Shown here piece after piece: positions 1-64,000 of a DNA stretch of 64,000 nucleotides (its first letter is position 1; each line of letters begins with the position of its first letter). Position numbers and translations under genes: made by a program. The notes below the pieces were generated by a model. That model searched no databases. It saw nothing but the letters and a program-made list of their open reading frames with translations, and was not told the origin of the DNA. The stretch is from assembly GCF_010994755.1 (NCBI RefSeq), contig NZ_WHSB02000001.1:868001-932000 (forward strand). Direction: 5' to 3'. This DNA is from Shinella lacus. GTDB taxonomy: Bacteria; Pseudomonadota; Alphaproteobacteria; Rhizobiales; Rhizobiaceae.

Positions 1-88
1 AGGAGCTCGCGTCTAAGGATGATCGCGTGCTCATAGGCTCGCTCCGTCTATGACAGATCGCCGCACGAGCAACGGCGTTTGGAGATTC

Positions 89-1894
89 TCAGGCCGTTGT
101 TTCTAGCAAATAGCTGCGCCAGCCGCGGTGGGCTGTGATGTCGAGGGCATCGGTGACGGCGGAAGCTTCTACGATGAAGCCTTTTGCCGAGCTTCCGTCC
201 TCCAAGGCCAGCGTGCCGATTCCGAGGGGGGCGGGAATTGCGGCGACGAAGCGACCGAAGGCGTCGGGCGACAGGCTCCACACTTCAACTTCGATGGAGC
301 CACCGGGCGCGTCCGAGACGCGCAGCAGTCCTGGTTTCGGCGGCACGCTGCCGGCGAGGGAGAAGAGGCGGTATGCTGCGGTCGTGCGGGTTTCGCGCAG
401 GAAATGGGCGCCGAGTGCCTTGAGCTCTCCGTTGAGCGGCATGCCGGAGAGATGGGCACCGACCACAACGAGCTCGATCCGGTCTTCTGGGGAGATGGAC
501 AGGGCGAGCTCGGCTTTCGGAAGCGCCCACGCGGTGGCGCCGAGCGCCAGCCCGCTGCGTTCGTGGAGATCACGCGCCAGGGAAGCGACGAGGCCATCCT
601 TGCCGGCCGGCCCGAGCAGCGTGATACTGGCCGGCAGTCCGTCCGTGCGCTTGCCGGTCGGCACGGCCATGCCGCAGAGGTCGAGCAGGTTGACGAAATT
701 CGTGTAGGTGCCGAGACGGGAATTTTCGCGGATCGGTTCGGCCGCAAGCTCGGCCAGCGTGAAATGCCGCGGCGCGGTCGGAACGCACAGCAGGTCGACC
801 GAGGCGATCAGCGGCTCCACCTTCTTCTTCAGCGCTTGCAGGGCATAGAAGCCCTTGAAGGCATCGGCGGCGGAAAGCGATTTGGCGCCGCCGTAGATCT
901 TGCGTGTCACCGGATGAAGGCTTGCCTCGTGAGCGTCGAAGAAGGGCTGGATCGCCGCATAACGCTCTGCCACCCAGGCGCCCTCATAGAGCAGGTTCGC
1001 GGTGGCGTAGAAATCGGCGAAGGGCAGCTCGACGAGCTGGTGGCCCATGGCTGACAGCGCGGACAACGCATCGGCATAAGCCGCCGCCATCGCGGCGTCG
1101 CCGAAGAATTGCCGATCGGCAACCGCCGGCACGCCGATCTTCAGCACCGGCGGGGTGGCGCCGTAACCGATCGCCGGGATCGTCCTCGAATAGGGATCGG
1201 CCGCGGCCGCCCGCGCCGCCACCGAAAAGACGCGCCAGGCATCGTCGACGGTGAGCGCGAAGATCGAGACGCAGTCGAGCGTGCGGCAGGCGGGGATGAC
1301 CCCGCTGGTGGAAAGCGCGCCGACCGTGGGCTTGAGGCCGATTATGTTGTTGAGGCCTGCCGGAATGCGGCCTGAGCCGGCGGTATCCGTGCCGAGCGCG
1401 AAGGAGACGATGCCGCGTGCCGTGGCGACGGCCGAGCCGGAGCTGGAGCCGCCCGGCACCAGCGTCGGATCGATGGCGTTGCGCGGCACCGGAAAGGGCG
1501 TGCGCACGCCGACGAGGCCGGTCGCGAACTGGTCGAGATTGGTCTTGCCGATGACGAGCGCGCCGGCCGCCTTCAGCAGCCGCACGACGGTCGCGTCCGT
1601 TTCCGGCATATAGGCATAGTCCGGGCAGGCCGCGGTCGTCGGCATGCCCGCCACGTCGATATTGTCCTTGACGGCGAAGGGGATGCCCCAGAGCGGTTTT
1701 GCGACGGGATCGAATGGTCCCAGTGCTGCGGCAGCCGCCTTCACGGTGTCGATTTCGGCAAGATGCAGGAAAATCCCCGGGTCGTCCGCGGCGGTGATCC
1801 GGGCATAGGCCTGGTCGATCATGGCGTCGACGGCAAGCCCGGCCGCATAGGCCTGGTGCAGCGAGGCGATGTCGAAGGGTTGGTCCATGCTCAT
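89..1894 (-). CDS. atzF: Allophanate hydrolase
   Basis: The 601-residue protein has an amidase-signature domain followed by a C-terminal domain of about 140 residues, the architecture of AtzF. The Ser-cisSer-Lys triad is visible as K76 (in FAVKDN), S150 (in GGSSSGS) and S174 (in DTAGSGR), spaced as in characterised AtzF. The enzyme hydrolyses allophanate to ammonia and CO2 in the cytoplasm, the last step of biuret and cyanurate catabolism. It is the last gene of the operon, three bases after the cupin gene. An in-frame ATG two codons downstream (MDQPFD) is an alternative start. There is no biotin-dependent urea carboxylase domain or gene nearby, so allophanate probably comes from biuret rather than urea. 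Confidence 0.94.
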   Translation of the reverse strand: MSMDQPFDIASLHQAYAAGLAVDAMIDQAYARITAADDPGIFLHLAEIDTVKAAAAALGPFDPVAKPLWGIPFAVKDNIDVAGMPTTAACPDYAYMPETDATVVRLLKAAGALVIGKTNLDQFATGLVGVRTPFPVPRNAIDPTLVPGGSSSGSAVATARGIVSFALGTDTAGSGRIPAGLNNIIGLKPTVGALSTSGVIPACRTLDCVSIFALTVDDAWRVFSVAARAAAADPYSRTIPAIGYGATPPVLKIGVPAVADRQFFGDAAMAAAYADALSALSAMGHQLVELPFADFYATANLLYEGAWVAERYAAIQPFFDAHEASLHPVTRKIYGGAKSLSAADAFKGFYALQALKKKVEPLIASVDLLCVPTAPRHFTLAELAAEPIRENSRLGTYTNFVNLLDLCGMAVPTGKRTDGLPASITLLGPAGKDGLVASLARDLHERSGLALGATAWALPKAELALSISPEDRIELVVVGAHLSGMPLNGELKALGAHFLRETRTTAAYRLFSLAGSVPPKPGLLRVSDAPGGSIEVEVWSLSPDAFGRFVAAIPAPLGIGTLALEDGSSAKGFIVEASAVTDALDITAHRGWRSYLLETTA

Positions 1895-1897
1895 GCT

Positions 1898-2245
1898 CTA
1901 CTCCGCTTCCAATATTGTCACAGGCCGATCCCATTGGATCAGCACCACGCATCCCGTGTCGCTCCAGATCGAATGTTCCGTGCCGATGGCATTGACGATA
2001 TAGGACCCGGCGCCATAGTCGCCAGCTTCGTCCGATTGGGTTCCGGTCAGCACGAGTATCGTCTCCAGCCCCTCATGCCGGTGGCGCGGCACGCCCGCGC
2101 CGGCATCGTATTTCAGCAGCGCCACGCCGGGCTGGTCGTTCTCGAAGGGCTTGATCCAGTGGATCGTCACGCCATCACGGAAGGGGCCGAATTCAAGGTC
2201 CTTCCAGCCGCCGGAGATGAGGTTTTCGCGGGTTGTTTCAGGCAC
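1898..2245 (-). CDS. Small cupin-domain protein of the biuret operon
   Basis: This is a 115-residue single-domain cupin. The metal-binding motif is visible as PRHRHEG near residues 54-60, followed by a second cupin strand with the IGTEHSIW segment. Such ChrR-like cupins may bind a metal and act as small-molecule isomerases, hydrolases or sensors. No substrate can be read from the sequence. Its start overlaps the end of the upstream hydrolase gene by 8 bp and its end lies 3 bp before atzF, so it is translated as part of the operon. By context it may act on an unstable carbamoyl intermediate or on the metal supply, but that is inference. Confidence 0.8.
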
Positions 2246-2906
2246 CGGCTATTCCCTCCAGCACGTCGTCGAGCTTCGCCGTCCAACCGACGATCGCGCC
2301 CTGCGCGCGGATCATCGCGATGGCTGCGGCCTTGAATTCCGGAAAGTAGCTCTCCGTCGCCTCCTCCACGAGCAGGCATTCGTAGCCCCGGTCGTTCGCT
2401 TCGCGCATGGTAGTCTGCACGCAGACTTCCGTCGTGACACCGGCAAAGACGAGTTGGGCGATGCCCTTTTCCGCGAGGATATCGCCGAGCGGCGTTGCGT
2501 AGAAGGCACCCTTGCCCGGCTTCTCGATCACCACCTCGCCCGCGACCGGCGCAAGCTCCGGCAGGATGGCGGTGCCCGGCTCGCCGGCAATCAGGATGCG
2601 GCCCATCGGGCCTTCGTCGCCGATCCGCAGTTTCGGAGCGCCGCGGTCGCGCTTGGCGGGAGGCAGGTCGGAAAGATCCGGCCGGTGGCATTCCATCGTG
2701 TGGATGATTGGCAAGCCGGCGGCGCGGAACCCGGCAATCAGCCGTTTGACATCCGGCACGATCGCGGTGACCCGCGACACGTCGTTGCCGAGGCTCGCGC
2801 CAAAACCGCCCTCCTCCGCAAAATCGCGCTGCATGTCGATGACGACGAGCGCCGCGGCACCCTTCTTCAGCGGAAAGGCGAATGGCTCTGCCCTGATCTC
2901 CGCCAT
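2238..2906 (-). CDS. Isochorismatase-family carbamoyl amide hydrolase (biuret/triuret hydrolase-like)
   Basis: This 222-residue cysteine hydrolase is a paralogue of the biuret hydrolase in the same operon. The Asp-Lys-Cys catalytic set is present: D24 in VIDMQRDF, K129 in EKPGKG and C162 in TTEVCVQ, with nearly the same spacing as in BiuH. The segment HRPDLSDLP is shared with BiuH, but the RWRSRRI stretch is replaced by a different sequence, so the substrate probably differs. Isochorismatase-fold triuret hydrolases (TrtA) are known alongside BiuH and AtzF, and that is the leading guess. The ATG at 2906 overlaps the stop of the ATPase gene (TGATG). The TTG one codon upstream is less likely. 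Confidence 0.85.
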
Positions 2907-4459
2907 CAATGATGCCCCGCCATATGCGCCCCGATGACGGAAATGTCGGCCTCGCGCGCCGGCGTCTCGTAGACGAGCTTGCCTTCGGACATCACCATGA
3001 TGCGGTCCGACATTTCCATCAGTTCGTCGAGATCCTCCGACATCAACAGCACCGCCGCACCGGCATTGCGCGCCTTCATGATGCGCGCGCGAATCTCGGC
3101 GACGGCCGAGAAGTCGAGCCCGAAACAGGGATTGGAGACGATCAGCAGGTCAACGTCGCCGGTGAGTTCGCGGGCAAGCACCGCACGCTGCACGTTGCCG
3201 CCGGACAAGGCGGCGATCGGCGAGGCGGGCGAGGCCGTCTTCACCTTGAAATCGTCGATCAGCGACGAGGCACGCTTCTTCATACCGCGCCCGTCGAGCC
3301 AGATCGCCTCCTTGCCGCCTTTCGCCACGTCGAATGTGCGGAAGGCGAGGTTTTCCGTCACCGTCATGCGCGGCGCGCAGGCGTTGGCCAGCGGCTCCTC
3401 CGGAATGAAGCGCACATTGTTCGCGCGCGTCTCCGGCCGCGTCGCGCCATAGGCGCGGCCCTTCACGGTCACCTCACCCGTCTCCGCCGCCCGCTGGCCG
3501 GCGAGCACCTCTGCCAGTTCCTTCTGCCCATTGCCGGAAATGCCGGCAATGCCGACGATCTCGCCGGAGCGTACGACGAGGTTTTCGATATCGATCATCT
3601 TGAGGCCCGTGCGGTCCGGCGCCCTAACCTTGCTGACGGAGAGGACGGCCCTGGCGCCGTCGCTGACCGGCAGGCGCGTGTCGAGTTCGGCGAGCTTGAC
3701 GTCGCCGATCATCATCGCCGCCATGTCCGCGGTAGAAAGGTCCGAGACGAGGCCCGTGCCCGTCAGCTTGCCGCGCCGGAGCACGGAGACGGCGTCGGCG
3801 AATTTCGTGACCTCATGGAACTTGTGGCTGATCATCAGCACGGTCAGTTCGCCGCGCTCCGTCATGCCACGCACGAGGCCGAGCATTTCGTCGGCCTCGG
3901 CGGGGGTCAGCACGGAGGTCGGCTCGTCGAGCACGAGGAACCGACGGCCGAGATAGAGCTGCTTGACGATCTCCAGCTTCTGCTTCTCGCCCGCAGCAAG
4001 CTCGCTGACCGGCCGGTCGAGCGGGATGGTGAAGGGCATCGTTTCCATGAAGGCGGCAAGGGCCTGCCGCTCCTTCGCCCAGTTGATGACGGCCGGAACG
4101 TCGGTGCGGTTGATGACGAGGTTTTCGGCACCCGTCAGCGAAGGAACCAGCGTGAAATGCTGGTAGACCATGCCGAGCCCGAGTGCGGCCGCATCGCGTG
4201 GGGAAGCGACCGCAACCTCGCGGTCATCCACCTGCAACTGGCCGGCGGTCTGGTGGTAGAAGCCCATGATGCATTTGACGAGGGTGGATTTTCCGGCACC
4301 ATTTTCTCCAAGCAAAGCATGGAAGGTGCCGGCCGGCACCTTGATCGAGACATTGTCCAGCGCCGTGAAGGCGCCGAAGCGCATCGTCATGCCGACCGTC
4401 TCGATACCGACGGCGGGCACGGTCTTGAACGGGGGAATATTGCCGACAAGCATGGTCAT
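2906..4459 (-). CDS. ABC transporter ATP-binding protein, fused double domain (nucleoside/ureide type)
   Basis: This 517-residue protein carries two ABC domains in tandem, as in RbsA and in the ATPases of BMP-type importers. The N-terminal half has Walker [10 protein letters not shown], signature LAAGEKQ and Walker [10 protein letters not shown]. The C-terminal half has a degenerate Walker A (GISGNGQKE), as is usual in the family. It powers uptake by the two permeases encoded upstream. The ATG at 4459 overlaps the biuH stop codon as ATGA. The frame stays open further upstream, but that part is antisense-like and out of character, so the start is set at MTMLVGN. An ATG two codons later is possible. 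Confidence 0.92.
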
Positions 4460-5172
4460 GGCAGTTGCTCCACCAGTGTTTTCGAACTGGAGACGGAACC
4501 GAAGACGCCGCCCTGCATCTTCACCATCTTGATGGCGGCGAGGTGGTTGCCGTGGTCGGTCGCGCCGCAGCAATCCTCCAGAAGCAGGCATTCGAACCCA
4601 CGGTCGTTCGCCTCGCGCATGGTCGTGGAAACACAAACGTCCGTGGTGATGCCCGTCAGGATGATGTTTTCGATACGCTTCTGGTTGAGGATGAGTTCGA
4701 GGTCGGTGGCGCAGAACGAACCCTTGCCGGGCTTGTCGATGATGACCTCGCCCTCCAGCGGGTAGAGTTCCGGGATGATGTCCCAGCCCGGCTCGCCGCG
4801 CACGAGGATGCGCCCGCACGGCCCCGCATCACCGATGCCGGCATGGATGCGCCGCGAGCGCCAGCGCTTGTTGGCGGGCAGATCCGCGAGATCCGGCCGG
4901 TGGCCCTCGCGGGTGTGGATGATGTGGTAGCCCTTGGCGCGCATGGCAGCGAGCACGGCCTTGATCGGCGCGATCGGCGCCTGCACCAGCGAGAGATCAT
5001 AGCCCATGTGATCGACATAACCGCCCTTGCCGCAGAAGTCGGTCTGCATGTCGATGATGATGAGGGCCGTGTTGTCGGGTCGGAGCTTGCCATTATAAGG
5101 CCAGGGATAGGGATCGCCTTCGATGAAGGACAGCGTCTCGGTGTCATTGGGCATGGGGGCGAGGCTGTTCAT
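4456..5172 (-). CDS. biuH: Biuret hydrolase (biuret amidohydrolase)
   Basis: The 238-residue isochorismatase-fold cysteine hydrolase resembles, nearly throughout, the structurally characterised Rhizobium leguminosarum BiuH as I recall it. Catalytic residues map with a constant +5 offset: D41 (IIIDMQTDF), K147 (IIDKPGKG) and C180 (TTDVCVS). It converts biuret to allophanate and ammonia, feeding the allophanate hydrolase at the end of the operon. The ATG at 5172 follows AGGAGCG at good spacing. The gene sits between the permease and ATPase genes of an ABC importer, which strongly suggests that the importer carries biuret or a close relative. Confidence 0.95.
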
Positions 5173-5182
5173 GGGGTCGCTC

Positions 5183-6103
5183 CTATTTGGTGATCGAGAG
5201 TGCGCCGGGGGCGCCGGCGAGCGAGCGCGTCGGCGAGGACGTGGCGATGAGGATTGCGAGCGTCAGCACATAGGGCGCCGCGTAAAACAGGTAGTAGCCC
5301 TGCGTGACGCCGACCGATTGCAGCGCCGGCCCAAGCGCCCCTGCCCCGCCAAAAAGCATGGCGGCGAGGAAGCAGCCGATCGGATTCCAGCGCGCGAAGA
5401 TGACGAGCGCCACGGCCATCAGGCCCTGGCCGGAGGAAATGCCTTCGTTCCACGACCCCGGATAGAACAGCGAGAGATAGGCACCGCCGATCGCCGCCAG
5501 CGCGCCGCCGACGGCGGTGGCCAGCAGGCGCACCGTATCCGGGTTGAGGCCCATGGCGCGCGCGGCATCGGAGCTGTCGCCGACGACGCGCAGGATGAGA
5601 CCGATCCGCGTGTTGCGAAACGCCCACCAGAGGAAGACGGCAAGTGCCGCGCCGATCAGGAACAACACGTTGATGTTGAGGGCGGCCTGTACCTGCGGAA
5701 CATCCGACCAGCCGCCGAAGGGGATCGACGGCAGTTTTGGCGCCGAAGGCTGGATGAAGGGCTTGCCGAGGAAGAAGGCGAGCCCAAGGCCGAACTGCAT
5801 CATCGCGATACCGATCGCAATGTCGTTGACCTTCGGGAACTTGCAGATCCAGCCGTGGACGAGACCGAAGACCGCACCCGCGGCCATGGCAGCGAGCACG
5901 CCGAGCCAGGGCGACAGCGTCATCACGGCGACGCCATAGGCGGTCATCGCGCCGAAGACGAGCGTGCCTTCGAGCCCGAGATTGATGCGGCCGGAGCGCT
6001 CCGTGATCGCCTCGCCGAGCGAGACGAAGATGAAGGGCGTCGAGACGCGGATGGCGCCGGCGAGGATGGCGAGCGGAACGCCCCAGAGACCGATATCCTC
6101 CAT
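5183..6103 (-). CDS. ABC transporter permease (BMP/nucleoside type), second subunit
   Basis: This 306-residue polytopic membrane protein belongs to the BPD_transp_2 family used by BMP-dependent nucleoside and ribose importers. Hydrophobic segments run through the whole length, and the characteristic [15 protein letters not shown] segment lies near residue 40. The start is placed at MEDIGLWG, because AAGGAG lies 7 bp before this ATG and the ATG shares one base with the stop of the preceding permease gene (TGATG). Longer readings upstream lack support. It forms the translocation channel with the preceding permease, 10 bp upstream of biuH. Confidence 0.9.
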
Positions 6104-7230
6104 CACGCGCTCCTTTTCCAGAGATCCGGGTTGAACAGGCGGAAGCGCCCGTAGAGCGTTTCGCAAAACAGGATGACAACGAAGAGCGTGCCCTGGAGCA
6201 CGAGCACCGTCGCATCCGGCAGGCCCATACGCCGCTGGATCAGGCCACCCGAGGCGTCGATGCCGCCAAGCAGGATGGCGACGGGAATGATCGCCAGCGG
6301 ATTGTGCCGCGCGAGGAAGGCGACGAGGATGCCGGTATAGCCGTAGCCTGCGGCAAGCGACGCATTCGCACTGCCCTGCACCGCCGTCACCTCAATCATG
6401 CCGGCCAGCCCGGCGAAGGAACCGGCGATCGCCGTGAAGCCCACGATCAGCCGCCTGACCGGCAGGCCCTGGATCTGCGCCGCCCGCACGTTGCCGCCGG
6501 CAATGCGCGCCGCAAAGCCGAAACTCGTCGCCTCGATGAGGATATAGGAGACGATGCAGGCGACGACGCCGATGACGAGGCCCCAGTGCACGTCCATGCC
6601 GGGGATGTTGCCGAGCATGTATTCCGCCGGCAAAGGCGTCGTCGACGGCTTGTTGAGGCTCGCCGGATCGCGCAACACCCCTTCGATCAGGTGGTTCATC
6701 AGCGCGATGGCGATATAGGCAAGCAACAGTGAGGCGATCGTCTCGTTGACGCCGCGATAGTGGCGCAGGAAACCGGAAAGGCCGATCCAGGCCGCACCGA
6801 CCGCCATGCCGGCAAGCCCCATCGCCACCCAGACGACGAAGGGCGGCGCCGTGCCGATCATCGGGAGCGCGATCGCAGCACCCGCGACCCCGCCCAGCAC
6901 CACCGCCCCCTCCGCGCCGATGACCACGAGGCCGAGCCGCGCCGGCAGCGCGACGCAGAGCGCCGTCAAAAGAAGGGGGGCGGCCCGGCTCAGCGAGTTC
7001 TGCACCGAAAACCAGCTGCCGAAGCCGCCGGCATACATGAGCTGGAACAGCTGTACCGGCGACTTGCCGAGCACGGCGATGAACAGCGAGAAGAGCGCGA
7101 GGCCGACGAGGATCGCAAAGAGCGCGATCGCCAGCGGCTCCGCACGTCGCGCAAGCCATTCCAGGAGGGGCCGGATCTGTCCGGCCTGCTCCGAGAGCGG
7201 TGTGATGGGCACGTTGGCTTCGATCGTCAT
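6103..7230 (-). CDS. ABC transporter permease (BMP/nucleoside type), first subunit
   Basis: This 375-residue inner-membrane permease of the BPD_transp_2 family is the longer of the two channel subunits, as is usual in this importer class. It has an N-terminal cytoplasmic stretch, a first membrane segment near residues 35-55 (ALFAILVGLALFSLFI) and a conserved GVNETIASLLLAYIA segment in the middle. The ATG at 7230 (MTIEANVP) is chosen because the in-frame sequence further upstream overlaps the binding-protein gene and is unlike a permease. It starts 20 bp after the binding-protein gene ends and is translationally coupled to the second permease gene. Confidence 0.9.
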   Translation of the reverse strand: MTIEANVPITPLSEQAGQIRPLLEWLARRAEPLAIALFAILVGLALFSLFIAVLGKSPVQLFQLMYAGGFGSWFSVQNSLSRAAPLLLTALCVALPARLGLVVIGAEGAVVLGGVAGAAIALPMIGTAPPFVVWVAMGLAGMAVGAAWIGLSGFLRHYRGVNETIASLLLAYIAIALMNHLIEGVLRDPASLNKPSTTPLPAEYMLGNIPGMDVHWGLVIGVVACIVSYILIEATSFGFAARIAGGNVRAAQIQGLPVRRLIVGFTAIAGSFAGLAGMIEVTAVQGSANASLAAGYGYTGILVAFLARHNPLAIIPVAILLGGIDASGGLIQRRMGLPDATVLVLQGTLFVVILFCETLYGRFRLFNPDLWKRSA

Positions 7231-7249
7231 GACGTCGCCTCCGCCAGAG

Positions 7250-8380
7250 TTACGAGGTCGAACCGACGACGCCTTCGACGAGATAGTCCATGCTTTCCAG
7301 CTCGATCGCATCCTCCGCGAAGGCCTGGCCGTCCGCGACCACCACGTTGCCCTTGTTGTCCTTGATGCCGGCCTTGAAGACCGAGAAGCTGCCACCCATC
7401 ATCTCGGCGAGCGTGGCGTCGAACGTCTTGCGCGCTTCCTCGGAGACGCCCGGGCCGAGCGGGCTCATCTTCACGAAGCCATCCTTCAGGCCGCCGCGCA
7501 CGAAATTGCCGAGCTTTTCGCCAGCCTGCGCCTTCTTGACGAAGTCGGTATAGACGTTGCCCCAGGCCCATTCCGCGCCGGTCAGGTATTTTTCCGGTGC
7601 GAGCGGGCTCTGGTTGGCGTGATAGCCGCAGATGAAGGCGCCGCGGCCGGCCGCCGTCTCCACCACAACCTTGGGGCTGTCGACATGGCAGGTGATGACG
7701 TCGGCGCCCTGGTCGATCAGTGCGTTCGTCGCCTCGGCCTCCTTGACGGCGAGCGACCATTCGCCGGTGAAGATCACCTGGCAGGTGATGGCCGGATCGA
7801 CCGAGCGAGCGCCGAGCAGGAAGGAATTGATGTTCTGCAGCACCTGCGGGATCGGCTTGGCCGCGACGAAGCCGATCTTCTTGCTCTTCGAGGCATAACC
7901 GGCCGCAATGCCGTTCAGATACTGGCCCTGGCCGATATAGCCGAAATAGGAACCCGTATTGGCCGGATGCGTGCCCTCCTTCCACAGGCCGCCGCAATGG
8001 CGGAACTGGGCGTCGGGATATTTCTTCGCCATGTCCAGCATGTGGGGGTCGAAATAGCCGAAGGAGGTGGGAAACAGCAGCCCGGCGCCGTCGAGGTTGA
8101 TCATCGATTCCATCGTCTTCTGGACGTCGACCGTTTCCGGCACGTTTTCCTCCTCGACGACGGTGACGCCTTCCAAGGCCTTGAGCATGGCGGCGCCTTC
8201 GGCGTGGGCCTGGTTGTAGCCATAGTCATCCTTGGGGCCGACATAGATGAAGCCGACTGTAAGCGCCGCCTGCGCCATGGCGGGGGAGAAAAGGCCGGAC
8301 GGCGCAAGGCCGACGACGGCGGCGCCCATGGCAGAGGTCCTGAGAAAATCGCGGCGGGAGAAAGGAAGGAGTTTGGTCAT
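7250..8380 (-). CDS. BMP-family ABC transporter substrate-binding protein
   Basis: This 376-residue periplasmic binding protein belongs to the basic membrane protein (BMP, PnrA-like) family, normally associated with purine nucleoside uptake. It begins with a twin-arginine signal peptide (SRRDFL at residues 8-13, hydrophobic stretch to about residue 35, AMA cleavage site). Family features include GFIYVGPKDDYGYNQAH and the SFGYFDPHML segment. The ATG at 8380 follows AAGGAG. It is the first gene of the operon. Being co-transcribed with biuH and atzF, it probably binds biuret or a related linear ureide instead of a nucleoside. That specificity is inferred from context. Confidence 0.9.
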   Translation of the reverse strand: MTKLLPFSRRDFLRTSAMGAAVVGLAPSGLFSPAMAQAALTVGFIYVGPKDDYGYNQAHAEGAAMLKALEGVTVVEEENVPETVDVQKTMESMINLDGAGLLFPTSFGYFDPHMLDMAKKYPDAQFRHCGGLWKEGTHPANTGSYFGYIGQGQYLNGIAAGYASKSKKIGFVAAKPIPQVLQNINSFLLGARSVDPAITCQVIFTGEWSLAVKEAEATNALIDQGADVITCHVDSPKVVVETAAGRGAFICGYHANQSPLAPEKYLTGAEWAWGNVYTDFVKKAQAGEKLGNFVRGGLKDGFVKMSPLGPGVSEEARKTFDATLAEMMGGSFSVFKAGIKDNKGNVVVADGQAFAEDAIELESMDYLVEGVVGSTS

Positions 8381-8713
8381 CGGAATGCTCCTTGCGAGGA
8401 ATGGAAGCCAGGTCTGGCAATGCAAGAAAGCTATGCAACGCCTATGCCAGATTCATAAGCTGTTGTTTCAAATCGATTTATTTTGGGGGCGGATTCAGCG
8501 CTGCGAAAAGTGCATGCAGTTTTGTGGCGTGCGTGATGATTTTTCAGACGGATGCAATTAAATGGCTAAAATTTAATCGTCTCTTGTCGAGATTCAAAGA
8601 CAATCCCCAAAATCTTTTGAAATAATCGTTATTCTAATCATATACTTAATTGCCATATTTGACAGCCGCTCAACGGGAATGCATCTGTATGCAGATCGAG
8701 GAAAGATTCGCGC
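8381..8713. promoter_or_regulatory. AT-rich divergent control region of the biuret operon and its GntR regulator
   Basis: This 333-bp non-coding stretch is strikingly AT-rich compared with its surroundings and separates the minus-strand biuret operon from the plus-strand GntR gene. Two dyads stand out: ATAATCGTTAT at 8622-8632 and ATCTG-TATG-CAGAT at 8683-8696, the latter ending 17 bp before the regulator start codon. Either could be the operator of the GntR protein. No convincing coding frame lies in this stretch. Confidence 0.6.
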
Positions 8714-9382
8714 GTGGCAGAGAAAAGGCAGAGACAGGTCGTGCGGGCCGGAACCACCGTCGAACAGATGGTGAAGGCGATCGCCGACATGATCGTGACC
8801 GGCACGATGCAGCCCGGCGAGAAACTGGACGAGTTTTCGCTTGCGGCGCGCTTTCAAGTGTCGCGCACCCCCGTGCGCGAGGCTCTGCGGGAGCTTGGCG
8901 CCATGGGATTGGTGGAACGCCAGCCGAACCGCAGCGCCGTCGTCACCAATGTGTCGGGAGGCTATCTATCCTCGATGTTCGAGGCGATGGCGGAGCTTGA
9001 GCGTGTCTGCGCGCGCCTCGCCGCCGGGCGCATGACGGTGGCCGAGCGGCGCGCGCTGGAACTGTCGCACCACGCCTCCATGCGGCTGGTACGGGACGGC
9101 GCCGAAGAGGACTACGCCGCTTACAATGTCGAGTTCCACACCAGGCTCTACAATGGCGCGCACAATGACCATGTCTTCGAACTGGTCACACAGACCCGCG
9201 CGCGCCTGTCTCCGTTCCGTCGCGCACAGTTCCGCCTCCCCGGCCGCCTTTCCAAATCCTACAGCGAACACCAGGACATCGTCACCGCCATCCTGCGGGG
9301 AGACGGCGAGGCAGCCGGAAAAGCCGCCTACGCCCATGTGTCGATCGTCAGCGACGCCAGCACCGTCTTCGCTGCGGATTAG
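8714..9382 (+). CDS. GntR-family transcriptional regulator (FCD subfamily)
   Basis: This 222-residue regulator has an N-terminal winged helix (residues about 15-80, with FQVSRTPVREALRELGAMG as the recognition region) and an all-helical FCD effector domain with the YNVEFHTRLY segment containing metal/ligand His and Asp/Glu positions. FCD regulators sense small carboxylates or amides. It starts with GTG preceded by AGGAAAG. It is divergent from the biuret operon across a shared control region, so it is the natural candidate to control that operon and itself. The effector is unknown; biuret or allophanate are reasonable guesses. Confidence 0.88.
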   Translation: MAEKRQRQVVRAGTTVEQMVKAIADMIVTGTMQPGEKLDEFSLAARFQVSRTPVREALRELGAMGLVERQPNRSAVVTNVSGGYLSSMFEAMAELERVCARLAAGRMTVAERRALELSHHASMRLVRDGAEEDYAAYNVEFHTRLYNGAHNDHVFELVTQTRARLSPFRRAQFRLPGRLSKSYSEHQDIVTAILRGDGEAAGKAAYAHVSIVSDASTVFAAD

Positions 9383-9408
9383 AGGCGGCGGTCAACGCCC
9401 CCTTCTGT

Positions 9409-10338
9409 TCAGAGCGCCTTCTGCAACTCCGACAGCGCCTCGAAGAGATCGGCGACGAGGCCATAGTCGGCGACCTGGAAGATCGGTGCCTCCTCGTCCT
9501 TGTTGATCGCCACGATCACCTTGGAGTCCTTCATGCCGGCGAGATGCTGGATCGCACCCGAAATGCCGCAGGCGATGTAGAGCTGCGGCGCAACAACCTT
9601 GCCCGTCTGACCCACCTGCCAGTCGTTCGGCGCATAGCCCGCATCGACCGCAGCACGGGAGGCGCCAACGGCAGCGCCGAGCTTGTCGGCAACCGGCAGG
9701 ATCACCTCCTGGAATTTTTCAGACGAACCAAGCGCACGACCACCCGAGATGATGATCTTTGCGGATGTCAGCTCCGGACGATCCGACGAGGACAGCGCAT
9801 CCTTGACGTGGGTCGAGAGACCCGGGTTGGCTGCGGCCGAGACGCTCTCTATCGATGCGCTGCCGCCCTCGCCGGCTGCGGCGAAGGATGCCGTGCGCAC
9901 AGTGATCACCTTCTTGGCGTCGGTGGACTGCACTGTCTGGATGGCGTTGCCCGCATAGATCGGACGCTTGAACGTGTCGGCCGAGACGACCTCGATGATC
10001 TCAGAGACCTGTGCGACATCGAGAAGCGCTGCCACGCGCGGCAGCACGTTCTTGCCGACGGAGGTGGCGGCCGAGACGATGGCCTCATAGCTGCCGGCAA
10101 GCGAGACGATGAGCGCTGCCAGTGGTTCCGCCAGGTTGTTGGCAAGCGTTTGATCCTCGGCGACGAGAACCTTCGAAACACCTGCGAGCTTTGCCGCCTG
10201 CTCGGCTGCCGCCTTGGCACCGGCACCCGCGACGAGCACATGCACGTCGGAACCGATCTTCGATGCCGCCGTCAGCGCCTTTGCCGTCTGGTCGGAAAGG
10301 TGGGCATTGTCGTGATCTGCCAGAAGAAGAATGGCCAT
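9409..10338 (-). CDS. etfA: Electron transfer flavoprotein, alpha subunit
   Basis: This 309-residue EtfA has an N-terminal domain beginning [11 protein letters not shown] and the FAD-binding C-terminal half with [25 protein letters not shown] and the [12 protein letters not shown] segment. With EtfB it shuttles electrons from acyl-CoA and related dehydrogenases to ETF-quinone oxidoreductase. It follows etfB by 23 bp and is convergent with the GntR gene, with a 26-bp gap. The usual rhizobial neighbour, a 3-hydroxybutyryl-CoA dehydrogenase gene, is not downstream here. Dehydrogenases of the adjacent catabolic locus could use it, but it may simply be the housekeeping copy. Confidence 0.96.
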
Positions 10339-10361
10339 GGTAATGTTCTCCCTTTCCTGCC

Positions 10362-11111
10362 TTACAGCACGCCGGCTTCGTTTTTCAGCTTGTCGACGAG
10401 TTCGGCGACGCTCTTAACCTTGACGCCTGCCTTGCGGCCGGACGGCTCCTCGGTCTTCAGCACCTTCAGCCGCGGGCTCGTGTCGACGCCGAAGTCGGAC
10501 GGGGTCTTCTTGTCGAGCGGCTTCTTCTTCGCCTTCATGATGTTGGGCAGCGAGGCATAACGCGGCTCGTTGAGGCGCAGGTCCGTGGTGACCACGGCAG
10601 GGAGCTTGACTTCGATGGTCTGGAGACCGCCGTCGACTTCGCGGGTGACCTGTGCGCTGCCATCACCGATCTCGACCTTCGAGGCAAACGTCGCCTGTGC
10701 CCAGCCGAGCAGGGCCGAGAGCATCTGGCCGGTCTGGTTGCTGTCGTCGTCGATCGCCTGCTTGCCGACGATGATCAGGCCCGGCTGTTCGGCTTCTGCC
10801 ACACCCTTGAGGATCTTTGCCACGGCGAGCGGCTCGACGGCATCCTCCGTCTCGACCAGCACGGCGCGGTCGGCGCCCATGGCGAGCGCGGTGCGCAGCG
10901 TCTCTTCGGCCTTCGCCGGGCCGATCGACACGACGACCACTTCCGACGCCTTGCCGGCTTCCTTCAGCCGCAACGCCTCCTCGACCGAAATCTCGTCGAA
11001 CGGGTTCATCGACATCTTCACATTCGCTAGCTCGACACCCGAGCCATCCGCCTTCACGCGAATTTTGACGTTGTAATCAACGACCCGCTTTACAGGGACC
11101 AAGATCTTCAT
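10362..11111 (-). CDS. etfB: Electron transfer flavoprotein, beta subunit
   Basis: This 249-residue EtfB starts [19 protein letters not shown] and contains the AMP-binding region and the recognition-loop segment ending in KAKKKPLDK, typical of the alphaproteobacterial protein. It pairs with EtfA to form the heterodimeric electron carrier in the cytoplasm. It lies 51 bp downstream of the AbrB-type membrane protein gene, so it may be read as the tail of the long minus-strand series or have its own promoter. The sequence cannot decide between these. Confidence 0.96.
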
Positions 11112-11162
11112 GCGATTCTACACTCCTATGCTCATCAATTCCGCTGGCCGGCACCGCTTTCC

Positions 11163-12242
11163 TCAGCCGGGATCGGGCGACCCAAAAACCCTTTGCAGGA
11201 GGTCGAGCACGCCATACCGGGTCAGCAGCGCGTAATAGTGCGAGGCCAGGCTGTTGACGAGGATGCCGCGCACCACCTGAAACCCGACAACGGTCGGAAC
11301 GGCAAGGTGCAGGATTTCAGCCGTGACCGTCATTTCGGACAGGCCGCCCGGCGAGGTCGCCAGGATCGCTGCCGGATAGGTCAATCCCGTCGTAAGAGAC
11401 AGAAGCAGCGCGAAGCCGACCATCACGGTGCCTAGACCAAAAATGGAGATGACGCTGAAGAACGCCACCCGTGGAAGCTTCGCCAGGATATCGCGGCGAA
11501 AGCGGCAACCGACGGCAAAACCGATCATCAACTGGGCGACGGCAAAAAGCGGGTGATACATCTTGCCGGCGACGAGGCCCCTGGAGGCAAAGATCGCCGT
11601 GAACAGGATTGCCCCGATCATATAGGGATTGTTGAGCCGGATGCGTCCGAGAAAATAGGCGAAGGCTGCCCCTCCGACGATCAGGCCCACCGTCCAGTAT
11701 GGATCGACGATCCGGGTGCCGGGCGCCACCGCGAAATCGGGCGTGCCGAATGCGAGCAGGATCGACGGGATGGTGAGGGCGACGATCGTGACGCGCAACG
11801 TATGGACGATGGCGATCGGCTCGGCCTGGGCGCCCATCTGCACGCCGATGTTCCCCATCTCCGCAAGGCCGCCCGGCAGGCTGGCAAAAAAGGCCGTCTT
11901 CTGGTCGAGCCGGGCCTGCCGCGCAAGAATGACCCCCGCCACGCAAGACATCATTACGGAAACAAGCGCGCTGAGCACCATGAGCGGCAGCCAGCCACCA
12001 AGTTCTGCCAGAACGCTTGCCGTCATCGTCAGGCCGACGGCGGTTCCAATCGTGAGCTGGCCGAATTTGCGCACATTCTCGTTGGGTCGCAGATCGAACC
12101 CGGCGGCCGAAAGGCAGGCCGCCACGAGCAGCGGCCCCAGCATCCAGGCCAGCGGAATATGATAGGCCGCACCCGAAAAACCCGCGAGCGCTGCGAGCCC
12201 GAAGGCCAGGGTGGTCGTGCTCAGCCTTTTCCAGGCTTTCAA
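11163..12242 (-). CDS. AbrB-family integral membrane protein
   Basis: This 359-residue protein is almost entirely hydrophobic and belongs to the AbrB (PF05145) family. It shows the two internal repeats of that family: PLAWMLGPLLVAA near residue 30 and LNNPYMIGAILFTAIFA in the middle, each followed by a SLPGGLAEM / TSPGGLSEM loop. The family is often mislabelled ammonia monooxygenase; its real role is unclear and transport has been suggested. Its position at the end of a carboxylate catabolic series that also holds a TctABC importer may point to efflux or uptake of a pathway metabolite. That link is inference. Confidence 0.85.
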   Translation of the reverse strand: MKAWKRLSTTTLAFGLAALAGFSGAAYHIPLAWMLGPLLVAACLSAAGFDLRPNENVRKFGQLTIGTAVGLTMTASVLAELGGWLPLMVLSALVSVMMSCVAGVILARQARLDQKTAFFASLPGGLAEMGNIGVQMGAQAEPIAIVHTLRVTIVALTIPSILLAFGTPDFAVAPGTRIVDPYWTVGLIVGGAAFAYFLGRIRLNNPYMIGAILFTAIFASRGLVAGKMYHPLFAVAQLMIGFAVGCRFRRDILAKLPRVAFFSVISIFGLGTVMVGFALLLSLTTGLTYPAAILATSPGGLSEMTVTAEILHLAVPTVVGFQVVRGILVNSLASHYYALLTRYGVLDLLQRVFGSPDPG

Positions 12243-12341
12243 CGATGGAATTGCACCACTCCTTGAGATGTGCGGAATGTTTTCAGAATGCGCGCCGCGG
12301 ACCCCAATGATAGAGGTTCGCGACGCGCAATACCTCGGGCG

Positions 12342-12722
12342 CTACTTAGAATCCAGCTCCTTCAGCACCTCGCGGCCGATCCGGAAGCTGTCGACCATCG
12401 CGGGCACGCCGCAATAGATGCCGACCTGAAGGAAGACCTCCTTGATCTCGTCCCGGGTCAGGCCATTGTTGATGGCGCCGCGAACATGCGCTGCAAGCTC
12501 ATGGGGGCGGTTGAGTGCGCTGATCATCGCGAGATTGATGATCGAGCGGGTCTTGCGGTCCAGTCCCTCGCGGCCCCAGACTTCGCCCCAGCAATAGGTC
12601 GTGACGAGCTGCTGCAGGTCCTGCGTGAAGTCATCGGCCTGGGCGAGCGCCTTGTCCACATAGGCATCACCAAGCGTAGCGCGGCGGATGGCGAGACCCT
12701 TGTCGTAGATTTCCTGGTCCAT
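12342..12722 (-). CDS. Carboxymuconolactone decarboxylase (CMD/AhpD-like) family protein
   Basis: This 126-residue alpha-helical protein resembles 4-carboxymuconolactone decarboxylase: KTRSIINLAMISALNRPHELAAHVRGAINNG, here given in part, matches the family core, and the VFLQVGIYCGVPAM segment is conserved. The ATG at 12722 has AAAGGA at proper spacing; an ATG two codons upstream lies too close to it. The peroxidase-type CxxC of AhpD is absent, which favours the PcaC-like branch. It follows the aconitase gene by 42 bp. It could decarboxylate or lactonise a tricarboxylic intermediate of this locus, but no other protocatechuate genes are present. Confidence 0.82.
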   Translation of the reverse strand: MDQEIYDKGLAIRRATLGDAYVDKALAQADDFTQDLQQLVTTYCWGEVWGREGLDRKTRSIINLAMISALNRPHELAAHVRGAINNGLTRDEIKEVFLQVGIYCGVPAMVDSFRIGREVLKELDSK

Positions 12723-12764
12723 GTACATGTCCTTTCATGAGGCAGTTGGTTTGAGGTCGGGCCT

Positions 12765-15469
<2,705 letters not shown>

Positions 15470-15473
<4 letters not shown>

Positions 15474-16858
15474 CGGGAACTCGCTGATGAAAGGGTTTCC
15501 ATGAGCGTGCGAACCGACGCGAGATCGGCCAGGGTTCGAACATGCTCCGTAAGGGTTTCCGCCTGCGCCTCGGACAGTCGCCCGCGTGTCAGCAGCTTGA
15601 ACTTTTCGCGGCTTTCGGCCTGCGTGCAGGGATCGACCGGCGTGCCGTGGCAATCCAGCACCGTGCCTTCGAACGATCGTCCATCGGCAAGTGTCAGGGA
15701 GACGCAGGCGCCGTACTGGCTCGGATAGACTGCGTCGATGCGGGGATCGACGACGATCTCGATGCGCGCTGCCAGCTCCCGGATATCCGCGCGGTTGACC
15801 ACCTCGGCGGAAAACATGTCCGGGTCGCGCGGGTCGCCCATGAGGGAGAGCGCGGCGCAATAGGGAATGCTGTACTGGGCGCCCATCGTGTCGATCGGCG
15901 CCGGCTCGCTGTTGTTCTGGGCGGCATATTTGCTGACGCCGACGCGCACATGGGCGATATCGGCGGATGTGAGCGGCTGGGGACCGCGCATTTCGCAAAG
16001 CAGCTGCACGGTGGACTGGATCCATCCGCAGATCGGATAGACCTTGAACCAGGTCTTCGAGATCGCCCATTGCGATCCCAGTTCCTCGCTCAACCGGGCC
16101 GCATCCGCGCTGCTGCCGCCGAACACTTCGACGAGGCCGAAGCGGCTGTCGATGGCGAAGGGTGGGCCGAGGAAGCTGCGCCGGGCAAGCTGGGCGGCAC
16201 GCACGCCGGCCTCGGCCGCGCGGCCGAGATGCAGCCGCTTGACCATGCCGCCACCCTTGCCGATGGCAAAGCTCTTGATGCCGCCGGCGGCCGAGCAGCT
16301 GAGGCCGATGGCGGAGAGAAGCTGGTCGCGCGTCAGCCCCATGACGATGCCGGCGGCAATCGCGCATCCGGCCGGAGCCGAAAGGCTGGCGACATGGAAG
16401 CCCCGGCGGGACGGTTCGGCGCCGAGCGCAAGGCCGATACGGTGCGTCACCTCGTAACCGGCGACGATGGCTTCCACAACCCGGGCGCCGCTCGCCTCGA
16501 CCGCCTCGGCGGCGGCAAGCGCCGCCGGGATGACGGCCGCACCGGGATGCACGACGGATTCAGCGATCAGGTCGTCAAGCTCGTAGCCGTGGATTGCCGT
16601 GCCGTTGCAAAGTGCGGCGGCGGGTGCTGCAAGCCTTCCCCTCCCGATGACGGTGCTGAAGCCCTGCGTTCCTTCCGCGATCATCTCGTCGGCCAGGATG
16701 CGCGACCATGGCTGCGAAGCGCCGAAGACACCGCAACCCAGCGCTTCCAGAAGGCAGATGCGCGCCTGTTCCACGACGGCCGGAGGCAGCGTATCAACGG
16801 ATATCTGGCGGACGAGGTCGATCAGGTCGTGGGCGTGGCTGTTCGTCATGGTGTCCAT
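15470..16858 (-). CDS. MmgE/PrpD-family protein (2-methylcitrate dehydratase / aconitate decarboxylase fold)
   Basis: This 462-residue protein has the MmgE/PrpD fold: HGYELDD near residue 94, the KxYPxCGWIQS signature (KVYPICGWIQS), and the C-terminal domain with the YPSQYGACVSLTLADGRSF region. The family includes 2-methylcitrate dehydratase, cis-aconitate decarboxylase and iminodisuccinate epimerase, so the fold alone does not fix the reaction. Methylcitrate synthase and lyase genes are absent, arguing against propionate catabolism. It is translationally coupled to the aconitase-like gene downstream and starts 39 bp after the CapA gene. The two enzymes probably act in sequence on the same tricarboxylate. 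Confidence 0.88.
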
Positions 16859-16897
16859 GGGTATTCCTCTGCTGGCGTATGGGATGCGGCGCGTCCG

Positions 16898-18259
16898 TCA
16901 GAGCCGGATGATGCCGACACCCTTCTCGATGTCGATCCGCGTGCCAAGCGGCTCGGACAGGGATTTGAGGCGCTGAAGAACCGCCTCGCCGGTTTCCTTG
17001 TCGGCAATAAAGGGGCGGCCTTCCGTCAGGGCATGCGCGCCCTTGCCCGTCTGGCGCGTGATGACCGTTCCGTCCGGCGTCGTCCGGCGCCCCATCTCGA
17101 CCGGGTGCAGCCGGATCTCCTTCAGGGCGTCGCCGTCATATTCGAACTCGAACACGGCGGAACTCCACCAGGGTGCGAGATCGAGGCCGGGATGGAGCGG
17201 ATAGGCGGCAGCGTTCAATGTCGTCAGGCGATCGACATCGTGATCCCAGGCCTCGTAGCTGTCATAGGGCACACGGCGGACGAATTCCGACTGCGCGATG
17301 AAATTGCCGACGCCGTAGAAGATCGGCTTGCCGTCATGGATCTCGATGCCGAGCGTCTTGTGCCAGCCGTGGCCGATATAGATGTCCGCGCCCGCGTCGA
17401 TGGCGGCATGGGCGAACTGGCGGGCGAAGCGCGGAGGATTGTCGCTGCGCGGGCCTTCCGAGACGTTGTAATGATGGGCGACCATGACGAGGTCGGCCAT
17501 CGTCGCCGCCTCTTCGATCGATCGCAGATTGCCTTCGAGATCGCGCGGATGGCACTCGCTGAACACACCGAACTTCTCGCCGGCGACGAAGGCGGGCGAC
17601 GTGCGGGTCGACTGGTCGCCCGGGAAATTCAGCGCGATTTCTTCGGCACCCGCGGCGTTTTTGCGCCGGCTGCCGATGCCGAGCCGGCTGGCGAGCCTTT
17701 CCAGTTCGGCGGCGGCAGCACCATCGACCTCGTATTTCATCGACACGCGCAGGGGATTGACGCCGGGCCGGCCGCGCAGCTGCGCCTTGGGATGGCTTGC
17801 CCATTCGTACGCCTTGTTGCCCGAACTCGTCGAAACGAGCGCCACGCGGCCCTTCCGCGTCTCGAAGAAGGCCGGCTCGCGCGCCTCCTCCAGATCGCGG
17901 CCCGTGCCGGCGCAGGCGAATCCCGCGTCCCGGCAATGGCGGGCGGTTGACAGGAGGCCGGACGGGCCGAAATCGAAACTGTGGTTATGGGCGAGCGACA
18001 GGATATCGATCCCGGCCGACTTCAGTTCCGCGGCAAGGTCCGGCTCCGCAATCATGTAGCTTGCAACCCAGTCGCCGCGCGACGCCCATTCCAGATCGTC
18101 CGCATCGCCGAAGTTCATTTCGAGATGGGCATAGGTGACATCGGAGTTCGCGAGCAGATCGAGCACTGCAAGAAATTCCGGCTCCTTATAGGCGGTGAAG
18201 GGCCGGGCAATCATGCACTCGCCTGCCAGGACGACTTTCCAATCCCGCTTGCGAGACAT
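16898..18259 (-). CDS. CapA-family (metallophosphatase-fold) protein
   Basis: This 453-residue protein matches the CapA / PGA_cap family found in poly-gamma-glutamate synthesis. Visible features are VVLAGECMIARP at the N terminus, SLAHNHSFDFG near residue 100, VMVAHHYNVSEGP and IYIGHGWHKTLGIEI with the histidines expected to bind metal, and IFYGVGNFIAQSEF. No signal peptide or membrane anchor is seen, unlike capsule-type CapA, so a cytoplasmic enzyme is likely. No capBC genes are nearby. Lying between the ThDP decarboxylase and MmgE/PrpD genes, it may be a pathway hydrolase, but the substrate is unknown. Confidence 0.85.
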   Translation of the reverse strand: MSRKRDWKVVLAGECMIARPFTAYKEPEFLAVLDLLANSDVTYAHLEMNFGDADDLEWASRGDWVASYMIAEPDLAAELKSAGIDILSLAHNHSFDFGPSGLLSTARHCRDAGFACAGTGRDLEEAREPAFFETRKGRVALVSTSSGNKAYEWASHPKAQLRGRPGVNPLRVSMKYEVDGAAAAELERLASRLGIGSRRKNAAGAEEIALNFPGDQSTRTSPAFVAGEKFGVFSECHPRDLEGNLRSIEEAATMADLVMVAHHYNVSEGPRSDNPPRFARQFAHAAIDAGADIYIGHGWHKTLGIEIHDGKPIFYGVGNFIAQSEFVRRVPYDSYEAWDHDVDRLTTLNAAAYPLHPGLDLAPWWSSAVFEFEYDGDALKEIRLHPVEMGRRTTPDGTVITRQTGKGAHALTEGRPFIADKETGEAVLQRLKSLSEPLGTRIDIEKGVGIIRL

Positions 18260-18297
18260 GTTTTCTCCCCCGATTCTTTCGATTGATTGGCATGGCC

Positions 18298-18343
18298 GGC
18301 GCCCATCCCTCTCGATGGGCGCCCTTGGGACGCCGTGGCGTCC
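18298..18343 (-). terminator. Tandem intercistronic hairpins between the ThDP decarboxylase and CapA genes
   Basis: Two adjacent dyads lie in the 94-bp gap. The first is a perfect 10-bp stem, GGCGCCCATC at 18298-18307 with GATGGGCGCC at 18314-18323 and a 6-nt loop. The second is GGACGCC/GGCGTCC at 18328-18343. There is no T-run on the minus-strand side, so they may act as RNA processing or stability elements or partial attenuators instead of full terminators. Confidence 0.45.
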
Positions 18344-18353
18344 GGCCTCGCGC

Positions 18354-18953
18354 TCAGTAGTAGGCGCGTTCGGCTCCGAGAAGGTTTTCGCGGAAGCGAT
18401 CCTTCAGGTGCACGCCGTCGCGCACGCGGATCGACATGGGATAGCGCTGCGTGTTCACCTTGATGGCCGCGAAGAACGGGCCATCGCCTTCGAAGAGCTT
18501 CGGCACGACCGCGTTGAGCTCGGCCTCCGTGTAGACCGTCTCGGCGCCGGCAAAGCCGCATTCGCGCGCAACGCCGGCCAGGCTGACGCCGCGCCGCGTA
18601 TGGGTCGGCTGCATGCCGGTCTCGCTATAGTGCTCGTTGTCGATGACGGCGATGGCGAGGTTCTTCGGGCGCTGCGCGCCGATCGTCGCAAAGGCGCCGA
18701 TGCCCATCAGCATTTCACCGTCGCCGGTCATGACCAGCACGCGGCGGTCAGGCTGGGCAAGCGCAAGGCCGAGACCCATCATGGCGGCGGCACCCATCCC
18801 GCCCCACAGGCAGAACGTATTGAGGTGGTCGACCGTGCCGGCATCGTAGGTCGCCGACCCGAGGCCCGTGACCATCAGCACGTCTCCACGCTGTGCGACG
18901 ATCGCTCTCAACACCTCGCGGCGATCCATCGTACCTTTTTTCGTGTCGGTCAT
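18354..18953 (-). CDS. ThDP-dependent 2-oxoacid decarboxylase, beta (PP) subunit, sulfopyruvate/phosphonopyruvate type
   Basis: This 199-residue subunit is the ThDP pyrophosphate-binding half of a split decarboxylase such as ComE or the C-terminal half of phosphonopyruvate decarboxylase. The ThDP/Mg motif runs from GDGE (residues 77-80) to N106. The N-terminal GLGSATYDAG and LWGGMGAAAMMGLGLAL segments are typical of the family. The start MTDTKKG is 2 bp after the alpha-subunit stop. With the alpha subunit it should convert a 2-oxo acid carrying a sulfonate, phosphonate or carboxylate group to an aldehyde and CO2, feeding the aldehyde dehydrogenase of this locus. The substrate is not determined. 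Confidence 0.88.
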   Translation of the reverse strand: MTDTKKGTMDRREVLRAIVAQRGDVLMVTGLGSATYDAGTVDHLNTFCLWGGMGAAAMMGLGLALAQPDRRVLVMTGDGEMLMGIGAFATIGAQRPKNLAIAVIDNEHYSETGMQPTHTRRGVSLAGVARECGFAGAETVYTEAELNAVVPKLFEGDGPFFAAIKVNTQRYPMSIRVRDGVHLKDRFRENLLGAERAYY

Positions 18954-18955
18954 TG

Positions 18956-19498
18956 TTACTTGCTCCAGTCCTTGAAGCCGAGAAGCCGCTGGCTGAGGAG
19001 CACTGCGACGACGCAATTGGAAGAAAAGGCGAGCTGCGCGCCGGCGTAGACGATCTGTCCCACCTCTTCGGCGTGGCTCGCGCGCTGAACGTAGACGCCC
19101 ATGTCCTGCAGGACTCGCTCGGCATTCTGCCCCATCGGCAGCTGCCAGGGATTGAACTCCCCCCACTCGCCGCGCATGGTGACGACCATCAGCAGCGGCA
19201 TGCGGCAGTGGAGTGGAACGCTCAGCATGTTGATGCAGTTGCCGACACCCGACGACTGCATGAGGAGCGCACCGCGATCACCCCCGAGCCATGCACCGGA
19301 AAGCATGGCGACGCCCTCTTCCTCGGTCGTCAGCGAGACTGCGGTCATGTCGGCGTCCGCCTCGCAGTTCGAGATCAGCTCGATATGGCCGGCATCCGGA
19401 ACGTAGGCGACTTGTTTGACATCGCTACGCTTGAGTGCCTGGAATATCTCGCCGGGCCAAAGTCGGGGGGTAGGTTCTTGTTTCACGTCGACTCCCAT
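18956..19498 (-). CDS. ThDP-dependent 2-oxoacid decarboxylase, alpha (PYR) subunit
   Basis: This 180-residue subunit carries the ThDP pyrimidine-binding domain, with the conserved TTEEEGVAMLSGAWLGG region holding the catalytic glutamate, then MQSSGVGNCINML and the MRGEWGEFNPWQ segment. The gene pair order (alpha then beta, separate polypeptides) matches sulfopyruvate decarboxylase ComD/ComE. The ATG at 19498 (MGVDVKQEP) is preferred because sequence upstream of it runs through a strong hairpin. An acceptable but weak ribosome site precedes it. It follows the TctC-type binding protein gene. Confidence 0.86.
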   Translation of the reverse strand: MGVDVKQEPTPRLWPGEIFQALKRSDVKQVAYVPDAGHIELISNCEADADMTAVSLTTEEEGVAMLSGAWLGGDRGALLMQSSGVGNCINMLSVPLHCRMPLLMVVTMRGEWGEFNPWQLPMGQNAERVLQDMGVYVQRASHAEEVGQIVYAGAQLAFSSNCVVAVLLSQRLLGFKDWSK

Positions 19499-19537
19499 TG
19501 AAAGGCTTGAACAGAATTTGGAAAAGGCGGGGCCTGG

Positions 19538-19560
19538 CTGCGCGGCCACAGGCCGCGCAG
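19538..19560 (-). terminator. Strong intercistronic hairpin after the TctC-like gene
   Basis: This is a perfect 10-bp stem (CTGCGCGGCC / GGCCGCGCAG) with a 3-nt loop. It lies 30 bp downstream of the binding-protein stop codon and 40 bp before the decarboxylase start. On the minus strand it is followed after about 8 bases by a CTTTTCC tract, so it is a plausible attenuator that sets higher expression for the binding protein than for the enzymes downstream. Confidence 0.5.
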
Positions 19561-19589
19561 AGGATGGTGCTCAGTTTGGTTTTCAGCGA

Positions 19590-20588
19590 TCAGAGCTGTT
19601 CGGCTACGCCGGATTCCTTGACGACAGTGGCCCACTTCTTGATGTCGCTGGCCACCTGCTTGGCGAACTCTTCAGGCTTGTTGCCCACGAGCACGGCACC
19701 GGTCGGCTCGAAGCGCCCGCGGAAGCCGGGATCATCGATGAGCGCCTTCACGCCCTCGTAGACCTTCTGGACGATCTTCGGATCCGTGCCGGTGGGAACG
19801 AGAAGGCCATACCAGAGATCGGATTCGAACCCGTCGAGGCCCGGCAGTTCGGCGACCGCCGGAACGTCCGGCAGGGATGAGTTGCGGTCGAGGCTGCTCA
19901 CGGCCAGAGCGCGCAGCTGCCCCTGCTTGATATAGGGCGACGCGCTGAGGATGGAGACGAAAAGGCAGTCGATATGGTCGCCGAGAAGGGCGGTGATCGA
20001 CGACCCCGTTCCCTTGTACGGAATGTGCGTGATGTCGACGCCCGCGCGCGACTTCAGCATCTCGAGCGCCAGATGCGCACCGCCGCCGACGCCCGACGAC
20101 CCGCAGCTCAGCGTGCCCGGGCTTTTCTTCGCGAGTTCGAGGAATTCTTCCATGGTTTTTGCCGGCGATGCCGGCGGCACCAGGAAGACGAAGGGCAGGC
20201 TCGACAGCATCGAGACCGGCGTAAAGTCCTTGATCGGATCATACTTCACGCGGTCGCCGAAGAGCTGCGGATTGATGGCGATCGTGGCATTGGTCGTCAG
20301 AAGCAGCGAGTAGCCGTCCGGCTTCGATTTCGCGACGATGTCCGTTCCCAGATTGCCGTTTGCACCCGGCTTGTTTTCGACGATCACCGCGTTGTTGTTC
20401 CAGAGACCCTGCAGCTTGTTGGCGAGTTCGCGCGAAACGATGTCCGTGCCCCCGCCCGCCTCGAACGGCGTGATGATCCGGACCGTCTGGTTCGGATAGT
20501 CCTCCGCGGACTGCGCAAAGGCCGGAACGCTTTGCAGGGCGAGTAAGGATAATGCTAGTCCGGCAATCTTCTGACGATATGAAAACAT
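19590..20588 (-). CDS. Tripartite tricarboxylate transporter substrate-binding protein (Bug/TctC family)
   Basis: This 332-residue periplasmic binding protein begins with a Sec signal peptide (residues 1-25, ending PAFAQS). It shows Bug-family features: VRIITPFEAGGGTDIVSRELA, VVENKPGANGNLGTD and the CGSSGVGGGAHLALEMLK segment. It delivers a carboxylate (or sulfonate) to the TctAB membrane pair encoded 2.4 kb upstream in the same direction. A LysR-box dyad sits about 75 bp before its start codon, and it is separated from the other tct genes by the PrpF and LysR genes, so it probably has its own promoter. Confidence 0.92.
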   Translation of the reverse strand: MFSYRQKIAGLALSLLALQSVPAFAQSAEDYPNQTVRIITPFEAGGGTDIVSRELANKLQGLWNNNAVIVENKPGANGNLGTDIVAKSKPDGYSLLLTTNATIAINPQLFGDRVKYDPIKDFTPVSMLSSLPFVFLVPPASPAKTMEEFLELAKKSPGTLSCGSSGVGGGAHLALEMLKSRAGVDITHIPYKGTGSSITALLGDHIDCLFVSILSASPYIKQGQLRALAVSSLDRNSSLPDVPAVAELPGLDGFESDLWYGLLVPTGTDPKIVQKVYEGVKALIDDPGFRGRFEPTGAVLVGNKPEEFAKQVASDIKKWATVVKESGVAEQL

Positions 20589-20659
20589 GACTTTCCTCCC
20601 TTTATGCTGGGGAGTTTAGTAAGCGGGTCATGCGGGCGCAAAGCGTCATTTTCGATAGT

Positions 20660-20680
20660 AGTATGCGATACAGGCATACT
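20660..20680. promoter_or_regulatory. LysR-type operator (T-N11-A dyad) upstream of the TctC-like gene
   Basis: AGTATGC at 20660-20666 and GCATACT at 20674-20680 form a perfect 7-bp inverted repeat with a 7-bp spacer. It contains the canonical T-N11-A of LysR boxes. It lies in the 166-bp gap between the CysB-like regulator gene and the binding-protein gene, about 72 bp upstream of the latter's start codon, and is the best candidate for the regulator's target. Confidence 0.6.
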
Positions 20681-20754
20681 GGGATCTGACGCGCAAACAG
20701 GCGCTCTCCCCTCGCGCGAGGGCCCGCTTTGTCGCTCAACCAAGCGGATTGGCT

Positions 20755-21708
20755 CTACTTCGCCGCGCGCTCGCGCTCACGCGCCCGCAGCGTCGCGCGG
20801 ACATGGTCCGGCGTCAGCGCCGGCGTCAGAAGTTCGATGAAATCGAAGATGAAGCGGCGGATATAGGTGTCGGTCCGCAGGGTGACATAGCTGGTGCTCG
20901 CCTCGAAGAGATGGCTGGCATCGCGCGCGCGCAAAGCCCTGTCATGGGCCGGGTCAAAAGCATCGGTCGCCATGACGGCGATGCCGATGCCCATCTCGAC
21001 ATAGGTCTTGCCGACATCCGCATCCACGGCGTTGAACAGGATGGTCGGCGTAATCCCCTTTTTCTCGAAGGCGTCGAGGATCTTCCATCGCCCGCTGCGA
21101 TGCGGATCGTGCGCGATCATCGGATATTTGGCGATGGCCTCCAGCGTCAGCGTCTTGACCCGGAAAATGGGGTGGCCCTTCGGAGCGATCAGGCTCCGGG
21201 TGATCTGGTAACAGGGCAGGCGCAACAGGTGGGGAAAGGGCCGCATCGTTTCCGTGCCGACGGCAATGTCGGCCTTGCCGGTCTCCACCGCCTCGCAGAT
21301 TTCCGTCGGATTGCCTTGCAGCAGCCCGATCCGCACATGCGGATGGCGCTGGACGAAACTCTTGATGACGCGGGGCAGGATATATCTGGCATGGGTATGG
21401 GTGGTCGCGATCGTCAGCGTGCCGCCTTCCTGGGCGCCGTAGTCCTCGCGGATGTTCTTGAGGCTCTGGACTTCGTTGAGGATGCGCTGGGCGATTTCGA
21501 CGACTTCGCGGCCGGGATCCGTCAGCCCGGTTACCCGGTTCCGGCTGCGCTGGAAGATCGAGAAGCCGAGTTCGAGCTCCAGTTCCTGGATCTGCTTGCT
21601 CATGCCAGGCTGGGACGTGTTCAACGCATCGGCGGCGGCGGAAATATGGTTGCCCTGCCGGTTGACCTCAATGACATAGCGGAGTTGGCGAAGCTGGACC
21701 ATGGGCAT
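20755..21708 (-). CDS. LysR-family transcriptional regulator, CysB-like
   Basis: This 317-residue LysR protein is closer to CysB/Cbl than to typical LysR proteins. The winged HTH contains AAADALNTSQPGMSKQIQEL, followed by the CysB-like core LTIATTHTHARYILP, ETGKADIAVGTE and NAVDADVGKTYVEMGIGIAV. CysB and Cbl sense sulfur metabolites and control sulfate and sulfonate use, so a CysB-like regulator next to a sulfopyruvate-type decarboxylase hints at sulfonate metabolism. It is transcribed with the locus, 86 bp after the PrpF-like gene. Start codon choice is MPMVQLRQ; MVQLRQ two codons later is equally possible. Confidence 0.92.
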   Translation of the reverse strand: MPMVQLRQLRYVIEVNRQGNHISAAADALNTSQPGMSKQIQELELELGFSIFQRSRNRVTGLTDPGREVVEIAQRILNEVQSLKNIREDYGAQEGGTLTIATTHTHARYILPRVIKSFVQRHPHVRIGLLQGNPTEICEAVETGKADIAVGTETMRPFPHLLRLPCYQITRSLIAPKGHPIFRVKTLTLEAIAKYPMIAHDPHRSGRWKILDAFEKKGITPTILFNAVDADVGKTYVEMGIGIAVMATDAFDPAHDRALRARDASHLFEASTSYVTLRTDTYIRRFIFDFIELLTPALTPDHVRATLRARERERAAK

Positions 21709-21794
21709 TTCCTGCGGTGATGACCTCAGGCCCAGTCTATGCGGCTTATATCCGCTTAGTCATGAAAAATATCAGGTTTTCCGTAAAACAGCGA

Positions 21795-22979
21795 TCATCG
21801 GGCAATCGCGGCAAGGCCGCTTTCATCCTGCGGCCAGAATTCGCCCGGCGTGCAAACCCATCCCTCCATCAGCCGCCGCGCCGAGCGGCTCATGGCGAGC
21901 CGTTCGGCGGTGAGTGCCCCGGCATCTTGAGAAACGTCCGCCTCAACCGTCAAGATGCCCGAAGCGTGACCGAGCCTGACTTTCGGGCTGTGGGTTTGCG
22001 CGAGGCGATAAGGCACCGTACCGGGCACCTGCAAGGCCGCCGCGATCGCGGCAGCACCCGTACCGGTGATCGCGTGGTGCAGTTTTCCCATCGATATGAT
22101 CCGCGCCACCAGATCGGTCGAGGATGCGCCGATGACCTGTCCGTTCGATGCCCGGTAGTCGATCGAAGGAGAGACGAAGGCGAGTTTCGGCATGTGCGGT
22201 CGCGTCTGCGTCGCTTCCTGCGATGTTTTCGCCAAGCCCATGGCGACGGCGCAGGCGGCGCGGATCATCTCCAGGCGCGCCAGCAGTCCGTCGTCGCCGT
22301 TGATATGCTCGGGCAGCTCCGTTCCGGCCAGTCCGAGCACGCGAGCCTCGACGATCGCCGTTGCCATGCCGGCCTGGACGAGCGTGACATCGAACCGCCC
22401 GATGCCCGACACCTCCACCCTGTCCAGAACCCGACCCGTGGGGAAAAGTCCGCCGTCGGCGTTCTCCTGTGGCGGATATTCGATCAGGATTTCGGCGCCG
22501 GCAAATGCGACCCCATCCATCTCGAACGAACCGGTCTCGGCGGTCTGGCCGGCCTGCACCGGCACGCGGGCCACGATCTGCTGGCCGAGATTGACCTGCC
22601 AGATCCGGACGGTCACAACGCCTTCGGACGGCACGTCGACGAAGCCTTCATCGATCGCGAAGGACGCAGCAGCACTCAGGAGATTGCCGCAGCTTCCGGA
22701 CCAGTCGATCAGGGCGCGATCGACCGCGACCTGACCGAAGAGATAGTCGATATCGCAGCCGGGGCGCACCGACCGGGAGATGACCGCGACCTTGCTTGCG
22801 CTGGAATGGCCGCCACCCACGCCGTCCATCTGGCGGCCATAGGGGTCCGGGCTTCCAAAGGCCCGCAGCAGCACGCGGTCGCGCACGGCCAGGTCCGAAG
22901 GCAAATCCTCCAGCCGGACGAACAGGCCCTTGCTGGTGCCGCCCCGCATGAGGACGGCGGGGATGCGGCGTCGGGTCAT
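21795..22979 (-). CDS. PrpF-family isomerase/tautomerase
   Basis: This 394-residue protein of the PrpF family (DAP-epimerase-like fold) begins MRGGTSKGLFVR after a short leader. It shows the family segments MDGVGGGHSSASKVAVI and WSGSCGNLLSAAASFA with the cysteine near the active site. Known members isomerise methylaconitate, methylitaconate or 4-oxalomesaconate. It follows tctA by 3 bp, so it belongs to the transporter transcript. In this locus it may move a double bond in an aconitate-like or oxalomesaconate-like acid before the aconitase-type or aldolase steps. Confidence 0.9.
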   Translation of the reverse strand: MTRRRIPAVLMRGGTSKGLFVRLEDLPSDLAVRDRVLLRAFGSPDPYGRQMDGVGGGHSSASKVAVISRSVRPGCDIDYLFGQVAVDRALIDWSGSCGNLLSAAASFAIDEGFVDVPSEGVVTVRIWQVNLGQQIVARVPVQAGQTAETGSFEMDGVAFAGAEILIEYPPQENADGGLFPTGRVLDRVEVSGIGRFDVTLVQAGMATAIVEARVLGLAGTELPEHINGDDGLLARLEMIRAACAVAMGLAKTSQEATQTRPHMPKLAFVSPSIDYRASNGQVIGASSTDLVARIISMGKLHHAITGTGAAAIAAALQVPGTVPYRLAQTHSPKVRLGHASGILTVEADVSQDAGALTAERLAMSRSARRLMEGWVCTPGEFWPQDESGLAAIAR

Positions 22980-22982
22980 GGC

Positions 22983-24488
22983 TCAACCTTCCGCGATCGC
23001 CTGGTCCTTCTGCTTGCGAACCAGAGGAACGACCATCAGGATCACGAGGCCAAGCGCGATCGCCAGGAAAACGGCGCTGAGCGGCGACGAGACGAAGACC
23101 TCCAGGTTTCCGTGCGACTGCAACATGGCGCGGCGGAAGTTCTCCTCGATCATCGGGCCGAGCAGGAAGCCGAGGATGAACGGCGCCGGCTCACAGTCGA
23201 GCTTCAGGAAGACGTAGCCGAGCAAGCCGAAGAAGGCGGCGAAGGCGATATCGCTGGCGCTCATATTGACCGTGTAGATGCCGATGCACGAGAAAACGAG
23301 GATGAGCGGATAGAGCCAGCGATAGGGAACTTTGAGAAAAGCCACCCAGAGACCGACCAGCGGCAGGTTGAGGATGACCAGCATCACATTGCCGATCCAC
23401 ATGCTGGCCACCAGGCCCCAGAAGAGTTCCGGATGCGACGTCATCACCTGGGGACCCGGCGTGATGCCGTGGATCATCAGGGCGCCGAGCAGCAGTGCCA
23501 TGGTCGCGCTACTGGGAATGCCGAGGGTCAGCGTGGGGATGAAGTGCGTCTGCGCGGCCGCATTGTTGGCCGATTCCGGGCCGGCGACGCCTTCGATCGC
23601 GCCCTTGCCGAAGCGGGACGGGTCCTTGGCGAGCTTCCGTTCAAGAGCGTAGGATGCGAAGGAGGCGATGGTCTGCCCCGTTCCCGGCAGGACGCCCAAG
23701 ATGGAGCCGATGCCGGTGCCGCGCAAAATGGGTTTCCAGGATGCCTTCAGGTCTTCCCGGGTCGGCATGAGGTTGGTCACGCGCCCGGTCAGCACTTCGC
23801 GTTTCAGCGAGACGCCGAGATTGACGACGATCTCCGAGAAGGCAAACAAGCCGGCGGCAACGACGACGAAATCGAAGCCTTCGGCCAGGCCATCCATACC
23901 GAAGGTGAAGCGGTCAATGCCGGAATTGACGTCCGTGCCCGCCAGACCGAAGATCGCGCCGCAAAACGCCATGCCCATGCCCTTGACGAGAGACCCGCGC
24001 ACGAGGGCGGATGAACAGATCAGGGCCATGAACATCAGGGAGAAATATTCCGCCGCGCCGAACTTCAGCGCCACGGCGCCAAGCGGCGGCCCGACGAAGG
24101 CGATGAGCAGCGTGCCGATGCAGCCGGCAATGACCGAGCCGATGGCGGCGATGGCCAGAGCCGGTCCCGCCCGCCCCTGCCGCGCCATCTGATATCCATC
24201 GATGCAGGTGACCGCCGAGGAGGATTCGCCCGGAAGATTGACCAGGATCGCGGTGGTCGAGCCGCCATAGGCCGCACCGTAGTAGATGCCGGCAAGCATG
24301 ATCATCGCGCCTTCGGGCGGAAGACCGAAGGTCAGCGGCAAGAGCACGGCGATCGTCACCAGCGGCCCGACGCCCGGCAGCACGCCGATGAAGGTGCCGA
24401 GCAGCACGCCGGCAAAACAATAGGCAAGGTTCATCGGCGACAGGGCGACGCCGAAACCCAGCGAAAGATGCTGAATAAGTTCCATCAC
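22983..24488 (-). CDS. tctA: Tripartite tricarboxylate transporter large membrane subunit
   Basis: This 501-residue TctA protein has about 12 hydrophobic segments and the diagnostic GVLPGVGPLVTIAVLLPLTF and GAAYGGSTTAILVNLPGESS regions near the N terminus, repeated in diverged form around the middle (GVLPGTGQTIASFA). It forms the sodium- or proton-coupled channel for the acid delivered by the TctC-type protein. The ATG at 24488 overlaps the tctB stop as ATGA, and prpF follows by 3 bp. Confidence 0.95.
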   Translation of the reverse strand: MMELIQHLSLGFGVALSPMNLAYCFAGVLLGTFIGVLPGVGPLVTIAVLLPLTFGLPPEGAMIMLAGIYYGAAYGGSTTAILVNLPGESSSAVTCIDGYQMARQGRAGPALAIAAIGSVIAGCIGTLLIAFVGPPLGAVALKFGAAEYFSLMFMALICSSALVRGSLVKGMGMAFCGAIFGLAGTDVNSGIDRFTFGMDGLAEGFDFVVVAAGLFAFSEIVVNLGVSLKREVLTGRVTNLMPTREDLKASWKPILRGTGIGSILGVLPGTGQTIASFASYALERKLAKDPSRFGKGAIEGVAGPESANNAAAQTHFIPTLTLGIPSSATMALLLGALMIHGITPGPQVMTSHPELFWGLVASMWIGNVMLVILNLPLVGLWVAFLKVPYRWLYPLILVFSCIGIYTVNMSASDIAFAAFFGLLGYVFLKLDCEPAPFILGFLLGPMIEENFRRAMLQSHGNLEVFVSSPLSAVFLAIALGLVILMVVPLVRKQKDQAIAEG

Positions 24489-24934
24489 CAGGGCCTCAGT
24501 TTGAGGGGAATGTTCAGTCCGTAGACGAAGATGCCCACCGCGATCAGCGTCATCGCGAGAACCATGATGGCGAGTTCGCGCATGCTGCCTTCGCGTCCTG
24601 CCAGCCGGCTGATCAACACGAGGGCCACCACCGCGACGATGAGGCCGCGCGATTCGATGAGCAGGCTGAAGGTGAAGACGGCGACGAGGGTGAAGACGAG
24701 CGGCCGGATTTCCCAGCTCGTCACGCTTTCGGAGGTCTCCGGATGCAGGCTCGAGCGGACGACCATCGTGAGCCCGATCAGCGTCATGATGGTTCCCAGG
24801 ATGACCGGGAAATAACCCGGGCCCATATTGCCCGCCGTTCCCATGTCGTAGCTCTGGCCCAACACAATGGTGCCAAGCCCGATCGCGCCGAAAAGAGCTC
24901 CGCTCAGGAAATCTTTTGTGATGTGAATCTTCAT
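24485..24934 (-). CDS. tctB: Tripartite tricarboxylate transporter small membrane subunit
   Basis: This 149-residue protein has four hydrophobic segments and the NMGPGYFPVILG loop diagnostic of TctB. The start is placed at MKIHITKDF (24934), which is preceded by GGGGAGGA at good spacing; the frame upstream is arginine-rich and not TctB-like. It is coupled to tctA by an ATGA overlap and starts 135 bp after the aldehyde dehydrogenase gene ends, so an internal promoter before tctB is possible. Confidence 0.92.
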   Translation of the reverse strand: MKIHITKDFLSGALFGAIGLGTIVLGQSYDMGTAGNMGPGYFPVILGTIMTLIGLTMVVRSSLHPETSESVTSWEIRPLVFTLVAVFTFSLLIESRGLIVAVVALVLISRLAGREGSMRELAIMVLAMTLIAVGIFVYGLNIPLKLRPW

Positions 24935-25069
24935 TCTTCCTCCCCGTCCTCCGACATGTCGATGCCGGTGCGTCCTCCCGCCCGGCGCCGCTGTCATACA
25001 GCGCTTTGTCCGCATCCTGCGCCGGCCTTTGGCCGCCACGGGACGATTCAGCTCATTTTCCGGCGGCTG

Positions 25070-26548
25070 TCACCGCTGCACGAACGGATTGGCCGACGGC
25101 GCACCGTAGTTCATCCAGACGCTCTTCACCTGCAAGTATTCTTTGATCATTTCCGCACCGTTCTCCCGGCCGACGCCGCTCTGGCGGTAACCGCCGAACG
25201 GCGACATGTAGCTCGTTGCGCGATAGGTATTCACCCAGACGGTGCCGGCTTTCAACACCTCCGTCATGCGCACCGCCCGGCCGATATCCCGTGTCCAGAC
25301 GCCGGCGGCAAGCCCGTACATCGTATCGTTGGCAATCCGCACGGCATCCGCCTCGTCCTTGAAGCGGATGACGGAAAGGATCGGGCCGAACACCTCTTCC
25401 TGCGCGATGCGCATGCCGTTGTGCACGTCCTTGAAGATCGTCGGCTCGACGAACCAGCCGTCGCCGCATTCCGGCCGCTTGCCGGGCTCTCCGCCCATCA
25501 CAAGCGTCGCCCCCTCGCCGCGGGCGACGTCGATATAGTTCAGCACCTTCTCGTATTGCGGCATGGTCGTGATGGGGCCGACCTGCGTCTGCATATCGGC
25601 GGGATCACCCATGCGGGCCGCCTTCACCGTCTCGACAAGGCGCTCAAGGAAAGCATCGTGGATGGAATCCTCGACCAGAAGGCGGGAGCCTGCGAGACAG
25701 GTCTGGCCGGTCGCCGCAAAGATACCCGCGATCGCGCCGTTCACCGCTTCGTCCAGGTCCGCATCGGCAAAGACGATATTGGGCGATTTTCCGCCGAGCT
25801 CCATCGTCACATGTTTCATGGTCTGCGCCGCCGAGGCATAGATCCGCTTTCCGGTCGCATCCGATCCCGTGAAGGCGACCTTGGCGACCTTTGGATGCTC
25901 CACCAGCGGCGTGCCGACCTCGTTGCCAAACCCCGTGACGACATTGACGAGGCCGCTCGGCGCGCCGGCTTCCTCGATGATCTTGACGAATTCCAGCACG
26001 GAGGCGGATGTGAATTCGGACGGCTTGATGACCACCGCATTGCCGGCCGCCAGCGCCGGCGCCAGCTTCCACGCCGTCAGCATGAGCGGCGAATTCCAGG
26101 GCGTGATGACGGCCACGACACCGAGCGGCTCATAGCGCGTATAGTTGAGATATCCGCGTTTATCGAGCGGGATGACGGAGCCTTCGACCTTGTCGGCGAG
26201 CCCGCCATAATAGTGATACCAGTTCGGCATGTAGCGCATCTGCGCCAGCATCTCGGCCATCAGCTTGCCGTTGTCGCGCACTTCGATGGCTGCCAGATGT
26301 TCGGCGCGCTGCGCGGCGAGGTCACCGATGCGGCGCAGCAGCGCGCCCCGCTCGCTTGCCGTGCTCGAAGCCCAAGGGCCGGTGGTCACCGCCGCGTGGG
26401 CGGCTTCGACGGCGCGCTCCACATCCGCAGCATTGCCCCGCGCGACCCGCGCCCAGGGCTTGCCGGTGAAGGGATTGAACGTGTCGAACCATTCGCCGCC
26501 ATTGGGATCAACGAACTTGCCGTCTATATAGTGCTGAAAATCCTGCAT
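25070..26548 (-). CDS. NAD(P)-dependent aldehyde dehydrogenase
   Basis: This 492-residue aldehyde dehydrogenase has the expected motifs: VITPWNSPLMLTAWK (N and K of the NAD site), FTGSDATGK, MELGGKSPNIVF with the general-base glutamate, and the catalytic cysteine in AATGQTCLAGSR near residue 295. The start at MQDFQHYIDGKF has GGGAGAG at ideal spacing; an ATG eight codons upstream overlapping the RraA stop (ATGA) is an alternative. It probably oxidises the aldehyde released by the ThDP decarboxylase of the same locus to an acid. The substrate is not determined. Confidence 0.93.
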   Translation of the reverse strand: MQDFQHYIDGKFVDPNGGEWFDTFNPFTGKPWARVARGNAADVERAVEAAHAAVTTGPWASSTASERGALLRRIGDLAAQRAEHLAAIEVRDNGKLMAEMLAQMRYMPNWYHYYGGLADKVEGSVIPLDKRGYLNYTRYEPLGVVAVITPWNSPLMLTAWKLAPALAAGNAVVIKPSEFTSASVLEFVKIIEEAGAPSGLVNVVTGFGNEVGTPLVEHPKVAKVAFTGSDATGKRIYASAAQTMKHVTMELGGKSPNIVFADADLDEAVNGAIAGIFAATGQTCLAGSRLLVEDSIHDAFLERLVETVKAARMGDPADMQTQVGPITTMPQYEKVLNYIDVARGEGATLVMGGEPGKRPECGDGWFVEPTIFKDVHNGMRIAQEEVFGPILSVIRFKDEADAVRIANDTMYGLAAGVWTRDIGRAVRMTEVLKAGTVWVNTYRATSYMSPFGGYRQSGVGRENGAEMIKEYLQVKSVWMNYGAPSANPFVQR

Positions 26549-26568
26549 TCCGGTCTCTCCCGTCATCG

Positions 26569-27282
26569 TCATGCGCCCGGCTCGTTCGGCGAAATCCACG
26601 TCGCGTGCTCCACGACCTTGCCCTTGAGCAGCCTGTCCATATCGAGCGCGCCGTGGGCGGGATCGGGCAGCAATTCGTTCAGGTTGCCGTTTTCCATCGA
26701 CAGGGCTTCCGCGCGCTCACGCTGCATCGCCTTGGCGAGGATCTGCGCGGCCAGCAGGCGCGGCACCACAGTGATGCCGTCGTCATCGCCGACCACGATA
26801 TCGCCCGGCGAAACGACGACCCCGCCGACCTGCACCGGAACGTTGATCGAGCCGGGCGTGTTCTTCTGCGGGGCGCGCGGCGACACACCCCTGGAGAAGA
26901 CGGGAAACCGGTCGCGGCGCAACAGCGCCACGTCGCGCACCGTTCCGCTAGCAACGACACCGACGCCACCGCGGCCGCGCACTTGCAAGGCGCTGCGATG
27001 GCCGAAGCAGCCGCTGTCGGAATCACCGGCGTCGATGACGAGCACGTCACCCGGCTGCATCATCTGCACCGCCTTGTGCGTCATGATGTTGTCGCCGGGA
27101 AAACAAAGCACCGTGAAGGCGGACCCTACCATGGTGATGTTTTCGAAGATTGGGCGGATATCGGCTTTCATCGCGCCATGGCGGCCCATCGCATCGCTCA
27201 GGGTGGATGTCGGTACACCCTTGAACGCCTCGATCAGCTCAGACGGCGCCCGCTGGAAATCGTGATAGATATGGCCGTACAT
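26569..27282 (-). CDS. RraA-like protein (4-hydroxy-4-methyl-2-oxoglutarate aldolase / oxaloacetate decarboxylase family)
   Basis: This 237-residue RraA-fold protein is often auto-annotated as dimethylmenaquinone methyltransferase. The catalytic segment SGTVRDVALLRR with the R-D pair, the QPGDVLVIDAGDSD loop and VVSPGDIVVGDDDGITVVPR are visible. Class II HMG/CHA aldolases of this family split 4-hydroxy-2-oxo acids to pyruvate and a second oxo acid. The ATG at 27282 follows AGGAGG. With the PrpF-like gene this recalls the 4-oxalomesaconate branch of gallate or protocatechuate 4,5-cleavage (GalD plus aldolase), although the hydratase LigJ/GalB is missing. Confidence 0.88.
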   Translation of the reverse strand: MYGHIYHDFQRAPSELIEAFKGVPTSTLSDAMGRHGAMKADIRPIFENITMVGSAFTVLCFPGDNIMTHKAVQMMQPGDVLVIDAGDSDSGCFGHRSALQVRGRGGVGVVASGTVRDVALLRRDRFPVFSRGVSPRAPQKNTPGSINVPVQVGGVVVSPGDIVVGDDDGITVVPRLLAAQILAKAMQRERAEALSMENGNLNELLPDPAHGALDMDRLLKGKVVEHATWISPNEPGA

Positions 27283-27317
27283 GGCCGCTCCTCCTAAAAG
27301 TCCTTCATGTCGTTCGC

Positions 27318-28025
27318 TCAGGCGCGCTCCACCACGCGCGTTTCGCGAACACCATCGAGAAAGGTCCGCGCCGGACCGGCGACGAACGTCTTGACGTGAA
27401 CGTTGATCCAGCGCAGCCCCAGGCGTCGATAGTGCTCGACCATGTGCAGATCGCCCTGGACATTCATCCCGGCGACGCGCCCGGCCCGTTCGATCATGCC
27501 GATGGCATCCTCGACCGCCTGCCGGACCTTCGGATGTTCGGGCTGCCCCTTCAGGCCCATCGACTGGGCTAGGTCGAGCGCGCCGATGTAGAAGACGTCG
27601 ACAGCCTCGGATGTCAGCATCTTCGGCAGGTTGACCAGCGCAGCCTTCGACTCGATCATCGCCACGAAAAGCTTTTTGGTATGGTCGCCTTCCCATTGGG
27701 TGATGCCATGGGCGATCGCCGCAAGTTCAACCGGCGTGTCGACATGGGGGGCCTGGATGCCGTCCACGCCGCAGCTCAGATAGCGGTTGATCAACCCGAT
27801 CTCGTTGGACCAGGGGCGCACGATGGACGCCATTCCCGATGCGCGCGCCGCCCGGGCAAGATCCTCTACTTCCTTGAAATCGGTGCTCGCATGTTCGCAA
27901 TCGATGAAAACCGCATCGAAGCCGAGGCCACCGACAAACTCGACGAGGCGTGGCGTCGGAAAGTCCGTGTTGCAGACCGCAATCGTCCCGCCGCTCTTCA
28001 GCCGGTTTTTCAGGTCGTGGCTCAT
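27318..28025 (-). CDS. HpcH/HpaI-family class II aldolase
   Basis: This 235-residue aldolase of the HpaI/GarL family has the metal- and substrate-binding segments FIDCEHASTDF, GVDGIQAPHVDTP, VAMIESKAALVNL and YIGALDLAQSMGL in the family order. It should split a 4-hydroxy-2-oxo acid, giving pyruvate and an aldehyde or oxo acid. The ATG at 28025 overlaps the stop of the upstream dehydrogenase gene as ATGA, so the two are translationally coupled. A GarL-GarR style partnership (aldolase plus tartronate-semialdehyde reductase) is possible, but the substrate is unknown. Confidence 0.88.
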   Translation of the reverse strand: MSHDLKNRLKSGGTIAVCNTDFPTPRLVEFVGGLGFDAVFIDCEHASTDFKEVEDLARAARASGMASIVRPWSNEIGLINRYLSCGVDGIQAPHVDTPVELAAIAHGITQWEGDHTKKLFVAMIESKAALVNLPKMLTSEAVDVFYIGALDLAQSMGLKGQPEHPKVRQAVEDAIGMIERAGRVAGMNVQGDLHMVEHYRRLGLRWINVHVKTFVAGPARTFLDGVRETRVVERA

Positions 28026-28954
28026 CGGCTTGCCTTGGCAGGGCTCGCGCTCGCCGCACTTTCGGTGACGAAGCGCGCGAATTCCGTGTGGTCGGCATTG
28101 GGGCCGTTCCACGCGCGCGCATCCTCCCAGAGCTGAAGGCAGGCATGACCGAGCGTGGCGGGAACTTCGCAGGCATCGGCCACGTCCATTGCGAGCTTCA
28201 GGTCCTTGACCATCAGCTCCAGTGCGAAGCCGGAATCATAGGCATTGTTGAGAACATACTGCTTGAACTTGTTTTCCGTGCTGTTGTTTCGCCCCGTGGA
28301 GGCATTCAGCACATCGATGAGAACCTCGCCGTCGACGCCGAAGCGTTGCGCGACGAGGAGCGCTTCGGCCGCCGCCGCGAGACCAGCGGCCGAAACGTAG
28401 TTGTTGAGGACCTTGACCGCATGGCCCGAGCCCAGCGGCCCGATATGGAAGCGCTTGCCCATCGTCGCGAGAAGCGGATCGAGTTGGTCGGCCAGCGCGC
28501 GATCGCCACCGACCATGATCGACAGCTTCGCGGCAATCGCGCCCTTCATGCCGCCGGAGACCGGAGCATCGAGCAGGGCAACGCCGAACGTGCGGAGGTC
28601 CTCTCCAAGTGCGCGCGTGCCCACCGGTGCGGACGAACTCATGTCGACGATCGTCGTGCCCGCCTGCAAACCGCGCACCAGGCAGTCGCTCCCGGCACTA
28701 TCGCCAAGCGCGACGTTGCGCACGATCCTGCCATCCGGCAGCATCAGCACGACCACGTCCGACCGCTCGCCAAGCTCGGCGAGCGAATGGGCGCTGCCGC
28801 ATCCGTGCTCTACCGCGAAGGCATCCGCCTTCTCACGGTCCACGTCGTAGACCGTGAGCTGCCAGCCGCCGGCAATCTGATTGGCCGCCATAGGCCGGCC
28901 CATGTTTCCGATGCCGACGAAGCCAACCTTCGTCGTGCCCATTGAAGCGGTCAA
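28022..28954 (-). CDS. NAD(P)-dependent 3-hydroxyacid dehydrogenase (GarR / 3-hydroxyisobutyrate dehydrogenase-like)
   Basis: This protein of about 310 residues has a Rossmann motif (GFVGIGNMGRPMAANQ), the substrate segment DAPVSGGMKGA and the catalytic lysine segment GSGHAVKVLNNYVSA. I set the start at TTG 28954 because GGGAGG lies 6 bp before it and inside a longer ATG-initiated reading at 28972, where no ribosome site is seen; ATG 28942 is a third option. It reduces or oxidises a short 3-hydroxy acid or semialdehyde. It is 47 bp downstream of the tricarballylate-dehydrogenase-like gene and coupled to the aldolase gene. Confidence 0.88.
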   Translation of the reverse strand: MTASMGTTKVGFVGIGNMGRPMAANQIAGGWQLTVYDVDREKADAFAVEHGCGSAHSLAELGERSDVVVLMLPDGRIVRNVALGDSAGSDCLVRGLQAGTTIVDMSSSAPVGTRALGEDLRTFGVALLDAPVSGGMKGAIAAKLSIMVGGDRALADQLDPLLATMGKRFHIGPLGSGHAVKVLNNYVSAAGLAAAAEALLVAQRFGVDGEVLIDVLNASTGRNNSTENKFKQYVLNNAYDSGFALELMVKDLKLAMDVADACEVPATLGHACLQLWEDARAWNGPNADHTEFARFVTESAASASPAKASR

Positions 28955-29001
28955 CGTTTTCCTCCCTTTCATAAGCTTTTGCCGGCGGGCCAGTGCCGGA
29001 A

Positions 29002-30525
29002 TTACATGGCCGAGACCTTTGCTGCCCTGACGCTTTCCTTGCTGGCCTGCGCCGCGATGGCGGCGTTTCGCCCGGCGATGCGGCCGAAGACCGCGCCGCT
29101 CATGAGGCCCGTCGCACCGGGATAGTTGAAGTAGAACAGGCCGCCGACCAGCTCGCCTGCCACGTAGAGGCCGGGGATCACCTGTTCGCCGCCATCGATC
29201 GCCTGGGCGTCGGTGGAGATACGCAGGCCGCCGAAAGTGAAGGTGATGCCGCAGGTCACGGCATAGGCTTCGAACGGACCGGTCTCGATGGGGTTCGCCC
29301 AGTTGGACTTGGGAATATCCAGGCCGTCGGTGCGCCGCCCGTCCTTCACGGTCGGGTCGAAGGGCACGTCGCGCGTGATCGACGCATTATAGTCGCGCAC
29401 CGTCTTGAGGAAGGTTTCGCGGTCGACATCCCCCATCTTGTCGACCAGTTCCTCCAGCGTATTGGCGACCACGCGGGTGACGCGTCGGGTCTTGTATTCC
29501 GGCCGCAGGAGATGAACGACGGTGGAATCGAAGATCTGCCAGGCGAACTGCCCGGGCTGTTCGAGAATGACCTTGCCGTATTTCGCATAGGTGTAGTTGC
29601 GGATGTCCGCGCCCTCGTCGAGGAAGCGCTTGCCGGTGGCGTTCACCATGATCGACCACGGATAGCTGTCGCGCTCATAGTCTCCCGTGACGGAGAGGTC
29701 GCCGAAGTCCTCGGCATAACGCTCCCAGCCGACGGCATGGCAGCCGGACCAGTTGCCCTTGGGCTGCGCGCCGACTTTCAGCGCCATGTCGAGCCCGTCG
29801 CCGGTATTAAACTTGCTGCCGCGCACCTTGGCAAGATCCCAGCCCGGGCCGAGATATTTGGTGCGCCACTCGCTGTTTGCCTCGAAGCCGCCGCAGGCCA
29901 GCACCACCGACTTCGCCCGGATCTGCTGCGTCACGCCGTCGAGCTTGACGACAACGCCCTCGACGCCGGCATCCGAGCTGATCAGCTCGCGGACCCACGC
30001 ATTGTAGCGCACGTCGATGCCCGCCTTCTTCACCGCCGCATAGAGCGAGTCGACCAACCCCTGCCCGCCGCCCCAGGCAGCAAGCGTCGCGCCGCCCCAG
30101 AACTTGAACTTGCCATCAACCTTGAAGGACTGGCGGCCGAACTGCGGATAGAATTTCACCCCCTGCTTCGCCATCCAGTGCATGGTGGCGTTGCTCTGGC
30201 GCACGAGGATTTCGCAGAGATCGGGATCGGTGCGATTGTGCGTGATGCGCGCCATGTCGTCGAAGAACATGTCTTCGGTGTAGCTGCCGAAATCGCTGTC
30301 CATCTCCTCGGGCGTCAGGTCCGGTGACAAGGCCCGGATGTCATCCGAACCCGTATAGGCAAAGCGCATCAGGCCTTCGGTATAGGAACTGTTGCCGCCG
30401 CGCTCGCCTTCGGGAGCACGTTCCAGAACGAGCACGCTGGCGCCAGTCTCCCGCGCCGACAAAGCCGCGCACAGCGCCGCGTTGCCCCCTCCCACAACCA
30501 AAACGTCATACTCAATCTCACTCAT
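29002..30525 (-). CDS. FAD-dependent tricarballylate dehydrogenase-like flavoprotein (TcuA family)
   Basis: This 507-residue flavoprotein of the fumarate reductase/succinate dehydrogenase group is most like TcuA, which oxidises tricarballylate to cis-aconitate. The N-terminal FAD motif is DVLVVGGGNAALCAALSA, followed by GGNSSYTEG, and the C terminus has GLYVAGELVGGLFYFNYPGATGLMSG. It lacks a signal peptide. There is no tcuB gene beside it, so its electron acceptor is unknown; the EtfBA encoded at the other end of the locus is one candidate. The start MSEIEYD has GGAG 6 bp upstream; an ATG four codons earlier is also possible. It is the first gene of the locus. Confidence 0.87.
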   Translation of the reverse strand: MSEIEYDVLVVGGGNAALCAALSARETGASVLVLERAPEGERGGNSSYTEGLMRFAYTGSDDIRALSPDLTPEEMDSDFGSYTEDMFFDDMARITHNRTDPDLCEILVRQSNATMHWMAKQGVKFYPQFGRQSFKVDGKFKFWGGATLAAWGGGQGLVDSLYAAVKKAGIDVRYNAWVRELISSDAGVEGVVVKLDGVTQQIRAKSVVLACGGFEANSEWRTKYLGPGWDLAKVRGSKFNTGDGLDMALKVGAQPKGNWSGCHAVGWERYAEDFGDLSVTGDYERDSYPWSIMVNATGKRFLDEGADIRNYTYAKYGKVILEQPGQFAWQIFDSTVVHLLRPEYKTRRVTRVVANTLEELVDKMGDVDRETFLKTVRDYNASITRDVPFDPTVKDGRRTDGLDIPKSNWANPIETGPFEAYAVTCGITFTFGGLRISTDAQAIDGGEQVIPGLYVAGELVGGLFYFNYPGATGLMSGAVFGRIAGRNAAIAAQASKESVRAAKVSAM

Positions 30526-30588
30526 CGGCCGCTCCATGACTCCATCCTCGCGAACTTTCGTGCTGGGTCATTCCTAGCAAAGACGCTG

Positions 30589-30627
30589 CCGGAATTATCA
30601 GACTATCTGGTGCTTCTAGTATTCCGG
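30589..30627. promoter_or_regulatory. Inverted repeat CCGGAAT-N25-ATTCCGG upstream of the TcuA-like gene
   Basis: Perfect 7-bp arms lie at 30589-30595 and 30621-30627, about 65-100 bp before the TcuA-like start codon. The position and spacing suit a regulator that binds two half-sites. It does not match the LysR dyad found before the TctC-like gene. Confidence 0.35.
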
Positions 30628-31375
30628 AGGAGCATAGTGAGAGGAGGAGCGGCCAGGATGGCCGGGACAAGCGAAGCTTGACGGAGGGCGGCTTTCTTGC
30701 CGGAGCGCGTGGGACGGCGCACCGAACATCACGCGCCGCAGCGTGCCTTCAATGCTGGAGGCCGAGGACAGCGCCGCTCACGGCCCTGATCCTCTTTGCC
30801 ACGGTGTGCTGCCGATGCGGCTTCTCCACATCACCGGCCGCCGCGTTGAAAATCGAAAAAACTTCGCCGCACGATCGTCCCTACCCCAACCAGACCGTTC
30901 GATCCCAGACCGGAACTGTTCCGGCGATTTCTATGATGATCGTGCGGATGCGCAGAACCACACTGGGCGGAATTCGCCCCTGAATGATGATGGCCTGCGG
31001 CTCGAACTTGATTTCAGGCCGGTATTGAGCGCAGAGCTCGTCATATGCGACCGCGGCGTTTATCGAGGCGCGCAAGCCGTAGGCCTGCGCGCCGAAGCCG
31101 CCGCCGAGAGATGCCTGAAACATCTCACCCTCCCTTGTTTTCGATATTTATGGGAAACAAAGATACGGTCGCGATGTTCCGTAAAGGCGGGACTTCGGCC
31201 TATTATATTTTAAGGGTCCGCGTTGAGCCCGTTTTGCAAGGTCGCGAAGCCGTGCCTGCTGAAACCCGCAAGGCAAATTCCGGCTCCGCTTTAGCCGGCC
31301 TCCTTGAGGAACATTTTCCCCGCCCCGTCGGTGCAACGCACCATAATATCTTAATTCTATAGATTTAGTAGATAA

Positions 31376-31400
31376 TATCGGCGTCGATCAATTGCCGATA
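31376..31400. promoter_or_regulatory. Inverted repeat TATCGGC-N11-GCCGATA upstream of the AprA-like operon
   Basis: Perfect 7-bp arms with an 11-bp spacer lie about 70-90 bp before the start codon at 31469, next to an AT-rich stretch. The geometry is compatible with a LysR- or GntR-type operator controlling the flavoprotein-ferredoxin-ABC operon. Confidence 0.45.
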
Positions 31401-31468
31401 CTCACGGCGTCATCCCTGGGTTCGCAAGCTCGATAACCTGCTTCAAGCGCCGATAGGAGACAGACATT

Positions 31469-33088
31469 ATGGCATTTCCGTACACCGTCGCGACAAACGT
31501 TCCCACCGCATCACTCGAGCTCGATGCCGATGTTCTCGTGATCGGCGGCGGCCCGGCAGGGACGTGGGCTGCCATCGCGGCCGCGTCGAAAGGCGCCCGG
31601 GTCGTTCTCGTCGACAAGGGGTTCTGTGGTTCCTCCGGCGCCACCGCCCCGTCGGGCACGGGTGTCTGGTATGTGCCGCCGGATCCCGCCCGCCGCGCGA
31701 AAGCGATGAACAGCCGCTGGGACCTCGGTGGCCGCCTGGCGGACCCGGCCTGGATGCGTCGCGTGCTGGACCGGACCTACGACAACGTCAACCAGCTCGC
31801 GCAATGGGGCTATCCGTTCAGCGACGACGGCGAAGGCCGATCGATCAGGACCAGTCTCGATGGTCCGGACTACATGCGGCTGATGCGGAAACGCACGAAA
31901 TCCGCAGGCGTCAAGATTCTCGACCATAGCCCGGCGCTTGAATTGCTGCGCGACGAAAGCGGCGCCGTGGCAGGTGCGGCGGGTATCCGTCGGCAAAGGG
32001 GCGACAGCTGGCTGGTCCGGGCCGGCGCCGTGGTCATCGCGACCGGCGGCTGCGCCTTCCTCAGCAAGGCGCTCGGGTGCAACGTCCTGACCGGTGACGG
32101 ACTGCTGCTGGCAGCCGAGCTCGGCGCCGAGCTTTCGGGGATGGAATTCTCGACTGCCTATGCGATGGCGCTCGAAGGCGGCTCGGTCACCAAGACGCGC
32201 TTCTACGATTGGGCGACCTTTACCTTCGAGGACGGCTCGCCAATTCCCGGCGCTGCCTCGAAGGGCGGCCGGTCCGTGATCGCGCGCGTGCTCCAGTCGC
32301 AGCGCGTCTTTGCGCAGCTCGACAAGGCCGATGCGGAGACCGAGCAGGCGATGCGCTACGCCCAGCCGAACTTCTTCCTGCCGCTCGACCGGGTGGGCAT
32401 CGATCCCTTCAAGCAGCGTTTCCCTGTCACCTTGCTGCTGGAAGGCACGGTCCGCGGCACCGGCGGCCTGAGGATCGTCGACCATAGCTGTGCGACGACC
32501 GTTGCAGGTCTCTACGCAGCAGGCGATGCGGCGACGCGCGAGCTCGTTTGCGGCGCCTTCACGGGCGGCGGCAGCCACAATGCCGCTTGGGCGATGTCCT
32601 CCGGCTTCTGGGCCGGCAGTGCTGCCGGCGATCATGGCCGCCACCTGCACGGCCGCGCCCGCAAATTCGCACGGGCCGGCGGCGTCGGTATCGTCGACGG
32701 ATCGAGCAGGGCGATCGACGCGGCTGTCCTGACGCGCACGGTGCAGGACGAGGTCTGGCCCTATGACCGCAACTATCTCCGCTCCGGCGAACGGCTGACG
32801 GATTCGCTCGGCCGGCTCGATGGCCTGTGGTCCGGCATCCGCACGGCGCAGTCCGCCACGATCGACGAGGCGCAGCGGACCCGCGAAGGCGTCGCGATGC
32901 TGGCCACCGCACGCTGGATGTATCGCAGCGCCCTGTCGCGGAAGGAAAGCCGCGGCATGCACAAGCGCGAGGATTTCCCCCAGAAGGACGACAGCCAGCT
33001 TCACTACACGACGACCGGCGGTCTCGACGAAGTCTGGATCGGGCATGAGCGCGCGCCCTCGCCGGAGCTGGAGGTTCTCGCGGCATGA
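31469..33088 (+). CDS. FAD-dependent oxidoreductase, adenylylsulfate-reductase-alpha-like (AprA/FrdA superfamily)
   Basis: This 539-residue flavoprotein of the fumarate reductase superfamily has the FAD motif DVLVIGGGPAGTWAAIAAA near residues 20-40, GFCGSSGATAPSG, and the C-terminal GLYAAGDAATRELVCGAFTGGGSHNAAW segment, given here in part. The C-terminal helical domain resembles that of AprA. It is coupled by an ATGA overlap to a two-cluster ferredoxin, the same pairing as AprA with AprB. True AprAB reduces APS; this pair heads a sulfonate-type ABC importer operon, so reductive or oxidative handling of an imported organosulfur or carboxylate compound is more likely. The substrate is unknown. 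Confidence 0.85.
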   Translation: MAFPYTVATNVPTASLELDADVLVIGGGPAGTWAAIAAASKGARVVLVDKGFCGSSGATAPSGTGVWYVPPDPARRAKAMNSRWDLGGRLADPAWMRRVLDRTYDNVNQLAQWGYPFSDDGEGRSIRTSLDGPDYMRLMRKRTKSAGVKILDHSPALELLRDESGAVAGAAGIRRQRGDSWLVRAGAVVIATGGCAFLSKALGCNVLTGDGLLLAAELGAELSGMEFSTAYAMALEGGSVTKTRFYDWATFTFEDGSPIPGAASKGGRSVIARVLQSQRVFAQLDKADAETEQAMRYAQPNFFLPLDRVGIDPFKQRFPVTLLLEGTVRGTGGLRIVDHSCATTVAGLYAAGDAATRELVCGAFTGGGSHNAAWAMSSGFWAGSAAGDHGRHLHGRARKFARAGGVGIVDGSSRAIDAAVLTRTVQDEVWPYDRNYLRSGERLTDSLGRLDGLWSGIRTAQSATIDEAQRTREGVAMLATARWMYRSALSRKESRGMHKREDFPQKDDSQLHYTTTGGLDEVWIGHERAPSPELEVLAA

Positions 33089-33408
33089 TCGAGGTCATCA
33101 GTGAGGATCGTTGCACCGGCTGCAACATTTGCGTCAACGTCTGTCCGACCAATGTCTTCGATCCGGTTCCCGGCGGCATTCCGACGATCACCCGCCAGGA
33201 CGATTGCCAGACGTGCTTCATGTGCGAGGTCTACTGCCCCGAAGATGCGCTCTACGTGGCGCCGCTGACGACGGCAGTCACCGGCGTCACCTCCGCGGAG
33301 CTGGAGGCGAAGGACATCTTTGGCAGCTATCGCAAGTCGATCGGCTGGATCAGGGGCGGCCGCCCCCGGCCGACGCCGGAGATCATGAAACGTCTCGATC
33401 ATCATTGA
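33085..33408 (+). CDS. Ferredoxin with two [4Fe-4S] clusters (AprB-like partner)
   Basis: This 107-residue iron-sulfur protein carries two cysteine sets, CTGCNICVNVCP near residues 10-21 and CQTCFMCEVYCP near residues 41-52, each able to hold a [4Fe-4S] cluster. A C-terminal tail of about 45 residues contains the IFGSYRKSIGWIRGG segment, reminiscent of the AprB tail that wraps the flavoprotein. The ATG overlaps the flavoprotein stop codon (ATGA), so the two are probably made in equal amounts and form a complex. It carries electrons to or from the flavin. Confidence 0.92.
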   Translation: MIEVISEDRCTGCNICVNVCPTNVFDPVPGGIPTITRQDDCQTCFMCEVYCPEDALYVAPLTTAVTGVTSAELEAKDIFGSYRKSIGWIRGGRPRPTPEIMKRLDHH

Positions 33409-33467
33409 GCAAACCGGTCGCCGATCCCGGCGGCCCTGCCCCGTAGAGGTTTGAACAGGATTTGGCG

Positions 33468-34541
33468 ATGCAACCGACACGCAGGACTTTTCTGGGATTG
33501 GCTGCGGCAGCGGCCGTGTTTCCCACCACATTCTCCATCACCCGCGCGCAATCCAAGCCCGATGTCATCCGGCTCGCGGGGCCGGGCAATGCGGCCGGCC
33601 GGCCCTATGGCAACGGCTCGATCGGCGTGCTGCGCGGGCTTGAGCTGCTTGAGAAGGAATTCGAGCCCGACGGCATCCGCATCGAATGGCAGTTCCCGCG
33701 CGGCACCGGCCCCGCGATCAACGAGGCCTTCGCCAACCGCCAGCTCGAATTCGCAAGCTACGGCGGCCTGCCGAACGTCGTCGGCCGCGGCGCGGGCGTG
33801 CGCACCACGGTGCTCGCCGCCTCCGGCATTTCGCCGACCTATGTCGGCGTGCGCCCCGCGGCCGGAATCAAGACGCTTGCCGATCTCAAGGGCAAGAAGG
33901 TCGCCTTCCAGCGCGGCACGATCTTCGAACTCTCGCTCTCGCTTATCCTGGCTGGCGTGGGCCTCAAGAACGAGGACGTCCAGATCTTCGACCTCCAGGG
34001 CGCAGACCAGACCGCCGCGATCCAGTCGGGCGACGTGGACGCGCTGCTCGGCCAGGGCAACCAGGTTCTGGCGCTGGTGAAGAGCGGGCTCGTCGAGGTT
34101 CTCTACAGCACCAAGGGCAGTCCCGCCCCCGGCTCGACCTTCGGCTCCTTCACCGTCCTCGACAGCTTTGCCGAGGCCAATCCCGAGATCGTCGCGCGGG
34201 TCCTGCGCGGCTACGTCCAGGCCTCGCATTTCGCGAGCCTCGATGAGAACCGGGAGAAACTCTACGACATCTTCGCGCTCACCGGCTCCCCGCGCGAAAG
34301 CTATGTCGCCGACTATGCGGGCGATGATCTGCGCGACCGCAACAGTCCGCTGCTCGACGATTTCTACCGCGCGAACATCAAGGCCGGGCTCGACTTCACG
34401 CTGGAGCAGAAGCTGGTGCGCAAGCCGTTCGACGTCGACGAGTGGATCAAGGACGGCCTGCTGACCAAGACGCTTGCCGATCTCGGCTACGAGGCCTTCT
34501 GGACCCCCCGCGCGGCCGACGGCAAGGCCGTCCAGTTCTGA
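33468..34541 (+). CDS. ABC transporter substrate-binding protein, nitrate/sulfonate/taurine class
   Basis: This 357-residue periplasmic protein of the SsuA/TauA (NMT1) class has an N-terminal signal with a twin-arginine start (TRRTFLGLAAAAA). Family features are the GTGPAINEAFANRQLEFASYGG region and DLKGKKVAFQRGT. The start at ATG 33468 has AGGA 7 bp upstream; an in-frame TTG two codons earlier is less likely. It follows the ferredoxin gene by 59 bp and precedes two permease genes and an ATPase gene, making a complete importer. The ligand cannot be read from the sequence. Confidence 0.9.
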   Translation: MQPTRRTFLGLAAAAAVFPTTFSITRAQSKPDVIRLAGPGNAAGRPYGNGSIGVLRGLELLEKEFEPDGIRIEWQFPRGTGPAINEAFANRQLEFASYGGLPNVVGRGAGVRTTVLAASGISPTYVGVRPAAGIKTLADLKGKKVAFQRGTIFELSLSLILAGVGLKNEDVQIFDLQGADQTAAIQSGDVDALLGQGNQVLALVKSGLVEVLYSTKGSPAPGSTFGSFTVLDSFAEANPEIVARVLRGYVQASHFASLDENREKLYDIFALTGSPRESYVADYAGDDLRDRNSPLLDDFYRANIKAGLDFTLEQKLVRKPFDVDEWIKDGLLTKTLADLGYEAFWTPRAADGKAVQF

Positions 34542-34611
34542 CGAACCCGTTCACCCAGTTCCCCGGCCTTGACGCTTCGCCCGGCTGTGCCGGCGGAAGG
34601 AAGGAGAGAGA

Positions 34612-35478
34612 ATGTCCGATGTGACTTTCAAAACCGCAGGATCGATCGCCGCAGCACCTTTCGAGAGAGCGGCCGGCAAAGCTTCCTCGCATCCTGCCGC
34701 AGCCTTCCGGCTGCCCCGATGGGCCAAGCTGTTCCTGCTGGGGATCGTGCCACCGATCGCACTTCTGGCGCTCTGGTCCTATGCCGTGCATCAGGAATGG
34801 CTAGCGGAGCAGATCCTTCCCGATCCCCGGCTGGTCTACGAAACCACGCTCGATCTTCTGGTGACGGGGCAGCTCCCGGCCGAGTTGCTCGTCAGCCTGG
34901 GGCGCGTCGCAGCCGGACTGGCGCTCGGTGGCGGGCTCGGCCTGTTCTTCGGGCTCGGCTTCGGGCTTTTCCGGACGCTGGACATCTATGTGGCCCCGAC
35001 GGTGCGGGCCATCTGCCTGGTGCCGTCGCTCGGCTGGCTTCCCTTCTTCATGCTGGTTTTCGGCATCGGCGAAGGGCTGAAGATCGTTCTCATCGCCAAG
35101 ACATGCTTCCTGCCCTTGATGGTGGGCGCCTATGAGGGCATCCGCAACCGCCCGCGCAAATACGACGACGTCTCCCGCGCGCTGGAATTCTCGTGGTTTG
35201 CCCGCGTGCGGCTGGTGGTCTGGCCGTCCATCCTGCCGTCGATCCTCACCGGTGTGCGCCAGGCGATGAGCCGCGGCTGGAAAGTGCTGATCCTTGTCGA
35301 GATGATCTCTTCGGCCGCCGGCCTCGGTTATCTGATGATGTGGGGACGCAAGGCCTTCCAGCTCGACGTGGTCTTCGCCACCATGATCGTCATCGGTCTC
35401 GTCGGCTGGGCGCTCGATCATGCCCTGACACGCTTTCAGCATCGCACGACGCTCTGGTCGTTCAAGGCAGCGGTTTAG
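34612..35478 (+). CDS. ABC transporter permease (SsuC/TauC type), first copy
   Basis: This 288-residue inner-membrane permease has about six hydrophobic segments after a hydrophilic N-terminal stretch of 40 residues. The EAA-loop region (RALEFSWFARVRLVVWPSILP), which contacts the ATPase, lies near residue 195. It is 70 bp after the binding-protein gene with a GGAAGGAGAG ribosome site. The operon encodes two different permeases of this class back to back, suggesting a heterodimeric channel. Confidence 0.92.
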   Translation: MSDVTFKTAGSIAAAPFERAAGKASSHPAAAFRLPRWAKLFLLGIVPPIALLALWSYAVHQEWLAEQILPDPRLVYETTLDLLVTGQLPAELLVSLGRVAAGLALGGGLGLFFGLGFGLFRTLDIYVAPTVRAICLVPSLGWLPFFMLVFGIGEGLKIVLIAKTCFLPLMVGAYEGIRNRPRKYDDVSRALEFSWFARVRLVVWPSILPSILTGVRQAMSRGWKVLILVEMISSAAGLGYLMMWGRKAFQLDVVFATMIVIGLVGWALDHALTRFQHRTTLWSFKAAV

Positions 35479-35488
35479 GAGCACGGCG

Positions 35489-36286
35489 ATGACGACGTCC
35501 ACCTCCCCCATTTCGCGCCCGGGACTGATCTGGCGGGCACTCGTGCTGCCGGCGGCCCTGATTGTTCTCTGGACCCTGCTCGATGCTTTCGGCGCGCTGA
35601 ACAGCGATATTCTCGTCTCGCCCGGCAAGGTTCTCGTCACGGCCTACGAAGGTTTTGCAGACGGCTCCCTTCCGGGCGCCGCGCTCGCGACGCTGCTCCG
35701 CGCGCTCACCGGCTGGGTGATCGGCGCGACGCTGGGGCTGGCTGCCGGCGTGCTGCTCGGATTGTCCGGCGTCGCGCGCGGCCTTTTCGACCCGTCGATT
35801 TCCAGCCTGCGGCAGATCGCGCTCTTCGCGTGGATCCCGCTGCTCAGCGCCTGGCTCGGCAACGGGGAGGCCATGAAGATCACGCTGATCGCCGTCGGCG
35901 CGTTTTTCCCGATGGCGCTCGGCGCGCAGGCGGGCTGCCAGAACGTGCCGGCGCCCTATCGCGAAGTGGGCCGCGTCGTGGAACTCGACCGCCGCGCGAT
36001 GTTGACCAAGATCATCTTCCCGGCCGCCGTGCCCTCCATTCTTGCCGGAACGGAGCTCTCGCTCAACATCGCATGGCTCGGTACATTCGGCGCCGAATAT
36101 CTGATCGGCACCGGCTATATCAACGGCATGGGAGACGGCCTCGGCGCCTATCTCGCTGCCGCGCGCGAATATGCGCGCATGGACCAGGTCCTGCTCGGGG
36201 TTCTTTTCCTCGCCCTCATAGGGATCGCGCTCGACCGGTTCGTCCTCGGCCTCTCAAGGAGACTCGTACCATGGCGGATGCCCTGA
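35489..36286 (+). CDS. ABC transporter permease (SsuC/TauC type), second copy
   Basis: This 265-residue permease of the same class as the preceding one is clearly diverged from it. It has about six membrane segments and the EAA-loop region VVELDRRAMLTKIIFPAAVP near residue 160. It follows the first permease gene by 10 bp and overlaps the ATPase gene by 16 bp, so the three are translated together. Confidence 0.92.
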   Translation: MTTSTSPISRPGLIWRALVLPAALIVLWTLLDAFGALNSDILVSPGKVLVTAYEGFADGSLPGAALATLLRALTGWVIGATLGLAAGVLLGLSGVARGLFDPSISSLRQIALFAWIPLLSAWLGNGEAMKITLIAVGAFFPMALGAQAGCQNVPAPYREVGRVVELDRRAMLTKIIFPAAVPSILAGTELSLNIAWLGTFGAEYLIGTGYINGMGDGLGAYLAAAREYARMDQVLLGVLFLALIGIALDRFVLGLSRRLVPWRMP

Positions 36287-37059
36287 CTCTTTCGCGACCC
36301 AAGGCGGCACAAGCCGGCTCGGTCAATATCCTGGATGTCTCGAAGACGTTCCATGTCGACGACCGCACGGTGCATGCGCTGGACAATGTGTCGCTTGCCA
36401 TCGAACCCGGCGAGTTTATCAGCATCGTCGGCCCCAGCGGCTGCGGCAAGTCCACGCTCCTGCGCTTCCTGGCCGGCCTCGACCTGCCGGACAGCGGCCG
36501 GATATTGGTCGACGGCGAAAGGATCGACCGGCCGAGCCTCAAACGCGGCATCGTTTTCCAGGATCATCGCCTGCTGCCCTGGTTCGACGTGGAGACGAAC
36601 ATCGCCGTCAGCCTTCACAGCGTCGCAGGCCCGGAGGCGGAAAAGCGGAAGCGCGTGCAGTATCTGATCGATCTCGTCGGCCTGACCGGCTTCGAGAAGG
36701 CACTGCCCCATGAACTGTCGGGCGGCATGTCGCAGCGCGCGGCGATCGCCCGCGGGCTGGCGCCGCGGCCGCCGCTGATGCTGCTGGACGAACCTCTCGG
36801 CGCACTCGATTCCCTGACGCGCAGCCATCTGCAAGACGAGCTTCTCGCCATATGGGAGCGAGAAAAGAGCACTGTCGTCATGGTGACGCATGACGTGGAA
36901 GAGGCGATCTACCTATCCGATCGCGTGGTGGTGATGGAGCCCCGTCCCGGGCGCATCGCCAGTATCTTCGACATCACCAGCGAGCGGCCGCGCCATCGCG
37001 ACGATGCCGATTTTGTCGCCGTCCGGCGCGAGATCACGAACCTCCTCGCGAAACGATAG
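36271..37059 (+). CDS. ABC transporter ATP-binding protein (SsuB/TauB type)
   Basis: This 262-residue ATPase has Walker [10 protein letters not shown], the Q-loop region VFQDHRLLPW, the signature LSGGMSQR and Walker B LMLLDEPLGALD followed by the H-loop VTHDVEEA. The ATG at 36271 has AAGGAG upstream. It is the last gene of the operon and ends 11 bp before the convergent small gene, with a short GAGCC/GGCTC dyad in between. Confidence 0.94.
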   Translation: MADALTLSRPKAAQAGSVNILDVSKTFHVDDRTVHALDNVSLAIEPGEFISIVGPSGCGKSTLLRFLAGLDLPDSGRILVDGERIDRPSLKRGIVFQDHRLLPWFDVETNIAVSLHSVAGPEAEKRKRVQYLIDLVGLTGFEKALPHELSGGMSQRAAIARGLAPRPPLMLLDEPLGALDSLTRSHLQDELLAIWEREKSTVVMVTHDVEEAIYLSDRVVVMEPRPGRIASIFDITSERPRHRDDADFVAVRREITNLLAKR

Positions 37060-37070
37060 GCAAGAGCCCC

Positions 37071-37418
37071 TTAAGAAGGCTCGCGCGGATAGGGCTCGAT
37101 ATCGACCCCCCAATAGTGTTTCGCGATGTTCTGGCTGTTTCGGATGACGTCGATAGCGATGCGAGGATCGCCGCCTTCAAAAGTGTCCGGATTTGCGCCG
37201 CACATCACACAATACATGTGTTGGTGCAGCACGGCGGCGAAATACTCATAGGGCGGCGCGTGTTCCGGAGATCCGACGCGCTGCATCTCTTCGGCGGCCT
37301 GTTTCGTGGCAGTCTCCAGGGCTTTGAGAACCGTATCGGTCATGGACTGCTTGGCGCGTTCGATGATATCGACGACTTGCCGTTCGGCAGGCGTCAGGAC
37401 GGGGCAACTCTTCGTCAT
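37071..37418 (-). CDS. Small protein of unknown function
   Basis: This hydrophilic protein of 115 residues is not recognised. The N-terminal half is helical and charged (RAKQSMTDTVLKALETATKQ). The C-terminal half has a CVMC motif and ends GVDIEPYPREPS. The CxxC could bind metal or form a disulfide. No signal peptide or membrane segment is seen. Codon use fits the surrounding genes, and the frame is bounded by two genes, so it is likely real. It is convergent with the ABC ATPase gene and lies 102 bp downstream of the prolyl oligopeptidase gene on the same strand. Confidence 0.6.
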   Translation of the reverse strand: MTKSCPVLTPAERQVVDIIERAKQSMTDTVLKALETATKQAAEEMQRVGSPEHAPPYEYFAAVLHQHMYCVMCGANPDTFEGGDPRIAIDVIRNSQNIAKHYWGVDIEPYPREPS

Positions 37419-37520
37419 GCGGCGTCTCTCCTTAATTTTTCACGGCGCGCCTCTCCAGCGACCACCTGAGGTCCCTGGAGAGGTCAGCATTGCTCTTCGG
37501 CCGAATTCTGTCGAAACCGG

Positions 37521-39653
37521 TTACGTGCGTGTCTCTATTTCCAGTCCCGTCCATCGGGCCGCGAAGGCCCACATGTCGGCAAATTCCTCGATCATCTTGT
37601 CGGTTGGTTTTCCGGCGCCGTGGCCGGCGCGGGTATCGACGCGCAACAGGCGCGGACGGGCACCCAGATCGGCGGCCTGCAAGGCTGCGACATATTTGAA
37701 GCTGTGACCCGGAACGACGCGGTCGTCGGTATCTGCCGTCGTCACGAGGATCGCCGGATACGCTCCGTTCGCCTGGATAGTGTGATAGGGCGAGTAGGAC
37801 AGGAGGTTGCGGAAATCGCGCTCCTTCGCCGGGTCTCCGAAGTCCTGCATCCATAATTGCCCGCCGGTGAAGCGATGGAAGCGCAGCATGTCCATGACAC
37901 CGACGCCGGGAAGGGCCGCCGCGAAAAGGTCCGGACGCTGGTTCACCACGGCGCCGACCAGAAGACCACCGTTCGACTCACCCTGGATGGCGAGACCGTC
38001 TGGCGGCGTTATGCCTTCAGCCTTCAAATATTCGCCGGCCGCGATGAAATCGTCGAAGACGTTCTGCTTGTTCTCGCGACGCCCCGCATCGTGCCAGGAC
38101 TTGCCGTACTCCCCACCGCCCCGGATGCTGGCGACGGCGAAAGCGCCGCCTTGCTCCACCCACGCCAACGAGGCGGGCGAGTAGAAGGGGATCATGCTGA
38201 TGGCAAAACCCCCATAGCCATACAGCAGGGTCGGCGCGGGACCGGTGACGTCTTTGCGTCGGACGATGAACATGGGCACCTTCGTGCCGTCCTTCGAGGC
38301 ATAGAAGCGCTGCTCGACGACGATGCGATCCAGGTCGATCGCCACTTTCGGCTCCGCCCAAGGAGACTTTGTATTCGTGGTCACGTCGTAGCGGTAGATC
38401 GTGGTGGGCGCATTGTGGCTGGTGAAGACGAAGAAGGCTTCGTCATCCGCCGCGCGTCCATGAAACCCTCCGGCGCTACCAATGCCGGGAAGGTCGATGA
38501 CGCCATCCGGCGTTCCGTCGAGCTTGAAACGCTCGATCTTCGTCTTGGCATCGACGAAATAGCAGACGATGAGCCGGCCGCCGAGCAGGGATGCGCTGCT
38601 GAGGACCGCCTCGTTCTCCGCGACAATGTCGGTAAATTGGGGCTGTGTGTCACCGAGGTCCAGCGCCACGATCTTCCCGCGTTCCGCACCCTTCTGCGTG
38701 GTGAGAAAGAGCTTCGTCCCGACATTTCCGACAACGGACCAGTAGTGCTCGAAATCCTCCACGAGGGCATGGGGCTTCCGATCCTCGCCCGTCAGGTCCA
38801 ACACCGTCAGCGCGCTGCCGCCGGAACCGGGCGAGGAGTAGGTGATGACATAGCGGCCATCCTCGGTGACGCCGGCAAAATGAAGGAGATGTGGCTGCTC
38901 GGGCGTAGCGTAGACGAGCCGGTCCTGGGACTGGGGCGTTCCGAGCGCGTGGAAATAGACCGCATGCCCTGCGACGGTCGCCTCGAAAACCTTTCCCTTT
39001 TCCGGTTCGGGAAAGCGGGAGTAGAAGAAGCCCGTTCCGTCCGTCGCCCAGGAAATGGACGTAAACCGAACCCACGCGATCTCGTCCTCCAACAACGTTC
39101 CGGTTTCGACATCCAGGACGCGGATGGTTCGCCAGTCCGTACCGCCCTCCTGCGTCGCGAAGGCGACACGCGACCCGTCCTCCGACGCCGACCACTCCGC
39201 CAGCGCGTTCGCGCCATCCTCCGACCAGCTATTGGGATCGATCAGCACACGGTCCTGCCCGTCCAAGCCTTCGCGCACGACAAGGGTCTCCTGGTTGGCG
39301 AGGCCGGAATTGCGGGTAAAGAAATAGCGGTTGCCTTTCTTGTCGGGAGCGGTGAGGCGCTCGAAATCGAACAGTTCGGTCAGCCGCGCACGAAAAACCT
39401 CCCGTCCAGGCAGGTCCGCAAGATGCGACCGGGTAATGCGGTTTTGTGCATCGATCCAGGCGGCGACGTCCGGATCGCGACGGACGTCGTTCTCCAACCA
39501 GCGGTAGGGATCGGCTATTGTCGTGCCGAAGTGATTGTCGACGACATCGACACGTTTGGTTTCGGGGTAGGTCAAAAGCGTATCCTCGTTAGCAAATGCA
39601 GGGCAGATCGATAGCGCCCACGGAGTGTGGGCGGTCTTGCGCCTGAGTTTCAT
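37521..39653 (-). CDS. Prolyl oligopeptidase family serine peptidase (S9A)
   Basis: This 710-residue S9A peptidase has an N-terminal beta-propeller beginning after the conserved DPYRWLEND segment near residue 50 and a C-terminal alpha/beta-hydrolase domain. The catalytic Ser is S560 in GESNGG, the Asp lies in TADTDDRVVPGHS and the His in RAGHGAGKP. It cleaves proline-containing oligopeptides. The start used gives MKLRRKTAHTP; the following ALSICPAFA looks like the end of a short or eroded signal peptide, so location (cytoplasm or periplasm) is open. It is 122 bp downstream of the TetR gene on the same strand and may be co-transcribed with it. Confidence 0.93.
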   Translation of the reverse strand: MKLRRKTAHTPWALSICPAFANEDTLLTYPETKRVDVVDNHFGTTIADPYRWLENDVRRDPDVAAWIDAQNRITRSHLADLPGREVFRARLTELFDFERLTAPDKKGNRYFFTRNSGLANQETLVVREGLDGQDRVLIDPNSWSEDGANALAEWSASEDGSRVAFATQEGGTDWRTIRVLDVETGTLLEDEIAWVRFTSISWATDGTGFFYSRFPEPEKGKVFEATVAGHAVYFHALGTPQSQDRLVYATPEQPHLLHFAGVTEDGRYVITYSSPGSGGSALTVLDLTGEDRKPHALVEDFEHYWSVVGNVGTKLFLTTQKGAERGKIVALDLGDTQPQFTDIVAENEAVLSSASLLGGRLIVCYFVDAKTKIERFKLDGTPDGVIDLPGIGSAGGFHGRAADDEAFFVFTSHNAPTTIYRYDVTTNTKSPWAEPKVAIDLDRIVVEQRFYASKDGTKVPMFIVRRKDVTGPAPTLLYGYGGFAISMIPFYSPASLAWVEQGGAFAVASIRGGGEYGKSWHDAGRRENKQNVFDDFIAAGEYLKAEGITPPDGLAIQGESNGGLLVGAVVNQRPDLFAAALPGVGVMDMLRFHRFTGGQLWMQDFGDPAKERDFRNLLSYSPYHTIQANGAYPAILVTTADTDDRVVPGHSFKYVAALQAADLGARPRLLRVDTRAGHGAGKPTDKMIEEFADMWAFAARWTGLEIETRT

Positions 39654-39775
39654 CCAGGCAGCCGGAAGCGAGCCCGAAATGCCGGGCTTTATGGATCTTC
39701 AGCGTTGTGTCTCCGTTTTTTCGGTGGTTTCGCGTCAGCCGTGTCGATGCGAAACGGGTAAGCGCGCCAGGTGCC

Positions 39776-40390
39776 TCACTCGACGGGGTCGCAGATCGGC
39801 AGAGTGCTGGCCGCACGGATGGCAGAAGCGATCCTTTCGGTCACTTCGTCCAGTTCGAATTTCTGGCCCTTGTTGACTGCGGCCGAACTGATGTCTTCAT
39901 CGACCAGCCGCATGGCGGCCATGGCAGTCGCCGCGCAGAGCTTCACCTCGAAGTCGTCGGGCGATCGGCCGATGCGCCTGGCGACGATCTGCGTAAACTC
40001 CACTTCCGCCTGGCTGCACGCCATCAACCAGGCCGATCTCAGCGCCGGCTCCTTTGGAAGAAGCGCGACGATCCGGGCGGCCGCAACGCCGTCGCGAACG
40101 GCCTGTTCGCCCTCGATAAACGACTTCATCGCAGCATAGAGGAAGGTCTCTATGGAAACGTCGCGGGGCCACTCCCGGAACAACGCGACAAATCGCAATT
40201 CCGTCACCAGAAGCAGCGGCTCGACGCAGGCTTCCTTCGAGCGGAAATAGCGCCACACCGTGCGTTTCGACACGCCCGATGCTGCAGCGATGTCATCCCC
40301 GCTCGTGCCGTCCACACCGTGCCGCCAGAACAGATCCGCCGCATGGCGTGAGACCAGTAGCCGAGCTTCTTCCGTTTTCGAACGTTCGAT
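39776..40390 (-). CDS. TetR-family transcriptional regulator with non-canonical start
   Basis: This TetR protein of about 204 residues has the HTH in the segment GTSGDDIAAASGVSKRTVWRYFRSKEACV. The helix that must precede it (ERSKTEEARLLVSRHAADLFWRHGV) is intact in frame, but the frame has no ATG, GTG or TTG before it. ATC at 40390 is placed 6 bp after a GGGAG ribosome site and gives the standard family length, so it is my tentative start; a GTG inside the HTH region would give a truncated, implausible protein. Two palindromic operators lie directly upstream. It probably represses itself and perhaps the peptidase gene downstream. Confidence 0.8.
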   Translation of the reverse strand: MERSKTEEARLLVSRHAADLFWRHGVDGTSGDDIAAASGVSKRTVWRYFRSKEACVEPLLLVTELRFVALFREWPRDVSIETFLYAAMKSFIEGEQAVRDGVAAARIVALLPKEPALRSAWLMACSQAEVEFTQIVARRIGRSPDDFEVKLCAATAMAAMRLVDEDISSAAVNKGQKFELDEVTERIASAIRAASTLPICDPVE

Positions 40391-40401
40391 CGCCGTCTCC
40401 C

Positions 40402-40439
40402 TGTCACTTAGTGCCAGATCGTTATGTCACTAAGTGACA
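40402..40439. promoter_or_regulatory. Tandem palindromic operators before the TetR gene
   Basis: Two copies of a 15-bp palindrome, TGTCACTTAGTGCCA at 40402-40416 and TGTCACTAAGTGACA at 40425-40439, are spaced 23 bp start to start, about two helical turns. The second is perfect; the first has one changed base. They lie immediately upstream of the presumed ribosome site of the TetR gene, a classic autorepressor layout. Confidence 0.8.
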
Positions 40440-40499
40440 GATCGCGCAAGAGAGGGCCGGGCTTTTTTTACGCAGGTCCGGCGGCGATCTGTTCGGCCA

Positions 40500-40751
40500 T
40501 CAACCGAAATCGGCGCGTGTCAGGACATAGATCGGCTTGCGGGCGCCGGAATAGGCGCGCCGCGCCGCCTGGTAGATGGAGACGCGGGCATCGTCGAAAG
40601 CTCTTAGGCAACCGGCTTCGGAGGTCGCGCCCGGAAAAAGGTCGGACCCGGCGAAAAACGAGATTTCGAACATGCCGTCATGACCGATGAAGCGAATGCG
40701 CTTGCCGGCCTCTTCATAGCTGCGGCTTTGGTTTGGAAAACTGAGACTCAT
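40500..40751 (-). CDS. DUF1488 family protein
   Basis: This 83-residue protein matches the small DUF1488 family by its pattern: SYEEAGKRIRFIGHDGMFEISFFAG followed by RVSIYQAARRAY (given in part), ending in TRADFG. Function is unknown. The ATG at 40751 has AAGGAG upstream. It stands alone, separated from the TetR gene by 109 bp holding the tandem operators, and is preceded by about 290 bp of AT-richer DNA (40752-41043) in which I see no gene. Confidence 0.8.
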   Translation of the reverse strand: MSLSFPNQSRSYEEAGKRIRFIGHDGMFEISFFAGSDLFPGATSEAGCLRAFDDARVSIYQAARRAYSGARKPIYVLTRADFG

Positions 40752-41043
40752 GAAAGCTCCTTGCGATAGGTGAATGGGCCATCTCCTCGACACGAAGTTT
40801 GCGCGTCGATCTGCGAAGAGGCTCCCAATCACCAAGTTGAGGGAAAGCGAAAAATCCGGATTTCTTCTCGGACACAAAGAAATCGGCGAGTATTTTGGAA
40901 ATCGAGGGAAAAAATGAAGCTCAGAATTGCAGAATCCCATCGATACCGTGCGGCATCCGGAGCTTTAAAACCGAATTCAGCATACCACGGAAACGAAAAT
41001 CCTGATTTTTATTTTTGAGAAAAGGATCCAGGCAACGGGCTTA

Positions 41044-41829
41044 TCAAGGGCGTTGTCCCGCTTCACTTTTCCAAGCGACCGAACGTGCTTCCCACGGCTG
41101 AACGAGCGCATGCTCCACGATCAGCATGACACCCACGAAAGCGAGAGAATAGGCGATCACATGCGCGGTCTGGAATTGCTGGAAATAGAGGTGGATACGA
41201 AAGCCGATGCCGTTTGACCGGCCGAGGAATTCGACGACGAGGACGATCTTCCAGATGACGGCGATCCCGTTGCGCGCGGCGACCGCCAGCCATGGAGCGA
41301 GTTGCGGCAGGATGAGATGCCGAAGCCGCTCCCGGGGCGAAAGACGGGCGACGAATGCCAGGTCTTCGAGGGCTGGATCGAAGGACTTTACGCCCTGGCG
41401 CACGGTGACCATGACCATTGCCGTCTTGTTGAGGGTCACCGCGACAATCGCCGCAAGCTCGTTGAGGCCGATCCACAGATAGCAGAGCACGATCAGGACC
41501 AGCGCCGGCAGGTTCATGAAGATCGTCACCCATGGATCGGCCCAGCGGTTGAGCGCCCTGTGGCGGCCAAGCAGGAAACCCAGCAGCGAGCCCGCCACCA
41601 TGGCAAGCCCGAAGGAGACGGCCACGCGCAAGAGTGTCGCCATCAGTTCTTTCGGCAAGCGTCCGGCAGCCGTTTCAGACCAGAAGACCCGCGCGACCTC
41701 GACAGGCCCCGGCAGGACGGTCGGATCGGCCTTCAGCACGGCGAGCGCTGCCCAGAACAAACCGAACAGGCCGAGGGAAAGAAGGAACACGCTCCCCTGC
41801 AAGCGGTCGTCGAGGCTCTTCTCAGACAT
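41044..41829 (-). CDS. ABC transporter permease (SsuC/TauC type) of the PQQ locus
   Basis: This 261-residue permease has about six membrane segments and an EAA-loop region VARLSPRERLRHLILPQLAPW near residue 165. The ATG at 41829 follows GGGAGAA. No ATPase or binding protein gene is beside it, but a matching SsuB-type ATPase and SsuA-type binding protein lacking their own permease lie 10 kb away (51353-52979) in the same locus, and both units carry the same upstream motif. It most likely completes that importer. It is divergent from the NosR-like gene. Confidence 0.9.
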   Translation of the reverse strand: MSEKSLDDRLQGSVFLLSLGLFGLFWAALAVLKADPTVLPGPVEVARVFWSETAAGRLPKELMATLLRVAVSFGLAMVAGSLLGFLLGRHRALNRWADPWVTIFMNLPALVLIVLCYLWIGLNELAAIVAVTLNKTAMVMVTVRQGVKSFDPALEDLAFVARLSPRERLRHLILPQLAPWLAVAARNGIAVIWKIVLVVEFLGRSNGIGFRIHLYFQQFQTAHVIAYSLAFVGVMLIVEHALVQPWEARSVAWKSEAGQRP

Positions 41830-41880
41830 GCGAATTCTCCCGGCCCGAATATAGCCGCCGGGGCGTTCGCCCGATCCGCG

Positions 41881-41894
41881 ACCTTGGTCGTATG
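41881..41894. promoter_or_regulatory. Regulon motif copy A (ACCTTGGTCGTATG), between the permease and NosR-like genes
   Basis: This is a copy of the ACCWWGGTCGYATT motif shared by the PQQ locus, embedded in the semi-palindrome GCGACCTTGGTCGTAT. It is oriented towards the NosR-like gene (61 bp before its start) and, read on the other strand, lies the same distance from the divergent permease start. Confidence 0.65.
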
Positions 41895-41941
41895 GCGGCC
41901 TCTCGCCTGGCGCGTAGAGATCGGGCTGGGAGGATCGCGCC

Positions 41942-44038
41942 ATGAGACGACGCTTTGCCCTGCTGAGCTTTCTCGTTTTCAGCCTGTTCGCCTGCGCCGG
42001 TATGGCCGGCGCGGCACCGCTCGATCGTGACGCGCTTGCAGGCCTGATCGTGCCGCCCTACGCGCTCGGCGAGCCGGTGAATGACAAGGGTGTCTGGACG
42101 TTGCTGAATTCCGGCGGCGCGGAGGCGGGTTACGTTTTCGAGACCGGTCCGCTGGCGCCGCTTCCGGGCTTTTCCGGCGCGCCCATCAACATGCTCGTGA
42201 CGATCGACCGTGACGGCCGCTTTCTCGATGTACGCCTGATTTCACACAATGAGCCGATCTTCGTTTCCGGCCTGGGGGAAGCGCCGCTGCGTGCGTTCCT
42301 CGAACAATATCGCGGCCATTCGATCCGGGAAGCACTCGTCGTCGGCACGCCGTATGGCGAGGCCGGGGGCGGCTCCGACCTCGTCTATCTCGATGGGGTG
42401 ACGAAGGCCACGGCCTCCGTTCGCATCGCACACGAATCGATCCTCGCCGCAACGCTCGCCGTCGCGCGCGAGAAGATGCAGGGCGTAGCAAGCGGTCCGC
42501 CGGTACGCCCCGATCCATCGATAGACGAAACGCTCGACTGGGCGGAACTGGTCAAGCGAGGGCTGGCCCGCAACCTGAAGGTAACCAACGCCGAACTCGA
42601 CGACGGCTTCAAGGCGACGATCTGGGCGCGCGACGATCCCGAGGCGGCGAACGACCCGCAAGGCCTGTTCCTCGATCTGTGGGTGGTCGACATCGGTCCG
42701 CCGTCCATCGCCCGGGCCGTCCTGAGCGAGGAGAGTTTCGCCGATCTTCAACGCCTGCTGCGCGTATCGCCGGACGACGAGCCCATGCTCGTCATCGATG
42801 GCGGTCGCCACGGGCTGGTCTCGGCGGACTTCGTGCGCAACACCGCGCCGGACCGGCTTGCGGCCGTACAGGACGACCTGCCGGTCGCCCTTCGCGATGC
42901 CGACATGATGGTCGAGACGCGGCGGGATGTGCCGCAGGGCACGACGATGATCCTGAGGATCGACCGGCGCCTCGGTTTCGACCCCACGCGCGACTGGATA
43001 CTCTCCGCCCAGGCCGTGCGCGCCCACGGCATGCTGAAGCCGGAAATGGGCTCGGTCCATTTTCCGCTCGCCCTGAAGGCTGACCCCGCTTTCTTCCTGC
43101 GGCCGCAAACGTCAAAGGCGCTGCCGCCCTGGCAGGCCGCCATCGTCGACCGAAAATGGGATGTTGCCGGGCTTGGCATCCTGCTTGCGGGCTTGATCGG
43201 CGCAGTCGGCCCCGGCATGCACCGGCTCGCGGCGCCGACGGTGCTGCGCCCGGCACGGCTGGCCTTTCTGGGCCTGATGATCGGCTTCGTGGGCTGGTGG
43301 GGCCAGGGCCAGCTTTCGATCGTCACGCCGCTCGCGGCACTTCGGGCCGCAAACGGCGGCGGCAGCCTGGCGGTCCTGCTCTACGATCCTTTCTCCCTGA
43401 TGATCTGGGGCGCCGCCATCCTTGGATTTGTCCTGTGGGGACGCGGCCTCTTTTGCGGATGGCTCTGCCCGTTCGGCGCGATGCAGGAATTCGCCCACCA
43501 TGCCGGCCGCCTGCTTCGGCTGCCGCAATGGAACCCCTCGCCCCTCTGGGACAGGCGTCTGAAGGCCGGCGCATGGATTTCGCTCGCCGGCCTGGTCGCC
43601 GTCACCTTTCTTGCGCCCGAAAAGATTGAAACCGCAGCCGAGATCGAGCCCTTCAAGACGGCGGTCACCACGCTCTTCCAGCGCGAATGGTACTATGTCG
43701 CCTATGCCGTCTTCTGGCTGCTCCTCGCGGCAACGACCTTCAAGGGCTTCTGCCGCTATGTCTGCCCTCTCGGCGCGGTCATGGCGCTCGGCGGCCTGTT
43801 GCGCACCCGCTCCTGGATAGCCCGCCGCGCCGAATGCGGTTCGCCCTGTCAGCTCTGCCGGGTGCGCTGCCCCTACGGCGCCATCCGCAAGACGGGCGAG
43901 ATCGCCTACAGCGAGTGTTTCCAGTGTCTCGACTGTGTTTCCATCCACGATGACGCGCAGCAATGCGTGCCGTTGGTGCTGGCGCAGCGAAAGCGTGCGC
44001 CAATCCAAACGCTTGCCAAGGTGGAGGCACGGGTATGA
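41942..44038 (+). CDS. NosR/NirI-like membrane flavo-iron-sulfur protein
   Basis: This 698-residue protein has a signal peptide (residues 1-25), a periplasmic FMN-binding domain whose likely flavinylation site is T157 in VTKATAS, a long periplasmic region, and from about residue 400 several membrane segments. These are interspersed with CGWLCPFGAM and CRYVCPLGAV, followed by two cysteine sets (CGSPCQLCRVRCP and CFQCLDC) for [4Fe-4S] clusters. NosR proteins pass electrons across the inner membrane to periplasmic enzymes. No nosZ or denitrification gene is near, so here it probably serves the quinoprotein system. The ApbE gene follows with an ATGA overlap. Confidence 0.88.
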   Translation: MRRRFALLSFLVFSLFACAGMAGAAPLDRDALAGLIVPPYALGEPVNDKGVWTLLNSGGAEAGYVFETGPLAPLPGFSGAPINMLVTIDRDGRFLDVRLISHNEPIFVSGLGEAPLRAFLEQYRGHSIREALVVGTPYGEAGGGSDLVYLDGVTKATASVRIAHESILAATLAVAREKMQGVASGPPVRPDPSIDETLDWAELVKRGLARNLKVTNAELDDGFKATIWARDDPEAANDPQGLFLDLWVVDIGPPSIARAVLSEESFADLQRLLRVSPDDEPMLVIDGGRHGLVSADFVRNTAPDRLAAVQDDLPVALRDADMMVETRRDVPQGTTMILRIDRRLGFDPTRDWILSAQAVRAHGMLKPEMGSVHFPLALKADPAFFLRPQTSKALPPWQAAIVDRKWDVAGLGILLAGLIGAVGPGMHRLAAPTVLRPARLAFLGLMIGFVGWWGQGQLSIVTPLAALRAANGGGSLAVLLYDPFSLMIWGAAILGFVLWGRGLFCGWLCPFGAMQEFAHHAGRLLRLPQWNPSPLWDRRLKAGAWISLAGLVAVTFLAPEKIETAAEIEPFKTAVTTLFQREWYYVAYAVFWLLLAATTFKGFCRYVCPLGAVMALGGLLRTRSWIARRAECGSPCQLCRVRCPYGAIRKTGEIAYSECFQCLDCVSIHDDAQQCVPLVLAQRKRAPIQTLAKVEARV

Positions 44039-44910
44039 AACGACGACGGTTCCTCTTCATTGCCGCGGCGGCTGCGTTTTCCGGCGCTGCCCGCGCTGAA
44101 AACACGACTTGGCAGGCAGACATGCTTGGTGGCACGGTTCGGGTGGATCTGCGCGGACCGCGCGGCCTTGCGCAGGATATCGTCGGACGGATTGGCAGCA
44201 CAATTGCCGAAGTCGAGGCCGTCGCCAGCCTGTTCAAAACCGGATCGGCCCTCAGCAGGCTCAATGCCGTGGGCCATCTGGACGATCCGCCGCCGGCTCT
44301 TCTCGATCTCCTACGCCTCGCCAACCACGTCCATCAGGCAACAGCTAGTCGTTTTGACCCAACGGTGCAGCCCCTCTGGCGCGCGCTCGCCGAAGGGCGC
44401 GACACCACCGAAGCACAGGCCGCGATCGGTTGGGAGCGGGTGCGTATCGGGTCGTCCATCCAGCTTGCTCACGGCCAAGCGCTGACCTTGAACGGCATCG
44501 CGCAGGGCTACGCGGCTGATCGGGTCCGCCGTCTGCTATTGGCGGAAGGCTATGCGCAGGCGCTCGTGGACATGGGGGAATTTGCCGCCATCGGCGGTCC
44601 CTTCAGCGTATCCGTCGAAGATCCGGCCCTGGGCCAGATCGCCACGCGTCGCCTCGCCGGCAACGCCATTGCGACCTCAATCCCTTCGGCCATGATGCTC
44701 GGCACCGGCTTCCATATTCTCGGACCCCATGGTGAGCGGCCCTGCTGGTCGACCATCTCGGTGGAGGGAGAAAGTGCCGCCATGGCGGACGGCTTTTCGA
44801 CCGCCTTCTGCCTGATGACACGCGACGAGATCCACGCGACCCTGCGTCGTGTTCCCGGCATCACGCGGGTCACCGCGGTCGATGAGGCCGGCGATGTTTC
44901 GACCTTCTGA
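44035..44910 (+). CDS. apbE: FAD:protein FMN transferase
   Basis: This 291-residue ApbE-family protein has an N-terminal signal of Tat-like character (MKRRRFLFIAAAAA) and the family motifs SALSRLNAVG, SRFDPTVQPLW and LNGIAQGYAADRV, then the metal-binding region with TSIPS. ApbE attaches FMN to a Thr or Ser of periplasmic flavodomains. The start overlaps the stop of the NosR-like gene, and that protein carries a matching TKAT site, so it is almost certainly its substrate. The gene ends 2 bp before the convergent binding-protein gene. Confidence 0.92.
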   Translation: MKRRRFLFIAAAAAFSGAARAENTTWQADMLGGTVRVDLRGPRGLAQDIVGRIGSTIAEVEAVASLFKTGSALSRLNAVGHLDDPPPALLDLLRLANHVHQATASRFDPTVQPLWRALAEGRDTTEAQAAIGWERVRIGSSIQLAHGQALTLNGIAQGYAADRVRRLLLAEGYAQALVDMGEFAAIGGPFSVSVEDPALGQIATRRLAGNAIATSIPSAMMLGTGFHILGPHGERPCWSTISVEGESAAMADGFSTAFCLMTRDEIHATLRRVPGITRVTAVDEAGDVSTF

Positions 44911-44912
44911 GA

Positions 44913-45809
44913 CTATCGTTCCGGCGGCGTGAAGGTCAGGCCATGCGCCTCGAAAACCCGCGCGATTTCCCCGTCGGCAAGCGCTTTTTCGATCGCCTCG
45001 TCGACGGCATAGGCGAGGTCCTTGTGCTGGAAATTCACGCCCACGCCGATTGTCCAGCTTCCACGCGCAAAGCCGACAAGCGGCAGAGAATGGACCTTCA
45101 GCCCGGCATCCGGATGGCGCACGAGCCCGGCTTCCAGCTCCGCGCGCGGCCCCATCGCCGCCTTGGTGTCGCCGTCCGCCAGGCCGTCCATCGCCGCAGC
45201 GGTCGAGCGATAGCGATGGATCTTGTCCACCGGGCCGATCAGGGACGTCAGGTAAAAGTCCGAGATCGCGTCGTTTTCGACCGCCACCGCGTCGAACCGG
45301 AAGAAGGGCGGGGTCGGCGCCTTCTCTTCATAGTCGGACGCGCGATAGGCGATGGCGATGCTTTCCCTGGCGTATTTCCCGGTAAAGCTCACCTGCTCGA
45401 TACGACAGACAAGCGCGCTGTCATAGGGCACATGCAGCATCACGTCGCTGACCCGCCCGCCGACGGCAGCGCCCTTCCAGACATAATTCAACAGATCGGC
45501 TTCGAGATTCTCGCCGGCCGCGACAAGGCGGAATTTCGCCTCGACGCCGAGGGCCTTCGCAACCAGCCGGCCGATCTCGATATCCACGCCGACAGCCTTG
45601 CCCTTCTCTTCGTAGGACCAGGGGGCATAATTCTCGTAGACGGCGAACTCGATCCAGCCGTCCTCGATGATCCGGTCGAATTCGCGCCCGACATCCTGCG
45701 CGAAGGTGTTCTGCGGCTTGGCCTGCGGCACATAGTCCTCGCAACGCGCAAAAGCGCCGCCCGGAAGGGCGACGCCGAGGACCATGGCCAGAAGTGTACG
45801 GCGCAGCAT
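44913..45809 (-). CDS. Quinoprotein dehydrogenase-associated SBP_bac_3 protein (XoxJ/MxaJ-like)
   Basis: This 298-residue periplasmic protein has a signal peptide (residues 1-21) and the bacterial solute-binding family 3 fold, with AVYENYAPWSYEEKGKAVGVDIEIG near residue 55. It belongs to the group found next to PQQ-dependent dehydrogenases, which includes XoxJ, thought to help maturation or activation of the dehydrogenase and not transport. It follows the cytochrome c gene by 6 bp and has no partner permease here. Confidence 0.88.
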   Translation of the reverse strand: MLRRTLLAMVLGVALPGGAFARCEDYVPQAKPQNTFAQDVGREFDRIIEDGWIEFAVYENYAPWSYEEKGKAVGVDIEIGRLVAKALGVEAKFRLVAAGENLEADLLNYVWKGAAVGGRVSDVMLHVPYDSALVCRIEQVSFTGKYARESIAIAYRASDYEEKAPTPPFFRFDAVAVENDAISDFYLTSLIGPVDKIHRYRSTAAAMDGLADGDTKAAMGPRAELEAGLVRHPDAGLKVHSLPLVGFARGSWTIGVGVNFQHKDLAYAVDEAIEKALADGEIARVFEAHGLTFTPPER

Positions 45810-45815
45810 GGCGGG

Positions 45816-46502
45816 TTACTGCGTGGCCGAAAGGCCGACCGTCAGCACCTCGGCCGCCTTCTTCCAGCTTTCCGGCTTGTCCGACAGGATGCGCGCGGCC
45901 TCATAGGTGACGCTGTCGGCAACCGGCGCGCCGGAGGCGGTCTTCACTTCGGTCGCGATCGTCTCCAGCTCCTTCTTGATCGCGCCCGTATCGGCCACCT
46001 TGCCGCTGCCGAGTTCGTCGCGGATTTCATGGAGGCGCTTGGCGTGGGCGTCGAGCGCACCATCCTCCGGCCGTGTCTCCACATAGGTGCGGATCGCCCA
46101 GGCGGCCTTCTGGCCAAGAATGTCGCCGAAGGCCGGCATCTTGGTCGTGCCGTCCTGCGTATAACCGTGACGGAAGCGCTCCACGAACCACTCGTCGCCA
46201 ACCTCTTCCGCTTCCAGAAAGCGCAGGTCCGGCGCAAGCCCGCCGGACACTGCACCCAAGCCATGACAGCGCGCGCAGTTCTGGGTATAGCCCGAGGCGC
46301 CGATCTCGACGGCTTTCAACCAGGCCTCATGGCCGATCTTCGCCTCGCGATAGGGGTTTTCGGTCAGCCACTCCTCGCCCACCTCGGGCAGCGCATCGGT
46401 ATTGACCGGTTGCGGCGCGACATCGCCATGCGCAATCACCAGGCTCGTCGTCGCCATGAGAATGAATGCGGCGACCCCGCCGCGAATGATGTTGGCCGAC
46501 AT
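45816..46502 (-). CDS. Periplasmic cytochrome c (PedF/c550-type) of the alcohol oxidation system
   Basis: This 228-residue exported class I cytochrome c has a signal peptide (to about residue 25) and a single haem site, C76-A-R-C79-H80. A likely axial methionine is in TTKMPAFGD near residue 120. The C-terminal extension of about 80 residues is helical and lacks a second haem site. It matches the c550-type electron acceptor of quinoprotein ethanol dehydrogenases. AAGGAGG precedes the ATG. It is transcribed with the XoxJ-like gene from a divergent promoter that carries a motif copy oriented towards it. Confidence 0.9.
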   Translation of the reverse strand: MSANIIRGGVAAFILMATTSLVIAHGDVAPQPVNTDALPEVGEEWLTENPYREAKIGHEAWLKAVEIGASGYTQNCARCHGLGAVSGGLAPDLRFLEAEEVGDEWFVERFRHGYTQDGTTKMPAFGDILGQKAAWAIRTYVETRPEDGALDAHAKRLHEIRDELGSGKVADTGAIKKELETIATEVKTASGAPVADSVTYEAARILSDKPESWKKAAEVLTVGLSATQ

Positions 46503-46560
46503 GCCGTCCTCCTTCGCATTTCCAACTGCGCATTTTGTAAGGCAGCACGGGCGCGGCGCG

Positions 46561-46575
46561 ATATGCGACCTAGGT
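46561..46575 (-). promoter_or_regulatory. Regulon motif copy B, facing the cytochrome c gene
   Basis: Read on the minus strand this is ACCTAGGTCGCATAT, 73 bp before the cytochrome c start codon. It lies within the perfect 14-bp palindrome GCGACCTAGGTCGC at 46565-46578. Confidence 0.65.
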
Positions 46576-46591
46576 CGCGGCGGCGCATGGC

Positions 46592-46605
46592 ACCAAGGTC
46601 GTATT
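46592..46605 (+). promoter_or_regulatory. Regulon motif copy C, facing the plus-strand PQQ-associated operon
   Basis: ACCAAGGTCGTATT lies 60 bp before the start codon at 46652. With copy B it gives this divergent promoter one copy in each direction. Confidence 0.7.
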
Positions 46606-46651
46606 TCTAGCTTTCCCCCATGGCGACATGGTTGTTGCGGGAGGATGCGAC

Positions 46652-47839
46652 ATGCGGGAATGCTTCAAAGCGAGCCGGAAAGGCTTGTGGCTTGCGGCCG
46701 CGGCTTTCTGCTGGGCATACCCTGCCGCAGCCGACATTGCGATATCGATGACCTATCTCCGCCAGGAGATGCAGGCGCCGCCGGTGCTTTCCAATCTCGA
46801 CCCGATTCCGGAAGACCGCGGAATTGCGGGCGCGGAGGTGGCGCTGACCGACACCAAGACCACCGGCAGCTTCATGGGCCACGACTATAGCCTCGCATTG
46901 CTGTCGGTCGAACCCGATGGCGACTTCCTCGACGCCGCCCGCAAGGCGCTTGCCACGTCGAAAATCCTGTTCATCGACGCGCCGCCCGAAGGCATTCTCG
47001 CCGTGGCCGACCTGCCGGAAGCCAAGGGCGCGCTCCTCTTCAACGTCTCCTCCGGCGCGCGGCGGCTGCGGGACGCGGATTGCCGCGCCAACGTGCTGCA
47101 CACCATGGCGGAGGATGCCATGCGCACGGACGCGCTGATGCAGGTGCTAAAGGCGCGGCGCTGGACCCGCACGGTGCTGATCGTCGGACCGAAGCCGGAG
47201 GACCGCGCCTTCGCCGACACGCTGCGCGCCTCCGCGCAAAAATTCGGCGTCGAGATCCTCGCCGCGAAGGACTGGACGTTCGACACGGACCTGCGGCGCG
47301 CCGCCGGCCAGGAAATCCCCCTCTTCACCCAGGATTTTCCCGACCACGACATCCTGCTGATCGCCGACGAGGCCGACGATTTCGCGCGTTACGTTCAGGA
47401 CAATACTTGGCTGCCGCGACCGGTCGCGGGCTCGGATGGCCTACGCGGCGAGGGCTGGGCGCCGGTGCTGGAACAGTGGGCCGCCGTGCAGCTCCAGAAC
47501 CGCTTCGAAAAGGCGGCGGGGCGCGAGATGGGCTCGCGCGACTATGCCGCCTGGACGGCGCTACGCACCATCGGCGAGGCCGTCACGCGAACCAATTCCG
47601 CCGATCCCTCGGTACTACGCACCTTCATCCTGTCTAAAAAATTCGCCCTCGACGGCTTCAAGGGCCGCAGCCTCACGTATCGCGACTGGGATGGCCAACT
47701 GCGCCAGCCGATGGCGGTGGTCAATGCGCGCGCGCTGGTCGAACTCGCGCCGCTCGACGGCTACCTGCACCAGACCAACGAAATGGACACGCTGGGCCTC
47801 GACCGGCCCGAGAGCACCTGCACCGCCTTTGGAGGATGA
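46652..47839 (+). CDS. ABC transporter substrate-binding protein, PQQ-alcohol-dehydrogenase-associated
   Basis: This 395-residue exported protein (signal peptide to about residue 27, PAAAD) belongs to the branched-chain-type binding proteins that occur only beside PQQ-dependent alcohol dehydrogenases. The start at ATG 46652 follows GGGAGGA; an in-frame start eight codons upstream lacks a ribosome site. Visible segments are DFPDHDILLIADEADDFARY (residues 225-245) and GRSLTYRDWDGQLRQPM near the C terminus. Pseudomonas putida PedA1A2BC, a related system, is needed for growth at low lanthanide, so metal acquisition or sensing is a plausible role. The gene is followed after 1 bp by the beta-propeller gene. 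Confidence 0.87.
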   Translation: MRECFKASRKGLWLAAAAFCWAYPAAADIAISMTYLRQEMQAPPVLSNLDPIPEDRGIAGAEVALTDTKTTGSFMGHDYSLALLSVEPDGDFLDAARKALATSKILFIDAPPEGILAVADLPEAKGALLFNVSSGARRLRDADCRANVLHTMAEDAMRTDALMQVLKARRWTRTVLIVGPKPEDRAFADTLRASAQKFGVEILAAKDWTFDTDLRRAAGQEIPLFTQDFPDHDILLIADEADDFARYVQDNTWLPRPVAGSDGLRGEGWAPVLEQWAAVQLQNRFEKAAGREMGSRDYAAWTALRTIGEAVTRTNSADPSVLRTFILSKKFALDGFKGRSLTYRDWDGQLRQPMAVVNARALVELAPLDGYLHQTNEMDTLGLDRPESTCTAFGG

Positions 47840-47840
47840 G

Positions 47841-48806
47841 ATGAAATTTCCGGCCCTGCTGATCGCGCCCATGCTGGCCGCCATGCCGCTTCAGGCACTT
47901 GCCGGAGAGATCTGGGTGACGAACGAGAAGGACGACACGATTTCCGTGATCGATACGCAGACGCTGGAAATGGTGCGCACCATCAAGACCGGCGAGCGTC
48001 CGCGCGGCATCACCTTCAATTCCGACCACAGCCGCGTCTATATCTGCGCCTCCGACAGCGACACGGTGCAGGTGATGGACCCCGCAACCGGCGAGATCCT
48101 GCACGACCTGCCCTCCGGCGAGGACCCCGAGCAGTTCGTGCTCGCCCCGGACGACAAGCATTTATGGATCGCCAACGAGGACGATGCCGTGACGACGGTC
48201 GTCGATGTCGAGACCCGGCAGGTCGTGGCGCAGGTCAATGTCGGCATCGAGCCGGAAGGCATGGCGGTCTCGCCGGATGGCAAGATCGTCATCACCACGT
48301 CGGAAACGACGAACATGGCGCACTGGATCGACACCGGCACCAAAAAGATCTTCGCCAACACGCTCGTCGATTCCCGTCCACGCCATGCCGAGTTTGCCAA
48401 GGGCGGAACAGAGCTCTGGGTCTCGTCCGAAATCGGCGGCACGATCACCGTCTTCGACGTGGCCACGCAGGCGGAAAAAGCCAAGATCCGCTTCGAGATC
48501 ACCGGCGTCAATGCCGACCTCGTCCAGCCCGTCGGCTTCGAGTTCACGCCGGACGGCAAGATGGCCTTCGTCGCCCTTGGCCCTGCCAACCATGTCGCGG
48601 TGATCGATGCCGATACGTTCGCGGTCAAGTCCTACGTCCTGGTCGGCCGTCGGGTCTGGCACCTCGCCTTCTCGCCGGACCACACGCAGCTTTTCACCAC
48701 CAACGGCGTCTCCGGCGACGTGACCGTCATCGACGTCGCCTCGCTGGAACCCGTGAAATCCATCAAGGTTGGCCGCTTCCCCTGGGGCGCGGCGAGCCGG
48801 CCATAA
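47841..48806 (+). CDS. PQQ-dependent catabolism-associated beta-propeller protein (YVTN family)
   Basis: This 321-residue periplasmic protein has a signal peptide (residues 1-21) and about seven YVTN-type repeats, each of the form INT-DTQTLEMVRTIKTGERPRGI, such as SVIDTQTLEMVRTIKTG and VTVIDVASLEPVKSIKVG. It belongs to the propeller proteins linked to PQQ-dependent catabolism. The biochemical role is not established; a scaffold or chaperone for the dehydrogenase or its cofactor is a common suggestion. The ATG is 1 bp after the preceding stop codon. Confidence 0.87.
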   Translation: MKFPALLIAPMLAAMPLQALAGEIWVTNEKDDTISVIDTQTLEMVRTIKTGERPRGITFNSDHSRVYICASDSDTVQVMDPATGEILHDLPSGEDPEQFVLAPDDKHLWIANEDDAVTTVVDVETRQVVAQVNVGIEPEGMAVSPDGKIVITTSETTNMAHWIDTGTKKIFANTLVDSRPRHAEFAKGGTELWVSSEIGGTITVFDVATQAEKAKIRFEITGVNADLVQPVGFEFTPDGKMAFVALGPANHVAVIDADTFAVKSYVLVGRRVWHLAFSPDHTQLFTTNGVSGDVTVIDVASLEPVKSIKVGRFPWGAASRP

Positions 48807-48827
48807 CAGTCGAAGAGGGAGGACATC

Positions 48828-49283
48828 ATGAAAAGAGCAATCCTGACCGCCATCGCGCTTGTCGCCGTGCCGTTCGTGGCGCTGGCGGACGACGACGACA
48901 ACAAGGCCGAAGCCGGCATGGGCCTTGCCGGCATCCTGTCCAAATCCAATCGCGAAGCGTTGCCCGAACTCACCCTCTCGGCAGGCCAGCCGGTTGCCAA
49001 GGGCGCGCTGACGCTGAAATCCGGCAAATATTACACGCTGGAAATCAAGGCGGACGGCAGCCAGGAACTGGCGCTGGAGGGCGCCGGTTTCTTCCGCGCC
49101 GTCTGGGTCAACGAGATCGTCATCGAGGGCATCGAGATCCGGCCGCTCGGCGTCGATTCCATCGAATTCGACGAGGCGGGCGAAGCGGAGATCAGCTTCA
49201 TCGCGATCAAGCCGGGGAGTTATCACCTCAAGGTGCCCGGCAGCACGGGCGATACGCAACAGGTCTCGATCACCATAGAATGA
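48828..49283 (+). CDS. Exported protein of unknown function with acidic N terminus
   Basis: This 151-residue protein has a signal peptide (residues 1-20), and the mature form begins with the acidic run DDDDNKAEAG. The remainder looks like a beta-sandwich of cupredoxin type, with the strands LTLKSGKYYTLEIKADGS, VWVNEIVIEGIEIRP and ISFIAIKPGSYHLKVPG. The blue-copper ligand set is incomplete: no Cys-His-Met triad is present. It sits in the middle of the PQQ-associated operon, 22 bp after the propeller gene and 8 bp before the ABC ATPase gene. A metal-binding role for the acidic start is speculative. Confidence 0.82.
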   Translation: MKRAILTAIALVAVPFVALADDDDNKAEAGMGLAGILSKSNREALPELTLSAGQPVAKGALTLKSGKYYTLEIKADGSQELALEGAGFFRAVWVNEIVIEGIEIRPLGVDSIEFDEAGEAEISFIAIKPGSYHLKVPGSTGDTQQVSITIE

Positions 49284-49290
49284 GCAACAC

Positions 49291-50004
49291 ATGAGCGGCT
49301 TGACGGTAGAGGACATCAGCCACGACTGGGGCGCCCGGCGCGCCCTCGACGGTGTGTCCTTTACCGTCGAACGCGGCCGCTTCTGCGCGCTGCTCGGGCC
49401 GAACGGCGCCGGAAAATCGACACTGTTCGGTATGCTCACGCGGCTCTTCACGCCGCACACCGGCCGCATCGCGATCGCCGGCCATGACATGGCCCGCGCG
49501 CCGCGCGCCGCCCTTGCCCGCATGGGCGTCGTGTTCCAGGCCTCCACGCTCGATCCGGACCTGACCGTCAGGCGCAACCTGCTCTACTTCGCAGCCTTGC
49601 ACGGGCTCTTCGGACGGGAGGCGGAGACGCGCGCCATGGCAGCGCTGGAGCGGCTCGGCATGGCGGAGCGGGCGGAGGAGAAGGCCGCAAGGCTGAACGG
49701 CGGGCACCGCCGGCGCATGGAAATCGCGCGTGCCCTCATCCACCGGCCCGACGTGCTGCTACTGGACGAGCCGACGGTGGGGCTGGATGCAGCCTCGCGC
49801 GCCGCCATCACGCAGCACGTGCACGATCTTGCTTCCGGAGGGCTGACGGTGCTGTGGGCGACCCATCTGGTGGACGAGGTGCGCCCGCAGGACCGGCTCG
49901 TCATCCTGCACCACGGCCGGGTGCTGGCCGATGGCGAAGCCGGAGACATTGGCGGTACGGATTTGACCGGCCGATTTCTTGCGCTCACCGGAGATCGGCC
50001 ATGA
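49291..50004 (+). CDS. ABC transporter ATP-binding protein, PQQ-alcohol-dehydrogenase-associated
   Basis: This 237-residue ATPase of the ABC-2 (exporter) type has Walker A GPNGAGKST, Walker B VLLLDEPTVGLD and an altered signature LNGGHRRR in place of LSGGQ. It pairs with the ABC-2 permease whose gene overlaps it as ATGA. It belongs to the ATPase group that accompanies PQQ-dependent alcohol dehydrogenases (PedC-like). Direction of transport is uncertain, because the same operon also encodes a binding protein. Confidence 0.9.
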   Translation: MSGLTVEDISHDWGARRALDGVSFTVERGRFCALLGPNGAGKSTLFGMLTRLFTPHTGRIAIAGHDMARAPRAALARMGVVFQASTLDPDLTVRRNLLYFAALHGLFGREAETRAMAALERLGMAERAEEKAARLNGGHRRRMEIARALIHRPDVLLLDEPTVGLDAASRAAITQHVHDLASGGLTVLWATHLVDEVRPQDRLVILHHGRVLADGEAGDIGGTDLTGRFLALTGDRP

Positions 50005-50843
50005 CGGCGGGGGCATTTCCAAGCGTGAACTCGGCACCCACCGTGTTCTTCAGATCGCACCCCTTCATTGCGCTGCGCGCGATCATCCACCGCGAGGCGC
50101 TGCGGTTTCTCGGCCAGCGCGGGCGGTTGATTGCAGCGCTTGTGCGGCCGCTCGTCTGGCTCTTCGTCTTCGCCGCCGGTTTCCGGGCGGCGCTCGGTCT
50201 TTCGATCACCCCGCCCTACCAGACCTACATCACCTACGAGATCTACATCGTGCCCGGGCTGGTGGGCATGATCCTGCTGTTCAGCGGCATGCAATCCTCG
50301 TTGAGCCTCGTCTATGACCGGGAGATGGGATCGATGCGGCTGTTGCTGACGGCGCCCTTGCCGCGCTGGTGGCTGCTGTTCTGCCGGCTTCTCGCCGGCA
50401 GCCTGATCGCCATGTTGCAGGCCTATGCCTTCCTGGCGATCGCCGCACTTTATGGCATCCGCTTTCCATTGCTCGGCTACCTGGCCGCAGCGCCAGCGAT
50501 GGCCGCCAGCGCGATGATGCTGGGCGCGCTCGGGCTGCTCCTCTCCTCCTTCATCCGGCAGCTGGAAAACTTTGCCGGCGTGATGAACTTCGTCATCTTC
50601 CCGATGTTCTTCCTGTCCTCCGCGCTCTATCCGCTGTGGAAAATGGCCGAGGCCTCTCCGAGGCTGCGGGACCTGTGCGCGCTGAACCCCTTCACCCATG
50701 CCGTCGAACTCATCCGCTTCGCGCTCTATGCGAAGGGCAACCTGACAGCGCTGGCCGTCACGCTCGCCGCTTTCGCCGTCTTCGGGCTCGTCGCCGTCTG
50801 GGGCTACGATCCCGCCCGCGGGCTCACCGCGCGAAAGGCCTGA
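50001..50843 (+). CDS. ABC-2 type permease, PQQ-alcohol-dehydrogenase-associated
   Basis: This 280-residue membrane protein has six hydrophobic segments and the ABC-2 permease signature region LALNPFTHAVELIRFAL (here CALNPFTHAVELIRF) near the C terminus. The start ATG overlaps the ATPase stop codon. Together they form an exporter-type complex found beside quinoprotein alcohol dehydrogenases (PedB-like). A lanthanide-related role is reported for the homologous Pseudomonas system. Confidence 0.9.
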   Translation: MTAGAFPSVNSAPTVFFRSHPFIALRAIIHREALRFLGQRGRLIAALVRPLVWLFVFAAGFRAALGLSITPPYQTYITYEIYIVPGLVGMILLFSGMQSSLSLVYDREMGSMRLLLTAPLPRWWLLFCRLLAGSLIAMLQAYAFLAIAALYGIRFPLLGYLAAAPAMAASAMMLGALGLLLSSFIRQLENFAGVMNFVIFPMFFLSSALYPLWKMAEASPRLRDLCALNPFTHAVELIRFALYAKGNLTALAVTLAAFAVFGLVAVWGYDPARGLTARKA

Positions 50844-50867
50844 CCAAGGCCGCAAAGGAGAATTGCC

Positions 50868-51413
50868 ATGCGCCTTGCCACCCTCGCCGCCGGCCTTCTG
50901 CTGATATCCGCCAACACCGCCCTGTCCCAGACGGAGACTGCCGGCGGCACGCTTAATCCCGAAGAGCTGACGCTCAACCGCGTCATGAAAGACGTGGCGG
51001 AAGGACGGACGAGCATGACCATCTGCGCGACCGGCTACTACATCACCAAATCGGGCCGCCACGAAATGGCGCGCGAACTTTTCGAGCGGTGCGCCGCAGC
51101 CGGGTGGACGCACGCCATGACCTGGATGTCCCAGCTTGACGACAACGGCCTCGGCGGCCCGGAAGACCCCGATAAGGCGGCCGAGTGGGACCGCCGGGCC
51201 GCGGAGGCCGGCGATCCGATCGGCAAGCTGAACTACGGGCTCGACCTGATGCGGGGCCGCGGCGTGATGGAAAACCGCGCACTCGGCCGTCAGTATATCG
51301 ACGAGGCGGCCCGCAGCGGCCTTCCCACCGCAAAGCGCCTGCGCGCCGCCGACTACGACCTCGATGTCGTGACGCCGGACGCCGACAACTGGAAATACGC
51401 CCCGGCCTTCTGA
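50868..51413 (+). CDS. Exported Sel1-like repeat protein
   Basis: This 181-residue protein has a signal peptide (residues 1-21, ending ALSQ) and two to three Sel1/TPR-like helical repeats: GRHEMARELFERCAAAGWTHAM, DPDKAAEWDRRAAEAGDPIGKLNYG and ALGRQYIDEAARSGLPTAKRL (each given in part). Such proteins act as protein-protein adaptors in the periplasm. It is the last gene of the PQQ-associated operon. Its last 61 bp overlap the 3' end of the convergent ABC ATPase gene. Confidence 0.85.
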   Translation: MRLATLAAGLLLISANTALSQTETAGGTLNPEELTLNRVMKDVAEGRTSMTICATGYYITKSGRHEMARELFERCAAAGWTHAMTWMSQLDDNGLGGPEDPDKAAEWDRRAAEAGDPIGKLNYGLDLMRGRGVMENRALGRQYIDEAARSGLPTAKRLRAADYDLDVVTPDADNWKYAPAF

Positions 51414-52033
51414 TCCTCCTCGACGATCCGCGCGGGACGTCCCTCAAGCCGGAGGATACGCCCGGCGAGCCGCTCCGCTTCCGCGCGGACATGGGTGACG
51501 AGCAGCGTCGCACAGGGCCGCTTCGCGATCAGGCGCTCGAAAAGGCCCATCATGTCGCCGGCAAGCGCCGGGTCCAGGCTGACAAAGGGCTCGTCCATCA
51601 GGAGAAGATCGGGCTTAGAGGCAAAGGCGCGCGCCAGCGACAGGCGCCGCTGCTGGCCGAGGGAAAGCATGCCGGGAAAACGTTCGCCGAGACCGCCGAG
51701 CTCCACGGCCTCAAGCCAATGCCGCGCCTCTTCAGGGGAGATGCGCGCGACGATGGTGAGGTTTTCGATCGCGGTCCGCCACGGCAAAAGCACCGGTTCC
51801 TGGAACACCATGGCAAGCCGCGCCGTGGCCTCCCGTCGCCCGCGAAAACCGCGGTCGAGGCCAGCGACGACGCGCAGCAGCGAGGTTTTTCCGACGCCGG
51901 AAGGCCCGGTCAAGGCCACAGTCTCGCCCGGCGCCAGCGAAAGCCTCATCGGGCCGAGCACACCGCCCGGCCCGCCGCGTTCAAGGTCGAGCGTGAGGAC
52001 GGGCTCAACTGCCGGGGTGGTGGAAGACGCCAT
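51353..52033 (-). CDS. ABC transporter ATP-binding protein (SsuB/TauB type) of the PQQ locus
   Basis: This 226-residue ATPase has Walker A GPSGVGKTS, signature LSLGQQRR and Walker B LLLMDEPFVSLD. It starts inside the end of the upstream binding-protein gene (29-bp overlap) and converges with the Sel1 gene with a 61-bp coding overlap. No permease gene is adjacent; the lone SsuC-type permease at 41044-41829 is the likely partner. The imported ligand is unknown. Association with quinoprotein systems suggests an alcohol- or PQQ-related function. Confidence 0.9.
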   Translation of the reverse strand: MASSTTPAVEPVLTLDLERGGPGGVLGPMRLSLAPGETVALTGPSGVGKTSLLRVVAGLDRGFRGRREATARLAMVFQEPVLLPWRTAIENLTIVARISPEEARHWLEAVELGGLGERFPGMLSLGQQRRLSLARAFASKPDLLLMDEPFVSLDPALAGDMMGLFERLIAKRPCATLLVTHVRAEAERLAGRILRLEGRPARIVEEDQKAGAYFQLSASGVTTSRS

Positions 52034-52979
52034 CGGGCAGCTCTTTCAGGTCGCCGACCAGATCGGCACCGCCAAGTTCGGTCATGAGGGCCAGCATGCG
52101 TGCGGCCGCCTTTTCATCCACCACGCGCCTTTCTGGCGTGCCCGCGAGGAAACCCGCCTTCAGCGCTTCGAATTCCGCATCGGTCTCCGCCCGCATCATC
52201 GGCCGAATGCGCTCCCATGCCGCCGGATCGGCGGCAAGCTTGTCCTTCGCCTGGCGCGAAGCGGTGGCGATCGCTTCGCCCAGTCCGGGATGGCTCTTCA
52301 GGATGTCGCCCCGCACGACGTAGCCGATCAGCGGGGTCTCCGGATCGAGGCCGAGGGCTTTCGCGGCCTCGTCGACGCCGACCAGCGTGCGCATGCCCGC
52401 CGCCTGCATGCGTGCGCCAAAATTCCAGAAGTTGAGGGCGCCCTGCACCTCGCCGTCGAGGGCGGCTTTGTAGATCAGCGGCGGCGCGCCGAAGACCTGC
52501 TCGGTCGTGCCGGAAAGATCAAAATGCTCCACCTTCTGCGCATAGGCGCGCAGGATCAGCCAGCTCTTGTCGATCGGGCTGCCGGCGACGCCGATCTTCT
52601 GGCCTTTCAGGTCGGCAAGGCTTTTTGCCGTGCTGTCCGCCGGCACCATCAGGCCGCCGACCGCACGCGAATAGGGAATGAACACGACGTCGCGGCCGGC
52701 GGCCCGCTCCCGCGCCACCCAAAGCCAGTCGGAGACAATGACGTCCACCTCGCCTCCGGCAAGCGCAATCTGGGCCGCGGGAGCGCCGGCAATGTCCATC
52801 ACCTCCATCGTAAAGCCGTTCGCCGTGTCGAAACCGTAGTGACGGATCGTATCGACTTCCCAGTTCACGGTGCCCGAAAGCTGGAGCGCGGCGCGCACGA
52901 CAGCCGGCTCGGCGAGCGCCGGCAGGCTGGACAGAACCGCGGCAAATGCTGCCGCGACGAACGATTTCAGGATTGTCAT
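52005..52979 (-). CDS. ABC transporter substrate-binding protein (SsuA/TauA-like) of the PQQ locus
   Basis: This 324-residue exported protein (signal peptide to about residue 23, ALAEP) belongs to the NMT1/TauA class. Visible segments are INWEVDTIRHYGFD-like GTVNWEVDTIRHYGFD near residue 40, GGEVDVIVSDWLWVARERAAGRD (given in part) and DLKGQKIGVAGSPIDKSW. It is the first gene of a two-gene unit with the ATPase. It is divergent from the alcohol dehydrogenase gene, and the shared 191-bp promoter has two motif copies, one facing each way. Confidence 0.9.
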   Translation of the reverse strand: MTILKSFVAAAFAAVLSSLPALAEPAVVRAALQLSGTVNWEVDTIRHYGFDTANGFTMEVMDIAGAPAAQIALAGGEVDVIVSDWLWVARERAAGRDVVFIPYSRAVGGLMVPADSTAKSLADLKGQKIGVAGSPIDKSWLILRAYAQKVEHFDLSGTTEQVFGAPPLIYKAALDGEVQGALNFWNFGARMQAAGMRTLVGVDEAAKALGLDPETPLIGYVVRGDILKSHPGLGEAIATASRQAKDKLAADPAAWERIRPMMRAETDAEFEALKAGFLAGTPERRVVDEKAAARMLALMTELGGADLVGDLKELPDGVFHHPGS

Positions 52980-53030
52980 GGGCTCTCCTCCCCTGCTCCT
53001 GCGATGCTATCCGCCGCGGGCACAGCCCGA

Positions 53031-53055
53031 TATACGACCTATTGGGGGCCCCCAA
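53031..53055 (-). promoter_or_regulatory. Regulon motif copy D' (half-degenerate) and adjoining GC palindrome
   Basis: Read on the minus strand, 53045-53031 is CCAATAGGTCGTATA, matching the right half of the motif (GGTCGTAT) about 65 bp before the binding-protein start. The perfect 14-bp palindrome TTGGGGGCCCCCAA at 53042-53055 overlaps it and may be a separate operator. Confidence 0.5.
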
Positions 53056-53079
53056 GGACACCCGGGTCTCGGCATTACG

Positions 53080-53093
53080 ACCAAGGTCCAATT
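53080..53093 (+). promoter_or_regulatory. Regulon motif copy D, facing the quinoprotein dehydrogenase gene
   Basis: ACCAAGGTCCAATT lies 91 bp before the dehydrogenase start codon, preceded by ACG so that the left half matches the palindromic form ACGACC. It differs from the consensus at the G of GGTCG. Confidence 0.6.
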
Positions 53094-53170
53094 CATCCGT
53101 TGCAAGAGTGAGCAGATGATCCACGCCATGAAGCCCGCATCGATCTGCGGGCAGGGAGTGGGAGGATGCC

Positions 53171-54937
53171 ATGAGGAGTCTCGTTCTGGCCGCGGTTGCG
53201 GCCATTGCCTGTGCGGGTGCCGTGCAGGCCGGCGTAACGGAGGAGGATCTCGCAAAGGACGCCGAAACCGCCGCCGACGTGCTGACCAACGGCATGGGGC
53301 GCGGCCTGCAGCGCTTCTCGCCGATGGAGACGCTGAACACGAAGAACGTCAAGAACCTGCTGCCGGCCTGGGCGTTCTCGCTCGGCGGCGAAAAGCAGCG
53401 CGGCCAGGAAAGCCAGCCGATCATCTATGACGGCATGATGTATATTACCGGCTCCTACAGCCGCCTCTATGCCATCGACATCAAGACCGGCAAGGAAGTC
53501 TGGCAGTACGATGCCCGCCTGCCGGAAGGCATCCTGCCCTGTTGCGACGTGGTCAATCGCGGCGCGGCGATCTTCGGCGACAACATCTTTTTCGGCACCC
53601 TCGATGCCCGCCTCGTGGCGCTCAATCGCAAGACGGGCGATGTCGTCTGGAACAAGAAGATCGCCGACTACAAGGAAGGCTACAGCTACACCGCCGCACC
53701 GCTGATCGTGAACGGCCTCGTCGTCACGGGCAATTCCGGCGGCGAATTCGGTGTCGTCGGCGAGGTGCAGGCGCGCAATGCCGAGACCGGCGAGCTTGTC
53801 TGGACCCGGCCCGTGATCGAAGGCCACATGGGCACCTTCAAGGGCAAGGAAAGCACGATGACCGGGACGCTCAACGCGACCTGGCCCGGCGACATGTGGA
53901 AGACGGGCGGCGGCGCGACCTGGCTCGGCGGCTCGTACGACGAAGACACGAAGACGCTCGTCTTCGGCGCGGGCAACCCCTCGCCCTGGAACAGCCACCT
54001 GCGCGGCGCCGGCAAGCCGGTGGACGGCAACAAGGGCGACAACCTCTATGCCGCCTCGCGCATCGGCATCGATCCGGAAAACGGCGAGATCAAGTGGCAC
54101 TTCCAGACCACGCCGCGCGAAGGCTGGGATTTCGACGGCGTCAACGAGGTCGTGCCCTTCGTCGACAAGGACGGCAACAAGCGCTTTGCGACGGCCGATC
54201 GCAACGGTTTCTTCTACGTGCTGAACCGCGAGGACGGCAAGTTCGTCTCCGCCCATCCCTTCGTGAAGAACATCAGCTGGGCGAAGGGCATCGATGAGAC
54301 GGGCCGCCCGATCTACAACGAGGACAACCGTCCGGGCGATGCCGCCGCCGCCGCCGATGGCGCCAAGGGCCAGCAGGTCTTCGCCGTACCGTCGTTCCTT
54401 GGCGGCAAGAACTGGATGCCGATGGCCTACAGCCCGAAGACCGGCCTGTTCTACGTTCCCTCCAACGAATGGGGCATGGACATCTGGAACGAGCCGATCA
54501 GCTACAAGAAGGGTGCCGCCTATCTCGGCGCTGGCTTCACGATCAAGCCGCTCTTCGAGGATCATATCGGCAGCCTGAAGGCGATCGACCCCAATACGGG
54601 CGAGATCAAGTGGGAATACAAGAACGGCGCTCCGCTCTGGGGCGGCGCGATGACCACCGCCGGCGGCCTCGTCTTCTTCGGAACGCCCGAAGGCGATTTC
54701 GTCGCCCTCAACAACGAGACCGGCGAGGAGCTCTGGAAGTTCCAGACCGGCTCCGGGATCGTCGGACAGCCGGTGACCTGGGAACAGGACGGCGAGCAAT
54801 ATGTCTCGGTGATTTCCGGCTGGGGCGGCGCGGTCCCCCTGTGGGGCGGTGAGGTGGCCAAGAAGGTCAACTATCTCAACCAGGGCGGCATGGTCTGGAC
54901 CTTCCGCCTGCCAAAACAGCTCGCAGCGCTGGACTGA
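53171..54937 (+). CDS. exaF: PQQ-dependent alcohol dehydrogenase, lanthanide (ExaF/PedH) type
   Basis: This 588-residue periplasmic quinoprotein has a signal peptide (residues 1-20) and an eight-bladed propeller. The vicinal disulfide is C124-C125 (PCCDVVNRG). Metal and PQQ ligands are E192 (GGEFGV), N269 (GNPSPWN) and the catalytic D320. D322 (WDFDGVNE) is the extra Asp that marks lanthanide-dependent XoxF, ExaF and PedH; calcium enzymes usually have a small residue there. It oxidises primary alcohols such as ethanol, passing electrons to cytochrome c or pseudoazurin. It is monocistronic with its own terminator. ExaF-type is preferred over XoxF by the disulfide-loop context and the ped-like neighbours. 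Confidence 0.9.
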
Positions 54938-54943
54938 GACGAC

Positions 54944-54967
54944 AAGCCGGGCGGAAACGCCCGGCTT
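54944..54967 (+). terminator. Rho-independent-like terminator after the dehydrogenase gene
   Basis: This is a perfect 10-bp stem, AAGCCGGGCG and CGCCCGGCTT, with a GAAA loop, 6 bp after the stop codon. It is followed by CCTGCTTTC, so the T-tract is interrupted. Confidence 0.75.
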
Positions 54968-55015
54968 CCTGCTTTCTGCACGGGCCAACAAGGCCGATGA
55001 AGACGGACGAAATCA

Positions 55016-55738
55016 ATGCTAAGCTATCGCCAGCCCTTTCGGGAATTTCGCATGATGCCAGTCCCAGCCCCCGAGAAACCCGTGCGCACGCTGAAATCGG
55101 CGCTGATCGTCGACGATCACCCGCTGTTTTGCGATGCGCTGGCGATGACCTTGACCGGTCCGGTCGGCATTCCGGACGTCGAGGCCGTCGGTGCGCTTGA
55201 GGCGGCGCTTGCGAGGCTGGAGACCGGCCCGCTGCCCGACGTGGTCGTGCTGGATCTCAACCTTCCCGACGTCAACGGGCTCGACGGGGTGGTGCGCCTG
55301 CGCCGCGCCCTGCCGGACACGCCGATCGTCGTCGTCTCCTCGCTCGACGAGATCCGCGTCGTGCGCGCGGCACTCAAGGCCGGCGTCAATGCCTTCGTGC
55401 CCAAACACGCCTCCCGCGAAGAATTCCGCGAGGCGTTCGCCGTCATTGCACGCGGCGAAATCCATGCGAGCCGCATGGCGCTCGAAGCCTCGGCGCCGAC
55501 GCCGTCGGAAGAGGCGGTGAAGCGGCTGGCATTGCTGACCCGCCAGCAGGCGCGCATCCTGCAACTCGTCTGCGCCGGGCGCATGAACAAGCACATCGCC
55601 TATGAGCTTTCCATCGCGGAAACCACCGTGAAGGCTCATGTCACCGCCATCATGCGCAAGCTCGGCGTGCAGACGCGCATGCAGGCCGTGCTTTTCGCCC
55701 AGGAGGCAAGTTTCAACGTCATGGCGACCGATATCTGA
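55016..55738 (+). CDS. LuxR-type response regulator (ExaE/AgmR/PedR-like)
   Basis: This 240-residue protein has a receiver domain with the acidic pocket IVDDHPLF and phospho-acceptor Asp in VVVLDLNLPDVNG (residue 80 counted from this start), and a C-terminal GerE/LuxR HTH (KHIAYELSIAETTVKAHVTAIM region). Regulators of this type control PQQ-dependent alcohol oxidation in pseudomonads. It is the most likely protein to bind the shared ACCWWGGTCGYATT motif. Two ATGs at 55051-55056 (MMPVPAPEK) are alternative starts. Its own upstream region has no clear motif copy. Confidence 0.9.
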   Translation: MLSYRQPFREFRMMPVPAPEKPVRTLKSALIVDDHPLFCDALAMTLTGPVGIPDVEAVGALEAALARLETGPLPDVVVLDLNLPDVNGLDGVVRLRRALPDTPIVVVSSLDEIRVVRAALKAGVNAFVPKHASREEFREAFAVIARGEIHASRMALEASAPTPSEEAVKRLALLTRQQARILQLVCAGRMNKHIAYELSIAETTVKAHVTAIMRKLGVQTRMQAVLFAQEASFNVMATDI

Positions 55739-55820
55739 CAACGAACTGCGTGCTGGCGTCCGGTCATCATGGATGCTCTAAGCTTTAAGGCGGGGGAACC
55801 GGCGGAGGAGGCCATCACCC

Positions 55821-56972
55821 GTGGAGGAACAGTTCATCACGCGTGCGCTCGCATCGGCGCATGACGCCCATGCGGTCGAGAGACTGGCGTCAAGCCTCGG
55901 TCCCGGCCCGTTCTCGCTCGTCCTGTTGTTCGTCTCGCCGGAAGCCGACGTGCCCGGCATCGTCTCGGGCGCGGCAAAGGCCTGGCCGGATGCACGCATC
56001 GCCGGCTGTACCACCGCCGGAGAAATCTCCGGCGCCGGCTATGAGGACGGAAGCATCGTCGCCATCGGTTTCCGTGCACGCCATTTCGCGGCCGAAACGC
56101 TGCTCATTCCGGATCTGTCGCAGCTTGCGGCAAGCGAGCTTTCGGAGGCGCTGCTGCATGTGAGGCAATCGCTCGCCCGCGATCACGGGCACCTGCCCGA
56201 AGAGTTCGCGCTGCTGTTCGTCGATGGGTTGTCGGCGCGCGAGGACGAACTTGCCTCGGTGCTTGCCGCCGGCACGGGCGCAATGCCGCTCATCGGCGGA
56301 TCGGCCGGCGACGGCACGAATTTCCGCGAAACCCTCGTCTTCGACGGCAGGCAGCTTCTGGCAAATGCCGCGGTGATTTCCGTCATGCGCGGCGCCTGTC
56401 CGCTGCGGGCCTTCAAAATGGACCATATCAGGCCGACGGAGCGGCGCATGGTCGTAACCGAAGCCGACCCTGCCGCCCGCATCGTGCGAAAGATCAACGC
56501 CGAACCCGCCGTGCAGGAATATGCCCGTCTCATCGGCATGCAGCCGGAAAGCGTCGATACCCTCACCTTCGCGATCCATCCGCTTACCGTGCGCATGGGC
56601 GAGCGCCACCACGTGCGTGCTATCCAACGCGTTCTGCCGTCCGGCGAACTCCTGTTCTTTTCGGCGATCGACGAGGGAATGGTTCTCACCATCGCCGAAC
56701 CGCACGATCTCGTGGACCACCTGGCGGGCGAATTGCAGGCCCTGAAACAGCCGGGAAACCCCGTCGCCGTGCTTGCTTTCGACTGCATCCTGCGGCGCGT
56801 CGAGGCGCAGGAAAAACAGATGACCGGCCGCGTTTCCGAGCTTCTGCGGCATCATGGCGTCATCGGCTTTTCCACCTATGGCGAGCAGATCGGCCCGATG
56901 CACATCAACCATACCATGACCGGTTTTGCCTTCTACCCGCCCGGCACGATCCTTTCGGGAAGCGATCCATGA
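55821..56972 (+). CDS. FIST-domain sensor protein (NosP-like)
   Basis: This 383-residue protein has FIST_N (LVLLFVSPEADVPGIVSGAA, then GCTTAGEISGAGY) and FIST_C domains. FIST proteins bind small ligands or haem. In Pseudomonas the NO sensor NosP is encoded next to the hybrid kinase NahK (ErcS'), which belongs to the ethanol-oxidation regulatory set, and the same gene pair is seen here. It starts with GTG after GGAGGAG, and its end overlaps the kinase start by 4 bp. It probably supplies the input signal to that kinase; whether it senses NO, a metal or an alcohol is unknown. Confidence 0.87.
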   Translation: MEEQFITRALASAHDAHAVERLASSLGPGPFSLVLLFVSPEADVPGIVSGAAKAWPDARIAGCTTAGEISGAGYEDGSIVAIGFRARHFAAETLLIPDLSQLAASELSEALLHVRQSLARDHGHLPEEFALLFVDGLSAREDELASVLAAGTGAMPLIGGSAGDGTNFRETLVFDGRQLLANAAVISVMRGACPLRAFKMDHIRPTERRMVVTEADPAARIVRKINAEPAVQEYARLIGMQPESVDTLTFAIHPLTVRMGERHHVRAIQRVLPSGELLFFSAIDEGMVLTIAEPHDLVDHLAGELQALKQPGNPVAVLAFDCILRRVEAQEKQMTGRVSELLRHHGVIGFSTYGEQIGPMHINHTMTGFAFYPPGTILSGSDP

Positions 56973-59161
56973 ACACACGCCTGTCCGAAGGATTGCTCGA
57001 CCCCGCCGACGGCGAGACGAAAAACCTCGAAAAGATGCTCGTCATTGCCGATGCCCTCATCCGCCATGTCGAGCAGAATTCCGGCGACAGGGGTGCGGCC
57101 TTCGAGCAGTTCCGCCGCGCCGCGGTTCTGGAGGACCGGGTGCGCCAGCGCACGCGCGACCTCGAAACAACGCTGAAGCAGCTCAACGACGCCAACAGCG
57201 CCGCCGAGCGGGCGAGACGAGACCTGTCCCAGGCAATCGAGGCGGTCGATGAGGGTTTCGCCCTTTTTGACCCCGCCGACATCCTCGTGCTCTGCAATTC
57301 CCGCTTCTGTCGCGACCTCACCGACGTCCGCCCGAAACTCTTTCCCGGCATCGCCTTTGCCGATTACGTGGAAATCGTCAGCCGTTCCACGATGCTGGCC
57401 TTTCCCAAAGGCGTCACGGTCAAGGCCTGGGCTGCGGAACGCATGCGCCTGCATCGGACCCGGCAGGTTTTCAATGTCGGGCTGACCGGCGACCGCTGGC
57501 TTCAGGTCAGCGAGCAGCGCACCGCCGATGGCGGCACCGTCATCCTCCAGACCGATATCACCGACATCATCCGCATGGAGCGCTCAGAACGCGGCAAGCT
57601 GCTGGACGACCAGGCCCGCATGATCCGCGCGACGCTGGAGCACATCAACCAGGGCGTCGGCATCTTCGACGCAAACCGCCGGCTGGCCGGCTGGAACGGT
57701 CGCGTCGCGCAGCTTCTCGACATTCCGCCGCGGCTGCTGCGGCGGGGAACGCCGTTCGAATTGCTGGCGGACCGCATTGCCCGCTCGATCACCCTCAGCG
57801 ACGGTTTTTCCGCCGACATGTTACGCCAATGGATCGACGGCCGCCTGCCGCGCGAACCCCTGTCCTTCGAACTCCAGCACGTCTCGGGCATCATCCTCGA
57901 CGTCTTTGCGCAGGAAATGCCAGGGCGCGGCTTCGTCATGTCGTTTGCCGACGTGACGCGCGAGCGCCTTGCCATCCACGCCATGATCCGCGCCAACAGC
58001 TCGCTGGAAGCGCGCGTGGCGGCGCGCACCGGGGATCTCGCGGCAGCGCTTGCCGAGGCCGAACGCGCCAATTCCGCCCGCGTCCGCTTCGTCGCGGCGG
58101 CGAGCCACGATCTGCTGCAACCACTGTCGGCCGCAAAACTCTTCGTCGCGGCGGCGCGTGACGATGCGGGCGCAACCCCGATGTGCGGGACGCTGGAAAA
58201 GGCACACAATGCCCTTGTCAGCGTGGAGGGGATCCTCGGCGCATTGCTCGACATTTCCCGCCTGGAGGCCGGCGGCGCTGCGGTCGATATCGGCCCGGTT
58301 CCTCTTTCCGTTCTCCTCAACCAATTGACCGACGAGTTCGCCCCCATCGCCGCCCGCAAGGGCCTGCGGCTCGACATTCTGCACTGCGGCCTCACCGTCT
58401 CGAGCGATCCAACCTACCTGCGCCGCATCCTTCAGAACCTGATCAGCAACGCCATCCGCTACACGAGCAGCGGCCGCGTCCTCGTCGGGCCGCGGCGGGT
58501 AAAAGGACATGTGCGCATCGAGGTACATGACACCGGGCCGGGCATCGCGGCAGACCAGCAGCAATCGATCTTTCGCGAGTTCCACCGCATCCAGGGTTCC
58601 GCCTCGGCATCCGAAGGGATGGGGCTCGGCCTTGCGATCGTGGAAAGGGCCTGCGGCCTGCTTGGCCACCGGCTGGCGCTTTATTCGGAGCCTGGGCGCG
58701 GCACCTGTTTCGCCGTCGATCTGGCCGTTGTTCCGCACCACGCCAAACCGGCCTACCGGGAGACCGCGCCGGCAATACCCGAGGAGCCGGGCGACAACTC
58801 CGACCGCATCGCGCTTCTCGTGGAGAACGACGAGGACCTGCGCCGCGCCATCTCCCTGCTCCTAGAGCGGCGCGGGGTCAGCGTGCTCGAAGCGGCAAGT
58901 GGCGAAGAGGCGCTCTCCCTTCTGGAAGAAATCGGCATCGTGCCCGACCTTTATCTGATCGACCAGCAACTCAACGGCACGCTCACCGGCATCGAAACCG
59001 TGCTGGCGCTGCATGCGGAATATGGCGAGCGCCCCACCCGCCTGCTCACCGCCAACCGCACGCCGCAGACGCGGCTTGCCGCGGACGCCGCGGGCATCGA
59101 GGTCATGTACAAACCGATCGCTGCGGACGCGCTGGAGGCCTTCGTGCTGCACGCCAGCTGA
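56969..59161 (+). CDS. Hybrid sensor histidine kinase (NahK/ErcS'-like)
   Basis: This 730-residue cytoplasmic kinase has an N-terminal coiled coil ([18 protein letters not shown]), two PAS-like domains (starting [13 protein letters not shown] and [12 protein letters not shown]) and the HisKA box [14 protein letters not shown] with H380. The HATPase domain follows ([26 protein letters not shown]), and a C-terminal receiver has phospho-acceptor D665. The receiver's usual acidic pair is E-N-D in LLVENDED. No membrane segment or signal peptide is present. It overlaps the FIST gene by ATGA and is expected to signal to the LuxR-type regulator upstream. Confidence 0.9.
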
Positions 59162-59167
59162 CCCGGC

Positions 59168-59181
59168 ACCAAGGTCGCATT
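59168..59181 (+). promoter_or_regulatory. Regulon motif copy E, facing the pseudoazurin gene
   Basis: ACCAAGGTCGCATT lies 70 bp before the pseudoazurin start codon, just after the kinase stop codon, and matches the consensus fully. Confidence 0.7.
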
Positions 59182-59237
59182 GCGACACGGCGTGCCAGAT
59201 GGGACATCCCTTCCACCCGAATTGGAGGAGGAAGGAC

Positions 59238-59684
59238 ATGAAGAAGCTACTCGCGGCAACCGCCCTGATGATCCTTGCAAGCGGTGCGGCACAGGCGGCC
59301 GAACACGCCGTCAAGATGATGAACAAGGGCGAAAGCGGCGCCATGGTCTTCGAACCGGCCGCCATCGCGGCGGCACCCGGCGATACGATCCGCTTCATCC
59401 CGACGGACAAGAGCCACAATGTCGAGGGTATCAAGGGCATGCTTCCCGAAGGCGTAAAACCCTTCAAGAGCAAGGTGAACCAGGAATATGTCCTGAAGGT
59501 CAGCGAGCCCGGCTTCTACGGCGTTAAGTGCTCGCCGCACTACAGCATGGGCATGGTCGCCCTCATCCGGGTCGGCGATGGTTCCCCCAATCTCGACGCT
59601 GCGAAAGCGGTGAAACTGCCGAAGAAAGCGGCGGAGCGCATGATGGCTGCCTTCGATACGCTGGCCGCAGCGGCGGTGAACTGA
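59238..59684 (+). CDS. Pseudoazurin (type I blue copper protein)
   Basis: This 148-residue exported cupredoxin has a signal peptide (residues 1-20, AAQA), then the pseudoazurin fold. The copper ligands are H60 (KSHNVE), C98, H101 and M106 ([10 protein letters not shown]). It carries single electrons in the periplasm. Here it probably links the quinoprotein dehydrogenase or cytochrome c to the terminal oxidase. AGGAGGAAGGAC precedes the ATG. It has its own motif-bearing promoter and lies 99 bp upstream of pqqA. Confidence 0.95.
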
Positions 59685-59705
59685 CCCCGGTTTAAGAGAC
59701 CCAAG

Positions 59706-59719
59706 ACCTTGGTCGCATT
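59706..59719 (+). promoter_or_regulatory. Regulon motif copy F, facing pqqA
   Basis: ACCTTGGTCGCATT lies 78 bp before the pqqA start codon, in the gap after the pseudoazurin gene, and matches the consensus fully. It implies that PQQ synthesis is co-regulated with the dehydrogenase. Confidence 0.7.
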
Positions 59720-59783
59720 GTGAAGCCGACCGGACGAGCGCAGCCTGACAGGGTGAACTGTCCACATTCTGGAGGAGAGACAA

Positions 59784-59885
59784 ATGGCCTGGAAGAAACC
59801 CGTCGTCAAAGACATTGCCTGCGGCATGGAAATCAACATGTACGGCCCGTCGGAAGATGATCCGCGTCCCGAACATCCCTTCTGA
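59784..59885 (+). CDS. pqqA: PQQ precursor peptide PqqA
   Basis: This 33-residue peptide contains the Glu and Tyr that are crosslinked and excised to build PQQ, here E16 and Y20 in MEINMYGP. The C-terminal tail SEDDPRPEHPF is of the type seen in rhizobial PqqA. A strong GGAGGAG site precedes the ATG. It lies 10 bp before pqqB. Confidence 0.95.
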   Translation: MAWKKPVVKDIACGMEINMYGPSEDDPRPEHPF

Positions 59886-59895
59886 ACGGGACGCT

Positions 59896-60783
59896 ATGCG
59901 CATCACCGTTCTCGGGGCAGGCGCCGGTGGCGGCCTGCCCCAATGGAACTGCGGCTGTTTGCAGTGTGCCGCGGCGCGCAAGGGCCTGATCCCCGCTATG
60001 ACGCAGAGCACGCTGGCCGTCAGCCTCGACGGTGCCGACTGGGTGCTGCTCAACGCCTCTCCGGACCTGCGCCACCAGCTTGCCGCCAATGCATCGCTGC
60101 ACCCGACGAGCCTGCGCGGCAGCCCCGTCAAGGCGGTGGTGCTGACCAACGGCGATGTCGATCACATTACCGGCCTTCTCACGCTGCGCGAGAAAACCGC
60201 CCTGGCCGTCTACGCGACCGAAGCCACGCATCGGGTTCTCTCGGAGAACACGGTCTTCGGCGTTCTCGATCCGGCGCTGGTCGAGCGGAAAACGATTGTC
60301 CTCGATCAGCCGTTCAGTCCGCTGCCGGGCTTGACCATCACCGCCTATGCGGTGCCCGGAAAGATCCCGCTTTATCTGGAAGGTGAGGCGCCGGACCTGG
60401 AAATGATGGGAGAACAGACCGTAGGCCTGCGCTTACAATCGTCGGAACACGACGTGCACTACATTCCGGGTTGCGCGGTCCTGCACGACTGGCTCGTCGC
60501 GCGGCTGGAGCCAGCCAACGTCGTGCTGTTCGACGGGACGATCTGGAGCGACGACGAAATGCCGGCCTCCGGCACCGGCTCCAAGACCGGAGCGCGCATG
60601 GGGCACGTGGCGATCAGCGGACCGGAGGGCTCGCTCGAACGTCTCTCTAAGCTTCGGGGACGGCGTATCTACACCCATGTGAACAATACCAATCCGGCGC
60701 TGATGCCCGAAAGCGATGCCCGCGCGGCGATCACGGCCGCCGGATGGGAGATTGCGAAGGATGGCATGGAGATAATCCTGTGA
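59896..60783 (+). CDS. pqqB: PQQ biosynthesis protein PqqB
   Basis: This 295-residue metallo-beta-lactamase-fold protein begins VLGAGAGGGLPQWNCGCLQC, the PqqB signature with the cysteine cluster. It contains TNGDVDHITGLL in place of the usual HxHxDH and, near the C terminus, THVNNTNPAL. PqqB is thought to hydroxylate the crosslinked tyrosine during PQQ formation. The ATG is 10 bp after pqqA; the longer open frame upstream runs through pqqA and is not used. Its stop overlaps the pqqC GTG. Confidence 0.96.
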   Translation: MRITVLGAGAGGGLPQWNCGCLQCAAARKGLIPAMTQSTLAVSLDGADWVLLNASPDLRHQLAANASLHPTSLRGSPVKAVVLTNGDVDHITGLLTLREKTALAVYATEATHRVLSENTVFGVLDPALVERKTIVLDQPFSPLPGLTITAYAVPGKIPLYLEGEAPDLEMMGEQTVGLRLQSSEHDVHYIPGCAVLHDWLVARLEPANVVLFDGTIWSDDEMPASGTGSKTGARMGHVAISGPEGSLERLSKLRGRRIYTHVNNTNPALMPESDARAAITAAGWEIAKDGMEIIL

Positions 60784-61550
60784 ACATCAGCCCGAGGCAC
60801 GAAGACTGGCCCTTGAGCCGCGCGGAATTCGAGGCGCGCCTGCACCAGGTCGGCGAGGCGCGCTATCACGACAAACACCGGTTCCATGATCGCCTGCATG
60901 GCGGCCAATGCACCATGGACGAGGTGCAGGCCTGGGTGATCAATCGCTGGCAGTACCAGTCCTCCATCCCCATGAAGGACGCTGCTTTCCTGTCGCGCTG
61001 TCGCGACCCGGATCTGCGCCGCATCTGGCGCTCCCGCATCGAGGATCATGACGGCGCGGTCGAAAACGGCGGCGGCATTCGCCGCTGGCTGCGGCTCGCG
61101 CAGGGTGTCGGGCTCGATCCCGCCTATGTCGCCTCCGGCCGTGGCGTGATGCCGGCCACGCGCTTCATCGTCGATGCCTATATCCGCTTCGTGCGCGACG
61201 AGCCGCTCATCGCCGCCATGGCAAGCTCGCTGACCGAGATGTTTGCGCCCGCCATTCACACACAGCGCATCGCCGGCCTGCTGGCGCATTACGACTTCGC
61301 CGACCCGGAAACGATCGCCTATTTCGGCCACCGCCTGACGGAAGCGCCAAAGGATGTGCAGTTCACGCTCGACTGGGTGTTGACCCATGCCGTGACCCGT
61401 GCGGACCAGGAAGCGGCGATCGCCGCCCTGACATTCAAGACGGACGTACTTTGGGCCCAGCTCGACGCGCTCTGGAGCGGCTATGTCGAAGGCCACATAC
61501 CGCCGGGCGCCTGGAAACCTGGCGAAGGACAAATGGCGGATCGTCCATGA
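60780..61550 (+). CDS. pqqC: Pyrroloquinoline-quinone synthase PqqC
   Basis: This 256-residue haem-oxygenase-fold oxidase completes PQQ by oxidation and ring closure. Typical segments are YHDKHRFHDRLHGGQ near residue 25, INRWQYQSSIPMKDAAFLSRC (given in part), LTEMFAPAIHTQR and YFGHRLTEA. It starts with GTG at 60780 overlapping the pqqB stop (GTGA); this gives the usual family length. Its stop overlaps pqqD as ATGA. Confidence 0.96.
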   Translation: MNISPRHEDWPLSRAEFEARLHQVGEARYHDKHRFHDRLHGGQCTMDEVQAWVINRWQYQSSIPMKDAAFLSRCRDPDLRRIWRSRIEDHDGAVENGGGIRRWLRLAQGVGLDPAYVASGRGVMPATRFIVDAYIRFVRDEPLIAAMASSLTEMFAPAIHTQRIAGLLAHYDFADPETIAYFGHRLTEAPKDVQFTLDWVLTHAVTRADQEAAIAALTFKTDVLWAQLDALWSGYVEGHIPPGAWKPGEGQMADRP

Positions 61551-61819
61551 ACGCCGATCCCGTTCCCCTCCTACCGCGCGGCACACGCCTTCATCACGAC
61601 CGGGTCCGCGACACCATGGTGCTGCTTGTCCCCGAACGCGCGCTGCTGCTCGACGAGATCGGCACCGCCATCCTTCAGGAGGTGGACGGCAAATCGACGC
61701 TCGCGGCGATATCCGCCCGGCTGGCGGAGCGTTATGGCGCGCCGGAGCCGGATGTGGCGGCCGACATCCGCGCCTTTCTCGACGGGCTGGTCGCCCAGCG
61801 TCTGGTGGACTACCAATGA
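61547..61819 (+). CDS. pqqD: PqqA-binding chaperone PqqD
   Basis: This 90-residue RiPP-recognition-element protein presents PqqA to the radical SAM enzyme PqqE. The family features LPRGTRLHHDRVRDTMVLLVPERALLLD (given in part) and the RLxxRYGAP-like segment RLAERYGAPEPDV are visible. The ATG overlaps the pqqC stop and its own stop overlaps pqqE, so the three proteins are translationally coupled. Confidence 0.95.
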   Translation: MNADPVPLLPRGTRLHHDRVRDTMVLLVPERALLLDEIGTAILQEVDGKSTLAAISARLAERYGAPEPDVAADIRAFLDGLVAQRLVDYQ

Positions 61820-62907
61820 CCGAGCGCCCCGGCCCGCCGATCGCCATGCTTGCGGAACTCACGCATCGCTGTCCGCTGTCCTGCTCCTACTGTTCCAATC
61901 CGCTAGAATTGACGGCACGCGAAAGAGAACTGCCGACGGATGTCTGGGCACGCGTGTTTCGCGAGGCCGCCGATCTCGGCGTGTTGCAACTGCATCTTTC
62001 CGGTGGCGAACCGGCATCGCGGCGTGATCTCCAGGATCTCGTCAAGGCGGCCCGCGACGCGAACCTCTATGTGAACCTGATCACCTCCGGCATCGGCCTG
62101 ACCCCGGCGCGGCTCGACGCGCTAGAGGCAGCCGGGCTCGATCATGTGCAGCTCTCGCTGCAAGCGATTGACGCCGAAAAGGCCGATTGGATCGGCGGCT
62201 ACAGCGGCGGCTTCGCCCGCAAGCTCTCTTTCGCGGGCGAGGTTCGCCAGCGCGGCATTCCCCTCACGGTCAATGCCGTCATGCACCGTCATACGATCGA
62301 CGATATCGACGCGGCAATTGCCTTCGCCGCAGATCTCGGAGCGCGGCGGATCGAGGTTGCCTGTGTCCAGTTCTATGGCTGGGCACTGGCGAATCGGGCT
62401 GCACTGCTGCCCTCCCGTGACCAGGTCACGCGCGCGAAGAGCGCGGTGGCCGCGGCACGGCGAGCCTATGCCGGTCGCATGACGATCGACTTCGTTCCAC
62501 CGGACTATTACGCGGACTATCCCAAGGCCTGCATGGGTGGCTGGGGCTCGACCGGCCTCAACATTGCCCCCGACGGCACCGCCCTGCCCTGCCACGCCGC
62601 CGCGACGATACCGGGCCTTCGGTTCGACCGGGTGACAGACCGCAGCCTCGCCGAGATCTGGTACGACGGCGCGGCCTTCAACGCGTTTCGCGGCCACGAA
62701 TGGATGCAGGAGCCCTGCCGCAGCTGCGCGCGGCGCGACCGGGACCATGGCGGATGCCGCTGCCAGGCCATGGCCCTGGCCTCCGATCCCCACGCCGCCG
62801 ACCCGGTCTGTCACCACTCAGCGGCACGCTCCATCGTGGACCACATCATTTCCGAGCAAACCGCGGCATCGCCACCATTCATTTATCGCAGCCACAAGCA
62901 CCAATGA
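61816..62907 (+). CDS. pqqE: PqqA peptide cyclase PqqE (radical SAM)
   Basis: This 363-residue radical SAM/SPASM enzyme forms the Glu-Tyr carbon-carbon bond in PqqA. The SAM cluster motif is CPLSCSYC near residues 19-26, followed by HLSGGEPASR. The C-terminal SPASM region has cysteines in KACMGGWGS, ALPCHAA and EPCRSCARRDRDHGGCRC. The start overlaps the pqqD stop as ATGA. It is the last gene of the pqq operon and is followed after 36 bp by a convergent ABC ATPase gene. Confidence 0.96.
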   Translation: MTERPGPPIAMLAELTHRCPLSCSYCSNPLELTARERELPTDVWARVFREAADLGVLQLHLSGGEPASRRDLQDLVKAARDANLYVNLITSGIGLTPARLDALEAAGLDHVQLSLQAIDAEKADWIGGYSGGFARKLSFAGEVRQRGIPLTVNAVMHRHTIDDIDAAIAFAADLGARRIEVACVQFYGWALANRAALLPSRDQVTRAKSAVAAARRAYAGRMTIDFVPPDYYADYPKACMGGWGSTGLNIAPDGTALPCHAAATIPGLRFDRVTDRSLAEIWYDGAAFNAFRGHEWMQEPCRSCARRDRDHGGCRCQAMALASDPHAADPVCHHSAARSIVDHIISEQTAASPPFIYRSHKHQ

Positions 62908-62943
62908 ACCGCCCGAGCGTCCCCGGCTCGGAGGCGATCACCC

Positions 62944-64000
<1,057 letters not shown>

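Follow-up and report, generated by a model that had tools for sequence, protein, structure and literature searches.

A directional inverted-repeat element before seven promoters of a quinoprotein alcohol-oxidation cluster, a predicted operator of the adjacent LuxR-type response regulator

A directional element stands before seven promoters of a quinoprotein alcohol-oxidation cluster in the 64-kb stretch of Shinella lacus DNA analysed here (the window), and from its sequence and distribution we consider it very probably the operator from which the two-component response regulator encoded at 55016-55738 would activate class II promoters. In the element a strong and a weak GGTCG half-site form a dyad, with an AT(T) on the side that faces the gene. 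The novelty lies in the operator itself, the kind of switch being already known: control of methanol, formaldehyde and ethanol oxidation by FlhRS, AfdRS and AgmR is established genetically, and in the searchable part of the literature we found no operator for any of the three. For such a system a precise predicted operator, seven promoters and a predicted distance to the transcription start are now defined. The regulon could then be predicted across many Rhizobiaceae and Rhodobacteraceae. A single switch would tie together PQQ supply, lanthanide uptake, the electron carriers and perhaps chemotaxis.

The genes of the cluster were assigned as follows, the start codon of the gene at 46652 being chosen by comparison with Shinella HZN7.

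41942-44038, plus strand: NosR-like 4Fe-4S membrane protein (424 bits against the NosR cut-off of 1000)
43963-44910, plus strand: ApbE-family FAD:protein FMN transferase (family assignment)
44913-45809, minus strand: periplasmic substrate-binding protein, family 3 (family assignment)
45816-46502, minus strand: cytochrome c-550 PedF (TIGR04494 above cut-off)
46652-47839, plus strand: PQQ-associated ABC substrate-binding protein, PedA1-like (TIGR03863 above cut-off)
47436-48806, plus strand: ORF with PQQ-associated beta-propeller protein, PedA2-like (TIGR03866 above cut-off; domain from about residue 151)
49291-50843, plus strand: ABC ATPase and ABC-2 permease, PedB/PedC-like (family assignment)
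52005-52979, minus strand: importer substrate-binding protein, NMT1 family (family assignment)
53171-54937, plus strand: PQQ methanol/ethanol-family dehydrogenase, XoxF-like, with WDFD (TIGR03075 above cut-off; sequence)
55016-55738, plus strand: LuxR/NarL-type response regulator, candidate binder of the sites (Pfam Response_reg and GerE; best NCBIfam model ErdR, 154.8 bits against a cut-off of 390)
55821-56972, plus strand: FIST-domain protein, AfdT/GfdT/NosP-like (domain assignment; names from partial literature texts)
56969-59161, plus strand: PAS hybrid histidine kinase (domain assignment)
59239-59684, plus strand: pseudoazurin (family assignment)
59784-59885, plus strand: pqqA (TIGR02107 above cut-off)

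From its position we take the substrate-binding protein at 44913-45809 to be XoxJ-like, and the WDFD of the dehydrogenase presumably marks a lanthanide-type enzyme. An Rfam search of 41000-63000 returned no family at the gathering threshold.

The pattern proposed in the initial annotation was scanned over the window at up to three mismatches, with 100 shuffles as control. It matched 25 times against 13.9 ± 3.8 in the shuffles, none of which reached 25, and the only three exact copies in the organism's 7.04 Mb genome (46592, 59168 and 59706, all on the plus strand) lie in this locus; the motif of that annotation is thus real and above chance. Copies with one mismatch lie at 41881 (plus) and 46562 (minus; previously placed at 46561), and a copy with two at 53080 (plus). 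Taken from the opposite strand, the same xoxF dyad (53074, minus) is one mismatch from the pattern, and the best full match there consequently points away from the gene. Seven copies had been claimed, and six are found within two mismatches; the seventh, at 53031 (minus), is a half-site more than three mismatches from the pattern, with a matrix score of 8.0 and a core, ATACGACCTA, that does not vary among the 12 aligned sequences, those of the window and of 11 relatives. A scan of the window with a 22-bp matrix gave scores of at least 10 at the dyads listed here only.

41881-41894, plus strand: predicted operator, NosR-like/ApbE operon (axis 41884.5, 57 bp before start; one mismatch; matrix 23.9)
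46562-46575, minus strand: predicted operator, pedF-like cytochrome c gene (axis 46571.5, 69 bp before start; one mismatch; matrix 27.4; alignment)
46592-46605, plus strand: predicted operator, pedA1A2BC-like operon for a PQQ-associated ABC/lanthanide transporter (axis 46595.5, 56 bp before ATG 46652; exact; matrix 29.1)
46627-46632, plus strand: -10-like hexamer CATGGT, 32 bp from the axis of the 46592 site
53031-53044, minus strand: degenerate predicted operator, importer substrate-binding gene, strong half-site AGGTCGTAT alone (axis 53040.5, 61 bp before start)
53004-53009, minus strand: -10-like hexamer TAGCAT, 32 bp from the axis of the 53031 site (TAnnnT in 12 of 12 aligned sequences)
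53074-53093, no strand assigned: predicted 20-bp operator dyad of xoxF (axis 53083.5, 87 bp before start; strong GGTCG half on the far side, outer AATT towards the gene)
53115-53120, plus strand: -10-like hexamer GATGAT, 32 bp from the xoxF dyad axis
59168-59181, plus strand: predicted operator, pseudoazurin gene (axis 59171.5, 67 bp before start; exact; matrix 29.3)
59706-59719, plus strand: predicted operator, pqqA/pqq operon (axis 59709.5, 74 bp before start; exact; matrix 23.5; alignment with 5 relatives)
59741-59746, plus strand: weak -10-like hexamer CAGCCT, 32 bp from the axis of the 59706 site

The promoters had been counted as six, and the list given with that count holds seven. Two divergent regions carry one site per direction, as proposed (46562 minus with 46592 plus, 53031 minus with 53080 plus), and the dyad axes, 56-87 bp ahead of the start codons, agree with the 60-91 bp reckoned earlier from the first motif base. 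The 46592 site is a conserved block across the aligned loci, and the 41881 site may also serve the divergent ABC permease.

Across 104 distinct sites, counted after removal of duplicate promoter sequences, ACC-WW-GGTC is near-invariant and the outer left arm weak; the dyad is symmetric around a short A/T centre, as in a LuxR/NarL-type operator, and its GGTCG halves are the best-conserved portion. NarL/DosR-type operators, to which GerE-domain regulators bind as dimers, are likewise dyads about a centre of two bases, but their half-site sequence is unlike the one found here. With respect to the axis, all seven window promoters have a gene-facing AT at +8 and +9, and four of the seven a gene-facing TT at +9 and +10. 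At the xoxF promoters the strong GGTCG half points away from the gene in 25 cases and toward it in 2, with the flipped halves holding the same place. Even so, 18 of the 19 inverted xoxF sites keep the gene-facing AT at +8 and +9, compared with 17 of 56 sites viewed from the wrong side (p = 6e-7). Two interim readings gave way here: that the extension gives no direction, taken from the 25 and 2, was dropped because the outer AT faces xoxF and the GGTCG does not, and that there is no -35 overlap, taken from the 104-site profile, was reversed in part by the same gene-facing AT. A palindromic centre with a directional extension had been described; direction indeed resides in the outer AT(T), but not in the GGTCG half, whose inversion at xoxF is conserved.

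In 46 of 114 promoters a hexamer of the form xAxxxT stands at +32 from the axis, compared with a mean of 4.1 at other positions; the test left out the importer sites, and its rows are homologous. Three of six promoter classes carry this -10-like signal: after removal of duplicates it is found in 9/9 NosR-like, 17/23 transporter and 16/27 xoxF promoters and is mostly missing at exactly +32 from pqqA (1/5), pedF (1/33) and pseudoazurin (2/17). Eight of the nine NosR-like sites in relatives come from Celeribacter, and the window hexamer at the 41881 promoter, AGAGAT, does not fit xAxxxT. The 32-bp spacing would place the AT(T) at -36 to -34 and the axis at a predicted -43.5 from the transcription start, as read from the hexamer in those 46 of 114 promoters. 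An AT(T) in that register, 17 bp from a -10-like hexamer, would also suit a core-promoter element recognised by a sigma factor, the dyad having no regulator of its own, as would the continuation of the pseudoazurin and pqqA sites as TTG (17 of the 17 pseudoazurin-type sites in relatives and 4 of 5 pqqA sites) and their matches to at least four bases of TTGACA (8/17 and 3/5). Such a reading is hardly credible, given that the GGTCG halves are dyad-symmetric, most conserved, fixed in place even when flipped at xoxF and confined to regulator-bearing genomes, and that in most promoter classes the AT(T) is all that resembles a -35.

Because the pattern was derived from the window sites themselves, the independent evidence comes from other genomes. 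We found 102 sites with at most one mismatch in 80 regulator loci and none with the reversed pattern. A matrix built from 18 loci and applied at a score of at least 13 to the 62 regulator loci not used for it found 83 sites in 39 of them, the two faces of a dyad being counted separately; permuted matrices gave a mean of 4.9 and a maximum of 36, with 0 of 100 reaching 83. Few sites, 10 in 6 of 26, occur in regulator loci without quinoprotein genes in reach. A survey of promoter orientation, which omitted ORFs 48828, 48164 and 51185, gave 151 dyads with both faces merged against 4 in a reversed control with faces unmerged. Sites recur before the same genes in relatives, a check that the initial annotation had suggested, and its directional promoter element across a quinoprotein regulon is borne out by these counts.

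The element also travels with the regulator (tblastn matches covering less than half of the query were discarded before counting). In the family survey 6 of 247 genomes have a regulator orthologue at 81-100% identity, and at least two exact motif copies occur in these 6 only; 31 others have one and 210 none. In the orthologue-bearing genomes 6/6 xoxF loci carry a site in the 400 bp upstream (scores 17.5-26.6), whereas none of the 14 in 11 other genomes reaches 13 (best 11.6); for the 10 of those 14 that are XoxF at 69% or more, the comparison is 6/6 against 0/10 (one-sided Fisher, 1.2e-4). Matches with at most one mismatch number 10-20 per genome in the 8 genomes of the genus survey with the regulator and 3-10 in the 13 without. 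A class sample (387 genomes) held four distant regulator homologues (51-57%) beyond the own genome, none with exact copies; exact copies occurred in 36 genomes, and three without a regulator match (E <= 1e-60) had two each, on different contigs or 0.8 Mb apart. All 17 regulator matches in a phylum sample (387 genomes) fall inside the class. Since the regulator and the cluster sites are physically linked, their co-occurrence is partly co-inheritance. A whole-genome count at up to two mismatches, 214 against 97 reversed, was set aside as evidence because coding bias may inflate it.

The closest published operator we found belongs to ErdR, identical with CrbR, which serves acetate utilisation in Pseudomonas and whose motif is named ACTU; in the available text of that report its activating operator at acs spans -52 to -36, with the axis at -44 (PMC5715377). 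Both elements are imperfect inverted repeats; ACTU is needed for activation by a LuxR-type regulator (PMC5715377, same text), and its axis is close to the position predicted here from the -10-like hexamer. By our own comparison the ACTU sites TACTACCATCGTCGAAT and TAATACTAAGGTCGTCT differ from ACCWWGGTCGYAT here in 2 of 13 bases (PMC5715377). The remark that no site of exactly this form had been published agrees with our literature searches, although these two are near neighbours. The core here is ACC-WW-GGT and the targets are quinoprotein genes, not the acetate genes of CrbR; ErdR is the best curated model for the local regulator, yet its cut-off is not reached. The resemblance of the CrbR operators would also suit binding of the sites by another LuxR-type regulator, for instance the ErdR/CrbR-like paralogue on contig C40 (42% identity), which is nearer ErdR at 216 bits against 155, the local regulator then acting elsewhere. 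We think this very unlikely: distant homologues are common (35-46% among the matches listed; 214 of 247 genomes give a match at E <= 1e-30, counting the 6 orthologues), but none outside the six close-orthologue genomes has as many as two exact copies, and XoxF-bearing genomes with distant homologues alone lack the site. The earlier proposal of the 55016 regulator as binder is strengthened by the co-occurrence, by the base of an unlinked dyad described below and by the look-alike operator (PMC5715377), all of which point to it from sequence.

The order of response regulator, FIST-type protein and hybrid kinase is that of AfdR-AfdT-AfdS in Rhodobacter sphaeroides and FlhR-orf2-FlhS in Paracoccus denitrificans, as far as the available text goes (PMC4776306), with AfdT apparently the FIST protein; it is found in the window and in 76 of 80 loci (exceptions L024, L055, L081 and L084). 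AfdRTS/RfdRTS and FlhRS control C1/alcohol oxidation (PMC4776306, in part), a role like the one proposed for the local trio. Identity to the local regulator is 61-63% in three Cereibacter loci, 70% in L024, H11 and H12 and 55-57% in other Paracoccus plasmid matches, the comparison with AfdRTS/FlhRS being one of loci and gene order. Glutathione-dependent formaldehyde dehydrogenase genes, adhI/flhA being known AfdRS/FlhRS targets, were rejected as targets here: 0 of 30 had a site of at least 13 (best 8.3) within 600 bp upstream (450 in L169), among 30 of 33 above-cut-off copies listed from 22 genomes, where a more distant promoter is possible. The AgmR (PedR1/ErbR) regulon of Pseudomonas ped clusters has the same content, namely the pqq operon, a quinoprotein dehydrogenase, PedF and PedA1A2BC, and as here a NosP/GfdT gene and a hybrid kinase gene adjoin the regulator (PMC12997753, partial text); direct PedR1 control has been proposed there (PMC13390443, partial text). 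The XoxF-like enzyme, pseudoazurin and NosR-like/ApbE pair set our cluster apart, the comparison being one of gene content. The PQQ-ADH, PedF, PedABC and pqq promoters share sites here and may be under common control. The texts within reach of our literature search gave no AgmR operator, and no paper with the site, even when its 14-base strings were queried; it may be printed in the J Bacteriol papers on AfdRS/FlhRS.

We propose that the phosphorylated regulator binds as a dimer to the ~20-bp dyad of strong and weak GGTCG half-sites and that transcription starts ~43.5 bp beyond the axis. The -35 element would then begin with the outer AT(T), at -36 to -34, and a weak -10 hexamer would follow 17 bp on, so that regulator and polymerase would share the edge of the site, as in class II activation, and the motif would be directional for that reason. 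Phosphorylation on an alcohol, aldehyde or redox/NO signal would come from the hybrid kinase (56969-59161), with the FIST protein modulating it. One switch would then govern PQQ synthesis and the lanthanide-type dehydrogenase along with PedF, pseudoazurin, the NosR-like/ApbE pair, the importer and the PedABC-like transporter. The regulator genes begin 78 bp behind xoxF with no site of their own, and read-through from xoxF would therefore give positive feedback. It is unlikely that the sites are instead repressor operators, or that the side of the strong half-site decides between repression and activation: the flipped arrangement is restricted to xoxF, and of the paralogous R. sphaeroides systems RfdRS is thought to repress whereas AfdRS activates (PMC4776306, in part), but a predicted axis close to -43.5, next to weak -35 and -10 elements, is what one would expect of activation, and CrbR activates from the same position (PMC5715377, in part).

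Outside the locus the genome holds 12 one-mismatch sites, 10 of them inside stop-to-stop frames of at least 150 codons, a weak test in G+C-rich DNA. The one on contig C21 scores 12.0 and has no clear target; that on C11 is ~90 bp ahead of a chemoreceptor gene and also inside a long frame, which we take to be spurious. Of 21 genomes, 13 gave a match to the chemoreceptor and 12 a promoter, with xAxxxT at +32 in only one of the 12. Its dyad reads GACC in 6/6 genomes with the regulator and GACG in 6/6 without, a difference noticed post hoc; on the tree 3 of 3 independent pairs agree (p 0.25), a number of pairs that cannot reach significance. Since the dyad occurs with and without the local regulator, we at first regarded it as wholly an ErdR-like target, a view that the ACC/ACG split makes less certain. 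Its retention with G for C in six genomes lacking the regulator suggests that another protein probably uses that form, a point in favour of an ErdR/CrbR-like binder. Our tentative suggestion, less likely than not, is that the regulon of a mobile cluster reaches this unlinked native chemoreceptor, gain or loss of the cluster rewiring a chemotaxis promoter by one base. If so, a single class of operator, taken with the flipped xoxF half and an input of the FIST/NosP type, would connect chemotaxis with lanthanide-dependent alcohol oxidation, cofactor supply and metal uptake.

The motif recognized in the initial annotation is a real and conserved element, and is predicted to be the operator through which a local two-component system controls a regulon for lanthanide/PQQ alcohol oxidation. 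Within the window, ACCWWGGTCGYATT at no more than three mismatches gives 25 matches compared with 13.9 ± 3.8 expected, the count of 25 being reached in 0 of 100 shuffles. A scan of the complete 7.04-Mb genome returned three exact copies, every one in the quinoprotein locus. The pattern scan of the window located the following copies.

41881, plus strand: one-mismatch copy, NosR-like promoter
46562, minus strand: one-mismatch copy, pedF promoter
46592, plus strand: exact copy, transporter promoter
53074, minus strand: one-mismatch copy, xoxF promoter
53080, plus strand: two-mismatch copy, the opposite face of 53074
59168, plus strand: exact copy, pseudoazurin promoter
59706, plus strand: exact copy, pqqA promoter

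A further copy assigned to 53031 on the minus strand did not stand as a full motif, being weaker than three mismatches, but its half-site did. ATACGACCTA is invariant in 12/12 aligned sequences (the window and 11 relatives), as is TAnnnT at 32 bp from the axis (the dyad centre), and because of this invariance we retain the site as a putative operator, in half-site form, for the importer gene. The genes of the locus were identified as follows.

PedF cytochrome c-550: TIGR04494 (NCBIfam)
PQQ-associated ABC binding protein: TIGR03863 (NCBIfam)
PQQ-associated beta-propeller protein: TIGR03866 (NCBIfam)
PQQ methanol/ethanol-family dehydrogenase: TIGR03075 (NCBIfam)
PqqA: TIGR02107 (NCBIfam)
Receiver-GerE response regulator (55016-55738), FIST protein and PAS hybrid kinase: Pfam/NCBIfam
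Pseudoazurin-type copper protein: Pfam/NCBIfam, the name pseudoazurin coming from a separate comparison

Inspection of the PQQ dehydrogenase sequence found WDFD, which we take to be the lanthanide-type signature.

A search with the regulator found 174 relatives, of which we retrieved the 80 best loci; the nearest named relatives are in Shinella and other Rhizobiaceae, with more loci in Rhodobacteraceae. The promoter comparison that the initial annotation had suggested bears it out, with 102 sites at no more than one mismatch in the best 80 of 174 loci, occupying the same promoters as in the window, versus 0 for the reversed pattern. A 22-bp matrix built on 52 distinct sites from 18 loci was tested on the 62 unused loci, where it found 83 sites scoring at least 13, spread over 39 loci, compared with a mean of 4.9 and a maximum of 36 for 100 column-permuted matrices. 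Sites were present in 23/25 held-out loci with an XoxF of at least 70%, and the 26 held-out loci without any of four target genes in reach held 10 sites, in six loci. At a score of at least 13, the best 80 of 174 loci hold 151 dyads, as opposed to four hits for the reversed control, and 17 of the 151 lie outside any window-type gene assignment. In Paracoccus sp. TOH the regulator-FIST-kinase trio adjoins pedF and a PQQ dehydrogenase, and a strong site (L126:9392, score 24.0) lies between pedF and a divergent gene for a PQQ-associated CXXCW protein. In three Cereibacter loci without a nearby xoxF (L075:8332, L063:14306 and L087:14115), a site lies downstream of the hybrid kinase gene; that in L075 precedes frames that resemble, on a reading by eye, CoxG, a 2Fe-2S protein and a molybdenum hydroxylase. 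Paracoccus caeni has an exact site (L024:9861) ∼130 bp upstream of the regulator gene, which suggests that this gene may be autoregulated there and not in Shinella.

In the profile of 104 distinct sites ACC-WW-GGTC is near-invariant, the right arm being conserved and the left arm weak. Of 114 promoters, which are homologous rather than independent rows, 46 have xAxxxT at 32 bp from the axis; other offsets, with 33 left out, average 4.1 and none exceeds 12. It is frequent at this distance in the NosR-like (9/9), transporter (17/23) and xoxF (16/27) classes and infrequent in the pqqA (1/5, with 3/5 at 33), pedF (1/33) and pseudoazurin (2/17) classes; that the −10-like signal is not borne out in half of these classes counts against the proposed operator. 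Sites pointing away from genes other than xoxF have it in 3/59 cases, and 4/7 window promoters fit a −10-like hexamer at exactly 32. If xAxxxT is the −10 element (−12 to −7), the axis would fall at about −43.5 and axis +9 at −35, placing AT(T) at the start of the −35 element with a spacer of 17 bp. AT(T) continues as TTG in 17/17 pseudoazurin and 4/5 pqqA sites.

Of 27 sites at xoxF, 25 have the GGTCG half on the distal side, yet 18/19 inverted primary sites have a gene-facing AT at +8,+9, compared with 17/56 pedF/transporter sites viewed from the wrong side (p = 6e-7). The motif thus has two separable components, the GGTCG halves and an AT(T) that faces the gene. The directional extension originally described is borne out, with a correction of its nature. 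In Sinorhizobium/Ensifer, xoxF promoters (L026, L027, L028, L029 and L129) have another inverted site, 67-117 bp upstream of the first, and in L028 and L029 the pqq genes are divergent, on the side of that site.

Co-occurrence links the sites to the local regulator. Of 247 family genomes, six encode a close orthologue (81-100% identity), the next best match being 43%, and these six contain two to four exact motif copies each, versus one in 31 others and none in 210. XoxF-type genes gave 20 matches, distributed over 17 of the 247 genomes. A site scoring 17.5-26.6 lies within 400 bp upstream of xoxF in all six loci of orthologue-bearing genomes, whereas the 14 loci of the other 11 genomes all stay below 13 in that interval (best 11.6); limiting the comparison to the 10 of these 14 with an XoxF of at least 69% gives a one-sided Fisher p of 1.2e-4. 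Among 21 genus genomes, the eight with the regulator have 10-20 hits at no more than one mismatch versus 3-10 in the 13 without. Since sites and regulator are inherited together, the co-occurrence is strong but not decisive. Counting against the link, two exact copies occur in each of three genomes of the class sample (G395, G476 and G470) that give no regulator match at E ≤ 1e-60; the paired copies are 0.8 Mb apart or on different contigs, and may reflect chance or another regulator. The regulator is patchy in the genus and plasmid-borne in some strains (L128, Shinella HZN7 plasmid pShin-04), and a record labelled Frigidibacter oleivorans (L010) has a 97% identical copy, for which recent horizontal transfer and a mixed assembly are both candidate explanations.

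The best curated model for the local regulator is ErdR (154.8 bits, missing the cut-off of 390). ErdR is the same protein as CrbR (PMC8402216), and CrbR requires the ACTU motif, an imperfect inverted repeat, at −52 to −36 of acs (PMC5715377); by our count two ACTU sites listed there are each two mismatches away from ACCWWGGTCGYAT over 13 bases, and the listed genes include one chemoreceptor. The response regulator-FIST-hybrid kinase order, kept in 76 of the best 80 of 174 loci, is also that of AfdR-AfdT-AfdS and FlhR-orf2-FlhS (PMC4776306), and the regulon content matches the AgmR-controlled ped cluster (PMC12997753). From these likenesses the proposed mechanism is one already known in kind; as far as literature searches show, what is new is the sequence of the operator, its construction from two parts and its assignment. 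AfdRS and FlhRS target formaldehyde dehydrogenase genes; a site scoring at least 13 lies upstream of 0/30 such genes examined (of 33 over the cut-off), which counts against the proposed operator.

A one-mismatch, near-palindromic dyad lies outside the locus at contig C11:50486-50499 of the same genome (L094:1001), ∼90 bp before a methyl-accepting chemotaxis gene that we identified by reading the sequence. This chemoreceptor gene was found in 13/21 genus genomes, and in 12/12 promoters obtained GAC-N-AARGTC is present. All six genomes with the regulator have C as the varying third core base, as in the ACC of the motif, and all six without it have G; in the six regulator-bearing genomes the chemoreceptor and regulator loci are on separate contigs. 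On the receptor-gene tree the base changes three times, and 3/3 independent pairs agree (sign test p 0.25). This split, noticed post hoc, is a lead that favours the local regulator as the reader of ACC; a second regulator, perhaps an ErdR-like paralogue, may use the non-ACC form. This paralogue, a response regulator encoded on contig C40 of the same genome (L187:1174-1827) and adjoining a hybrid-kinase frame, scores 216 bits to NF041830, below the cut-off, and is 42% identical to the local regulator.
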